Shown here piece after piece: positions 1 through 64,000 of a DNA stretch of 64,000 nt. The DNA is from Oryzias latipes. Its lineage: Eukaryota; Chordata; Actinopteri; Beloniformes; Adrianichthyidae. The stretch covers positions 28,391,973 through 28,455,972 of the forward strand of contig NC_019859.2 of NCBI RefSeq assembly GCF_002234675.1, given 5' to 3'. Positions within the stretch are counted from its first letter, which is position 1; each line of letters begins with the position of its first letter. Below the pieces are notes generated by a model. That model saw only the letters and a program-made list of their open reading frames with translations. It was not told the origin of the DNA and ran no database searches. The position numbers and the translations under genes are program-made.

Positions 1-3000
1 GAACTAGCTCCAAAAGTCTTGACACCCTTTTTGAGGCCGCCCATGAGCCGCAGGAACTTCTGTTGCTGCTGGGAGTTGTCAAAGTGTGCAGTGCTCCACT
101 GTCCCAGCTCCTGCACGCACAAACACAAAAGGGCGGGGCTTAACACTTCACCTGTCTGCAGACGAGACTGATGCATCATGGGAACACGGTAAAAAAAATT
201 ATCCTAAAAATTTCACCAACAAATTAAGAAAAACGAGAACTGTTCCACTCGCGCTATAAAAAGTCTAAAGGGGTGCTGAAAAAAGCCCCACACTGACCGT
301 GGGTTGGGACGCCTTTTCAACCTCCATCTGCAAGGCTCGCCTTCTTTCCTGAAACAAACAGAACCAACACCTGAGATCATGAAGGCAAACCTGTCTGGGT
401 TGTTCCCAGCACTATGAAGTCAGATCAGCTGGTTTATACAACTCTGCTTTTTCTTTCAAAACATGAAACCAAAACTTTCCGTTTCCTCTGGATCCTTTCT
501 GTTTCAGCAGCTGAGGTCTTTTGTGATGAATGCATTTTGTTTATTTGTAGAAAAATGGTGTAAACTCATTGCACTTTCCATGACTAAAGGAATCAGCAGC
601 TAACAAAGCTGGTTAGCTTGTTAGCATTCCAACCATAGCCGACAGGAGAACAATTGATGTAGTTGCTGGCTACATAAAGCTTGACCTGTACGGACGCTGC
701 AGGTTCTTGGGTTGTCCGGACCCGTTGAGGGTCATAGAGAGGAGCAGCTGCATCTTAAGGGAAGTGCAGTTGTGTCTTGCAGTTCCCTTCATGCGGCCAC
801 CTGAAGGAATATCTAGAATATGGAACGTACCATTGTCATGCGTGTGTTATGGTGAAATGCTTGTAAAGATAATGTAAGTTAGATGCACTTGTGATGCATG
901 GGTGATGCTGTCCCATGGTGCCCTAATGCTGCTCTCTTAGTAACTACGGTAGTAAGATGGCTCCTTACTGACTGCACGCACAGGATGTACAGGTGATGCT
1001 TGATTGCCCATAGGACCTGTAGGATGCCCACACAAACTATGCTCCGATTGTCACATTTCCTCATTTCTAACAGTCTGGATGCAAGCATAGAGCATGCAAG
1101 CGGAGCGCCAGGAGCACACTTGACCAGCTCTCAGAAAACACCAACAGGCTCCTTGCACCGGGTTTGAAAAAAGGAAAAATCAAAACAACGAGCAAAATGT
1201 TTATCTTTACATTATGTCAGTGACGTGCAGTCAGGAGAGGCAGTGCCTCACCTGTCATGGGAAGAAAAGAGAAAAAATAAATTCAATTATTATATTTAAT
1301 CAGTAATTTGTGCTTTGCAGTCATTTTCCATTTAAATGTACCATTTTTGGGTGTTTTTTCTTTTCAAAATCGCTGAATTTCCGCATTTGCCGTTCAGATA
1401 CTAAGAAGTGACGTGCGATGAGGCACCAGCACGCTGAGCCTCACCTTGGATTGCGCAATACCTATGCAGTCAGACAGTACTGCTGTCTCTCTGTGTGTCG
1501 GTTCAATCACTTGTACTATATGAGCTGAGTTTACATAATTTAGCAGATGTATATGATGTACAGTGTTTGTTTTTATAAATAACTGCATGTGAGGGACGTG
1601 TTTCTTGTGCCGAGCGCTAAACGCCGGGGGAAAAGCCGCTGGGTGAGGCCAGACATTCTCGTGCCTCATGTTAGGGGGCGCCGGTGAGCCCTGAGATTAT
1701 GACGCTAAAAATAATAGAAGAAGTGATAGCAAGCGGCAAGTCATTTTCTTCAGAAGGAGCGGCGTATGGACTTTATTTACAAGTAAAGGTAAGATGATAA
1801 TAACGTTTGTGCTTTTTCTATGCTGCAGTTTGTATATGAAAAAAAAAACACGTTGAAATGATATTTTAAACAAAACACGTTAACTGTTGTCAATTAAATG
1901 GTGAATAAGTTACTCAGTATGGTTCATATGTTTGTAAATCTGACTGATGACGTCAGTGCCTCACCAGCCATTAACCTCACCGCACGTCACTGCATTTTGT
2001 ATATGTGTTGGCTATGACCGGTCGCCTGCAGCATGCCCGAAGGAAAAATGTACATGAACATTTTGGTTCTACAGGCTCACCAAATGCTCTATGACCTTGT
2101 CATTTCGTGAGGGTGACCTGCTTTCCTCGTACGGGTTCTGCCCATCCAAGGCCTTCCATTAGCATAAAAAGCTATGACAACCTGAAGTCAGAGTTGTAGC
2201 AGCAAAGAGCCTCTTGACTTTTAAAAGCCAATGAATTCTGGTTTTCTGAAATGGTGCGACCTTGAGTGCGGGTGGATCTTCACTGCAGCGGACAGAACGG
2301 TTCAGTGGTTCCGCCGAGCTCCGGAAAATCTGCTGTTCAACATGTCGACAGACAACCTGCCTGGGATCTCCTGGGAGAGGACGGGAGCTTGTGACTCAGG
2401 GTTAGTTTCAGGTGCAGCGGAGACCCCACCCCACCTGGTTAATGTCGATCTCATCCGTGTTCCCGCTCTTCTCCGACAGGAAAACCACGTCCTGGAACAG
2501 AGAAAGGTCAGGACAGGGTGGGAGAGAGTGAAAGCCCGGACACCTGGAGGGGGCTCACCTTAGGCTCTGCCCACTCCCCTTTGATCCTCACTGATGTGTC
2601 CGTGTCCTTCTTGGTGCTTTTCCTGCCGTCGACGTCAGCTGCTTCCATCCTGGATTCCTCGGCATTTTCATAGTCCCCCCCAGCACTGATTTTTGCTCTT
2701 TTCTTCTTCTTCTTCTTTTTCAGCTCTCCTGGATATTCCACAAGAGCTGTTCTGTTCTTTTCTTTTTTCCTCCTCTCCCTGCACTCCGTCTCCCCGTTTC
2801 CCGTCTCTGCCAGTTTGTCCTTTTTCTTCTTGCAAAGTCGGTCACTTTCCTGCTCTGCCTTTTCTTCCATTTCCGCTGCTTCAGACCCATTTTTCTTCTT
2901 GTCTTTTCTCTTTTTTTTCTTCATCTCATTGGTCTGAGCCTCTCCATCCTCTGTTCTAGCTTTCCTTTTCTTTTTCGTGGTTGGTTTTTCCTCCTCCGTC

Positions 3001-3584
3001 TCCTCTATCACAACATCCTCAGAGGGACAGTGTTTTCGTTTCTTGACGGATTTTGTCGTGTTTTTCTTTCTAGTTTTAGCCTCTTCCTCCTTTTCTTCTT
3101 TCACATCTTCTGGCTTCAGTTGAAAAGTCTTGTTCTTCACCTTCTTTTGTTTCTTTTTCTCTGTAGCGCCCCCCTGAGTTTGCTCCGTCTCTCCAGATAA
3201 GATGTGCTTTTTTCTTTGTTTTGCTTTCTTTAGCGTGTCTTTATCTTCTTTTTCTTCCTCTTCATTTGGAAAAGTCTCTCTTTTCTGTTTCTTTTTTTTC
3301 TCTTTTTTTAATAAAGTCTCTGCAGTTTCCTCTTCAATCATCATCTCTTTTCTCTCCTCTTTGAAGACTTTCTTGTCCTCCTCGACATCTTTGTCAGTAT
3401 TCTTCCTCTTCTTCATTCTCCTCTCACTGCTTCCCTCCTCTGTCTCTTTCTTTCCAGCTTTCCTTTTCTTCTTTTCTTCCTCACCCGTGTGGTTTGAGTC
3501 TTCAGAAGTGAAGCTTTTGGTTTCTTCCGAATATTTTTGTCCTTTCTTGCGTCTTTTCTTACTCTCTACATTGTTCTCTTCCAT
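1..3584 (-). CDS. knop1: knop1, lysine-rich nucleolar protein 1 (3' end off the window)
   Basis: KNOP1 is a basic nucleolar protein of unknown biochemical activity. Four coding exons are visible: 3584-2559 (342 codons from the ATG), 2491-2435 (19 codons), 348-298 (17 codons) and 110-1 (continues left). All introns are GT-AG and all junctions are phase 0. The first exon is an almost continuous Lys/Glu array typical of a nucleolar protein. The later exons spell the conserved C-terminal domain: SEKSGNTDEIDINQ, RRRALQMEVEK, ELGQWSTAHFDN and QQKFLRLMGGLKKG, which match my memory of vertebrate KNOP1. The exon may extend to an acceptor at 3629, in which case the ATG at 3584 is internal to a UTR/CDS exon. 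A further upstream coding exon around 3660-3775 cannot be excluded. The 2.1-kb intron 349-2434 carries a hAT element. Confidence 0.88.
1218..1992. mobile_element. Non-autonomous hAT element in a knop1 intron
   Basis: The 775-bp element starts CAGTGACGTGCAGTCAGG and ends with the inverted match CACCGCACGTCACTG. It is flanked by near-identical 8-bp duplications, CATTATGT (1210-1217) and CATTTTGT (1993-2000), the size expected for hAT. No transposase reading frame is present. A small ORF inside (1394-1669, minus) has no recognisable content. Confidence 0.75.
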
Positions 3585-3871
3585 TTTTGACGCCTTTGGC
3601 TTCACAGCAGGAGAAGACGTGACCTTTCTCTGGAAAGAAAAATAGATGTCAAGGTAAATGGTAAACTTGTGAGGAAGTGCAGGTGGAGCTGAAAAGCACA
3701 AACCAGAAGTCTGTCTGGATGCTCGGGCTGAGACTGCAGGTCGATATCTCTCTGAAGGTCCAATCTCCTCACCTGCAGCAGAGCAAGAAGGAGAAGAAAT
3801 CACTGTAGGTCAGAGACCTTCATCCAGCTTACAGCCTCAAGCAGCCTCAGCCTCTGGACTATTCTCTAACC

Positions 3872-4293
3872 CAGGGGTGTCAAACTCATTTTCACTGAGG
3901 GCCACATCAGCATAGTGATTGTCCTCAAAGGGCCAGATATAACTTATACATGTAACTAAATGTAATGAAAATAAATGTAACTACTCCTTAATGTTAAATT
4001 ACTCTTTCATCTATTTATTAAAACTTTTTAAAATTACAATTACAGTTGAAAACATATGTTTGCTTGTTACTCTAGCATACATCCTTTTACATTTGATTCT
4101 GTCAGGTTAGGTTATATGGACAGTGTTAAAGTTCTAATGTATATTTCCCATATTTCAAGTCTGATTACCCCTAGATATAAATAAATACACACCAATTTTT
4201 ACTATTACTTAAAAGCTTTTATGCTCTCGCGGGCCACATGAAAGGACATGGAGGGCCGCATTTGGCCCCCGGGCCTTGAGTTTGACACATGTG
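3872..4293. mobile_element. hAT MITE, CAGGGGTGTCAAACTC family
   Basis: The 422-bp element has imperfect terminal inverted repeats (CAGGGGTGTCAAACTC and, reversed, CACATGTGTCAAACTC) and a perfect 8-bp target duplication CTCTAACC at 3864-3871 and 4294-4301. It has GGGCCACAT and GGGCCAGAT motifs near the ends and an AT-rich centre without coding potential. A second copy of the same family lies at 33492-34337. It sits just upstream of the visible knop1 exons. Confidence 0.85.
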
Positions 4294-4594
4294 CTCTAAC
4301 CCAAATCCTGTCTCCAGACCTCAAATATCCAAACTATGGCAAATCTGCCAATTAACTCAACCAATCAGGGACTCAGCTTTGGCAGTGAGGTGTTGATGAT
4401 GTTATCAACAGCTGGAATCCAAAACTATTTGTTTTTCCTGAACTTTGTGATGTTTTTGTTATTTGATTTGCAACAATAAGTAAAATGTCCTCTGATTTTA
4501 TTTGACTGTTTTTCCTTTTATGGACTAATGCGGGACAGCAAGTCATCTATGGAAGCAATTCTGTAGCATTAATAAAAAGCAAAGTCAAAACCAG

Positions 4595-5243
4595 AAATGC
4601 TTTTTCATTTTCAAAATGAAGCTGCATTTTTTGACTCAAAAATAAAATGAAAAAGTAATCCACCAAAATGCTTTTTCTTTTCCTTCCTCAACACAGCTTA
4701 TTCTGTCACTTAATTAAAATGATAATGAAAATGGTATTTGACATTTCATTTTCAAGACGTTCTCTGGTAAATGTGTAGCATAATTCATTTAGAAATGTCT
4801 AATTTGACAATTAAAATGGATTAACAGAAATGCTTTTTAATTTTCAAAATGAAGCTGCATCAAATGACTCAAAATTAAAAAGAAAAAGCAATACTTCAAA
4901 ATGCTTTTTCATTTCCTTCCTCAACACCGCTTATTCTGTCACTTAATTAAAATGACAAAGAAAATGGTATTGAACATTTCATTTTAAAAAAGGTCCACGG
5001 TAAATGTGTAGCAAAATTCATTTAGAAATGTCTAATTTGACAATTAAAATGGATTAACAGAAATGCTTTTTAATTTTCAAAATGAAGCTGCATTAAATGA
5101 CTTAAAATTCAAATGAAAAAGCAATATTTCAAAATGCTTTTTCATTTTATACTTAAAACCGCTTATTCTGTGTCATAATTAAAACGAAAATGCAAAGAGG
5201 GGATTGCATTTGCATTTTAACATCCAGCCTGGGAAACTTGTAG
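4595..5243. repeat. 233-bp tandem repeats, left arm of foldback element
   Basis: Units beginning AAATGCTTTTT start at 4595, 4828 and 5061, giving a spacing of exactly 233 bp, with the last unit incomplete. Each unit contains AATGAAGCTGCAT, CTTATTCTGTCACTTAATTA and AATGTCTAATTTGACAATTA type segments. Confidence 0.8.
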
Positions 5244-6119
5244 CAATATTCATTTCTTAAAAGCATTAACAGAGGGGAGGCTGGGCGATGACGTCACTGC
5301 TTTCTCCGTGTGTACGGCCGCTGTCGCTGAGAGACCTGGTGTGTCTGTGTTCGCATCGAAATCACCTAAAACCGGGTCCTGTTCACAAACCGCTGGACCT
5401 GGACTGCTCAAACCTGGATTCCTGGATCTTAATGCGAGAAATGCAGCAGAATGTTCCTTTATCTCCCTCGCGAATCAGAAGCTGTGAATCGCAACCCAAC
5501 TTCTTCAGCGTCGTCTGACCGCACGGATTTAAAAACATATGATCGAGCAGAGCAGGCCGTAAAATATTAGCATAACTGTAATAAAAGCACATTATGAAGA
5601 TAGTCTCCTGCAGCTTCGCGCTGAGTGAGTGTTTTTGGTCCAACCAGCAAACGTTTAGCATGGAGAAATCTGCCATCTGTTGATGGAGCTCCAGCTGTCA
5701 TCAAACAGCAAATTCAGCGCGAAGCTGCAAATAAATGTGTAAATATGTGGGAATTGCATCAGTGTTTATTCTGTTCTGGACACCACTGGAAACACAAATT
5801 CATATGATGGTTTCTCAGATCGCAGCAGCATTTCCGCCTTCAGCGATCATCGGGAGCTTCGCGCTCCGCTGTGCGAAGGCAGCTGGCGGTCCAAGGAACA
5901 AAAGCTTGTCCGCGGTGCGTCAGGAGGAGGACCGCAGAAGAAGGACATGCTGTTATGTAGTCCTGAGAAGCTGTGGAAACTCATCAGAAGTTCACAACCA
6001 ACTCAAAGCCGTCTTCTCTGCCGCTAACACAGTCTGCTCCTGGTGCGTGTGTGTGTCAGTCAGCGGCCGTACACACGGAGAAAGCAGTGACGTCATCGCC
6101 CCGCCTCCCCTCTGCTAAT

Positions 6120-7020
6120 GCTTTTAAGAAATGAATATTGCTACAAGTTTCCCAGGGTGGATGTTAAAATGCAAATGCAATCCCCTCTTTGCATTTTCGT
6201 TTTAATTATGACACAGAATAAGCGGTTTTAAGTATAAAATGAAAAAGCATTTGGAAATATTGCTTTTTCATTTGAATTTTAAGTCATTTAATGCAGCTTC
6301 ATTTTGAAAATTAAAAAGCATTTCTGTTAATCCATTTTAATTGTCAAATTAGACATTTCTAAATGAATTTTGCTACACATTTACCGTGGACCTTTTTTAA
6401 AATGAAATGTCAAATACCATTTTCTTTGTCATTTTAATTAAGTGACAGAATAAGCGGTGTTGAGGAAGGAAATGAAAAAGCATTTTGAAGTATTGCTTTT
6501 TCTTTTTAATTTTGAGTCATTTGATGCAGTTACATTTTGAAAATTAAAAAGCATTTCTATTAATCCATTTTGAATGTCAAATTAGACATTTCTAAATGAA
6601 TTTTGCTACACATTTACCGTGGACCTTTTTTAAAATGAAATGTCAAATACCATTTTCTTTATCATTTTAATTAAGTGACAGAAAAAGCTGGGTTGAAGTA
6701 TAAAATGATAAAGCACTTTGGTACATTGCTTTTTCTTTTTAATTTTGAGTCATTTGATGCAGCTTCATTTTGAAAATTAAAAACCATTTCTATTAATCTA
6801 TTTTAAACGTGAAATTAAACATTTCCAAATCAATTATGCTACACATTTACCAGAGAACGTCTTGAAAATGAAATGTCAAATACCAATTTAATTTTAATTT
6901 TATTTAAGTGACAGAATAAGCAGTGTTGAGGAAGGAAAAGAAAAAGCATTTTGGTGGATTGCGTTTTCATTTTATTTTTGAGTCAAAAAATGCAGCTTCA
7001 TTTTGAAAATGAAAAAGCAT
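6120..7020. repeat. Inverted 233-bp repeat array, right arm of foldback element
   Basis: The same unit as in 4595-5243 appears here in reverse complement, about four times, each ending in AAAAGCATTT. One unit is slightly more degenerate (ATAAAGCACTTTGG near 6710). The right array is about one unit longer than the left array. Confidence 0.75.
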
Positions 7021-7559
7021 TTCTGGTTTTGACTTTGCTTTATATTAATGCTACAGAATCGCTTCCATAGTCATCCAGCTGGATCACAGAGAGACAAAGG
7101 TACAACTGAAATGCAGCTCCTGCAGGAGATGATGAAGCTCACAGTACTGAAGAAAATCTGAACGAGGTCATGAACATGGAAACATGCTTAGCGATGCTTT
7201 TGTAGAGCTCTTGAAAATATCATCATCACCAGTGTCTGCTGTAGCACTGATGGTGTCAAAATGAGGGAAGCTCCTCCCACACAAGTCAGGAGCGTCACGT
7301 TTATGATCAATCACACTTTTGGAGGTTTGTCAAAACAGAGGCGACCCACGAATCGCGTTGGGCGTGAACACAAACCAGCTCCAGCACAGACACACGCGTT
7401 CATGTGGGCGGAAGTGCATCACCAATCACACCTTTACCTGGTCAATCGTGATGTCCTGACTACGTCGCCTCGCAGACCTTTCAGACACAAAAACCACCTC
7501 TTGATCGGAATCCCTCTGCGAATGAAGTGAACCAAACATAGAACTAAATAAACATCCGG

Positions 7560-7790
7560 ACAGTTTCTAGCACCGCCCCTCACGCGCAGCTCGTGCGTGT
7601 TTACTGGCTAACATCAAAGCCACGCGGACAACCAGCCTAAAGAGAGGAGAAAACTCAAACTTCCTAGCCTTGCAGGCTCTTTCACTTTGGCCACTTTCAA
7701 AACTCTTCCACGTGACGCTACTTCACGTTCCTCACCCGGAAGTAGTTTTTGACTTCCGGCTAGAGACCCGCGTCCTTAGCAACAATACAA
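7560..7790. promoter_or_regulatory. CpG-rich promoter candidate, probably of knop1
   Basis: This short stretch is much richer in CpG than its AT-rich flanks. It contains two inverted ETS-type sites, CCGGAAGT (7736-7743) and ACTTCCGG (7752-7759), an E-box CACGTGAC (7709-7716) and an X-box/RFX-like GTCCTTAGCAAC (7772-7783). Minus-strand GTGAGG donors near 7580 and 7730 could end a knop1 5' UTR exon. Such sites are common in bidirectional housekeeping promoters, so a plus-strand transcript is also possible. No TATA box is seen. That it serves knop1 is inferred from position only. Confidence 0.5.
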
Positions 7791-8264
7791 CGCTCTTGAA
7801 GACATTCTTTTTTCTTCTTTTTTTGGTACAAAATACAGTGCAATGTATCTATTATAGTATACACATCAGTCTTCAAATATATTCTTTAAAAAATAAAATT
7901 ATAATAATAAAAAATTAATAAATCAACCTAACATGAAAACAAAATAAACGAAAAAAAACTTGAGTATTGTATTTGTTTTATATCATTTGCAATTGTACAG
8001 AGACACTCAAAAGGGGGCGCGTGCGCTTGTGCGCGTGCAATGTGGGTGTGGTCTTCTTTAAATAAAGTTTTATTCAGATCCTTATTTTGAGGATTTTAGC
8101 AAAAAAAAAAAAAAAAAGAAAACCTGAAAATAAGCAGGATTAGCCTGGTGTGAATATTAAAAATTTACAAAACATAGAAAAGGCTACAAATGACCAAAAT
8201 GATAAACTGAACACAAAAAGAAATAAATACTAGGAACCAGTGTTTCTTCGTTCATCTTCTAAAC
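7791..8264. other. AT-rich intergenic stretch, nothing recognised
   Basis: The segment holds A-rich runs (an 18-A run near 8100), a GTGCGC-rich patch around 8018-8040, and no splice-bounded reading frame or repeat terminus that I can support. Confidence 0.4.
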
Positions 8265-9101
8265 CAGTGTTTTTCAACAAGTGGGGGATGGTCAAGTGTG
8301 CCGTGGGAAATTGCCCTCCTTAACTGATCTAAAAACATTTCCCATCTCCAGGATTTGAGCTTTCTGTTCATCCAAGCAGGCCCTGATAAAACACTGAGGA
8401 GTTAGGAATATAAAAGATCGTAAAATACTTTTTCTTTTCGTTTATTTTATTTTATTAAAGACATTTTGATAAGAATGACGTACCGCGATTCAGCTGCACC
8501 TTTGGCTGTATTTTGGAAAAGTCCCGCCCCTTTAACTGTCTCCGCCAATCATTCTTGGGGGGCTTAATCATATGTCATCGGTCTGACCAATCAGAAGTGC
8601 TTAAAGTCTTCACTTCCTTGTCCGATTTAGCTCGTAAAGTCGCTCAGTTCTGACAAAAATACCAGCTAAAGCTCGTCTTTAGCGGTGTAGCTTTCCACAG
8701 AATCCGGTATCAGACCGTTGAACAAGTGAACAAAACAAAGAAGCTCCGAAAAGCGATCTTCGGCCGTTTTATGCACGACATCTCCCATGATGCATTGGGT
8801 TGTGAGAGTGACAGCGCACAAGGAGATCGGTTGTTAAACGTCTTGAAACCAACGAACACACATCAAACTGTTTTTAAATCTTCTAACTTAACTTTTGTTG
8901 CATCTTTTAGAAAAAAACAGCTGCAGTTTCCAGCTTTTTCTGTAACAATTATCTCAAAAATGCATGTGAGATTGTGGAGGGGATGTAGATCAATACAGAC
9001 TATGAGTTTTTCCTTTTTTTTAAATTTTTGGATGCTGGTGTGCCGTGGGATTTTTTTAAGGTTAAAGTGTGCCGCGGCTCAGAAAAGGTTGAAAAACACT
9101 G
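8265..9101. mobile_element. Non-autonomous hAT element, CAGTGTTTTTCAAC ends
   Basis: The 837-bp element has perfect 14-bp terminal inverted repeats, CAGTGTTTTTCAAC at 8265 and its complement ending at 9101. The flanking 8-mers TTCTAAAC (8257-8264) and TCCTAAAC (9102-9109) agree at 7 of 8 positions. GTGTGCCGTGGGA motifs occur inside both ends, as in other fish and mammalian hAT elements. The 145-aa open frame at 8726-9163 runs past the element end and shows no transposase features, so I do not call it a gene. Confidence 0.85.
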
Positions 9102-9471
9102 TCCTAAACCCACTTTGTCCCTTTCAGGTTAGCTGGGACTGCACTGCAAAATACTACAACTAATATTATTGTAGATTTCTTTGCTGTCATTTTATCTTGC
9201 AAATGGGTGGACTGACAAAACAAAATGAAAAAGCTGCAGCAACTAAAGGGTATAGCATCTGTGACATTTCAGCAGTAACCAGTCAGCTGTTCAAATGCCA
9301 CCAAACCAAAAAACAATCCACTTTTTAAACTGTTTTCCAACAAGAAAATTTTGCTTAGTTGCTGTTCCCAATATTTTTTTGACAATAAATAGAAGTTTAC
9401 ATATTAGGAACTTGTAAATGTTCATCAAACAAACCAAACTGTCATGTTCTCCTTCTATGCTGCCAGACCTT

Positions 9472-10915
9472 CTTCTTCTTCTTCTGATAGTTCGAGGTAC
9501 CTGGGAGTCCTTCTGGGTGATCCTGCCACTAGAAAAAAGAACTGGGAGAATGTTGTCAACAAACTGGAGGATAAGATGAATAAGTGGCCATGGCTGCTCC
9601 CCCAGATGCCTTAGGGGGAGAGTTTTAGTTATTAACAACCTTGTTGCTTCCGTGCTTTGACACTGGCTGATCTGTTTGGACCCCCCCCCCCTCTTCCGGG
9701 TTGCTGTCTCAGCTTCATTCCAAGCTTATCAACTTCTTTTGGGACAGTCTGCACTGGGTGCCACAAGGAGTGTTGTGTCTTCCTAGGGAGGAGGGGGGAC
9801 AGAGCCTAGTGCACCTGGTCAACAGAACTGCCACCTTCAGGATCCAGTTCCTGCAAAAGGTTTTCGACTGGGCAAACAGATTTGATGTGGAGGGAGCTGG
9901 CTAGATGTATCTTAAAACATGTGAGTGGTCTGAGGCTGGATGTTATTTACGGACGCCAAGGTTTTAAATGTACGTGGGTTGCCTCTGTTTTATCAGGGTG
10001 TTTTTAAGTCTCGGAAACTTTTTAACGTCGTGAAATGAAAAAAACTCGCTCTCTGTTTTGGCTGTTAAAGGAGCCTTTGATCTTTGGGGCATGGTTGGAC
10101 ATTTGCGATGACACCACCCTCTGGACTTTAGTTGATCCGTTGCAGGTCTGGAGTTCTGACTCTGGAACAGGTGGTGACTGCAACAGGCCACGATCTGCCG
10201 GCCGGCCCCTCTTTGTGTGCGTGAATGGGTTTCTGGTCTGCCAGGATGGCACATCGTTTCCTGGACCGCTGGAGAGACCGGCTGGATGAGAGAGAGAGGG
10301 GGCGCCTGGCCGATTACTGCTGCTGGACCACTGCTCTTGTCCGTGATGATCTTTATCCGGGGTGTGGTTGAGTCCTAATCTGGGTGGTCAGCTGCTTCGT
10401 CCCTTCAATCCCAATGGCCTGACTCTTCCCTGTGCGGACAGGAGGACGTTGTACATAAACTGTGTGAAGGCTTTGAACAAGACTAAGTTACAGAACCGTC
10501 TCCCCAGCTCACAGACCAACAAACTGAGTGGAGGGTAAGCTGGACCACATTGGAGAGTTCTTCACACAGCTCCCATATGGAAGAGAACTGGAGACTTCCA
10601 TTGGATGATCTTCCATGGTGCTAGTGCTGCAAACTCTTAACCCCACTGCCTCTGACGGCTGATCAAAGGAAGACAATTTGTCATGTTTTGAGTGACTTTG
10701 AGAGGCTTTCAGGTCTCTTCTCTCTTTTAATGTCTGTATTTGTTCTTTTTTATGTGACGTTTTCCGTTCGTTGTTTTATTTATGGGTCAGGGGACAAGAA
10801 GATTGACGAAGAGAAGTGGCAACTGCTTAATTTTATTGTTGGCAAGGCTAAACTTGCAGTTCATATAAACAGGAAGCACAAAATAGCAGGTGAACCTTTT
10901 GCTGATGCAGTTTTA
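9472..10915 (+). pseudogene. Decayed Tx1/L1-type LINE, ORF2 C-terminal part
   Basis: Conceptual translation in shifting frames gives RYLGVLLGDPATRKKNWENV, MNKWPWLLPQM, VLVINNLVAS and LHWVP...EEGGQSLVHLVNRTA, in the order seen downstream of the reverse transcriptase in Tx1-like fish LINEs. Many stops and frameshifts interrupt the frame, so it is dead. It is immediately followed by the piggyBac-like MITE at 10917. Confidence 0.65.
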
Positions 10916-10916
10916 T

Positions 10917-11121
10917 CCCTTGTGCTATCCTAGGCACTTTAACGTTGGGAGTTGGGTCATCTAAACCCACTAGACAGTGCTCTGAACCCTTTTTCTTCAA
11001 TGATTTTTGATCTTCACTGGTGTCCGTGGATTACATGAAATCTTTCCACCTTTATCCACTTTTGTCACGGTAGGAATAACACGTCAATGTAAGGATGGGG
11101 TCATCTAAGATAGCACAAGGG
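10917..11121. mobile_element. piggyBac-like MITE, copy 1
   Basis: The 205-bp element starts CCCTTGTGCTATCC and ends with the inverted GATAGCACAAGGG. It is flanked by TTAT (10913-10916) and TTAA (11122-11125), consistent with a TTAA target site that has mutated on one side. Two more copies lie at 24658-24860 and 49708-49913. No coding sequence is present. Confidence 0.8.
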
Positions 11122-11125
11122 TTAA

Positions 11126-12057
11126 TCTGGTGCTGCAATGTCCCTTCCAGGCTGAAGTTGGAATTCTCCTTCTTCCAACTGTCGAACCGTTTGTCCTGTT
11201 TTAAAATATTGTGGTGCTTTAACAATGTTCTTTGTTTTGTGTTTAATGGTGAACTGTGTTATGCTGCTGTTTTATGTGAATTCTTGTTTTCTTGTTATCT
11301 GCGGTCTCTCACTAAACTAACATTTTAAAAATAAAAAAAATGTCCATACTCAATTCCCTGACAAAAATACATTTTATTAAAATACGATCTCTTACTGTCT
11401 AATATCTAAACACATTTTTGAAAAGAAATTCTTACATATTTTTTGTAAAAATATATTGAATAAAAGTATTGCAATCCTTTGCTTTTTACTCAAATAAGAC
11501 CATCTGTATTGAAATGCTGGGTTTGAATAGTGAACTAACTAAGCTCTGATAAGACTGTTCTTACACTTCCCTTTGGACCAATCATCTCCATTAAATTGGG
11601 GCATGCTACTGAGTTCAGATCTTCAAATGTTATATTTTGTGCTGACACATGCGTGCCATGTGGAATTGGTCGGATGACTAGCTCAAATTCTCTATGTGGT
11701 GCAACAATATTGTATTTACTTAAAAAGACAATCATAGGTTCTCTTCTATCATCAAGTAACTGGTTAACAGTGTTAATTTTAGTATTTTATAAGAATAAAG
11801 TTTTGTTTTTTCATGTAAAATGTAAACTTGTCCCAGAAAACACAAATGTCAGGGCAAAAGTTGTGTTTTTTGGGACAAAAAAGTCCAGCATAAAAAAGCT
11901 TGTTTAGGAAACAAACTGGTTTGACAGAAAGCTTCCAAACCCAACATGAACATCTAAATAAGAAATCCAGACATCCCATTTTACCAAAGAGATGATTTGT
12001 ATGTTGATTATTGTTGATATGGATGTTCCATAAAACGTCTGGATTCTTAGGAAATCT
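11126..12057. other. AT-rich intergenic stretch, nothing recognised
   Basis: Several short open frames exist on both strands (for example 11596-11907 plus and 11779-12078 minus), but none shows a known domain, splice signals or repeat ends. Confidence 0.4.
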
Positions 12058-12300
12058 TTTAATTTTTAGATTTGACAAATGGCAACCTGGAACAAGCCAC
12101 TATCCAGGATGAAACATCCAAGATGCATGAGTACATCAAGCTCCAGGCCCCAACTGACAGTGTGCTCAGTCAATGGAGAGCAGAGGATGCAGTGCTGGAG
12201 GACAGATCCTCATGGGAGGACAAACCCCTGCGTGGGATGTACCACCGATAAAATCAGCTGTTGTGCAAATTCAGCAGAGAATAACTGTGCTAAACAGACT
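12058..12300 (+). pseudogene. LINE polyprotein relic
   Basis: Reading across stops gives EYIKLQAPTDSVLS, DRSSWEDKPLRGMYHR and similar blocks, which resemble the linker region of fish LINE polyproteins (the DKPLHGMYH motif). Stops and frame changes show it is non-functional. Confidence 0.4.
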
Positions 12301-12780
12301 TTCATGAGCTAAACAGTGTGATACTGCTACGGCCCCGACAGGCAAACCTGTCCAAGTCTAGGGGAAATCACAACAGGGTCATTACATATGAACGATATAT
12401 AAGGCAGCTTAGCTTTTTCATGATTATCCAGGAGGTTTAGTTCCATGCAGACATCCAGAATGCATCGTGAGACACTTTTGCACTGCAGTTTTGTCGTGAA
12501 CATTCCCACACGTATGAAGCTTGTTTTATTTCCTTTATGTGTTGGCAGGACTTTTGGAAAGTGTTCTGGAGAACAGATGGTGATTGGCTCCTCTTCCAGG
12601 ATGTATTTGCTTCGGCAGATGATTTCTGCACGTCTGGTTCTTCTGATCAGCTTTTTATTGCGCCAAATCATCAGCTGCCATGCTGACAGTCTGCAGTCAG
12701 AAGAAGCGGCTGGACGTGAGCCACCACCATCCACAGGACCAACAAAACAACAACACAATTTTAGCTCAAATTCACAAAAC
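12301..12780. other. Unassigned sequence downstream of gprc5b
   Basis: Open frames of 116 aa (plus, 12445-12795) and 157 aa (minus, 12327-12800) overlap here on opposite strands. Neither matches a family I know. On the minus strand this is just past the likely gprc5b cleavage site, and a TTGTTGTTTTGTTGG stretch close to that site would suit a downstream GU-rich element. Confidence 0.35.
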
Positions 12781-12786
12781 TTTATT
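12781..12786 (-). terminator. gprc5b: Candidate gprc5b poly(A) signal
   Basis: AATAAA on the minus strand is followed by TTTTGTG and then a long GT-rich tract, the usual arrangement of a vertebrate cleavage site. It lies about 2.85 kb beyond the gprc5b stop codon. Other signals inside the interval (for example near 14397) could be used instead. Confidence 0.4.
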
Positions 12787-15640
12787 AACATTTGAAGCAC
12801 TTCAAATATAAAGTGATGCTGGAGGGGGGATGAACATAGAAGAGTTTTCCATCCTTGTTAGTTCATCCACTCTGACTCTGAGGTCGCAGGTCACAGAGGC
12901 AGGTTTAAAAACGATGCACTTGAAAGCTGTAAAAGTGAAACAGCGGCACAGGAAGAAGATCACAAAAACATCACGCTGAACTGAAGGTTTTCAGCTCAGA
13001 CCTGCACTTTACGTCCCATGTGAAAAGCTCCTACCTGGAGCTGAATCTGATTTAAATGACACCCCCCCTCAAGTGTTTGGATTGTTTGGCCTTTATGTTC
13101 TTAGAAATACTGATTGTAAACACCCTGATGAACAAAGAAACAACACAGCCGATCTTTCTGTTAGGGTCCATGGCAGAGGTTTTTATATTGCTTCATAAAC
13201 TCATAACTTAGTTATGGATGATCAAACCGCAGAACTCAAGCGTCCACAGTCTGAAGAGAATCCATTTAAAATGAAGCGCCCTGGAGGCCACAGGCCCAAA
13301 TCCGCTGAAAGTTTCCTGATGAGGAAACAAGAACAAACAGCGTCATTGCTCCACTGCTCCTCATGGGGGCGCCAAACAAAACTGAAGTCAAGGGGAAGCA
13401 GGAGCGAGAGTGTGGGTTCACACACACTTTGTCTGGTTCTGCTGGAGTTTGTTTCCTTTTAAAGTGCAATGAAGCTCATCTGGGTTTCTGGGAGGACCAG
13501 GCCTGAACTGGATGAAGCTTCAGTTTCTCCTTTTGTCGTTATTTGTTTTTAGGCGACGCCTTAAAACACTTTAGCCAGCTTTCAAAGAAATAAGGAGTTC
13601 TATGGTTCTGGCCGAGTGAGCCCTCATGATCATAGGACAAACTTAGCTGAATATTTAACCTGGCTTCAACTCTTTGAATCCACAGTGAAAACTCTGTTTC
13701 ACCACCAAAAACAAAAGACATTGCATAGTTTTTGTTCAGATATACACACTATCAAAATGTATAAATGTACTTATTTATGTTTTTCCATTTGTTTAATATT
13801 TAAAGTCATTTTTCCATAATTTTCCATATTTATGTAGTTTTTTGTTTTTAAAATTCTAGAAAGTTTTTATAATACTTTACAGTTTCAAATGAGAGGGAGG
13901 TGCTATCAATTTGGCCACGCCGTAAACATACATAGGCACGAGAAATGTGGAAATAAATAAAAGTAGAAATGTTTCGCTTGTACCTCTGAACAAAAATATA
14001 TTATGTCTTCTAAATGTCCTGCAGTTTTTCAAGGTTGTTGTGTCCGGTGGCAGAGAGACATTACAAAGTTACATGGCTTTATTTTACGCTTCTGAATGCA
14101 CCAGAGACAGGAAGTGTCCTGCTGTCTGCAGTCGCCATGGGAACCCTGAAATGCAGCCAACAAGCCAGCTGCGTGGGCGTCTGCTGCTAATTTACATCAA
14201 TATACTAGAGGCAGATTTGAGGAAAGTGCAGTTTTATGCAACATATATTATTATTAAACATTCACTCGTGTCAAAACACTGGTTTGAAGCTGCTCTTCAT
14301 CATCTTCCTCATCCTCACAATAAACAAAGCAAAAAAAAAAGAGAAAGAATTTTATGAAATTTTAGCTCTCCTCAAGCCCCTTTAGTCAAGAATTGATTTA
14401 TTATTATTAGAATTTTTGGACTGACCAGAATAATGCAGACAGCAGCTCACATGACTATGGATGCTAAAATGCATGTATATTCTTTGCAAACACAGCAGTT
14501 TCAATGATTTTAAATATTTGACTGTGATGTAAACAGAGAATGGAGTGGAGTCTTTCTTATTCACTTTTCTATAAAGCACTTTTGAAAATGTATATATACA
14601 TTCACACGTTTTACGTCGTTTCTGAAGCCGAAGTTGTTGCTGATCCTGTCGCATCAGCAGCAAAACATGACAGACGCTGCACAAAACACTAAAGCTGAGC
14701 TCTCCTCTGCTCTGTGACAGCCCCATTGTTCCTGGTTTGGTCTGCTTTCACACACACGACACTCTCAGCAGAGACCCAAGAACACAAGCTGACCAAACTG
14801 CCTGGAAACATCCTGCACTTCCCACAGCTCTTCATTTGGGGGCGCTGTTGTTTAAAACAAGCTCTGACCAGGACCAAAATAATCCAGAAGAAGAAAAGTG
14901 TCCTCTAACTCTCATCTCTGAAGAAACTCCTGCAGCTTCTCACCCCATCACCTTTACCCAGCAGACATTTTCAAACTGTCTTTGTTCCTGCTTCTGCAGA
15001 TTTAGATTATGGCTGTTTTGTTCTCGGAGCTGACAGCATCTCCTCCCTTTGGTTCTCCTCTTCTCTTTGGTCCATCATTTTATTTTCATTTACTGAAGCT
15101 AACAACAGTAAAAGCTGGTTTTCTTTTACCAAGCCGAAATCAGATTGTGTTGGGCATCATTTCTGATAGAATAGACTGGATTTTACTGCTGCCTCTATCC
15201 TAAAAGCTGAAGGAGGCCGTTTTCATAAATGCAGTTCTCTGGAGTTTTGCTCTGATGTTGAGTTGTTTCACTAAATTGGTTCATGGACGTCCCTTTAGAT
15301 GAGAGGGAAGATGTGGGTCTCTAACCTTGTCTGCCTAAAACTATGGCAATTCCTTTGTTTAAACATGTTCATGATCATAAACACTTATCATAAAAAGCTT
15401 TCCTATGCAGCGTATGATTTGTTTTTTAGTTTACATGAAGTTTTTGTTTCATTGTGAGTCATTGCTTGTTGATCGGAGCATCTCTAACTGCAGCTGCCTC
15501 TGGTTTCTCCTCTGGGAAGAGGCGCAGAAGAAATGTAATTTTGGTCTAAAGTGAGGAATTCACATAACAAACACAGTAAAGCACTGTCTTCATCACAGCC
15601 ATCTGGACGTTTCCTGTCCAACTCCTCTCTTCCTTTTTGG
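12787..15640 (-). other. gprc5b: Probable 3' UTR of gprc5b
   Basis: This 2.85-kb stretch directly follows the gprc5b stop codon, has no recognisable transposon ends, and is bounded by a plausible poly(A) signal. Scattered short open frames in both directions show no domain content. A long 3' UTR is inferred from the absence of repeats and the position of the signal. The boundary is not proven. Confidence 0.45.
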
Positions 15641-18600
15641 CTACCATAAGCGTCGTCCAGTGTAGGTGATGGGCGCTGTGGGCATCTGCAGAAAAACAGT
15701 GAGCGTTGGCAAAATTGCTGGTATTTTGGTCAAACCAGAGAGGTTTGGGTCCAACTTACGGTTCCGCCGTTCATGACCAAAGCCATCTCAGTGGGCTGGT
15801 AGACGTGGCCTCTGAAGGCGATGCCGGGGCGGCTGCCGTGGTAAGTTGCACTTCGGAGGCCTGGGTTAAATTCAAGCATGAGGTATTTAGACATTTCTGT
15901 GATAATCTGTTCATGCATAAATAACAGAAGATGCAAAAACTGTTAAAGGATATTTTAGAAGTCTGACAAAAGTATTAAATGCTGAAGGGGTTAAGATCAG
16001 CAAGAAATAACATTGAAAAAACGGATTTTAAACAAATCTCAAAAAGGAGAGGCAACAATAAAATAAGGAAGAATGAAAACAGAACAACGGTACGCAGACC
16101 TACAAATACTACAATGCTGCAATCAAAACTGCCTGGGCCCTGCAACAGACTGGTGACCTGTTCAGGATGCCCCCTGCCTTCGCCCACGAGTTGCCGGGAT
16201 AGGCACCGAATGGGTGATGAGAAAGGAATGAATGAAAACTGCCTTGGCTGAAAAATCTTTTTAGCAGAAAGTTCTCCACAGTTTTATCAATCAAAGCATA
16301 TATTACATATAAGCTATGTAGATATTACACTCTTAATTGGACTTCATCGGCTAAAAACTAAAATAAAGAAAGAAAGAAAAGAAAAATTCCAACCCCGCTG
16401 AGCTTAAAGCAACAGCCTATCAAATCAAACCGCCAATATGGAACTCCTGAACATTTCATGCACTGAAATCCATTTAAAAAAACAGAAAATTGTGAATTTT
16501 GCTTATGTAAGAGATTATATAAAACCCACAATGATATTAACTGGACTGAAAAAATAATCTTTGTAGCTGAAAGTCTGAAAGAGCAAAAATATTAGATGGA
16601 TTCTGGTTTTTCTGATGTATTTGCCATCAGCATCAACAGCTGAATGGTTAAAAAAAAACTTAAAAGTGAGGAAACAAAAGTTAAAGGAGGAATTTCTAGA
16701 AGCTTAGACATCAGAATGATTGAAGTAGCTGAGAGCTGGAGATTTTAAAACAAAAATAAAACTGGAGGAGAAGCAGTTTACGATCTGAATGACATCTCCG
16801 TGATTGCATCCTAAGGAAATCCTCTGAAATGTCTTTCAATCCTCAAATGAAATTTTTGCAAACCAGGACCTTCAAATGAGTCACCACCTCCACTTCTGAG
16901 GCCATACTTCTCAACCAGATAGAGGTGCTTTTCCCTGGGAGTGGGGAGCTTCTCCCCCCAGGTGGAGGTGTTTAATGTTTTTTTTGTTCAGGAAGCACGG
17001 AGCGTGAGATCAACAGGTGGACAGCTGCAGTGTCTGCTGTACTAAAGTCATTGCATTGATTCCATGTGTCGAAAGCTAAAAAGGCAAAGCTCTCAATTTA
17101 GCAGTCAATCCATGTTCCTACCCTCACACTTGGTCAAGAGTTCTGGGTCATGACTGGAAGGATAAAGTCTTGGACACAAATGGCTGAAATGAGTTTATCT
17201 CCTTTAGAGACAGGATTACAAGTTTAGTCCCAGGAGGAGCTTGGAGAAGACCTGCTGCTTCTCCACATCTGGAGAGGCCTGCTGAGTTGGATCAGACATC
17301 TCTTTTGAATGCTTGCTAGCAGCTTGCTGAGAGAAACCTCACCTCACTGCTGCACAGAAGTCATTGAGAAGAATTCACATCAAAGCTCTAAAACTCAAGA
17401 CCTTGAGGGCCAGTGTCCTGCGTATTTACCAACAAATCTTCCATTGAAGCTCCTTAGTGGCAAAACACACCTGATCCAGGAACTCATTAAAAGATAAGGC
17501 AGGATTTTTTGATAGATGCTGGCCTTTGGGGCCTGGAGTCTGACACCCCTGAGAATATTCACCTTCACTAACTGTGCTTCAAACAGAACCATGAAGTGAT
17601 CAGGAATCTCTTGAGTAATTTGTCTTTTAGACGTCATCTCTAAAAGAGATATTCACAGGCAAGTTGACATAAAAGTCAATAGATATCCTTCCATCCACCC
17701 ATTTTCTTTTACTTATCTGGAGCCAGAATTCTTGGCAGAGATGTTCAGACCTCCATCCAGTTTTCAGCAATTGTTTTAGGGAAGGCCTGTGGTCCCAGTT
17801 CAGCTAAGAGGCATGGTTCCTCCAGTGCATCTTGTTCTTCTCTGGGGGGGGGGCTCCTCCAGGGACATACCCAGAATTTCCCACAAGGCAGATGGGAGAA
17901 TTCAAAAGATTCTCCCAGCAACCTGAACTTTTCTTTCTCGATGTGACGGCATACCAGCGCTTATCTAGATGTCCTACCTCTGTACTCTGTCTCTAACAGC
18001 TGGCCAACCACAATGTAGTTGAAACTCAATTCAGCTGCTTGTCTATGGGATGTTGTCCTTTCAAGAGATGAGGGTAGGAACACTGACACTGACTGAGTAG
18101 ATCAAGAGCTTTGCCATTTAGCTCATTGCATTCCCACATAAATGCAACCAATGCTGTTGTCTGCCTGTTAATCTCACACTCCACCCTTCCTTCACCCGTG
18201 AACATGACCCAGAATACTTAGACGTCTTCATCTGGGGCAACTTGGTCTCCACCTTTCCAGAGAAACCCCTTTTTTCTTTTCGAGGACCGTGTCCTCTGAC
18301 TTGGAGGAGGCTATTCTCATTCCAGCCACTTCACACCTGGCTGCAAACTACCCGAGTGGATACTGAATATCTTGGATTGATGAAGCCGAAGGAACAACAT
18401 TGAGGTGTAACCTGTGATTCTCAGACTTAGCTTCCTCTGACTCATGGCTGCACTTAGAGGTTGTGTGCAAATGACAAATAAACAGAAGCAATGGGCTCAT
18501 CCAGACGATCCAAACTGACGTGGATCTATTTGTTATTTAAATGAATAGATTTAAAAATTTCAAGAATTTCAGGTAGCACATTCCTTCGTTTTGAGACTCT

Positions 18601-20908
18601 GATCTTTTAGTTTATGACTTAGTTTTCTTTAGACTTCCCTTTCATTTATGTGGTTTTAGTTTGTCACAACCTTTTTAAAATAAATTTTTACTTATGACAG
18701 TAATGCCATTTTAATAAAACGGTTAAATATTGTGGGAAGGGCATAAGAAGATGGAAAGAACTCTGATTCGCCTGTTGAGGAAGCTGTCAATAAGTTGAGA
18801 CGTGGCGTCTGGATTTTTAGTCTTATTACCTGAAATGTTTTGTCAGTTATCTAAGTAGCTTCATCAGTCTAAAAAGTGGTGTTCTTCCTTTGAGGGGTGG
18901 GGGTGGGGGCGCAACAGTTTGGGGTTTCACATAAATGTCATAGCAGATCTACTATTGATTATAAGAACTATGGAAATGTTTGAACATGGATCAGAATTCA
19001 GGGTTTTGCTTTGGTTTTTGCTTCTGTTCTGTTCTGTCATTATTTGAGTTCTGTTTACTGTTTTATTTTGAATCAGAATCGGAATCTTTTATTATCATTA
19101 TGCAGTGCACAACAAAATTATTTTAAGGTTTCAAGGTATTTAGGTTTCCTGTATGTAGTAGTTTTGAGTTTAACTTCCCTGGTCCCAATCTCTCCTGATT
19201 GTTTTCACCTGTGTCTTGTCAGTTCTGTTTGCATTTAAGTCTTGTCTCTGCCTTCCTCTTGTGCTGGTCCATACCATCATTTACCTGTCTTCCTGTTACC
19301 CCAACGGTTTGTTATGTTTGGTTTCCCCTGCTCCGCAGTGCTTTTTGTTTTACAAGAATTCAACCCTTTTCTCTTGGAACCACCTGCCTCCTCGCCTTTG
19401 CATTTTGGGTCCTTTGTCAACCTGCCTTACCTGACATCAGATGTAAAAACAGGGGTTAACAGTTTCTAAATCAGCTTATTTTATACCCCCAATTATTCAA
19501 TCATGTGTATTTTTTACTTCTCTTTGTTTAAATGCTGACAGGAACATCAGTTAGTGTTGGTGAACCTAAATGAACCTTTGGTCTTAAAACTGATACAAGG
19601 AGGTCCTTTGTCTTTCAACTATCCCCACTTTCACAGGACAACTCAGCATCCATTTATGCTGAGAGTTGCCTAGCAACAGTGTGCTCTTCTCACTCAGTGT
19701 GGTGCTCAAATACCAGTGTGCTCAGCCTCAGCTGATGTGATGGAGACTAAAAGGTATGGGGTCTGATATGGTTTTCAGACAAATGCTGTGTTTCACCTAC
19801 TTGAGCTGTGCTCCTCCATGGAGAAGGCCTGGTTTTCCTGGAAGGAGGGGTGGGAATGTCCAGATAGCTCCTCTCCATATTGTCTGGTTGGAGACCTCTG
19901 GCTGCCGTCAAAGAGGTCCTCCGAGCCAGGTGGGGGAGTTTTCTTGAGACACAGATGTGACTCTGGTATGGCATGGAACAGCAACAGGATCCATCCCTGG
20001 ATCACCAGGGCCACAGCCAGAGCAGGCTCATCCAACACCTTTGTATCCCTGCCTACTCCACCCCTCTCTTTGTTCCCCCTTCCCCTCAATACCTGGCTGC
20101 CGTAAAGGTAAAATCCCAGCCAGCCCACCCACAGCAAGGCTGATGCCAGACTGGACAGGAAGACCCAGACGGCGTTACACTTCCAGCTTCCTCTGTCATT
20201 CTCACCCTCTCTGTCCTCCTCGCTGTCATCCCCTCCATCTGCTGCCAGCTCTCCTCCACACAGAATTACAGTCAGAGACAGGCCCATAGCGATGAGGAGC
20301 AAGCCCAAAGTGTAGCTGCAGGTCAGGGCGAAGTCCAAGGGTGGGTACTCACAAGCGGGGTGTCCCTCCCGAACCACAGTCAGCAGAACCCATTCAGCAG
20401 AGATGATCCCCTGAACCAAAGCCAGAGCCAAACCCAGTGCTGCCAGGGCACTTCCTGAAGGGCTTGGCTGGCCCCCCACCAGTCTCCTGAGCCGCACCCC
20501 CTGCACTAGCAAGCTCGAGAAGCACAAAGCAAACAGGGGGCCCCAGAAGGCCCTCCGCACCACACACAGCACCTGCGTCTTCCCCACCAGAAATGCCAGA
20601 GAGATGGTAAACAGCCCCAGGAGTGTGCCCAGCAGCAGGAGGAGGGGGCCAAGGCCAGAGCGCCGTGAAGGGTCGGACACCCCCTGGATCTTGATGATCA
20701 GAAGAACCGCCAGAACCAGAGAGGTGAGGCCACCACCGCATGCCACCACCTCCAGAACGATTCCCCATATCGCCTCCAGGTCACACAGCACTCTGTAGGG
20801 GGGGTCCACATCTGGCCCACACCCACGGGGAGAAGGGGGAACAGTGGGATGGGGGGAGGCCAGGGCTGCCATCAACAAGAGGCAGATGATGACAGGAATG
20901 AGAGCCAT
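15641..20908 (-). CDS. gprc5b: gprc5b-like orphan class C receptor, complete 417 aa
   Basis: GPRC5B is a retinoic-acid-inducible orphan GPCR of class C with a short ectodomain, found at the plasma membrane and in extracellular vesicles. Coding exons are 20908-19801, 15860-15760 and 15685-15641, joined by GT-AG introns. The first donor (A|GTAGGT) splits a Ser codon and keeps the frame. The protein has a signal peptide (about 1-18), a short Cys-containing ectodomain (C30, C42) and seven hydrophobic segments near 47-74, 85-108, 118-140, 152-178, 191-217, 244-270 and 295-320. The C-tail contains VYQPTEMALVMNGGT and ends MPTAPITYTGRRLW, matching the GPRC5B tail rather than GPRC5A/D. The ATG follows an acceptor directly, so the first exon is non-coding. 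An acidic stretch (222-238) between TM5 and TM6 is unusual. The choice of 5B also rests on the knop1 neighbour. Which teleost paralogue it is cannot be told. Confidence 0.92.
16110..16225 (+). repeat. LINE (L2-like) 3' tail in gprc5b intron
   Basis: The segment reads CAACAGACTGGTGACCTGTT, GCCCCCTGCCTTCGCCC and GCCGGGATAGGCACC, the characteristic 3' end of fish L2-type LINEs (dispersed in thousands of copies). Confidence 0.55.
17030..17340 (+). pseudogene. LINE reverse transcriptase relic, plus orientation
   Basis: Translation gives KAKKAKLSI, VPTLTLGQEFWVMTGRIKS, AEMSLSPLETGLQV and LLLHIWRGLLSWIRHL, matching the post-RT block of the common fish RTE/L2-like LINE (YxPTLTYGHELWVMTE...LLLHIERSQLRW). 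It is interrupted by stops. Confidence 0.6.
17700..18450 (-). pseudogene. LINE reverse transcriptase relic, minus orientation
   Basis: The minus strand carries the same LINE family as 17030-17340 in opposite direction, with HLPCGKFWVCPW and NGKALDLL type blocks, and the GGCTGCAAACTACCCGAGTG segment near 18340 that belongs to its RT domain. Strongly decayed. Confidence 0.5.
19003..19437 (+). repeat. Old degenerate gypsy-type solo LTR
   Basis: It aligns by eye along its length with the clean solo LTR at 33685-34093: shared blocks include CTGTTTTATTTTGAA, AAGTCTTGTCTCTGCCTTCC and TTGTGCT(A/G)GTCCAT, and a TGACA end at about 19437. A short fish repeat (about 19072-19121, ending CACAACAAAATT) has inserted into it. 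The ends are too worn to give a target duplication. Confidence 0.55.
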
Positions 20909-22645
20909 CTAAAGAAGTGGAACAAAGAGATGAAAAGGTAGCAGCCAGGTAATATCCAACAGACACACAACCACACACACACACACACATAGGGAGAGCT
21001 GTTGACCTCTGGCTGGCTGGTCGCAGTCTGCCCATGTATCAAAGTGTAGAACATATTTGTCCTTGTGTGAATAGGACTGGAACTTTAAGTGCGGTAGAAA
21101 AGCACACAGGTGCAGACCATTGACATTGGGACACAGACTCACAGCTACATGAAAAAAAGACACACAAACAAGTAAACCCTCACGTATGTACAAATGTATA
21201 TGTACAGACACAGATGCACAGAAACACACACACCTTAATGAACACACATGTCTACACAGGCTTGCTGCACAGAACAGAACTGCATTTAGCACAGGGCAGG
21301 AGTTTCCATGGATACGGGAGACAGCGTGGGCTGCTCCATTTTACACCGGGCTCTTGAGGAGTCAAGTTCAGCGCCGCAAATCACAGACAAATACATTCAG
21401 AGCAGAAAGAAAGTCTACTTGCGCCCATTTCTGATCAGAGATGGTCAACAGAAAGTAATATTTTCATACCCAACATAAGAATATGAATCTGCGCTTCAGA
21501 AAAATTGCTCGGAAACTAGAAATGTTAAGCTCAGAAACTGTATGTTAATAAGATGTCGCTGGTTTTTGATTTTCAGCACACTAAACAGCTTATTCAGTAA
21601 GAGGATTAGAACAAGCATCACTGTGTCCCTTGCAGAGGCGGAAGGACGTCAACAGAGACAGAGTATGTACCTGGAGGAGGACATTTACCACAGACGGTTG
21701 TCTCACAGCTGAATTTCACACCAAAATCTGATTCCACAGTGCTTATTAACCTCGTAGGACCTGCCGCTCACATTTTGGGTTATGTTATCACAGTCGTTAA
21801 TTCTGCTTAATTGGAGCCCTGCAACGACGTGTAGAGGGTTAGTTCAAATATTAGCTCGGGTCTTAGGAGGTAAATACAAAAACCCAGAGAGATAGTCATC
21901 TCAAACTACACAGGTCTCAGTTTACTCTTTCAAGTCCACAACAAGAGAAAACCTAAAGAAGAAAGGAGTACACTAACAGGAGAATGATTGCAGACCATTT
22001 CTAAATGCATAGATCTCAATACTTTTTACATGTTCTTCTTACATCTCATCAAAAGACCTTCTCACAACAGTCTGCATGAATCCATGCTAGACCACAGTTT
22101 TTCTCCTGGTCTGGCTACTCTTTGTTCAAACTCAAACTGTCCAAACCAATCAGTCTGAGCCTGGCTGTTGTTCCCATAAACAGTTTTACACCTAAAGCTG
22201 TATTTCCTATCTGCCTCTATGGTCTTTTTAACACGATGGTGGGGGTGTTACATAACACCAGAGTACACTGACCTGAGATCTAGACCACCTCTGCAAGCTG
22301 GCCTTGGCACGGTTCACTTAACTGTGTCAGTATACAGAACTCACCAGTGTTTTTCAGTCGTGTGTTAATTGAAAGTCCTGACTGTGATCTGAGATGTGAA
22401 AGTTTCTGAGTCTCTGCTTTCCTGTTATGAAAGTGTTAATGTGCATGTGTGTCACTAATTAATTAATTAATTTGTTGTAAAAATGTAGTTTTAAGGTTTC
22501 ATATCTAATCAGATGCAGCAAAAGTTTGAACTTCCCCCAAACAAAGGATATTTAAAATGCTGTAAGACTTCACGCTGGAAGCTTTGAGAACAAAGAGAAC
22601 AAAGACAAACAAAAGCTTCGTCTCATTCAATCGTGTCAAACTCAC
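20909..22645 (-). other. gprc5b: gprc5b first intron
   Basis: The interval lies between the ATG-adjacent acceptor (TTCCACTTCTTTAG) and a strong donor (CGAG|GTGAGT). It contains a short CA repeat at 20972-20989 and otherwise unremarkable sequence; I see no repeat termini or coding exon in it. Confidence 0.45.
20972..20989. repeat. Short (CA)n microsatellite
   Basis: Nine CA units in gprc5b intron 1, next to a second AC-rich patch. Confidence 0.9.
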
Positions 22646-22850
22646 CTCGGGTGAAATCTCGGTTGTTGACAGACAGGAGGCTCATGAAGGTTCACTCGTA
22701 TATTTGTTGTTTCCAGTTAACAAAGTCGTCCAGGCTGCAGAAACAAAGCGGCTTCCATCGTGAAAACAGCACTTGGACAAAGCAGCTAAATTCTGCTGAT
22801 GCTCTGACCATCCAGCTGCTCCAAGAAGAAGAAGGCACAGTTATGATGCA
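22646..22850 (-). other. gprc5b: Candidate non-coding first exon of gprc5b
   Basis: The coding exon begins exactly at an acceptor, so an upstream exon is required. The best donor on the minus strand in the next 2 kb is TTTCACCCGAG|GTGAGTTT at 22646/22645. The sequence upstream of it is exon-like and is followed by a CT-rich stretch (22880-22980) that could be a TATA-less promoter. The 5' border is a guess. Confidence 0.35.
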
Positions 22851-23089
22851 TGCCTGGCTGCTTCACACACCCACACTATTAAATATATCTTTAGTCCCTT
22901 TAACTCTTCCCTCCCACTCCCCCTCTCCTTCTTTTTCTGTTCCTTCTGTCTGCTCTTCCCTCTACCCGCTTCGCACTGAATCTGCGGAGGTGTTGATTCA
23001 GTCCAGCTTACTTCTGCTCTCCCACGCTGCTTGCATGATTTTCTGCTGCACCTGTATTCAGGAATGAGCTCAGGAGCTTCAGCAGTTCA

Positions 23090-23429
23090 CTGTGAAGACA
23101 GAATAAGTTATCTGTTTGTACATTTGGGTTATTTCCTGCTTCCCAAACACCTGCTAATTTAAATTTTTGAAGAAGGAAAAGACAGTTCTGACATTCATTG
23201 AGATGGGGGATGATTTGTAGACAGTAAATTTGAGGTGCATGTGGTCAATCTGGGAACAAATGACAATCCTGGAACAGGAAAATGCATGATTTCACTGAGT
23301 TTTATTCTCCAAAGGAGATGTTTGTGAGATAAAAAATACATTTTGAAAGAGTTTGTATGTTATCTTTGTGCATGCATAGGTTTTCTCTGGGAACTCCGCC
23401 TTCTTCTCACAGTCCCTAAAACACGCTTC
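23090..23429. other. Intergenic stretch, nothing recognised
   Basis: No open frame, repeat end or splice-bounded unit could be supported between the gprc5b 5' region and the LINE tail at 23430. Confidence 0.4.
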
Positions 23430-23597
23430 TTAAGGTTAATTGATAAATTGTCCCTAGGTGTGAATGTGAGTGTGTATGAGGGTGTGAAGGTGCAAGGTGC
23501 ACCTAACCTTCACCCAATAGTAGCAGGGACAGGCTACAGCATCCCTGTATCCCCAAAAGGGATGCAGCAGGCTAGGAAGATGGATGATGGATGAAGG
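23430..23597 (+). repeat. L2/Maui-type LINE 3' tail
   Basis: It has TTGTCCCTAGGTGTGAATGT, GGGACAGGCTACAGC and the terminal GGATGATGGATGAAGG, the diagnostic tail with short repeats of fish L2-type LINEs. Severely 5' truncated. Confidence 0.65.
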
Positions 23598-23755
23598 TTC
23601 AGGTAGCTCACAAACCCAGAAGGTGACGTTATAGAAATCAATGTTAATAGATGCTCCTGTCAGACTCTTGTCCCTAAAAGCCAGACTTTGAACCCTAGAC
23701 CCTCAACCCTTCGTGTATGTGTGCATATGAAGGTTATACAAGGCACTGAACAGGC

Positions 23756-24497
23756 CCCAGTGGCACAAAAAATGGGTATGCAGCATGTGCGTTGCATAGG
23801 GGCGCCGGCCAAAGGGGGATGGATCACATATTTTTACATCATATGATCAGTAACAGAAGAACATCGTAACTGGTTGGACGCCCCCGCCGCTCCTCCCTCC
23901 CTCACTCGGGTCTTGTACAGAGAGCGCAATGCAGCACGTGTCCGTGAGGGCGCGCTGTTGATGGTTTTTATTTGAATTGTGTGATCATCTGATGACAGCC
24001 CTTTTTAAATGGAAAGGCAAAAGAAAAAACAATCGGGGGATCAAAACAGAAAACGCAAAAGGGACAAAGATGTGGAATGAATGATGAAAGAGAGAGACAG
24101 CAGGCCTTGCAGCTGTACTGAGCAGGATTTACAGCATCAATAATCATGAAGAGAAAAAAGGAGCTTGTTTGTGCTGATATTGTTTTAAATGATTTCTTTA
24201 ACTAGATGTACCAAAACACTGAAATAGTTTTTATCCTTTGACTGAAACAGCGCTAAATGATGATAAAAAGTGGCTCCTCTGGGCAGAAGTAGGGAGAAGT
24301 ATGTGCGATGTGGGTTATACGTTGTTTTTGTTTCTTTTTATATTTTATTATTTTCTTTTTCTTTTTGAGTGACTATTTAGTCTACAGCCTTTTGCTTTTA
24401 ATATCACTTTGGCTAAAAGATATTTTGGATTTTAATTGAACATTTTGAGATTTTTGTGGTCTCATACCCCTATATATTAGGTAGTTGCAGCCCTGCA
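23756..24497 (+). mobile_element. Possible hAT relic with a basic transposase start
   Basis: The right end reads GTTGCAGCCCTG, the complement of the hAT-type start CAGGGCTGCAAC. Inside, a short frame (from about 24009) begins MERQKKKQSGDQNRKRKRD, resembling the basic N-terminus of ZMYM1-like hAT transposases, and then stops. No left terminus or target duplication was found, so the limits are uncertain. Confidence 0.35.
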
Positions 24498-24657
24498 AAA
24501 CCCCTGCATGGTGGAGAGGTCCGAGTTCTTATATCATGTTGTCAGGGTCCACTGTGCCTTAAATATGTCTAGTCAGGTTTAGCTTTAGGACTTTACATTT
24601 TGATTTCTTCTTTTGGTAGGTAAGGTTAAGACGTCTCAGAGGGGTTGTATGTTTTAA

Positions 24658-24860
24658 CCCTTATGCTATCTTAGGCATTTTGACATTGGGAATGAGGTCA
24701 ACTAGACCCCACAAGACAGTGTGCTGAACGTTTTTCTTCAAGGATTTGTGATCTTCACTGGTGTCCATGGATTACATGAAATCTTTCCACCTTTATCCAC
24801 CTTTGTCATGGTAGAGAGAACACGTCAGTGGCATCTTGACCCCATAGGATAGCAAAAGGG
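24658..24860. mobile_element. piggyBac-like MITE, copy 2
   Basis: It starts CCCTTATGCTATC and ends GATAGCAAAAGGG, flanked by TTAA (24654-24657) and TTAT (24861-24864). Its interior matches copy 1 (TTCTTCAAGGATTTGTGATC, CATGGATTACATGAAATC). Confidence 0.8.
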
Positions 24861-25059
24861 TTATAGGCCTTGTTCACTCTATGACAATTAATTGACCCAT
24901 TTTAAAATGAAAAATAGCTGTCTCACCTGCCTTTTGGGGGATTGGAGGAGCAGGAGAAATCCAGGGTTCCACTGGCTTTGAATTTAACATTATGCTGCTG
25001 GTCAAAGGGTGAATTGCTAAAGTCCCCCACTGTCTCGAGGGTTGTATGTTGCTCTACAT

Positions 25060-26110
25060 TTTGTGGACCCTTTTCCATTTATCTTATTCTGCTCATCCGG
25101 GACCGGGTTGTGGGGGCAGCAGTCTAAGCAAAGATGCCCAGACTTCCCTCACCTGGGCCACTTCCTCCAGCTCCTCTGGCCAGCTGAGAGACATGGTTTT
25201 TCCGGTCTGTCTTGGGTCTTCCCTAGGGCGCCTGTTCAGTGGGACATGCCCAGAACAACCCCAGGTAGGTGTCCAGCAGGCATCCTGAGCCACCTCCACA
25301 GGGTGCTTTAAATGTGGAGGAGCAGCGGCTGTACTCTGAGTTCATTTCGGGTGACAGAGCCACTTGTATTTAGGACCTGGTTCTTTCGGTCATGACCCAG
25401 AGCTCATGACCATAGGTGCATATTGGTACAAAGATCGACCAGTAAATTGAGAGCTTTGCTTTCTAGCTTAGTTTTCTCTTCACCACAATGACCTGTACAG
25501 CGACCACATAACTGCAGATGCAGATGAGAGGGCAGACTACCTTTCTCTGGTCAAGAATCATGACCTCAAACTGGTGCTGACCCTCATCCCAGCCACTCCA
25601 CACTCGGCCGGAAACCACTCCAATGCATGCTGGAGGTCCTGGCTCGATGAAGCAAACACGACAACATCCTCTGCAAAGAGCAGAAAGAAAATCGTGTTGT
25701 TTCCAAACCAGATCCCCTCCAGCACCTGGCTGTGCCTAGAAATTCTTTCCATAAAGATTATGAACAGAACCTTTGATAAAGGGCAGCCGTGCCTGAGTCC
25801 AACATGCACTGGAAACAGGTTCAACTTACTGCCGAACCAAACTCTAGTCAACCACACTAACGGCTACGTTAGTGTGGTTGACTAGAGTTTAGTCTAGTCA
25901 TACAGAGACCGGACTGCCCTCAGTAAGGCTCCATACTCTCAGAGCACCTTCCACAAGACACCACGGGGGACGCAGCCAAACTTCTTTTTCAAATCCACAA
26001 CATATAAATGGACTGTATGAACCCTCCAGCATCCTAAAGAGGATGTAGAGCTGGTCCCCAGGATGGAAACTACGCTGTTGTTCCTGGATCTGAGGACTAT
26101 TTTTCTCTAG
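25060..26110 (-). pseudogene. LINE reverse transcriptase and C-terminal region (RTE/L2-like)
   Basis: The minus strand encodes NLFPVHVGLRHGCPLSKVLF, IIFMERISRHSQ, LLFAEDVVVFASSSQDLQHA and CGVAGMRVSTS, which are RT domains 4-6 with the catalytic FADD mutated to FAED. Further down come RRPREDPRQT and VREVWASLLRLLPPQPGPG, the LINE C-terminus. The frames shift between blocks, the active site is altered, and a 24-bp palindrome interrupts it, so it is inactive. Confidence 0.75.
25839..25890. repeat. Perfect 24-bp inverted repeat with 4-nt loop
   Basis: Arms 25839-25862 and 25867-25890 are exact reverse complements, each containing AAACTCTAGTCAACC or its complement; the loop is GCTA. It lies in the LINE RT relic and duplicates in inverted form a piece of the LINE itself. 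Confidence 0.95.
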
Positions 26111-26329
26111 GCAAAATGGTCAATCCAGTACCAGTCAAGCTGCAACTCTCCAGACCACTGAGGATTTATGCTACTTTCCATGTGTCCTGGTTCAAGTTTG
26201 AAAAGTAAAGCTCTCTTCTTCCATTCCCCAGATCCCCTCCTTTTACAGGATTCTTCGATGGAAGCCCAACCTATGAAGCATGAATTCTTTGGAGGTCCCG
26301 ACAAAGTTTTCAGGAAGGATCAGGACCAG

Positions 26330-27413
26330 GGGCCTAATTTATAAACGTTGCGTACGCACAAAAGAAGCCGTACGCCACTCTCAACGCAATAGTTGAGATT
26401 CATAAAAAGCAAACTTGACGGGAAAATGTGCGGTCCTTCACGCAAGCTCTGACCCAGGCGTACGCACAAAAACGGGTGAAATGAGAAGCGGCGACACAGT
26501 CGGCAGATGGAAGAAACACCTGAAAGTGAAAATGACAATCCTGCCTCTCATAAATAACATGAAGACTTCACAAAGCAAGTCTTACAATTAACAGCTACAT
26601 GAACACCCGTTTGATCGATCAGCAGTGAAACAAACAAAAAAAATCAAACGAAAATTACAACAGAAATTCAAATGAACACATATTTGCAAAAAGAAAAGTG
26701 AAATATGTTCTGCAATATTGCCATGTTATGCAATTCATCCCCATAAATAATATAGTTAACAGAACGAAATAATGTACAAAACTGATATTCTCGTCAATGT
26801 GTCCATCTGGCGGAGCAGATATAGGTGCAATTAGACAGACAGACAGACGGATATATTAATTGTTCACTGGGGAAAGTTGTTTTCATAGTAAAACATTTCT
26901 TCATAAGATATGGAATTATAGTATTCATACATATGCCTTTAGTTTGTTTTATTTTTGATAAAACAGTGTATGGCGTATGTCTCAACCATTCAGAAAGCAA
27001 CAAGAAATTATATTTGCGCTGATCAATTTCCCATTTCCACGTGGATTATTACCGACATCTGTAGCTTGTTAGATGTAATAAATGGATGGAAATAAAATGC
27101 CCCATCACAATGCGTAATGACGCACAATGGCTGATCTTGCGCTCTTAGAAGATGTGGCAAATGGAAAAGTTCGCAGTGAATGCATCTTTAGACAGCAAGA
27201 TGACTTGCTGGCAAACGAGGACGAGTGGCTTATGAGCCGGTTCCGACTTCCTCGAGCCGTCCTGTTGGACCTCTGCGGGCTTTTGGGGGGGTGTCACCCG
27301 GTGCATCTGGCACGTCGGTGTTCCCCCTGCGCCTAAGTCACCACTCCACTTAAAAGGGATTCCCCAATTATTGCCGCCAGTCTCTCATCAAGAGGGGTCA
27401 GCTCCAACAATTG
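26330..27413 (+). mobile_element. Right-truncated Harbinger-type element
   Basis: It starts GGGCCTAATTTATAAACG next to a CAG (26327-26329), and its first 200 bp match the complete element at 55601-57023, including repeated TACGCACAAAA motifs. Its far part (about 27285-27413) again matches the interior of that element (about 56305-56455). No right terminus follows; the sequence passes into an LTR-retrotransposon relic. Unlike the other copy it carries a transposase start. Confidence 0.7.
27127..27336 (+). pseudogene. Harbinger transposase N-terminal fragment
   Basis: The 69-aa frame reads ALLEDVANGKVRSE, FRQQDDLLANEDEWLMSR and FRLPRAVLLDLCGLLG, matching the N-terminus of HARBI1-like DDE nucleases. 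It then runs into unrelated Harbinger interior sequence after Gly-Gly, so the catalytic domain is missing. A remnant of an internally deleted autonomous element. Confidence 0.75.
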
Positions 27414-27469
27414 AAAATAAACCAAAAAGTGACAGTGAAAGACAAATATTCATATGACCTGCGATCATA

Positions 27470-27830
27470 ATATTAAGGAAGGCCAGTATCCAACTGGTGG
27501 TTTAACCTCTCTGACTGTCCTTTTGACTAAGGATGGAAACCATATAACTGGACTCCCAGGAGTTCTCAGAACTTATTCTAAAACTTGACAATGACTAGTA
27601 GTCCTCTATCAGAAACAATGTCCTTGGTAATACCATGGATCAAAAAGACATGCTGCACAAAATATTATATATCTCTTTGCAGGGGGCAACTTTGGCAAAG
27701 ATATAAAACAAACAGTCTTAGAAAATCTGTTGACCACCACTAGCATAACGGTGTATTGCTTAGAAGCAAACATGGGGATGTCATGCTGTAGCATTGCACT
27801 TTGTCTACCAAAATGTTTGTTCAAATACTT
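27470..27830 (-). pseudogene. Ty3/gypsy integrase relic
   Basis: Minus-strand translation gives VVVNRFSKTVCFISLPKLP, VSDRG and, in another frame, GFHP followed by a SKGQSERLN block, in the order of the gypsy integrase core. Stops and frameshifts separate the blocks. It ends exactly where copy A of the tandem duplication begins. Confidence 0.65.
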
Positions 27831-28304
27831 TGCATGGACTGAGCCCCTCCCCTCCCACTGTTAATTGTAACTTAGACATGTAGGGCCCCTTGCTCGGGGG
27901 GTGCTTGGACATCACTGCCAGCAAGCAGGAGATGTCTTCTAAGTGCCCCACCCACCACCCTTTATTACACACATCCTTTATGCCTCAACTATATACACTC
28001 TACCCCACACACACGCTTATAAACACACATACATTACACAAGGAAAGAGGGACCTCTGATCTTCTGTTCACTACCCCATACCTGGCGGGGGAACCAGACC
28101 CTCTGCAACGGGGGCCTTGTTCCTTAGGTGCTTGCTTCCTGGACAGCCTTCTCTTCATACAGAGAGAGGGATCACTGAGTTCTCCGGCAAGACCACAAAC
28201 CTGGGATCACATCACAACTGAGCCTGGGGGTTTCCGTGTCCCTGTGGTGAGGGTTTTGGTCCTTGCCCTTAAATGCTCTCAAACTGTGGGTGAGCCTGTT
28301 TATT
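27831..28304 (+). repeat. Retroposon family piece, plus orientation
   Basis: It is similar to 47237-47600: CACACA-rich stretch, AAGGAAAGAGGGACCT, CCCCATACCTGG, CACAACTGAGCC and TTTCCGTGTCCCTG. It contains a 156-aa open frame (27890-28360) without domain content that also exists in copy B, which I regard as chance. Confidence 0.55.
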
Positions 28305-29015
28305 TATTTATTCATTTATTTGTTTATTTTTTAAACTTGTCCGGTCCGACAGCTAAATAAACAAAATAAACAGATAAGAACTGAAGGTCTCTTGTGTTGG
28401 ATATTTTACTTTTATGACATGGGGTTATAAATCTTCTGACACACTAGATGTATATTTGAATAAACTCAGTTTGTAATCTAGACTAAACTTTTATTGAGGG
28501 TGGTGTGTGTGTGTGTGTGGGGGGGGGGGTGGGGGGTGGGGGTGGGGGGTTAAAATCATAAAACATCACAAAGCAACAAGTTGATGGATGTTTATAATCA
28601 CTACTGTCAGGTTTAGATGTGTAACAAATCTAAAAGGGGCAGGGCCTGTCCACACACCCTCAGGTGTTACAAACATACCTGTTGGCTCCAATAAAGTACA
28701 CATGTACACAATACAATACTGTTCATGCACGCATACTTCTGCATTCAGACTAACACAAGTGAAACATTTCATTCAGTCATGTCTACTATTTGTTTTACGG
28801 TGAGATAGCACCTGTGCTCAAGTGAGTGATTTTGTTCTTTTAAGGTGGATGATGAAATCTAAAAAACAAGAGGGAGAGTGCCCAGTCATCCCAATACCTA
28901 GGAAAGGGGCCCCCATTGATGTTGTGTTTTTCATGTCCCCCAGCCAGGACTTGAACCGGGGGCCTTCTTGCTGTGAGCCAGGGAAGAGCGCTAACCACTA
29001 CGCCACTGTGCAGCC
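28305..29015 (-). mobile_element. Retroposon with tRNA-like head and (AAATA)n tail
   Basis: Reading the minus strand, the 5' end has an A-box-like GTGGCGTAGTGGTTAGCGC (29006-28988) and a B-box GGTTCAAGTCC (28957-28947). The body matches 48060-48690, and the 3' end is GACAAGTTTAAAAAATAAAC followed by AAATA-type repeats. This looks like a tRNA-derived SINE head fused to the 3' end of an L1-like element. The same copy is at 51112-51798 in the duplicate. Confidence 0.6.
28505..28550. repeat. (GT)n and poly(G) tract
   Basis: A GT dinucleotide run passes into a G-rich run. The copy B counterpart (51299-51332) has more GT and less G, so the tract has changed since duplication. Confidence 0.9.
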
Positions 29016-29019
29016 AATG

Positions 29020-29240
29020 GTGAAGCAGTGATTGAAAAATTAAGCCAGACTCATAGATCGGCACATACCTGTTTCCAGAGAGCCTGGACAGGTGTGCAAA
29101 ACCACAGCGCATGCATGTAACTTTCAGGTTACTGTCACAGTGCTCACAAATGTCTGAGTTACTGAGACCCATCTTGAACATCCTCTGTCCAGTGTAGTAA
29201 ATTCTGTGAAGAGTTTTGAAATGGATTAAAGTTTGGACTT
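29020..29240 (-). pseudogene. L1 ORF2 C-terminal relic
   Basis: The minus strand reads MFKMGLSNSDICEHC and, after a frame change, a HALWFC-like block, the Cys-rich C-terminus of vertebrate L1 ORF2. The same relic is at 51805-52025. Confidence 0.6.
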
Positions 29241-31847
29241 TTTGTCAATTTAAAGGTGTTTAGAAAAAGTTCTGCCTAGAAGCTTTCATCTGTGCTGCTG
29301 CTGAATTTTGCGTCCTATTTTGTTATAAGAATTAAAAATGTTACTATCTAGGTTGCATAAGATTTATTGAATGAAATGTTAATCGAAGAGGAACCCAGTT
29401 CTGGTTGCTTTAGGTCATTGTCTTTGTATTTAAACTTTTCAGTAATTCTAGATTTAGTGGCTGGTAATCCAAAAAGTTATTTATTCCATGTTTTTGTTGT
29501 AGCTACTGGGGTGTTATTTATCTTATATCAATAAGTAAGTGCTCTAGTGTATAACTCCCCCTACTGGCCAAGATGAGAAGTGCAACAGTTTTTGTTTATA
29601 AGGATATCTGGGTTGTTCCAGATGGGTGTCATTTTCCTCCTATCTGTCTGCTCAGCTGTTTGACAGGACAAGTAAAAAAAAAAAAAGAAAAACATTCAGA
29701 CCTGTGACCAAAATCCCCCTGTTCCTCCTGTTCTTTCTGCCACTCATTTTCCTTCGGCGCCCCTGCCAAGGCTTTTCCGGTCTTGTCTATCTCTCTGAGC
29801 AACTGTACCTATGTTCAGCCTTTCTGCATTTTTCAAAGTCGATCTGATAAGCTGGTCTTTGAATTTGATTGACAAAATTGTTTTCCATACCAAGGAACGA
29901 GAAAGCACTCTTCCTAACTAGAGGCCCCTTTTGCAGCTGGATCCACTAATGATCCATAGGGCAAATGGAAGTTGATGTGCCTATCACAACTGTCTTTGAA
30001 AGATGTAGAACAGGGGTCAGCAACGTTTATGACAAGAAGTTCCGGTTTGAAATTTTCTCCATTACAACTGCGCCATCACTAACTGTAATGCGAACTCTAA
30101 AACTAAGAAACACAAAAACATTTCCAATATGAAATTTTACATAATTCTTTAACAGCAGGTCAAAAAGATTTTTAAGACATATTTTGGCATTAACGACACA
30201 AAAGTCTTTCATAACATTATTACTCAATGTAATAAACAAAGGTGTAATTAGTACTGTCACTGTGTGTTTGTTTGAAACAAAAAGTACTGTATTTGTGGTA
30301 TGTCGCACCTGCAGCTATAGGATTGGATATGTAAAAAACGTAAAACCACAAACATTATGGCTTATTCATCTTTGTTACATTGTGAGGCAGGGCCTGAGTA
30401 ACTTAATGTAAGTTCATTTTGTGATGGTGCTTTTATTGCGTTAATATTTCTACTGTTTCATTGGATGACAAATTATATAAACTTACATTTTCCACAATTG
30501 GACAGCGTCATTATTCATACCCCCAGTAAGTGGATTGGTGATCAGCTGTAGTTTTATTTTAAAACTTGTTCACATTTCGGCAGAACAGAAAGAAAGTCTG
30601 GGTATACGGGCTGGTTTAGACTTCACAGTGAGTTGTAATGACTCGCCTTGCAGTGGTCACACGGCCATCGGAGCAGAATCGTCCCAGTCCTTTCAGAATG
30701 AGACACCTGCTGGTGATGTCACCCACAACTGGAATTTTACGCCCATAGTGCAATCACATGCAAATCGAGTCATTCAACTTGAGCCGCAGAGCTCAACTTT
30801 GGAGCTCTGCAGCTAAGAATGAACCATCTAGAAGGACAATTAGCACTTCAAAGTCTGAGACTGGATGTCAGGCAGAAAAATGAGGACACCTCCTTCAGGT
30901 TGGGTTACAATGGGAGATTCCTCCCTCTGCTGGGGGTGGTTAGATGGGGGCTACAGTACATTTTCACAGTGATGAAGGAGTAATAGATCCGCTGAATGGT
31001 TGGTGTGTCTACTATGATCTGGACTCTGAAGATTGCTCAATTGGAGGCATTGCTGGTGCGTTTGCTGCTGAGTAAACGCTAATGAAAAACCAAGCGATGA
31101 AGTCAAAGATGGGAAGAATAAAAAAAAACATGTTATAAACTAATATCCCTCCTTCTCTTATCATCTGCTTTCTATCTGTTGCTATCTATTCATACACTGC
31201 AAAGCCACAGAAGGAATACTCACATTCCAGTCGTGTCTGAACAACCAGGAAAGCCTGGTCTGCAAACATGCCACACCTTTTGTCGTCAGCAGAAACCGCA
31301 AAACCAGAATGACCAGATGACTGCAGACAATGAATTTAAATGCTAAATTTAGATTTATTTATTTATATGCGAGAGACAAAAAATGAAGTGATAAAAGTGA
31401 CAAAACATGATTCTGAAAAACATGTTCTGATCAGAACAAAGACTATTGGTAGGTATCTTTTTTGACATAATTAATATAAAGCAACAGTCAGGTATGCAAC
31501 AAGACAAAAATGTATTTCTGCTAGTTTTTTTATGAATCTTGTTATTAAAAGCTTTACCCTAAGTAAAGTAAAAGTAACTTTAAAATCGAATAAAAGTAAT
31601 TAAATTGTTTAAAGGCCTAAAGTAGGTAGACTTTAATACTAAACCTTTAAAAATAGCAATTTCCTAATTACTTTTTGTACAATGACAAAATAGAAAAGCT
31701 TGCCTCGTAATTTTTTAAGTGCACATATTTGATCACAATTTAAACAAAATGGGCAAGTTGAACAATTTATGGTAATAAATAAAGTCATCTTTTTGGTTTT
31801 CAAAAAGGCAGTAAACAGCAGCATGAAGACAAAACTGATCATTGCTG
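29241..31847. other. Region downstream of the LITAF-like gene A
   Basis: Most of this is shared with copy B but unassigned. A short retroposon 3' end with poly(A) sits at about 29627-29690 (CAGCTGTTTGACAGGACAAG then A-run). A hAT-like start CAGGGGTCAGCAAC is at 30011, without a visible partner end. The stretch 30733-31152 is absent from copy B and has no clear target duplication. The 93-aa frame at 30535-30816 shares its start with copy B but ends differently, so it is unlikely to be coding. Confidence 0.4.
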
Positions 31848-31853
31848 TTTATT
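31848..31853 (-). terminator. Candidate poly(A) signal of LITAF-like gene A
   Basis: AATAAA on the minus strand lies 416 bp beyond the stop codon and is followed by TTTTGTC; the identical signal is kept in copy B at 54220-54225. Confidence 0.5.
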
Positions 31854-32268
31854 CAATGATCACCCCAAAATGAACCTACGTGGTTTACCTTTGGCTTTAG
31901 ATCAGATGCCCTTCCTGACCTAACCCTGACCTGGACGTTCCAAATGTTCTTCTGTTCAAAGACTAATCAGACCTGATCACACATGTACTGCCATGAAACA
32001 AAAAACTAGATTAGTTTTAACCAACTTATACCTTTTGGGTTTATGTGAGAGGAATTCAAATAAGTTTGACTCAAAATTCAACTGCAGCTGATGTTTACTG
32101 TACAGGAGGAGAGCAATCATTACATGAAAAGAGGCTGTTTTGATTATTTTCTCAAATTTTTACATTTCAGGTTCACAACTTGATTGCACATCAGACAAAG
32201 AGAAGAATAGGTTAATGTACAAAATAGAGAGAAGCTGATTGGATTTAGTCTGCAAGGCATTCAGGTCA

Positions 32269-35200
32269 TCACATGCGTCTGTGCACATGCAGCACGTTGT
32301 TGCAGGAGGGACAGGAGTGCTGCACGTCTTTGCAGGAATTAACGCAGAAGGGGATGAGGCAGCAGGGCCAGCATCTGTGTGAAGAAAAGAGGGGTAAATA
32401 TTTCCACTGCATTACTAATAAATACTTTAATAATAGATGCAGAAATTACAATGTGCTGTTTCTAATTCAGTGTCACATTTTATTCTGCACTTTTGAAGAT
32501 GCAACAAGGTAAACTGACAGCACCATCACTGTCATGACAGTCCAAATAGTAAAGAAAATACCATACATTCAGAATGAAAAAGTGCTTAGTATCCCGCCCC
32601 CACCCCACCCTGGTCTCCCCAACGATCCAGGCGAGGTTCATCTTAAATGCGTCCATCGTTGCATTTTCCACAGGTATTTTCAGTGTGTCTAAGACTAAAT
32701 CTTGTCGCTCTCACAGGTTTAATGTTAGAGCTCCGTTAGCTGTCACGCATGTAGGTGTGGGACATTTATTCTCCTCAGCTAACCATTTTCTGGGGGAGCG
32801 GTGTGCTGCCGTAACAGCCGTGCATGAGACCTGTTTGATCGAGGTTGATATGCCGCCGCGCGCTTAACCCTAACCATAACCCTCCTCCAGGTCTGTGCAG
32901 CCCAGAGAAAAGTTCAGCCTTGACTGCATCTATTCAGAAAATTACGAGCGAATAAATACGTTCTAAAAAGGAAAGTGAGGAACTCCTTAATGTGGTCCGT
33001 GGAGGGGGCTGTCAGATGTCCTGCGTTTAATGTTTTCCTGCTTTGAAGCCCGGTCATTGTCACGCCCCCAAGACTCATATACCCCACTGTGATCGGTTGC
33101 TTTGTCCGCTCCGCGCACGACAATGTAAAAGTGTCATTCATGCAAACTGGCGGGACGCATTAACATTAAACTTTCATACTAAGGCGGGGGCCGCAAAATA
33201 TCATCTTGGGGGCCGCAAATAGCCTGTGGGTTTGAGACCCCTGCTTTAGACTCTGGCACTGGTACACTAGCCGCAGGTCGTAAAGAATGAATCAATAGTT
33301 CTCTTACTCATAGCTCAGATGCACATATCAGGTTGTGATGATATTTGTCTCCGTTTCCTTCCCACAGATGTTAACGCACGCTCGATCATCTCTAGGCCCC
33401 TCCCCCTCCACGCATTTTAGCCACTTACAGTGGCCATTCCCTATTCTTCTCACACACACTTGACCGCCTCACAGACAGGCATCACTCAATGCAGGGGTGT
33501 CAAACTCATTTTCACTGAGGGCCACATCAGCATAGTTGCTGACCTCAAAGGGCCAGATATAACTTATAAATGTAACTAAATGTAATGAGAAAAAAAATGT
33601 AACTACTCCTTAATTTTAAATAACTCATTATTTATTTATTATAACTTTTTCAAGTGAAAATTACAGTTGCATAAAAAATGTTTGTGTCATGGTTTGAGTT
33701 TGTTTTGTCTTGGTTTTTGTTTTAGTTCTTGTTCTGTCTTGTTTGGTTTTGTTTCCTGTTTTATTTTGAAAGGGTTCCTGTCTTGTCATGTCTTGAGTTG
33801 TACTTCCTTTGGTCCCCATCTGCCCTGATCGTGTTCACCTATGTCTTGTTTGCCCTGTCTGTATATAAGTCTTGTCTCTGCCTTCCTTTTGTGCTAGTCC
33901 ATTAACTTCTGGTCATGGTGTTAACGTCCTTTTGTCTTAGCGTCCTTGTTCCACGTCACAGTAAGTTTTGGTTTTGTTTTGTCATCCTGCTCGGCAGCGC
34001 TTTTTGTTAAATAAACCCTCTAGTCCTGAACCCGTTGGCCTCCCGTCTCTGCGTCTGGGTCCTACAGGCTCTCGAGCCTCCCTCACCGTGACAGTTTGCT
34101 TGTTACTCTATCATAAATTCTTTTACATTACTGTCAGGTTAGGTTATTTTGGCAGTGTTTAAGTCCCAGTGTTGCCCAATCTGATATTTCAAGTCAGATT
34201 ACCCCTAGATATGAATAAGGACACCAATTCTTTTTATTTTAGTTTAAGAAAATAAAAAAATTTTATGCTCTCGCGGGCCTCATAAAATGAAATGGAGGGC
34301 CACATTTGGCCCCCGGGCCTTGAGTTTGACACACGTGACTCAACGAAACGCGAGTGTGAGCTCGCATCTCGAGTGTGTGCGAGCGCGTGTGTGTGCGCTC
34401 GCATCTCATTGATTATTTAATTTTTCATTTCATTGATCATTGACGTGCCCCTTCCACGTTTAATGTATAAAAAAAACGTAGGGTGGGGGAGGCAAATTTA
34501 CAGGTAGCACATGTGCGACTAGATGTAAAATTCAGGCGCACACTCTCAAATTTTGGTCGCAGTCTGGAGCCCTGTGTTTTATTTATTTATTCATTACATA
34601 AATTCGCGTTTCAACCCACAAAAACAGGATTTCCAAATATTAGAATTATGTAAAGAAATCCCCCTTTACTTCTCTGTTTTTGCAAAAAAGTAAAGATGGA
34701 TATTATAATCACATCAAATAATTTCAAAATGACATGTCCATCTTCAATACTTAAAGAGTATGAACAGGGACCAGGTCCTGCTGTAAGATGAAATCTGCAT
34801 CTCCATCCAGATCCTTAACAGAAGGGATTATGAAGTACCCTAGAACATTTTGGTTGACTGTTGCAGTGATATTGGATTGAAGCCACACACCAGTGTGGCT
34901 CCACTGGTGTGTGAATGTGCGTGAATGTCCCGGTGATGGTCAGAGGGGCCGTAGGCGTGTACTGGCAGCAAAGCCTCTGTCAGTCTTCCCCAGGGCAGCT
35001 ACAGTCACCAAGTATGTGGAGTGTCTTGAACAGCGCAGATAAATCCAATCCATTATTATTATTATTATAAGAAGGCAGAGTTTACCAACACCAGCGCTAA
35101 ACATGGCAGCCCAAATCCTGACTGACTGTGGAAATTCCCAATGGATCTTAAACAGCTTGGGTTCTGCTCCTCACCAGTCTTCCTCCAAACCCTTGGACCT

Positions 35201-36789
35201 TGATTCCCAAATGACAGGCACACTTTCATCAGAAAATAGGAGTCCAGTCCAGGGCTCCTTCTTCTTGGCCCAGTTGAGGTGATGCCTCCTTTGGTCCAGG
35301 CTCAGAAGTGACTTGACCGGAGGAACCTGATAGCCCATCTATTGTTCTTCCACCTTGTTCCACTCTTTTTGGAAGTCTGTAGGTTCTTGAATCTTATCTT
35401 TTTGATAATCTACTGAAGCGCATGGTCACTTTGATTCCTGCCAAATTTTGCCCCTCCATTAGTTTCCGTTGATCTGCTTGGACATACTGTAGAGTCCTGT
35501 AAACAGCCAGCCTCCTTAGCTAGGAATCTTGATAGTCTTGTGGCTTGTTGTCAATTCTGAAGTCTTCCCTGTAGGTTTTTTTCAATCGTCCTGTCCAGCA
35601 GCTGAAGGCCTCTTGTGTTGGACAGATTTTACTGTTACACTACAAAGTTATGAATCTTCTGACACACAAGGTGTGTATTTGTATAAACCCCTCTTGTATT
35701 TGAGGCTAACTTTTATTTATATTAATGTTGTTTGTATACATTTTCTTGTTGGACCAAACGGAAGGGCCTGTACACAGACACATTCAAATAATACAAACAT
35801 ACGTGTTGGCTCCAAACTTCTTCACACAACACACCAACAGGTCATCTACACAATACAACGACAGCTCACACACACATGCATACAAACAAAAACGATTTTC
35901 TCCTTAAGATTGTATTTGTATATTTCTCATGAGATGGTTTCTATCATCTTATGTAAAGTATAAAAAGAAAACAATTCAGTCTGGAGGCTGACACCAGGTA
36001 TTGAAAGAATGTATCTAATTTCAACCTGTGTTGATTATTTCCATGTTGTTTAAGTCAAGAAGTGAAAGATAAAAACACTTGTCAGAATTTAGATTAAGTC
36101 TTTTGTTTTTTAACTTTTAGCTTCCGTGCTGGAGGGATGCAGATATTCTGCCATTTTAGGGTTTTACTTACCCGATGATTCCCAGCACACCAAAGATGAG
36201 CCAGGTTTGCATCCCCACTTTGTGCTCGGTCTTCGTCACTACAGTGTTCTGGCAATGGGGGCACCGCATCTGTCCAGGGCAATCAGTGGGATGCGGCTGA
36301 ACCACCACCATATGGTTCACTAAGGGCACAGGACAGACATTTGTGACATCCACCCTCAACCAAAATCAAATGGTCTTTTGAAAGGAGCAGTAGCTCACCG
36401 GTTTGTACCACCTGATGCTGCGGCTGCTGTTGAGGCTGCTGCTGAAACTGAGGCTGCTGCTGAAACTGCGGCTGAAACTGAGGCTGCTGCTGAAGTTGAG
36501 GATTCATCTGCATCTGCGGCTGCTGGTATGGTGCAGTTTGAACTGATGAAAGAGAGGTAACCTCAGAGATGGAGCGGTGAAGGTGCAGGTGAGGGTGCTC
36601 AAATTACATCCCTGTACTCTTACCTTGGGGAGGAGCTGTCTGGTATGATGCCGATTGGGGTGGTGGGTACATCTGTTGTGAAACTGGATAAGAGGGCGGT
36701 TGTGGTTGGCTGGTTGACGTGCTCTGCTCCAAAGGTGGGCCAGGGTAGGGTGGCGCTGGGATATCAGTAGGGGGCCCCTGCTTTTCCAT
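32269..36789 (-). CDS. LITAF-domain protein, copy A, 187 aa
   Basis: LITAF/CDIP1-family proteins are zinc-binding monotopic proteins of the late endosome/lysosome membrane. Coding exons are 36789-36624, 36542-36399, 36319-36172 and 32374-32269, all with GT-AG junctions that keep one frame. The N-terminus is Pro-rich with a PPSY motif (possible WW-domain ligand). Residues about 56-103 are a Gln/Pro tract. The LITAF domain has CxxC at 123-126 (RCPHCQ), the membrane-inserting [20 protein letters not shown] segment near 143-162, and the second CxxC at 174-177 (SCPSCN). The tail [10 protein letters not shown] looks closer to CDIP1 than to LITAF, so I give no symbol. The ATG follows an acceptor (TTCACCAG) by 11 nt, so the first exon is non-coding. 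The 3.8-kb last intron holds several transposons. Confidence 0.9.
32401..33243. mobile_element. hAT relic specific to copy A
   Basis: The right end GTTTGAGACCCCTG (33230-33243) is the complement of a hAT-type start CAGGGGTCTCAAAC, preceded by GGGGCCGCAAA motifs typical of such ends. No matching left end was found. Copy B lacks this stretch: similarity stops at about 32400. Confidence 0.4.
33492..34337. mobile_element. hAT MITE (second copy) interrupted by a solo LTR
   Basis: Same family as 3872-4293: starts CAGGGGTGTCAAACTC, ends GAGTTTGACACACGTG. Flanking 8-mers ACTCAATG (33484-33491) and ACTCAACG (34338-34345) agree at 7 of 8. Removing the LTR at 33685-34093 and one GTTTG leaves an interior colinear with the uninterrupted copy. 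Confidence 0.85.
33685..34093 (+). mobile_element. Solo LTR of a gypsy-like retrotransposon
   Basis: The 409-bp unit begins TGTCATGG and ends CCGTGACA (TG...CA rule), with a perfect 5-bp target duplication GTTTG (33680-33684 and 34094-34098). It contains TATATAAG (TATA-like, about 33863) and AATAAA (about 34010). No internal retrotransposon sequence is left, so it arose by LTR-LTR recombination. The plus orientation is inferred from TATA and AATAAA. Confidence 0.9.
34870..35075 (+). repeat. LINE 3' tail ending in (ATT)n
   Basis: It contains CACTGGTGTGTGAATGTG, GGGGCCGTAGGCGTGTACTG and AATCCAATCCATTATTATTA, a widespread fish LINE/SINE tail. The copy B counterpart has an extra inverted arm (57135-57212). 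Confidence 0.6.
35085..35560 (-). pseudogene. Tc1/mariner-like transposase relic
   Basis: Minus-strand translation gives [14 protein letters not shown], a KLFKIHWEF block and [12 protein letters not shown], resembling the first and second DDE blocks of Tc1-like transposases (FSDES and MIWGAMS). A stop lies between. Also present in copy B (57345-57790). Confidence 0.45.
35570..35995 (-). repeat. 5'-truncated retroposon, minus orientation
   Basis: Its 3' end, CAACACAAGAGGCCTTCAGC followed by TGGACAGGAC, and the body TTGGAGCCAACACGTATG match the retroposon family at 28305-29015 and 48060-48690. Confidence 0.6.
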
Positions 36790-36839
36790 TTTATCAAGTT
36801 CTGGTGAAGAGGTAAACTCGAAAGATCTTCAGAAAACCT

Positions 36840-37424
36840 ACAGCTTTGAAGGTTGAAAAAAAATAGGTAAGACAGGACAAAAAAATCATAGATCGGGGTA
36901 AGAAGCAAGCATCAGACCTGGTTGTATTTTATAAACCCAAGAATTTAGAACTCCCTTTTGCGTGGGCAGGAAAGCAGGTTTGGTTGCATTTCTTTTTCAA
37001 GAGGAGACAAAACAGGGCAGAGGATGCTTTGGTTTCTCAGCAAACACTTTTATACCCCATGAATGGTGTTTTACAAATAAAGCACATGCCTCAATCTCAT
37101 CTACTATAATCCAGCAAAGGAGATGATTCCATAATCTGCTCATAGCTCCACCTCTTTATGGTTTTAGTTAAAAACGTGAAGATTGGTTTCTGTGGTTTTG
37201 GCTTTGAGGATTACCTTCTGAACTGAACAAACATTTCTAGCATCATGATGCGACTCCACACCTTAGCTAACTCAGTGGAAAATGCTTTGAAAAAAGTCAA
37301 ACAACCTACTTGAAGAACCTGCTTCAATTACAAAAATTAAATAGAAAAATGCTGACAATTCATCACAAGAACTGATACGTTTTTCTTGAAACCAAACCTT
37401 TAAAACAGAAAGAAATGTGATTAC
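36840..37424 (-). other. Intron between the 5' UTR exon and coding exon 1 of LITAF-like gene A
   Basis: Unique sequence shared with copy B apart from the LINE inserted there at 59325. At CCCCATGAATGG (about 37060) copy A keeps the uninterrupted target. Confidence 0.5.
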
Positions 37425-37620
37425 CTTCAAGAGATCTTGTCCAGCTGTGTGAGTCGGACTGGTGTCAATCCAATCAAACATCCACACAAGCTCTGGAGTC
37501 GGTGAGAAGGGTGCGGAGCTACACTGGATGTGCTGGTTTGACGACTTTAATTTCTGGTTTGCAGATGACGTTGCAGATATCATGATTACAGTACAACTCA
37601 ACAGCAGTTGTAATGCAATG
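37425..37620 (-). other. Non-coding first exon of LITAF-like gene A
   Basis: A donor CTTGAAG|GTAATC at 37425/37424 and a TATA box 20-30 bp beyond the estimated 5' end define this exon. It contains small ATG-initiated frames (one of 119 aa, 37272-37631, running through the donor) but none in phase with the coding exon. Copy B keeps the same exon at 61409-61610. Confidence 0.5.
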
Positions 37621-37642
37621 TGGCGCAACACTTTCCAAAATG

Positions 37643-37649
37643 CTTTATA
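37643..37649 (-). promoter_or_regulatory. TATA box of LITAF-like gene A
   Basis: TATAAAG in the context GGGGATTATAAAGC, 20-30 bp upstream of the inferred first exon; conserved at 61626-61632 in copy B. A LINE begins about 50 bp upstream. Confidence 0.5.
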
Positions 37650-37700
37650 ATCCCCTTAATGTTGTCTGTAAATTCATATTTTGAAAGCATTTTGTGATAT

Positions 37701-40178
37701 GGTTAGGAAATGCCTTCAACACATATTTTGTGACCTCGGCCATAAACTTGACACAGACATTGTCTCCTGTTACAATCCAGCCTGTTGTAATGCCTGCTTC
37801 AGTAATAGAACCAACGTTTTGTCTAAGTCCAGTATCACAAGAACAAATTGGAAAAATACTTGGTGGTTTCAAAAATTCTAAAGCCGAAGATGCATTTGGC
37901 CTGAGCACATTAATTATAAAAACTCACAAAGAGTCACTGGTATGTCCTATTACCACCATAATCAACAAATCAATAAACACAAGTACTTTTCCAGACCTCT
38001 GGAAAACACCAGTGATCACACCAATCCTTAAATCTGGAGATCCAACAGAAATAAGCAATTACAGACCAATAAGCATCTTGCCAGCCGTGTCAAAAGTGCT
38101 GGAAAAGTGTGTAGCAGAACAACTTGCAGGACATCTTAACTATAGTTCTTATAACCTCCATCAAATGCAATTTGGATTTAGAAAGCATCACTCTACGGCA
38201 GGGGTCACCAACCCTGTGCCCGCGGGCGCCAGTGCGCCCGCGAGCACCCCTTGTGGCGCCCGCAGGGAATGCACCCAAAAAAAATCTTTTTTTTTTTTTA
38301 TTGAAGCAAATATTCAACAAACAACCACGGCATGTCTGTCAATGACAACAATATCAATTCTGAGATTTTGAGAATAGGTTGAGGTGGTTGAGTAATCCAT
38401 TAATGTGAGGATTAATATTCCTGTCTGTTTTTATTTACATTTATGTTTAAAAAGTTAAAATTAAGTTAAAGTTTTAAAGGTTTAAAAGTTTAGGGGGGGG
38501 GGGGGGGGGCTAGGAGGTTTTTAGTGGCGCCCTTCATACCACTTGGTGCCCATGAAATAGCCCTCGGTCTCAAAAAGGTTGGTGAACCCTGTTCTACGGA
38601 AACAGCGGTCTGTTCTCGAAAACTTAAAACTAAAGAGTGACAGAGGAGGAGTTGTGGGAGCTGTGTTCCTTGACCTTAAGAAAGCTTTTGACACAATCAA
38701 CAGGGATATCTTAACCGAAAAATTACATCATTTTAATCTTTCACCAAGAACTCTACTCCGGCTGGAATCTTACCTGACATGCAGGAAACAACAGGTCAGA
38801 GTCAATAATACAACATCATCATGTGGAGAAAATCAACTAGGATTACCTCAAGGCTCATCATTATCCCCATTACTGTTCAGTCTTTACATCAATGACCTCC
38901 CTAGCTGCTGCCCGCCTAATGTGCAATGCCAGCTTTATGCAGATGATGCTGTCATCTATGTTCATGCTAGGGACAGATACCAAGCAGCGCAAGAGCTGAC
39001 ATCAGCCATGAACAAGGTCTCAGAATGGCTCCAAAAATCCCAGCTGATTCTCAATGTATCTAAAACCGTGTGCATGTATTTTTCCAAAAGCTCAACTAAC
39101 CAAGACACCCCTCCGGTATTGATAAATGGAACAGCTATACAATCAGTCTCTGAATATAAATATTTAGGAATAACAATTGACACACAATTAACATTCAAAT
39201 CACACATCAAAAAGGTTGTTAACTCAATTAAATTAAATTTATCAAATTTTAGACACATTAGAAACAACTTAACTCTGGAAGCTGCTCAGCTGTACTGTAA
39301 TGCAATGATTGTTTCACAAATGACTTACTGTATGACCAGCTGGGCATCAGCATGCAGAACCATTCTGAAACCTCTACAAACTGTTCACAAACAAGCTCTG
39401 AAAACTTTGGACAAAAAGCCTAAAAGTCACCATAACTGTAGAATACTTCAGAAACACAATCTACTGAGCTTCAATAATATGATTCAACATACAGATTGCA
39501 TATTGGTCTATAAAATCCTTCACGGTTTGGCTCCTCCCCCACTTCAGGACTTTGTCAAAAAAAGAGAAAACAGAAGCACCAGAGCAAGTTCAAGAGGCGA
39601 CTGCATCAAACCTTCCAGAAAAGCAGCTTTGGACAGACTGTTTTCTCCATTCGAGCTTCTCAAACCTGGAATACAATCCCAGAAAACATTCGAGAGCTCT
39701 CTCCACACTTCCATCTTTCTCAAAACAATTAAGATCTTGGCTGCTGGAAAACCAAACTTGCACTCATAGCTAATTTTAGGGACAATGCAAGAAAACTGTT
39801 TGCTAAAAAAGTAAAAATAAACCATTGGGGGGAGAAAAAAAGTGGTCACAGTTGTCATAGTATTGTTCTGATTTTGGCGATTTTATTGATGTATATTTAG
39901 GGCAACTATGCATTTGAAACAGTTTTAAATGTTATCCGAGTTATGTTAATTTTATGTCATTTATTTAATGCAATTTTACGCTATATATGTACATTTTTAC
40001 TTTGTTTTACTCATTTTATTTTTAGTCTCTAGGTGGCTGGCCATGGTCAGAACGGGACAGAGGATGGAAATTAGCCTAGGCTACAATCCTGCATATTTAC
40101 AGTGTCTCATTACTTTTAGAGTATTCTACACTGTTTGTTGTATGCATTGTCCCTTAAATAAATAAATACAAAATACAA
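37701..40178 (+). mobile_element. LINE (CR1/L2-like) inserted upstream of LITAF-like gene A
   Basis: The element is present in copy A only. Copy B is uninterrupted at about 61681. The frame runs 37694-38371 and 38579-39769: an N-terminal linker, NYRPISILPAVSKVLEK (RT block), FLDLKKAFDTIN, LGLPQGSSLSPLLFSLYIND, CQLYADDAV (catalytic YADD intact) and the C-terminal KYLGITIDTQLTFKSHI. It has no endonuclease, so it is 5' truncated, and ends in an AAATA-type tail. A hAT MITE splits it at 38199-38591. ATAT may be a short target duplication. Confidence 0.8.
38199..38591. mobile_element. hAT MITE inside the LINE reverse transcriptase
   Basis: The 393-bp element starts CAGGGGTCACCAACC and ends GGTTGGTGAACCCTG. 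Flanking 8-mers CTCTACGG (38191-38198) and TTCTACGG (38592-38599) mark the target duplication. The interior includes GCGCCCGCGGG-like GC-rich ends and a poly(G) run. It interrupts the LINE frame between the HHSTA and RSVLENL segments. Confidence 0.88.
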
Positions 40179-40419
40179 ATATTTGTTCATTTGGATCTGA
40201 GTTTTCTTTGTAAAGTGAGACATTGACAGAAGTCAGAACTCTGTCTCCAGCTGTCCCAAGAGTTCTAGACACTACATCTCCTTGTAACATCAGCGCACAC
40301 TTCCTGGATGCCACACAACTGACTTTCATGTATAATCACTTACAGCATCCTTAAACACTGTACTGAGTCTCACTCAGTGTGAAGTATTGTTTGTGCCACT
40401 CTGCCTTCATTACCTAGTG

Positions 40420-40625
40420 TTATACCTGAACCTGATCTTCTGTTTCCTACCTTGTTTGCCTCTGACTCTGTTTGCCCGCCCCAAATCTCGCCTGGATCCT
40501 GATCCTGTTACTTTTCTTATGCTCTCATGCTCATTATTGACTCCTGCCTGCCTGATCCTGACTTAGCTTTGTGGACTTTGAGCTGAGTAAATAAACCTCC
40601 TGCTTCTAGAACCAGCAGTCTGCCT
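40420..40625 (+). repeat. LTR-like or retroelement 3' fragment
   Basis: CTGCCTGCCTGATCCTGACT, AGTAAATAAACCTCCTGC and GCAGTCTGCCTGC resemble the R-U5 part of fish gypsy LTRs. No paired ends were seen. Shared with copy B at about 61900-62145. Confidence 0.35.
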
Positions 40626-40712
40626 GCTCTTATCACAGACATGGATTTATGTAAATTTGACTCTTGTTTGTTGGTAATTCAAAACAATATCAAACAACTT
40701 ACTTTACTGCAC

Positions 40713-40860
40713 CACACACACACACACACACACACACATACTTGGAGGGACATTCAGGCTTATAGCTTATAGCTGTGTCGGTGGGTGTGTGGTTGTGTGT
40801 GGGGTGGTGTCTGTGTGTGTGGGTGTGTGTGTGTGTGTGTGGAAGGAAGGGGGGGGGGGG
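40713..40860. repeat. (CA)n / (TG)n microsatellites and poly(G)
   Basis: A CA run is followed, 20 bp on, by a TG-rich run and an 11-12 G stretch. Copy B (62213-62243) has only the CA run, so the TG/poly(G) part and the sequence to about 40985 differ between copies. Confidence 0.9.
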
Positions 40861-41029
40861 TTTGAACACAGGCTGTCTATTCTGGTTCTTTGTTTACAGT
40901 CCAGGACAAAAAGCTGTTGAGAGTCTCCTTCAGTACTTGGTATTCCTCAGTGGCCCCGCCTTCAGAAGTTGTGCGTAATCATTCTCAATGGATGTGGAAT
41001 TTTTTAAATAGCTGTACTGTATAGAACAG

Positions 41030-41706
41030 CGGTCAGCAACGTTTATGACATGAAGTGGCAATTCGAAATTTTTTACCTAACAACTGTGCCATCACCAACT
41101 ATAATGTGAATTCTAACAGAAAAACAAAAACATTTCCAAAAATCTGAAATTTTATTTAATTCACAAACAGCAGGCTTTATATTCTAAGATTAACTCAGAA
41201 AAGTTCTTTCATAACAATATTGCACAAGGAAAATATGCCAAAGTTAAAATTGTAGTGCAACTGTGGGTTGTGCCCATTGTTGATCCGATCGGGTGAATGT
41301 AAACAGTTTATTACAATTGTGAGTCACTACTGCTCTGGCCTTTACGTCATAGCTAGACGGTGTGGCGCTCCAGAGAAGGCTTTGGAGCGTGAACAGGGCC
41401 AACCGACTGCTCCACGTTGGCAAACCATGTCTCTGGGCAGAGCAGCCGGACTTGTGGCTTTGTGTTTGCGGGCAGGGGAGGGTGCTTTGTTATGGTGTGC
41501 AGTCTGGAGGAGGCTTCAGACCGCAGTTGGTCCAGCTGCACTGTGTGAGCGAGTTGCCAGACTTAGGAGAGCCGTGTCTCCCAGGTAGAACTGTGTCCCC
41601 AAGCAGTGGAGCAGCTTTGGGACGGTGTGTGAGCTGGCAAAAATGAATGGAGAAATGCCGCTCCGCACAGTCCTGTGAAACCATGTAAACAGTCATGTGA
41701 ATATGT
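41030..41706 (+). repeat. Unassigned repeat with hAT-like start, shared by A and B
   Basis: The block begins CAGCGGTCAGCAACG and is nearly identical to 62309-62982. A similar start stands at 30011 and 52805. It includes a 106-aa open frame (41268-41588) and a 94-aa frame (41362-41646); both are kept in copy B, but with no recognisable domain and overlapping in different phases, so I do not call a gene. Confidence 0.35.
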
Positions 41707-43662
41707 GTCGCGCCTTCAGCGCAAGGTTCTGGGATACCAGCACGAGTTCCACCGTTAGGATGAACGCAAAATATCTCTGCATTCATGGACACAGCAGGTT
41801 TCTTCTGTCATAACTACCTCTCTGCAGAAATTTCTATTGTAGATTTTGTTCTTTTGTAGTTTGTAATTTGTAAATTGTGCCCTTCATTTTGAGAAATTAT
41901 TTTATTTTATTATATTATTCTGCGAGTTTTTTCTCTCTTGTATGTTTGCACTGAATAGTGAGCGGCTTTAATTTCCCTGCATGTGTGTGTGATGTGAATT
42001 GTACATGTGTACAGTGACAATAAAGGCATTCTATTCTAAAATATGTTGGTGTCAAAAAAAATCTTTAATATGTACCAGTGGTGACTACCACGAGAAAAAA
42101 AAGCTAAAAAATTCTAAAAGTCCCAAAAGCATAAAATGGCCAGGTAAAAGGAGCAAAATCGATCACAAAAAAACACGCTTATAAAAACACATTAAGAGTC
42201 CATCTTGGCAGTTCATGCATAGTAAAGAAAAAAAATAGCAAGTCCTTCAATTTAAAACAGTGGGTGAGCAGCAGTCCACGAAAGGGGTCCCGATTAATAC
42301 TTTTCTGCCTCAGCAGTGGGCCCCTTCCTGCACGCCACTGGAATGGGGAGAAGGAAACTCAGCTGCAGTTCAACAAGGCCAGACAATAGCCACAACACCA
42401 GATACGTTCCTTTAAACGCTTTAGAGGCGATTCATCACATCCATTCCAGGCCCATCACAACTGGCCTCTGGGGTTGGTCCTACTCCGCAGCCCCCCTCGC
42501 TCCGACCACACGCCTCTCTTCTCCAGTCGGCTCTCCTGCTGGTCCCTGGCCGCTCTCTGGTGGTGCTGCTCTTCTGCTGCGAGCCAGCGCTCGATCGTCT
42601 GACTGACTCGTAGGGCGACCCGTTCTGGCACCACTTCACCCCGAGCTGCTTCACCCGGTGAGCGTTCCTTCGGGGGTGGGGGGGGGGGACTCCTCCGCTG
42701 TCAGTCCGAAGCCTGCTCCTGCCGCAGCGATCCTCCCCTGTGTCGGTCCCGGTGTGGGTACCGGATGTTCTCGGGTTGCCGGATGTTCTCGGGGTCCTTC
42801 GGGGTCCTTCGACCAATGATGACGTCACACTATTTGATTGGCTGTAAGTTGCCACGACCAATGAGTTAACGTCGCTAAGTTTTTTTAAAAACTTTATTGA
42901 CAATTGCGGTATCATACATTAACAATGACATAAACGTTAACAACGAACAATAACGATGTAATCAATATTGCCTCGAAGATCAGTCACCATTGCCAAATAT
43001 AACATATTGACATAGAAAATAAAGAATAGAGGGGAAAAAAAGAAACAATGAACATAACACACAAATAAATAAAAACATAAGTAAAATAAAATAAAGGAAC
43101 ATAGAAAAAATCTAAGTAGTCTAATACTAGTTAAGTTAGGGGTACTCGTGAAGTTTTTATTTCTGAACAAAACTAAGCAATTTCAAGCCATTCTTCTTTT
43201 TCATATAATGAAGTGATTGAAAGCAAAAACAGAGCTCTTTATTAAATGTTATAAAAGTGGTTTGGTCTTCAAAACTTGACCTCACCAAGATGGCGGTGCT
43301 CTCCTCCCATGAGGAACTACGTGATGTCTCCTCTAGTGATATAACTCATTGGAAGGACCCTGAAGGACCCCGAGAACATGCGGCAACCCGAGAACATCCG
43401 GTACCTACACCGGCACCTACTCGTCTGGTGATGCTGCTCCTGTTCGTCCTTCTGCTGCTCCCCCTCGCGCCCCGCTCACTCAAACGTTCTCCTCTTTATA
43501 GACTCCTGTGTGCTTCAGGTGCGGCTCATTAGCAGGTGTCATGCATCACCAATCAGTCCATGCAAGAGTTCATGCAAAGAATCAAGGAATCCACTACAAA
43601 GTCATGCAACACAGAAACCCACATAAATATTCAATAAAAAAACATGTGATAAGCCACCCGAC
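41707..43662. mobile_element. 1,956-bp insertion present only in copy A
   Basis: ATATGT stands on both sides (41701-41706 and 43663-43668), while copy B has a single ATATGT at the matching point (about 62979-62984). The inserted sequence is composite. A LINE 3' end closing with TGACAATAAAGGCATTCTAT lies at 41707-42040. A minus-strand retro-3' end with AATAAAG and A-run is at about 42885-43250. An inverted pair of about 65 bp lies at 42746-42815 and 43355-43418. No continuous protein is seen. Start GTCGCGCC and end CACCCGAC share only GTCG as an inverted terminus. Confidence 0.5.
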
Positions 43663-44038
43663 ATATGTCTTTTGATTCATGTCTAGACACAATAAAGGCT
43701 GAAGTTATTCTCACATTTCTACGTGCAGCCAGGATGCGCTTTATGGCATTGCCCGCATGGATTTAGGTGCATCCGCGATAAAGTCTTTCTTGGCGCATGT
43801 ACACAGTTCGATTCGAATCCGATGCTTGATCCAATCAAAGATAATTTGCACACGTAACTGCAAACTTTATTTATATAGGTTTTCACTAAGCTCTCACTTT
43901 TTGCTCTGTTTTCTGCTGCAAAAGGTAGAATTTTAAAACTGACACTAAACGGCCTTACTGAAAAACAGTTGCGCTTTGACTGAATTTTTGTTTTGAGGAA
44001 AACAGCTTTGTAAGTTTGCCATTTTACTTTAATGCTGT
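43663..44038. other. Unassigned sequence shared by both copies
   Basis: It matches 62983-63355 closely. It contains a 130-aa minus frame (43719-44111) that is altered in copy B, and no recognisable domain. Confidence 0.4.
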
Positions 44039-44157
44039 GAGTAAGCCCTGGCTGCAGCCTGCAGAATTGGTCAACATTGTGGAATGCTGGAACGCAGAGG
44101 AATGTGAACATGCTCTGGAATGTTAACCCCGCCCACGCTGAGCCCGTGCATTTGATT

Positions 44158-44265
44158 CATCTTTGTCACAGCAGTTGTGATTGCAGGAAAGGGGAAGAAT
44201 CAGTGGAGCACATTTTGTGTCATTGTGAATTGTATGAGGAAGAAAGAGAACAGAGGGGAGGAAAA
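44158..44265 (+). pseudogene. LINE C-terminal zinc-knuckle fragment inside the TIR element
   Basis: The frame at 44077-44388 includes CDCRKGEESVEHILCHC and LYEEEREQR, the Cys-rich HxxxC motif near the C-terminus of many LINE polyproteins. It lacks everything else of a LINE. Confidence 0.5.
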
Positions 44266-44769
44266 TTTGAATGGTGCAATTTTTTTTATGTATCCCTCAA
44301 AAAAATGATTCAAGTCTCTCTTTCATGTAACACAATAAAATTCTGTTTGTTTTATTTAAAAATATTTATTTTAAAAGATTGTATCTAATTTTAATTGACC
44401 TAACACAAAATGTATTAATAGTTTCCCCTATAACTCCAGTAATCCAAAATAATTTAGTTCAAGTAAGGGGCATGCTGTTGAATGCTGTTTTCCTGTTTCT
44501 CTTTATGCTTTTTGCCGTCTCACGGCTACAATTTTTCACCTATTTTAACCATTGAACTTTTAAAATGTTCAACTCCTTCGTCTAATGTAATGCCTGGTAT
44601 GACTATTAGTCCTTCAAATCCTTCGACTTTTCAAAAGTGAAAACTTTAGTTCGTTTTTTCCACGTAAAAAACGAAACTGTGGCATGAAATCGTTTCAACT
44701 CGGCTTCTCCCAATAAGACGATACACGACGAGCCTCATTTATAGAAATAAGGAATCTATTTATTTATAC

Positions 44770-44832
44770 CGCCCAGTGGCTTAGTTAGCGGCTTAATTAT
44801 ACAGAGGTTCTGAGTTCGAATCTGGCTTAAGA
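44770..44832 (+). other. tRNA-like sequence (SINE head or tRNA pseudogene)
   Basis: A-box-like TGGCTTAGTTAGCGGC is followed about 35 bp later by a B-box GTTCGAATC in proper order. An acceptor stem is not convincing, so I think it is a SINE head rather than a working tRNA gene. Confidence 0.35.
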
Positions 44833-45423
44833 CTTCTGTTGCGTGATCTTTTTCCTTTGCCTTTCTTGATAAAACTGAGTTCGACTAACTCGATTATATT
44901 TCGTTACATGGAAGAATTTTCTTTGAGGTGGGGTTACTCATATTTATTGGATGGAAATCCTGCCCACAATTAAATTGAGTTCATCCAATGTGTTATTTTT
45001 TTGAGTCTGTGAGGCCAGACTGAATTTATTAACTCCCTAATACATTCACATGGAAACTTGTAAAAGGCATAAGAAGACAGGAATCACTGGATAAATTTTT
45101 TATTTAGCGCAATGAAAAACATTAAAAAGGGGATCATGAATACAAAGAATGCATTAGGAAAATACTAAACTTTAACAAAACAGACAAAACTAAACTGTTA
45201 TTCCTGCCCTTAGACCCCCCCCCCCCCCTTCACGGTATGGAAAAACTCCTTAAAAACCGGTAGGTGGCAATATAGCACATGGAAACTTGTAAAACCAATG
45301 AAGAAGACAGACTCAATGTGGGCGGGGTTAACATTCCACAGCGTGTACACATTCCTCAGCGTTCCAGCATTCCACTATGTTGTGCAGTTCTGCAGGCTGC
45401 AGCCAGGGGTAGTTGAATGCTGT

Positions 45424-46010
45424 TGAAGAAAACTGGTCTGAAGCAAGCTACATCCCAGCTGTAGACCATGTGCAAGCATGACTATACTCAGATGGAGGTC
45501 ACTTCCAACATGAAAAGGAAACTACCACCAACTACCACAAAATCTACTGGACCACCTTTGATGGTGAAGGCGAGACAGGAGTCTAAATCCAGGTCAGAAG
45601 AGGTTACTTTGGCTGAAACTGAAAGTCAGCTGCGTGAAAACTCTATAATGGTGGCAAACATTTCCTGGTTGGTTAAGATAATGGGGCTGAGAAAAAGACT
45701 GCAATGACAGAAAGAGAGATACCACAGATAGTGAAAGAGAACCAAGAACTGAGGGAAAAAGCTGCCTAACTGGAAAGACATAAATGAAGCTGGAACTTGA
45801 AAATCCATGGTCTGAAAGAAAAAGATGACAAGAACAGCCGAGAAGGTCATCCGGAAGTTCGTTATGAGGTGCCATAGAGATGCTTTCTGGAAAATCACTG
45901 AGAACTGTCAGACCTGCAAAGGACTTCAGTAAAGCAGACCGGGAAGCTCGAGTGGTCGTGTGTACTTCAGGGGAAATGTGGGATAGATCAACAGGACTAG
46001 GGTCACTGTA
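45424..46010 (+). pseudogene. L1-type ORF1 relic, copy A
   Basis: The 79-aa frame from 45468 and later frames give a Lys/Glu-rich coiled-coil-like ORF1 pattern (LAETESQLRENS, LVKIMGLRKRLQ) and a worn NLRIHGLKE-like block, as in L1 ORF1. Frameshifts and stops are frequent. The same relic is at 63356-63876. Confidence 0.5.
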
Positions 46011-47236
46011 GAGTGAGATATTTACATGGAGGTGGATTAATGATTTTTGTTATTGAGATATGATATTTTTCTATTGAAATAGATAAATTATAATTATTCA
46101 AAGGTTTATTGGTTTATTTACATTTGATTTAAATCACTTTGTTTACATATTAGAGCAAAACTAAGTTAAGTATTTATCTTTACTTACAGAAGATCCCCAG
46201 ATCTTTTTTTTCAAGATCTGGGGGGTCTTCATTAGTATGTTTGCATCATATATCTCATAACAATTTATACTGTTTTTCAGGTAAACATTTCAGAGTAATT
46301 TACTATTTGATTTCAAAAGTATCAGTTTTATAATTAGAAAATAGTTAAGGTGTGGCTAATCTTTAATTTAAAACACCAGCTTCTTTTATATTAAGTTTTC
46401 CTTTTTTTTCTTCTTGTTTTATGTCTTTAAGTTCTAAATCCTAGGGGTTTTAGGGACTCTGTTAAAAGAAAATCCCTGTATTTGTTTTGCAAAAGCCAAA
46501 AAGTTCAATGTCATCAACTGATCAGCAGGGGTCGCAATAGTACTAAATCATTTTTCTGGCAAGCTTGTAATTACAAATAGAGTTGGTTCCAGTCACTGGT
46601 TACTTTGTGTTTTATTAAAGATGATAAGATTTTTTAATTCTGTGGAATATATATGGACAGCTCTGCAGCACAAACCAAAGCCAAGTTGTCAGACTTTACA
46701 AACTCTGTTAAAGAACTAAATCAAAGATATCCTAACAGTAATCTTATAATTGGAGGTGATTTTAATATGGTGGAAGATGAATAACTTGACAGATTTCCTT
46801 CGGCTTTTTAATTTCATCATTATAATCCAGTTCTTCCTCATTTGTGTAGAGATTAAAATGCCGTGAAAATCCTGATGTTCAAGCATTCACTTGGTTTAAA
46901 CTAGAAGGATCTGCTAAATCTTGGTTGGATTTCTAGTTGACATGAAAATCAACTGAATTTCTCATGAATAGCTAACATTTCAGCACTATTAACAGATGAT
47001 TGTATGATTATTCTCATTCAACCTCGCAATAATCCCCAAAACAAGGGCTACTGGAATTCCAGAATACTAGAGGATAAAGTTTATTCTCAGGCGATCATAA
47101 AGGAAATCTAATGACAGACAACTAATAACTAACTAATAACTAATGACAGACAGTGCACTACTCATAGGAATAAATGGGAGTTTCTTAAATTCAAAGCTAG
47201 ACAGAATTCATAAGCACAGTAAAAGATTGAGCAGAG

Positions 47237-48701
47237 TGCCCTACTGCCAATTTTAACTGCACCTCCTTAGTACACACACCCCTCCCCCCTCATAATATAC
47301 ATTCCAACATAAACACCCACACATGCACACACAGACCCTCTCAAACACACATACATGTACACACATTTTGCAAGGAAGGTGGGACCTAGGACCATCTGTC
47401 CCCTACTCCTTCCCTGGTGGGGGGTACGGGGCCCTTGGCAACGGCGGCCGTGTCCCCTGGGTCTCCGTGCGGGGGGGGGGTTCACATTACAACTGAGCCG
47501 GGGGTGTCCGTGTCCCTGGGGGGTGGGTTCTGGTCCTTGCCCCTGGGTGCTGGGCCCCTCCAAATCTCCAACTGTGGCCGAGCCTGGTCGGGCCAAGTTT
47601 ACAACATCCCTGGTGGGCCCCCTTTCTCCCCGGGGCGCTCCCCTCCTGGGCGGGGGCGGCTGGCCCCTGCCTTGATCCTCCCTGGACCAACCGTGGGCAG
47701 GGTGGGTGGCTGCCTGGAGTGCGGAGCGGGTCTCCCTTGGGGGGTCCTGGCTCGTACCTGGGGTTGGGGGGGGAGATGCCCGGAACTTCTGGGGGGTGGT
47801 GGGCTGCTCGTCTGGGGCTGTGGGCGCCCTTCTTGGGTGGGGCCCTGCGTTGGGCTCTGCCGGCGCGGCGGGGAGGCTGCTCTCCTGGTTGGGCTGGGGC
47901 GGCGCTCCTTTTCCCCCCGTGCCTCCCTGCTCTCTGGCTCTGGGGGCCTCGCGGCGGTCCTGCTGGCCCTGGCCTGGGTGGCGGGCTGGGTCGCCCGGGG
48001 GGCGGTTGTTCCCTGCCTGCTGCAGTGTGGGGGGTTTAGGCTGCCGCTGCTGCTGCGGCGGGGGTCTTGGTGTGGGGATGGCTGGGCACTCTCCTTCCTT
48101 CTTTTCACATTCCACCATCCATTTTAGAAAACCATAAACACTCACCTGAGCACAGGTGTTAGCTCACCTTTGCACTAATAGTTTGCATGATTGAATGACT
48201 GAAATATTTCACACTAGTTGGTTTAAAGGCATAAGTATTCGTGTGTGAACACTATCAGTTTTGTGTACATGTTGACATGTGGACATTTTTTTCAGCCAGC
48301 AGGTGTGTTGATAACATTTGAGTGTGTGTGTGGACAGGCCCCGCCCTTTTTGTGCTACATTTGAACTTTACCGTAATGATAAACAACCAGTAAACTTGTT
48401 GCTTTATGCTGCTTCATGGTCTTACCCCCCCCCCTGCTATTATCACCCTCCTACCACCCCCCCTTACATCCCCTCTCTCTTCTTCCCTTCTTTCCTTTTC
48501 CATTCGTTCCAACACCAAAGATTTTCAAACATGATTGAAATTAAAAAGTTTGGCCTCAATTACAAAAGGGGTTTATTCAGACATACCTCTGGTTTGTCTA
48601 AAGATTAATAACCCCTCTTGTTAAAGTAAAATATTTCCAACACAAGAGGCCGTCAGCTCTCATCTGCCTGCCCAGCTGTTGGACAGGACAAGTTAAAAAA
48701 A
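47237..48701 (+). mobile_element. Poly(A) retroposon with 16-bp target duplication, GC-rich body
   Basis: AAAAGATTGAGCAGAG flanks both sides (47221-47236 and 48702-48717), and the element ends GGACAGGACAAGTT plus an A-run. This is the mark of L1-type target-primed insertion. It has CACACA-rich start, a very G-rich centre (47380-48070) and a 3' part shared with 28305-29015 and 35570-35995. It may be a 5'-truncated L1 3' end or an L1-mobilised SINE. Overlapping Pro/Arg-rich (292 aa, minus) and Gly/Trp-rich (236 aa, plus) frames in the GC-rich centre are composition artefacts in my view. Confidence 0.8.
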
Positions 48702-49023
48702 AAAAGATTGAGCAGAGATAGTAAACAAAAAGAAATGGAAGTTATCAGAGAAATTAATTCTATTTGATGCAAATCTTGTTTTAAGGGAAAGCGAGAAACA
48801 GAGATTTACACTCCTGCCAACCTCACTGGATAACATGTACGTATCTAAAGTCAAAGGTGCACGTATTGGGTCCAGGGGCTAAATGGATTGAACAGCTCAG
48901 TTTCCTTTTGTAGACTGGAAAAAACGAGGCAAGAGAAAAATGCTAATAACAGATTACTAGTTGACAGAGAAAGTACAAATATGGAAGAAATGAATAGAGA
49001 AATGTTCTAGTTTTACAGTAAAA

Positions 49024-49260
49024 TGGTAAATGGCGTATACTTATATAGCGCCTTTCTTCCTACAAGGACAAAGCGCTTTACAGTCACAGACCCATTCACC
49101 CAGTCACACACACATTCACACACACAGTCTCACACTGGTGGTCGCTCCGCTGCCAAACACAGGCGCCCGCCTACCACCAGAGGCAAGGTGGGGTTCAGTG
49201 TCTTGCCCAAGGACACTTCGACTCATGGGCGTGCAAGGCGGGAATCGAACCTGCAACCTT
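49024..49260. repeat. SINE-like fish repeat with B-box
   Basis: It begins GGTAAATGGCGTATACTTAT, contains TATAGCGCCTTTC and GCGCTTTACAGTCACA, and on the minus strand has GGTTCGATTCC (B-box). This is a very common teleost interspersed repeat. It sits in the L1 ORF2 relic. Confidence 0.55.
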
Positions 49261-49707
49261 ACGAGGTTGTAGGTTGTACTCTTCTTCTTACTCATCTCAG
49301 GCTGCTGATGCCTTTTACAGTCATTTAAGGATTTGGCTCCCAAAGTGGATGAAAACTGTGTGAAGCAGCAATTAAATGGGAGAAGCAGCAAAGGCCATTA
49401 GAAGTTTTGCTATAAATCTCAAGGATCTGTTGGGGTTACCATCAACATTTACAAATATTTTGGGCATGTTTGAAAGAGCAGTTTATGTTAGTTATAAATG
49501 AAATTTCTGTCTTGAACATCCTTCCAACCACCATAAAGCAGGATTTTATCACCCTAATCCCTAAACCTGGGAAAGACGCCAGACTAATTGATCATTTTAG
49601 ACCAATATCCCTCCTCAATGATTATACAATTCTAACCAATATTTATGCATCTAAAATGAAAACAGGAATGAATCAGATTATTTCTGACACAAAATAAGGG
49701 TTTTTAA

Positions 49708-49913
49708 CCCTTGTGCTATCCTATGGGATCAAGATGAACATTGACGTGTTCTCCCTACCAGGACAAAGGTGGATAAAGGTGAAGAGGATTTCATGTAATT
49801 CATGGACACCAGTGAAGATCACAAATCATTAAAGAAAAAAGGGTTAAGCGCACTGTCTAGTGGGTCTAGATGACCCAACTCCCAATGTTAAAGTGCCTAG
49901 GATAGCACAAGGG
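49708..49913. mobile_element. piggyBac-like MITE, copy 3
   Basis: Starts CCCTTGTGCTATCC, ends GGATAGCACAAGGG, with intact TTAA on both sides (49704-49707 and 49914-49917). It is inverted relative to copies 1 and 2 and lies in the L1 relic. Confidence 0.88.
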
Positions 49914-50638
49914 TTAAAGAACAATCAATTCACAATAATATCCGCTTAGTTCTTGAACTGATTGATACTAATCTATTGAACATGATGGCTTCTTTTTTTA
50001 TTTTTTTTATTTCTTTAAAGCTTTCAATATGATTGAGCAAAAATGTCTGTTTTGCACTTTAAAATGATTTAGATTTGGACCTAATTTCACAAGTTTTGTT
50101 AAAACAATCTATAATGATACAAACTGTGTAGTTACTGTAGATTACGAAGTGGCATTTCTCCCAGATTTTTCATTAACAAAGGAATTAGACAAGGCAGTCC
50201 AGTCCCACCAGTACTTTTTGGAATTGCAAAAGAAATATTATCAGGACCTCAAAAAATCTGATTTCTGTAAACTCAATGGGAGAACAGTTAACCATTATTT
50301 AGCTAGCAGATGACACGGCCATATTCATGAAGGACAGTCATCAAATACATGAGATCTTTCAGACTGTAGATTTTTCTCTCTAAAGCATCTGGTTTAAAAC
50401 GAAACCTCAGCAAGTGTGAATTATTGCCAAAACATCATTCTCATCAGTTAGTTATTTATAAGATACCTGTTAGGACTGAAAATATGTATTTACATTACCA
50501 ATGACAGCAAAACAATGGAGCAAATGAAGTGATGCAAAACTTTAGAAAGGTGTAAAGTTATTTAATAAATACGTGGTCACAGTATAACAGAAACATTCTA
50601 GGCAGAAACTAAACTTTTTATTAAAGAATGAGTCATGA

Positions 50639-51111
50639 TGCATGGACTGAACCCTTCCCCTCCCGCTGTTAATTGTAACTTAGACATGTAGGGCCCCTTG
50701 CTCGGGGGGTGCTTGGACATCACTGCCAGCAAGCAGGAGATGTCTTCTAAGTGCCCCACCCACCACCCTTTATTACACACATCCTTTATGCCTCAACTAT
50801 ATACACTCTACCCCACACACACGCTTATAAACACACATACATTACACAAGGAAAGAGGGACCTCTGATCTTCTGTTCACTACCCCATACCTGGCGGGGGA
50901 ACCAGACCCTCTGCAACGGGGGCCTTGTTCCTTAGGTGCTTGCTTCCTGGACAGCCTTCTCTTCATGCAGAGAGAGGGATCACTGAGTTCTCCGGCAAGA
51001 CCACAAACCTGGGATCACATCACAACTGAGCCTGGGGGTTTCCGTGTCCCTGTGGTGGGGGTTTTGGTCCTTGCCCTTAAATGCTCTCAAACTGTGGGTG
51101 AGCCTGTTTAT
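50639..51111 (+). repeat. Retroposon family piece in copy B
   Basis: Counterpart of 27831-28304 with only a few substitutions. Confidence 0.55.
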
Positions 51112-51798
51112 TTATTTATTCATTTATTTATTTTTTAAACTTGCACGGTCCGACAGCTAAATAAACAGATAAGAACTGAAGGTCTCTTGTGTTGGATGTT
51201 TTACTTTTATGACATGGGGTTATAAATCTTCTGACACACTAGATGTATATTTGAATAAACTCAGTTAGTAATCTAGACTAAACTTTTATTGAGGGTGGTT
51301 TGTGTGTGTGTGTGTGTGTGTGGGGGGGGGGGTTAAAATCATAAAACATCACAAAGCAACAAGTTGATGGATGTTTATAATCACTACTGTCAGGTTTAGA
51401 TGTGTAACAAATCTAAAAGGGGCAGGGCCTGTCCACACACCCTCAGGTGTTACAAACATACCTGTTGGCTCCAATAAAGTACACATGTACACAATACAAT
51501 ACTGTTCATGCACGCATACTTCTGCATTCAGACTAACACAAGTGAAACATTTCATTCAGTCATGTCTACTATTTGTTTTACGGTGAGATAGCACCTGTGC
51601 TCAAGTGAGTGTTTTTGTTCTTTTAAGGTGGATGATGAAATCTAAAAAACAAGAGGGAGAGTGCCCAGTCATCCCAACACCTAGGAAAGGGGCCCCCATT
51701 GATGTTGTGTTTTTCATGTCCCCCAGCCAGGACTTGAACCGGGGGCCTTCTTGCTGTGAGCCAGGGAAGAGCGCTACCCACTACGCCAACGTGCAGCC
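51112..51798 (-). mobile_element. tRNA-headed retroposon in copy B
   Basis: Counterpart of 28305-29015. The B-box GGTTCAAGTCC is at 51740-51730 and the tail is AAATAAATA-like. The (GT)n tract inside has changed length. Confidence 0.6.
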
Positions 51799-51804
51799 AA
51801 CAGT

Positions 51805-52025
51805 GAAGCAGTTATTGAAAAATTAAGCCAGACTGATAGATCTGCACATACCTGTTTCCAGAGAGCCTGGACAGGTGTGCATAACCACAGCGCATGCATG
51901 TAACTTTCAGGTTACTGTCACAGTGCTCACAAATGTCTGAGTTACTGAGACCCATCTTGAACATCCTCTGTCCAGTGTAGTAAATTCTGTGAAGAGTTTT
52001 GAAATGGATTAAAGTTTGGACTTTT
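51805..52025 (-). pseudogene. L1 ORF2 C-terminal relic, copy B
   Basis: Counterpart of 29020-29240 with the same frame breaks. Confidence 0.55.
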
Positions 52026-54219
52026 TGTCAATTTAAAGTTGTTTAGAAAAAGTTCTGCCTAGAAGCTTTCATCTGTGCTGCTGCTGAAGTTTGCCTCCCA
52101 TTTTGTTATAAGAATTAAAAATGTTACTATCTAGGTTGCATAAGATTTATTAAATGAAATGTTAATCAAAGAGGAACCCAGTTCTGGTTGCTTTAGGTCA
52201 TTGTCTTTGTATTTAAACTTTTCAGTAATTCTAGATTTAGTGGCTGGTAATCCAAGAAGTTATTTATTCCATGTTTTTGTTGTAGCTACTGGGGTGTTAT
52301 TTATCTTATATCAATAATTAAGTTACTTTAGTATGTAACTCCCCCTACTGGCCAAGATGAGAATTGCAACAGTTTTTGTTTATAAGGATATCTGGGTTGT
52401 TCCAGATGGGTGTCATTTTCCTCCTATCTGTCTGCTCAGCTGTTTGACAGGACAAGTAAAAAAAAAAAAAAAAAAAGAAAAACATTCAGACTTGTGACCA
52501 AAATCCCCCTGTTCCTCATGTTCTTTCTGCTACTCATCTTCCTTCGGCGCCCCTGCCAAGGCTTTTCCGTCTTGTCTATCTCTCTGAGCAACTGTACCTA
52601 TGTTCAGCCTTTCTGCATTTTTCAAAGTCGATCTGATAAGCTGGTCTTTGAATTTGATTGACAAAATTGTTTTCCATACCAAGGAACGAGAAAGCAGACT
52701 CTTCCTAACTAGAGGCCCCTTTTGCAGCTGGATACACTAATGATCCATAGGGCAAATGGAAGTTGATGTGTCTATCACAACTGTCTTTGAAAGATGTAGA
52801 ACAGGGATCAGCAACGTTTGTGACAAGAAGTTCCTGGTTTGAAATTTTCTCCATAACAACTGCGCCATCACTAACTGTAATGCGAACTCTAAAACTAAGA
52901 AACACAAAAACATTTCCGATATTAAATTTTACTTAATTCTTTAACAGCAGGTCAAAAAGATTTTTAAGACATATTTTGGCATTTACGACACAAAAGTCTT
53001 TCATAACATTATCGCTCAAAGAAAATAAACAAAGGTTGAATTAGTACTGTCACTGTGTGTTTGTTTGAAACAAAAAGTACTGTATTTGTGGTATGTCGCA
53101 CCTGCAGCTATAGGATTGGATATGTAAAAAACGTAAAACCACAAACATGATGGCTTATTCATCTTTGCTACATTGTGAGGCAGGGCCTGAGTAACTTAAT
53201 GTAAGTTCATTTTGTGATGGTGCTTTTATTGCGTTAATATTTCTACTGTTTCATTGGATGACAAATTATATAAACTTACATTTTCCACAATTGGACAGCA
53301 ACATTATTCATACCCCCAGTAATTGGATTGGTGATCAGCTGTAGTTTTATTTTAAAACTTGTTTACATTTCGGCAGAACAGACAGAATGTCTGGGTATAA
53401 GGGCTGGTTTAGACTTCACAGTGAGTTGTAATGACTCGCCTTGCAGTGGTCACACGGCCATCGGAGCAGAATCGTCCCAGTCCTTTCAGAATGAGACACC
53501 TGCTGGTGATGTCACCCACAACTTCTCTTATCATCTGCTTTCTATCTGTTGCTATCTATTCATACACCGCAAAGCCACAGAAGGAATACTCACATTCCAG
53601 TCGTGTTTGAACAACCAGGAAAGCCTGGTCTGCAAACATGCCAAACCTTTTGTCGTAAGCAGAAACCGCAAAACCAGAATGTCCAGATGACTGCAGACAA
53701 TGAATTCAGATGCTATATTTAGATTTATTTTTTTATATCCGAGAGACAAAAAACGAAGTGATGAAAGTGACAAAAACTGATTCTGAAAAACACGTTCTGA
53801 TCAGAACAAAGACTATTGGTAGGTTAATTTTTTTTGATGTAATTAATATGAAGCAACAGTCAGGTATGCAACAAGACAAAAATGTATTTCTGCTAGTTTT
53901 TTTAATGAATCTTATTATTAAAAGCTTTACCCTAGTAAGGTAAATGTAACTTTAAAATCGAATAAAAGTAATTAAATTGTTTAAAGGCCTAAAGTAGGTA
54001 GACTTTAATACTAAACCTTTAAAAATAGCAATTTTCTAATTACTTTTTGTACAATGACAAATTAGAAAAGCTTGCCTCGTAATTTTTTAAGTGCACATAT
54101 TTGATCACAATTTAAACAAAATGGGCAAGTTGAACAATTTATGGTAATAAATAAAGTCATCTTTTTGGTTTTCAAAAAGGCAGTAAACAGCAGCATGAAG
54201 ACAAAACTGATCATTGCTG
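52026..54219. other. Region downstream of LITAF-like gene B
   Basis: Nearly identical to copy A 29241-31847 apart from the missing 420 bp at about 53523 and small indels (A-run lengths near 52460). No coding region recognised. Confidence 0.4.
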
Positions 54220-54225
54220 TTTATT
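54220..54225 (-). terminator. Candidate poly(A) signal of LITAF-like gene B
   Basis: AATAAA on the minus strand, 416 bp beyond the stop codon, as in copy A. Confidence 0.5.
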
Positions 54226-54640
54226 CAATGATCACCCCAAAATGAACCTACGTGGTTTACCTTTGGCTTTAGATCAGATGCCCCTCTTGACCTAACCCTG
54301 ACCTGGACGTTCCAAATGTTCTTCTGTTCAAAGACTAATCAGACCTGATCACACATGTGCTGCCATGAAACAAAAAACTAGATTAGTTTTGACCAACTTA
54401 TACCTTTTGGGTTTATGTGAGAGGAATTCAAATAAGTTTGACTCAAAATTCAACTGCAGCTGATGTTTACTGTACAGGAGGAGAGCAATCATTACATGAA
54501 AAGAGGCTGTTTTGATTATTTTCTCAAATTTTTACATTTCAGGTTCACAACTTGATTGCACATCAGACAAAGAGAAGAATAGGTTAATGTACAAAATAGA
54601 GAGAAGCTGGTTGGATTTAGACTGCAAGGCATTCAGGTCA

Positions 54641-57600
54641 TCACATGCGTTTGTGCACATGCAGCACGTTGTTGCAGGAGGGACAGGAGTGCTGCACGTC
54701 TTTGCAGGAATTAACGCAGAAGGGGATGAGGCAGCAGGGCCAGCATCTGTGTGAAGAAAAGAGGGGTAAATATGTGCATATGTTAATGTGGAAACTCGGC
54801 AGCAGGTTAGATATATCTTAAAGTAAGATATAGTGGTGGTTTAACCAAATTTTATTTAAAGTCAGATAAAAAAGAGCTAGTTCAAGCATTTCCAAACATA
54901 TAATGTCAGACGAAAATGTAGGTATAGAAAAATGTTAGACAAAATGTCATTTTCGCTTTTTAAGATAGATAATATTTTGGCATTAAAACGGCTTTCCCTA
55001 TTACATAACAGTAACACATGTGGCTTTGTGTAATTGTGGAAGAATTTAGGTTTTTTTTTCGAAATCTATTCAAAGTAAGGTTAAAGGTTTGCTGCATTAA
55101 AACCACTAAGACCAAGAAAAGAGACGGAAAACATGTTTAGGACAGAAGAAAGAGGCTACAAAAACAATGGATGATTAATGATTTTGTATAACTTTGTCAA
55201 ATGGACATGGCTTGTTTGAGGCTTAACAGTATTATTGCATTAATAAATATAAACAGAAAGACAATTAAGCACAAAAGAGACCATTGCCAAAAAAAAATCA
55301 AATATCATGGAAAAGTATATTCATTTCCACGATATTCCATTAAAAAAAATGTTCATAGAATATAGATTCAGGGCCCACTACTTAGTTGTTTAGTTTTTAT
55401 TTATTACATTAATTCGCGTTTCAACCCACAAAAACAGGATTTCCAAATATTAGAATTATGTAGAGAAATCCCCCTTTACTTCTCTGTTTTTGAAAAAAAA
55501 AAAAAAAAGACAGACATAATCACATCAAATAATTGAAAATTAGTTTTTTTCAAAATGACATGTCCATCTTCAATACTTCAATGGTATGAACAGGGACCAG
55601 GGGCCTCATCTATAAACGTTGCGTACGCACAAAAGAAGGCGTACGCCATTCTCTACGCAATAGTTGAGATTTATAAAAAGCAAACTTGACGGGAAAATGT
55701 GCGGTCCTCCACGCAAGCTCTGACCCAGGCGTAGGCACAAAAACGGGTGAAATTAGAAACGGCGACACCGTCGGCAGATGGAAGAAACACGTGAAAGTGA
55801 CAGTGTGTGCCAAATCGTGCTGGCATGTGCTGTGCTACACAATGTGGCACAGCTTAAAAACGTGCCTCTAGCCCCTGGCGCCGATTGCATGCATTTGAGC
55901 CAAATGCTGCTGCTGTGCGCCAGCGTTTGGAAGTGATGCGTCGCTTGTAAAGAACAACAAAAGGTGTGAAAATATTATTTATTTAAGAATTCCCTCATCG
56001 TGCAGTTTATTTCAGTCAGTCTTGATTTCACCCAACTCCTTGGCCACCTCTGTGATTGAACTACTGACTTCCCTCTGCATGTCAAGGACTGCATCGGTGA
56101 GGACACGTCCACTGCTGGAGGGTTGAGAGCCGCGTGCCGTGGAGACGCTGGGTCCAGGCGGCTGCTCAGCTGCAGCATCGTAATCATTGGCCCCGCTGGA
56201 ACACCCAGCAACTAAAATAAAATTGTTCTATATTAATAATCTGTAATTGTGTAGCCTGCATACATGTGAATTGACTGCATTCATTTTAATTATTTCTCTT
56301 ACCTGTGTCACCCGGTGCGTCTGGCGCGTCGGCGTCCCCCTCCGTCTCAGTCACCACAGTCACCGAGTGACGGAGGGGGAGGAGGACGCCGATGAGGGGG
56401 ACTTAATAGGGATTCCCCAATAATAGCCGCCAGTCTCTCATCAAGAGGGGTCAGCTCCGGTGTCTCTTCCCCCCCCCCCCCGTGGCAGACACACTCTGCC
56501 GATGCAGCGCTAGACGTTTTTTTGCCTCGACTTTGATGTCCGATCATTTCTTTCATTTCTTTTTTATTTCGGCCACGGTCCGAGGTTGTGAGGCTACAGC
56601 ATTTATGGCGTCTGCCACCGTTTGCCGCTCACGTGCTTTTTTGGCATTAGTAATGTCCACACTGTGCCCTCCAAACAACACTTTTCTCCTCTTTTCCACC
56701 TCGCCAACGATAACTTCTACTTCACATTGAGTGAAGTTATGTTTTTTTGATTTCCTCTCTGTGTTTGCCAAGATTTAGCAAGCCATGAATATTAATTTGT
56801 GGGAGTTTCACGGACTATTTATGGGCAACTATGGGTGTGTCATGTAGCCGCAAAAGCTGCGCTGCATTTAGAATCGGTTGTGATTTATAAAGGGAAAGAT
56901 GCGTAGGATATGCGTGCGCACGGTTTTATAAATCCGAATATTTCTGTGCGTACGCACGTCCTATGTTTCATCCGTACGCCACTTCTGACGCAAATCCTAC
57001 GCAAAGTTTTATAAATGAGGCCCCAGGTCCTGCTGGAAGATGAAATCTGCATCTCCATCCAGATCCTTAACAGAAGGGATTATGAAGTACCCTAGAACAT
57101 TTTGGTTGACTGTTGCAGTGATTTTGGATTGAAGCATCACGGGACATTCACGTACATTCACACACCAGTGGAGCCACACTGGTGTGTGAATGTACGTGAA
57201 TGTCCCGTGATGGTCAGAGGGGCCGTAGGCGTGTACTGGCAGCCACGCCTCTGTCAGTCTTCCCCAGGGCAGCTACTGTCACCAAGTATGAATGTGGAGT
57301 GTCTTGAAAAGCTAAATCCAATCCATTATTATTATTATTATAAGAAAGCAGAGTTTACCAACACCAGCGCTAAACATGGCAGCCCAAATCCTGACTGACT
57401 GTGGAAATTCCCAATGGATCTTAAACAGCTTGGGTTCTGCTCCTCACCAGTCTTCCTCCAAACCCTTGGACCTTGATTCCCAAATGACAGGCATACTTTC
57501 ATCAGAAAATAGGAGTCCAGTCCAGGGCTCCTTCTTCTTGGCCCAGTTGAGGTGATTCCTCCTTTGGTCCAGGCTCAGAAGTGACTTGACCGGAGGAACC

Positions 57601-59048
57601 TGACAGTTGTAGCCCATCTACTGAATCCCTCTGCTGTGGTTTTTGCAGCTGTTCTTCCACCTCGTTCAACTCTTTCTGGAAGTCTGCAGTTTCTTGTATC
57701 TTGGCCTTTTGATAATCTACTGAAGTGCATAGTCATCTCTTCTCTTGCCAAATTTTGCCCCTCCATTAGTTTCCATTTATCTGCTTGGACATACTGTAGA
57801 GTCCTGTAAACAGCCAGCCTGCTTAGTCTTCCCTGTAGGTTTTTTTCAATCCTGTCCAGCAGCTGAAGGCCTCTTGTGTTGGACAGATTTTACTGTTACA
57901 CTACAAAGTTATGAATCTTCTGACACACAAGGTGTGTATTTGTATAAACCCCTCTTGTATTTGAGGCTAACTTTTATTTATATTAATGTTGTTTGTATAC
58001 ATTTTTTTGTTGGACCAAACGGAAGGGCCTGTACACAGACACATTAAAACAATACAAACATACGTGTTGGCTCCAAACTTCTTCAGACAACACACCAACA
58101 TGTCAACATGTACACAATACAACGACAGCTCACACACACATACTTATGCATACAAACAAAAACGATTTTCTCCTTAACATTGTATTTGTATATTTATCAT
58201 GAGATGGTTTCTATCATCTTATGTAAAGTATAAAAACAATTCAGTTTGGAGGCTGACACCAGGTATTGAAAGAATGTATCTAATTTCAACCTGTGTTGAT
58301 TATTTCCATGTTGTTTGTTTAAGTCAAGAAGTGAAAGATAAAAACACTTGTCAGAATTTAGATTAAGTCTTTTGTTGTTTAACTTTTAGCTTCCATGCTG
58401 GAGGGATGCAGATATTCTGCCATTTTAGGGTTTTACTTACCCGATGATTCCCAGCACACCAAAGATGAGCCAGGTTTGCATCCCCACTTTGTGCTCGGTC
58501 TTCGTCACTACAGTGTTCTGGCAGTGGGGGCACAGCATCTGTCCAGGGCAATCAGTGGGATGCGGCTGAACCACCACCATCCGGTTCCCTGAAGGCACAG
58601 GACAGACATTTGTGACATCCACCCTCAACCAAAATCGAATGGTCTTTCGAAAGGAGCAGTAGCTCACCGGTTTGTACCACTTGAGGCTGCGGCTGCTGTT
58701 GAGGCTGCTGCTGAAACTGAGGCTGCTGCTGAAACTGAGGCTGTGCCTGAAGCTGAGGCTGCGGCTGCTGCTGAAACTGAGGCTGTGGCTGAAGCTGAGC
58801 CTGCTGCTGAAGTTGAGGCTTCATCTGCATCTGCGGGTCAATCTGCGGCTGCTGGTATTGTGCAGTTTGAACTGTTGAAAGAGAGGTAACCTCAGAGATG
58901 GAGCGTGCAGGTGCTCAGATGACATCTCTGTACTATTACCTTGGGGAGGAGCTGTCTGGTATGATGCCGATTGGGATGGTGGGTACATCTGTTGTGAAAC
59001 TGGATAAGAGGGCGGTTGTGGTTGGCTGGTTGATGTGCTCTGCTCCAT
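54641..59048 (-). CDS. LITAF-domain protein, copy B, 188 aa
   Basis: Paralogue of the gene at 32269-36789 with the same four coding exons: 59048-58940, 58871-58668, 58588-58441 and 54746-54641, all GT-AG and in frame. Compared with copy A, exon 1 has lost 57 nt (19 residues, the [14 protein letters not shown] part) but keeps PPSY. Exon 2 is 60 nt longer, enlarging the Gln/Pro tract by 20 residues. The LITAF domain is nearly unchanged: [23 protein letters not shown] and SCPSCN with all four Cys of the two CxxC pairs, and the end HVHKRM. No stop or frameshift is present. The last intron contains the Harbinger element, a Tc1 relic and retroposon pieces. Expected to act, like the family, on the cytosolic face of late endosomes. 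Confidence 0.88.
54773..55386. other. Intron sequence without counterpart in copy A
   Basis: AT-rich, no coding frame or repeat terminus recognised. Similarity to copy A stops at about 54772 and resumes at about 55390 (ATTCGCGTTTCAACCCAC). Confidence 0.4.
55601..57023. mobile_element. Complete Harbinger-type element with empty site in copy A
   Basis: The 1,423-bp element has ends GGGCCTCAT...ATGAGGCCC and a CAG duplication at 55598-55600 and 57024-57026. Copy A has the single CAG at 34772-34774 within GGACCAGGTCC, a palindromic target of the CWG type known for vertebrate Harbinger elements. TACGCAC-rich subterminal repeats are present at both sides. It encodes a broken Myb-like ORF1 but no transposase. 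Confidence 0.9.
55975..56771 (-). pseudogene. Harbinger ORF1, Myb/SANT-like DNA-binding protein (broken)
   Basis: Minus strand: from ATG 56771 the frame has [28 protein letters not shown] and RTVAEIKKK, the NAIF1/MSANTD-like Myb domain that in Harbinger transposons helps target the transposase to the nucleus and DNA. A short duplication around AAATGAAAGAAATG (about 56540-56555) shifts the frame and adds a stop. The next frame continues with an Asp/Glu/Pro-rich part (56556-56347), and a third piece (56211-55975) follows after a possible intron. Inactive as it stands. Confidence 0.65.
57135..57212. repeat. Perfect 36-bp inverted repeat, 6-nt loop
   Basis: Arms 57135-57170 and 57177-57212 are exact reverse complements (left arm begins CATCACGGGACATTCACG); the loop is GAGCCA. 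Copy A (34870-34935) has only the inner part of the left arm. Located in a fish LINE tail within the LITAF-like B intron. Confidence 0.95.
57213..57345 (+). repeat. LINE 3' tail ending in (ATT)n, copy B
   Basis: Counterpart of 34930-35075. Confidence 0.55.
57345..57790 (-). pseudogene. Tc1/mariner-like transposase relic, copy B
   Basis: Counterpart of 35085-35560, slightly longer because copy A has lost about 60 bp near 35335. Confidence 0.45.
57840..58265 (-). repeat. 5'-truncated retroposon, copy B
   Basis: Counterpart of 35570-35995. Confidence 0.55.
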
Positions 59049-59324
59049 TTTGTCAAGTTCTGGTGAAAAGGTAAACTCGAAGGATCTTCAGAAAACCTAC
59101 AGCTTTGAAGGTTGAAAGAAAATAGGTAAGACGGGACAAAAAAATCACAGATCAGGGTCAGAAGCAAGCATCAGACCTGGTTGTATTTTATAAACCCAAG
59201 AATTTAGAACTTCCTTTTGCGTGGGCAGGAAAGCAGGTTTGGTTGCATTTTTTTTTCTAAAAGGAGACAAAACAAGGCAGAGGATGCTTTGGTTTCTCAG
59301 CAAACACTCTTATGCCCCATAAAT

Positions 59325-61046
59325 TGCAAAAATTGCAAAAGTTATACCATTGTACAAAACCGGGAACAAGCATCACTTCACAAACTATAGGCCAGTTTCT
59401 ATGTTACCGCAGTTATCAAAGATATTGGAAAAAATGTTCATAACCAGATTAAACTCTTTGATCGAAAAGCACAAGATACTGGACGAAGGACAGTATGGGT
59501 TCAGGTCAAATCGATCAACATCACTGGCCCTGATGAATGTAATAGAAAATATAACAAATGCTATTGATAGTAAAAAACATGTAATCGGGGTATTTATTGA
59601 TTTAAAAAAAGCTTTCGACACAATTAACCACTGTATATTAATTTATAAATTGGAACGGTATGGCATTAGGGGGTTAGTGCTAGACTGGATCAGAAGCTAT
59701 TTGAGCAACAGAAAGCAGTTTGTAAAGGTTGAAGGTGCTTGTTCCCAATGTTTGGACATTGTTTGTGGTGTCCCTCAGGGGTCGGTTCTGGGACCAATAT
59801 TGTTTATTTTATATATAATGATTTATTTCAGGTTTCTAACAAATTACGGCTAGTTCTATTTGCTGATGATACAAATGTGTTTTGTGATGGGGATGATCTG
59901 CAGCAACTCATTGAAATTGTTAAGAAGGAGATGGAAAAACTGAAGCTGTGGTTTGATGTAAATAAGCTTTCACTAAATTTAAGTAAAACAAAAATGATGT
60001 TATTTGGTTACCATAAGGGTAGAAATATTAACATTGACATGCACATAAATGGGGTGAAACTTGAAAGAATTTATGAAATTAAATTTCTTGGGGTCATAAT
60101 TGATGACAAACTTACCTGGAAAGCACATATTAGCTACATACAAGCCAAACTATCCAGAAGTATTTCTGTCTTAAATAAAGCTAAACTGGTTCTGGACCAC
60201 AAATCACTCCACATGTTATACTGTACATTAGTTTTACCATATTTTTCTTATTGTGTAGAAGTTTGGGGGAACAACTATAAAACAACGTTACATTCACTTT
60301 CAATTCTTCAGAAGAGAGCAATACGAATCATACACAAAGTCAGTTACCTTGAGCACACAAATAAATTATTCATAGAATCAAAATTACTCAAATTTTACGA
60401 TCTAGTAGAGTATTGTACCGCTCAAATAATATTCAAGGCCAAAAACAATTTATTACCCACAAATATCCAAAGGTTATTTAATACAAAAGAGGAAAAATAC
60501 AATTTTGGGGAAAAAGATAAATTTGTCATACATAGAGCACGTACAAATAAAAAGAGATTCTGTGTTTCAATTTGTGGAGTGAAATTGTGGAACAGAGCCA
60601 GTAAATGCTTGAAGCAATGTCCAAACATAAAAGAATTTAAATATAGATACAGAAAGATGATCATGGATAAATATGTGCAAATACAAAAAAATACAGAATG
60701 TCAGCATTTATAAATCTGCCTACTTTGACAATACGTTTTGTTATTCATTTGTATGTTGTTTGGAAATGAAAATTACATGTATATATGTACATATACACTT
60801 GGGTAGGGCACTGGACTCTGATGATGGGAAAGTAAGGGCTTAAGGTAAAGGGGGGTGAGAGTTTATAAGATGTTTCTTCTTCTCACTCCCTTTTGGACTG
60901 GTGTTTATATAATTTTGTTTTGTTTTGTTTTATATAATTTACTTGTCTTTTTCTTGTTTTTGCAAGTTTTGTCTCGTTTTTGTCTTATTTTGTTATTTTA
61001 CACTTGTTTCACTAGTCCAAAATAAAAAAAGACTACTACTACTACT
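59325..61046 (+). mobile_element. 5'-truncated jockey/CR1-like LINE in LITAF-like gene B
   Basis: Present only in copy B, inserted in the intron between the 5' UTR exon and coding exon 1; copy A keeps CCCCATGAATGG. AAAT on both sides (59321-59324, 61047-61050) may be a short duplication. RT blocks: NYRPVSMLPQLSKILEK, IDLKKAFDTINH, VPQGSVLGPILF, LFADDTNVF (catalytic FADD intact), KFLGVIIDDKLTWKAHI. One missing nucleotide near 59815 shifts the frame (59350-59853 to 59739-60713). The 3' end is (ACT)n. Confidence 0.82.
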
Positions 61047-61408
61047 AAATGGTGTTTTACAAATAAAGCATGTGCCTCAATCTCATCTGCTATAATCCAG
61101 CAAAGGAGATGATTCCATAATCTGCTCATAGCTCCACCTCTTTATGGTTTTAGTTAAAAGTGAAGATTGGTTTCTGTGGTTTTGGCTTTGAGGATTACCT
61201 TCTGAACTGAACAAACATTTCTAGCATCATGATGCGACTCCAAACCTTTGCTAACTCAGTGGAAAATGCTTTGAAAAAGGTCAAACAACCTACTTGAAGA
61301 CCCTGCTTCAATTACAAAAATTAAATAGAAAAATGCTGACAATTCATCACAAGAACTGATACGTTTTTCTTGAAACCAAACCTTTAAAACAGAAAGAAAT
61401 GTTATTAC

Positions 61409-61610
61409 CTTCAAGAGATCTTGTCCAACTGTGTGAGTCGGACTGGTGTCAATCCAATCAAACATCCACACAAGCTCTGGAGTCGGTGAGGAGGGTGCAG
61501 AGCTACACTGGATGTGCTGGTTTGACGACTTTTATTTCCGGTCTGCAGATGACGTTGCAGATGTCATGATTACAGTACAACTCAACAGCAGTTGTGATGC
61601 AATGTGACGC
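61409..61610 (-). other. Non-coding first exon of LITAF-like gene B
   Basis: Counterpart of 37425-37620 with donor CTTGAAG|GTAATA at 61409/61408. Confidence 0.5.
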
Positions 61611-61625
61611 AACACTTTCTAAAAT

Positions 61626-61632
61626 GCTTTAT
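61626..61632 (-). promoter_or_regulatory. TATA box of LITAF-like gene B
   Basis: TATAAAG in GGGGATTATAAAGC. The upstream sequence continues without the LINE that interrupts copy A. Confidence 0.5.
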
Positions 61633-61899
61633 AATCCCCTTAATGTTGTCTGTAAATTCATATTTTGAAACAATTTTATGATATTTCTTCATTTGGATCT
61701 GAGTTTTCTTTGTAAAGTGAGACATTGACGGAAGTCAGAACTCTGTCTCCAGCTGTCCCAAGAGTTGTAGACACTACATCTCCTTGCAACATCAGCGCAC
61801 ACTTCCTGGATGCCACACACCTGACTTTCATGTACAATCACTTACAGCATCCTTAAACACTGTACTGAGCCTCACTCAGTGTGAAGTATTGTTTGTGCC

Positions 61900-62145
61900 A
61901 CTCTGCCTTCATTACCCAGTGTTATGCCTGATCTGATCTTCTGTTTCCTGACCTTGTTTGCCTCTGACTCTGTTTGCCCGCCCCAAATCTCACCTGGATC
62001 CTGATCCTGTTACTTTTCTTATGCTCTCATGCTCATTATTGACTCCTGCCTGCCTGATCCTGACTTAGCTTTGTGGACTTTGAGCTGAGTAAATAAACCT
62101 GCTGCATCTAGTACCAGCAGTCTGCCTGCTTTTATCACAGACATG
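61900..62145 (+). repeat. LTR-like or retroelement 3' fragment, copy B
   Basis: Counterpart of 40420-40625. Confidence 0.35.
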
Positions 62146-62212
62146 GATTTATGTAAATTAGACTCTTGTTTGTTTGATAATTCAAAACAATATCAAACAA
62201 CTTATTTTACCG

Positions 62213-62243
62213 CACCACACACACACACACACACACACACACA
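62213..62243. repeat. (CA)n microsatellite
   Basis: About fifteen CA units, counterpart of the run at 40713. Confidence 0.9.
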
Positions 62244-62308
62244 AATACACACATACATTCTCAATGAATGTGGAATTTTTTAAATAGCTGTACTGTATAG
62301 AACAGCGG

Positions 62309-62982
62309 TCAGCAACGTTTATGACATGAAGTGGCAATTCGAAATTTTCTACCTAACAACTGTGCCATCACCAACTATAATGTGAATTCTAACACACAGA
62401 AAAACAAAAACATTTCCAAAAATCTGAAATTTTATTTAATTCACAACAGCAGGCTTTATATTCTTAGATTAACTAAGAAAAGTTCTGTCATAACAATATT
62501 GCACAAGGAAAATATGCCAAAGTTAAAATTGTAGTGCAACTGTGGGTTGTGCCCATTGTTGATCCGATCGGGTGCATGTAAACAGTTTATTACAATTGTG
62601 AGTCACTACTGCTCTGGCCTTTACGTCATAGCTAGACGGTGTGGCGCTCCAGAGAAGGCTTTGGAGCGTGAACAGGGCCAACCGGCTGCTCCATGTGGGC
62701 AAACCATGTCTCTGGGCAGAGCAGCCGGACTTGTGGCTTTGTGTTTGCGGGCAGGGGAGGGTGCTTTGTTATGGTGTGCAGTCTGGAGGAGGCTTCAGAC
62801 CGCAGTTGGTCCAGCTGCACTGTGTGAGCGAGTTGCCGGACTTAGGAGAGCCGTGTCTCCCAGGTAGAACTGTGTCCCCAAGCAGAGGAGCGGCTTTGGG
62901 ACGGTGTGTGAGCTGGCAAAAATGAATGGAGAAATGCCGCTCCACACAGTCCTGTGAAACCATGTAAACAGTCATGTGAATA
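62309..62982 (+). repeat. Unassigned repeat with hAT-like start, copy B
   Basis: Counterpart of 41030-41706; the 106-aa and 94-aa frames are kept with a few changes. Confidence 0.35.
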
Positions 62983-63355
62983 TGTCTTTTGATTCATGTC
63001 TAGACAAAATAAAGGCTGAAGTTATTCTCACATTTCTACGTGCAGCCAAGATGCGCTTTATGGCATTGCCCGCATGGATTTAGGTGCATCCGCAATAAAG
63101 TCTTTCTTGGCGCATGTACACAGTTCAATTCGAATCAGATCTTTGATCCGATCAAAGATAATTTGCACACGTAACTGCAGCCTGTGTTTATATAGGTTTT
63201 CACTAAGCTCTCACCTTTTGCTCTGTTTTCTGCTGCAAATGGTAGAATTTTAAAACTGACACTAAACGGCCTTACTGAAAAACAGTTGCGCTTTGACTGA
63301 ATTTTTGCTTTGAGGAAAACAGCTTTGTAAGTTTGCCATTTTACTCTAATGCTGT
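62983..63355. other. Unassigned sequence, copy B
   Basis: Counterpart of 43663-44038. It ends with the single AATGCTGT that is the empty site of the TIR element in copy A. Confidence 0.4.
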
Positions 63356-63876
63356 TAAAGAAAACTGGTCTGAAGCAAGCTACATCCCAGCTGTAGACCA
63401 TGTGCAAGCATGACTATACTCAGATGGAAGTCACTTCCAACATGAAAAGGAAACTACCACCAACTACCACAAAATCTACTGGACCACCTTTGATGGTGAA
63501 GGTGAGACAGGAGTCTAAATCCAGGTCAGAAGAGGTTACTTTGGCTGAAACTGAAAGTCAGCTGCGTGAAAACTCTATAATGGTGGCAAACATTTCCTGG
63601 TTGGTTAAGATAATGGGGCTGAGAAAAAGACTGCAACAACGGAAAGAGAGATACCACAGATAGTGAAGGAGAACCAAGAACTGAGGGAAAAAGCTGCCTA
63701 ACTGGAAAGACATAAATGAAGCTGGAACTTGAAAATCCCATGGTCTGAAAGAAAAAGATGACAAGAACAGCCGAGAAGGTCATCTGGAAGTTCGTTATGA
63801 GGTGCCATAGAGATGCTTTCTGGAAAATCACTGAGAACTGTCAGACCTGCAAAGGACTTCAGTAAAGCAGACCGGG
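63356..63876 (+). pseudogene. L1 ORF1 relic, copy B
   Basis: Counterpart of 45424-45943 with the same frame breaks. Confidence 0.5.
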
Positions 63877-64000
63877 CTCTGGGGGCCTCGCGGCGGTCCT
63901 GCTGGCCCTGGCCTGGGTGGTGGGCTGGGTCGCCCGGGGGGCGGTTATTCCCTGCCTGCTGCCGTGTGGGGGATTCCAGCTGCCGCTGCTGCTGCGGCAT
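63877..64000 (+). repeat. GC-rich retroposon body joined to the L1 relic
   Basis: From CTCTGGGGGCCTCGC onward it matches 47938-48060 of copy A, so 45944-47937 of copy A is missing here. Continues beyond the window. Confidence 0.7.

Follow-up and report, generated by a model that had tools for sequence, protein, structure and literature searches.

A head-to-tail duplicated segment of the medaka genome with two intact LITAF-domain frames

Our analysis supports a direct tandem duplication, each copy with an intact LITAF-domain reading frame, in a 64,000-nucleotide stretch of Oryzias latipes contig NC_019859.2, positions 28391973-28455972 (hereafter, the window). The two units, A and B, lie head to tail, and the second continues past the window. 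The right flank is the DNA of NC_019859.2 beyond the window end, and positions past 64000 are given in extended coordinates. The duplication has the following parts:

Unit A: 27831-50638, 22,808 bp, 13 alignment blocks against unit B, the last at 50456-50638
Unit B: 50639-66071 (extended coordinates; in-window part 50639-64000), 15,433 bp, from the alignment and the right flank
Junction of A and B, head to tail: 50638/50639, blunt, with no microhomology seen

A preliminary description of this DNA had proposed two co-linear copies in the same orientation and a comparison of the window with itself as the check. That comparison bears the proposal out: same-strand blocks join 27831 onward to 50639 onward, and the block 27831-30730 pairs with 50639-53523 at an offset of 22,808. 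The last base of A (50638) directly precedes the first base of B (50639), the same terminal sequence closes A at 50638 and B at 66071 (extended coordinates), and the sequence after the end of B differs from the unit start. Since B ends in the sequence that ends A, and A abuts B, the order is left flank, A, B, right flank. The units thus share one orientation, abut each other, and are bordered by different sequence, as expected of a direct tandem duplication. The window end cuts unit B, which runs 2,071 bp further. As insertions and deletions accumulate along the units, the offset between the copies declines unevenly, from 22,808 bp at the unit start to 15,432 bp where the units end.

These differences between the copies include at least five private insertions in A, at least three in B, and one stretch read as lost from B:

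A-only LINE with reverse transcriptase frames: 37701-40178, plus strand, 4-bp target repeat ATAT
A-only unclassified insertion: 41707-43662, 6-bp target repeat ATATGT
A-only insertion with inverted ends, which we take to be hAT-like: 44039-45415, 8-bp target repeat AATGCTGT
A-only short insertion: 49021-49268, 3-bp target repeat GTA
A-only stretch read as an insertion: 49568-50088, no clear target repeat, a short repeat (49705-49918) inside
B-only insertion resembling a DNA transposon: 55602-57022, minus strand, similar inverted ends, Myb/SANT-like domain, 5-bp repeat CCAGG
B-only LINE with reverse transcriptase: 59325-61047, plus strand, antisense to the gene, 3-bp repeat AAT
B-only insertion: 65630-65887 (extended coordinates), outside the window
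Stretch kept in A and read as deleted in B: 45944-47935, 1,992 bp

Target-site repeats of 3-8 bp accompany all private insertions except the one at 49568, those of 3 bp being weak evidence. The A-only insertion at 49021-49268 has the sequence AATGGTAAAT near its edge, in common with the B-only one at 65630-65887 (extended coordinates). We read the 1,992 bp as a deletion in B, and rejected an insertion in A at 45944, because an element alignment (47235-48705 versus 79840-81300) runs through the edge. The copies also show a 421-bp difference at 30731. Elsewhere in the window, 26323-26529 matches 55594-55800, one end of the B-only insertion with the Myb domain, at 94%, and is probably another copy of that transposon. 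A short interspersed repeat, 82-87% alike among its copies, occurs at 10910-11124, 24651-24863, and 49704-49918, with further copies past the window end at 81831 and 92746.

The private insertions change the estimate of what was copied. The preliminary figure of a unit of about 23 kb holds for the present length of A (22,808 bp) and not for the copied stretch itself. Subtracting the five A-only insertions (6,580 bp) leaves ~16.2 kb of unit A; subtracting the three B-only insertions (3,402 bp) from unit B and restoring the lost 1,992 bp gives ~14.0 kb. This puts the copied stretch at about 14-16 kb. The order of events changes as well. The duplication had been called recent relative to the transposons that distinguish the copies, and the relation is the reverse: insertions present in a single copy, most of them with target-site repeats, postdate the duplication, so that the event is older than the insertions, unless the units were already different haplotypes when joined.

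Over the 13 blocks, A and B differ at 330 of 11,235 aligned sites, or 2.94% (95% interval 2.63-3.25%; K2P 0.030). This count leaves out the A-only and B-only segments, a non-aligning stretch (A 32402-34577 versus B 54774-55388), and a short repeat-rich stretch (A 40739-40979 versus B 62242-62255). The divergence is mildly uneven along the unit (chi-square 44.1, 21 df, p 0.002), and the longest identical run, of 301 sites, was reached in 19 of 500 shuffles; some gene conversion, or a mixed origin of the units, is therefore possible.

A yardstick for this divergence comes from the inbred medaka strains Hd-rR and HNI, for which a SNP rate of 2.455% and a split ~18 My ago are reported (PMC5705604). 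The divergence between the units is 1.20 times that rate. Given equal rates, and units that do not stem from different haplotypes, a rough age of ~20 My would follow, and we infer that the duplication is as old as the Hd-rR/HNI split or slightly older. Measured against the earlier rate of ~3.42% (PMC4653950), which PMC5705604 revised to 2.455%, it would look younger than the split. Since the divergence between A and B slightly exceeds that between the strains, HNI should carry both copies.

The same figures bear on whether the second copy exists at all. Two alleles of one locus set in series by the assembler would also yield similar adjacent copies; these are 97.1% alike, and a difference of ~3% falls within the range of divergence among medaka subpopulations (2.455%, PMC5705604). 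The genomes of inbred medaka strains were assembled from SMRT reads to about 734, 678, and 744 Mb (Ichikawa et al. 2017, PMC5705604), with contigs anchored to 24 chromosomes and neighbors separated by 1-kb gaps; the Hd-rR assembly is given there as about 733.5 Mb with 491 gaps. No such gap marks a seam between A and B, as 103.8 kb of sequence contains no N, although a gapless false join would fit that too. Three further observations oppose the allelic reading. First, the unit end and the unit start have no sequence in common by which they could have been joined. Second, at least eight insertions are private to one copy. Third, the genome fits the inbred strain Hd-rR, and if it is that strain (PMC5705604), a difference of 2.94% between alleles is unexpected. 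Six DM-domain matches, three on C9, two on C4, and one on C18, also agree with medaka; none is on C1, the expected place of medaka DMY. DMY is reported on a single contig (PMC5705604). We therefore rejected alleles placed in series, which we regard as hardly credible; on the sequence in hand, an artefact of assembly is unlikely.

We consider it very probable that a single segmental event in a medaka ancestor duplicated part of chromosome 1 in head-to-tail order. The copied 14-16 kb would have given rise to two copies of one LITAF-family gene, joined probably by non-homologous end joining or by template switching at a replication fork. Each copy would then have gathered point changes and transposon insertions separately, and B would have lost its 2 kb. 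When 500-801 bp of sequence at each unit edge were compared, no match on the same strand had an E below 0.05. The left flank gave only short matches with the unit end and with the region where B ends (best E 0.058). The unit start and the right flank share a few short inverted matches off the edges, the best of 19 bp (E 0.002), which sits ~475 bp inside the unit start edge and ~100 bp outside the right edge. Recombination between edge repeats (NAHR) was rejected, no homologous repeat having been found at both edges. The blunt junction and the lack of a repeat common to the edges favor, and thus suggest, non-homologous joining at the junction; a microhomology of a base or two could have been present and since lost.

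A link between the breakpoint and a transposon is possible, given that the left edge of B lies 3 bp (11 bp by the A alignment) from the start of homology to a repeat at 79632-81307 (extended coordinates). The copy of this repeat within the unit (27831-28901) has parts in both orientations, and the flank beyond the left edge is unlike the copy at 79632 (110 of 200 shuffles score equally high).

The tandem might also have been built by unequal exchange between haplotypes that had already diverged, in which case the divergence would give the age of the haplotypes, and the duplication may be young. Divergence by itself is compatible with either reading, and under the exchange some of the private insertions could be older than the duplication. 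Such an exchange requires haplotypes as divergent as two subpopulations (PMC5705604), and the junction is blunt and without shared repeats. We judge it improbable and retain a single ancestral event.

Each unit carries one complete LITAF-domain gene, as initially described. The reading frames, 187 aa long in A and 188 aa in B, are open, and both genes have GT/AG introns and equal exon phases (1, 1, 2):

LITAF-domain gene, copy A: 32269-36789, minus strand, ATG to stop, 187 aa
Coding exons of copy A: 36789-36624, 36542-36399, 36319-36172, 32374-32269, minus strand, 166, 144, 148, and 106 bp, stop included
LITAF-domain gene, copy B: 54641-59048, minus strand, ATG to stop, 188 aa
Coding exons of copy B: 59048-58940, 58871-58668, 58588-58441, 54746-54641, minus strand, 109, 204, 148, and 106 bp, stop included

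Both copies belong to the LITAF-domain family (PF10601), scoring 88.3 bits (A) and 87.3 bits (B) against a curated cut-off of 23.8. The sequence PPSY lies within the proline-rich N-terminus of both, PPxY being a motif of the LITAF family. Both also contain CPHC and CPSC with a hydrophobic stretch (judged by eye) between them; a hydrophobic helix with a conserved pair of cysteines on either side is described for the family (PMC5142333). From LITAF family membership only, we infer that both proteins would be zinc-ribbon membrane adaptors of endosomes, like LITAF. Copy A had no sequence match in the PDB at E 0.1.

The two proteins differ at two amino acids across the 81 codons from MVVVQPH onward. 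Upstream, 57 bp (19 N-terminal codons) following the ATG in A are absent from B, and the Gln/Pro repeat in the second coding exon is longer in B than in A. The dS is 0.044 and the dN 0.022 (dN/dS 0.49), from ~13 changes in 168 codons with gaps excluded, which are too few to speak of selection.

A search of the genome (734,051,031 bp, 25 contigs) with a 1,250-bp 3' segment gave three hits: A itself, B (97%), and an 80% match of 91 bp on C8. The LITAF relative on C8 (L007 7795-8107) carries a domain divided between two exons at the corresponding position, with 34% and 71% identity. A tblastn search of the 103.8 kb with the two domain exons found no LITAF copies beyond A and B, the next best match (82705-82806, extended coordinates) having an E of 0.014. 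A second duplicated gene was rejected for those frames of the unit that were scanned: the ones at 41256-41643 stay open in A and B alike and lack a Pfam match, and 27890-28360 and 47267-48145 likewise had none. Outside the units, the window holds a 371-aa frame of the 7tm_3 family (19793-20908, minus strand), whose best PDB relatives are GPRC5D; a very lysine-rich 431-aa frame without a Pfam match (2508-3803, minus strand); and an inverted repeat (4547-7070) with arms at 4593-5323 and 6061-6791 that are 94.5% alike and made of 233-bp tandem units.

The regulatory sequences are partly shared. The poly(A) signal common to both genes, noted in the preliminary description, is confirmed, with the first AATAAA 416 bp past the stop in each copy (31853 in A, 54225 in B). 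The shared 5' UTR exon and TATA box of the preliminary description are putative. Within 911 bp upstream of its ATG, copy A carries TATAAA three times (36933, 37054, and 37649). Two of the three are intact in B (59192 and 61633), and the third reads CATAAGA (59314) where A has TATAAAA:

Third TATAAA site: copy A, 37041-37058, minus strand, GGGGTATAAAAGTGTTTG; B counterpart, 59318-59305, GGGGCATAAGAGTG

The site itself is GGGGTATAAAAG in A versus GGGGCATAAGAG in B, where the edge of the LINE lies 11 bp upstream of it. A scan upstream of copy B found eight TATAAA, six of them inside the LINE insertion. By sequence, copy B is not fully equivalent to A, with a changed TATAAA beside a LINE and 19 N-terminal codons absent, and it may be drifting in regulation and in its N-terminus.

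Such a drift could be read in two ways. Copy B may be heading towards a pseudogene, its frame still open and its promoter damaged, which would be compatible with the single duplication event favored above. The replacement of TATAAAA by CATAAGA next to the LINE edge and the absence of 19 codons relative to A point that way; the frame, the splice sites, and both cysteine pairs are kept, as are the two other TATAAA sites, leaving this course possible and somewhat doubtful. Alternatively, the changed core promoter, the antisense LINE, and the shortened N-terminus could have given B a different expression or sorting, which we think rather unlikely. If true, the altered expression or sorting would represent an early post-duplication divergence that can be compared among medaka strains. 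The pair suits such comparisons: its junction is known to the base and its age lies near the split of the medaka subpopulations, so that the fates of the duplicates are comparable across inbred strains.

Head-to-tail copying is common among gene duplications and does not amount to a novel type of system. The LITAF pair, a small gene in two tandem copies with clean limits, is otherwise ordinary. Among the titles and abstract openings listed for LITAF, medaka, and teleost tandem duplication, we found no published account of it. The medaka cone opsins are reported to include neighboring gene copies that arose by tandem duplication (PMC6389941), as here; they belong to another gene family, whereas each of the two units here has a single recognised gene. 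The LITAF/CDIP1 family (PF10601) shares with the medaka proteins the two CxxC pairs on either side of a hydrophobic stretch and the proline-rich N-terminus with PPSY, and the medaka pair differs in the Gln/Pro-repeat segment of its second coding exon.
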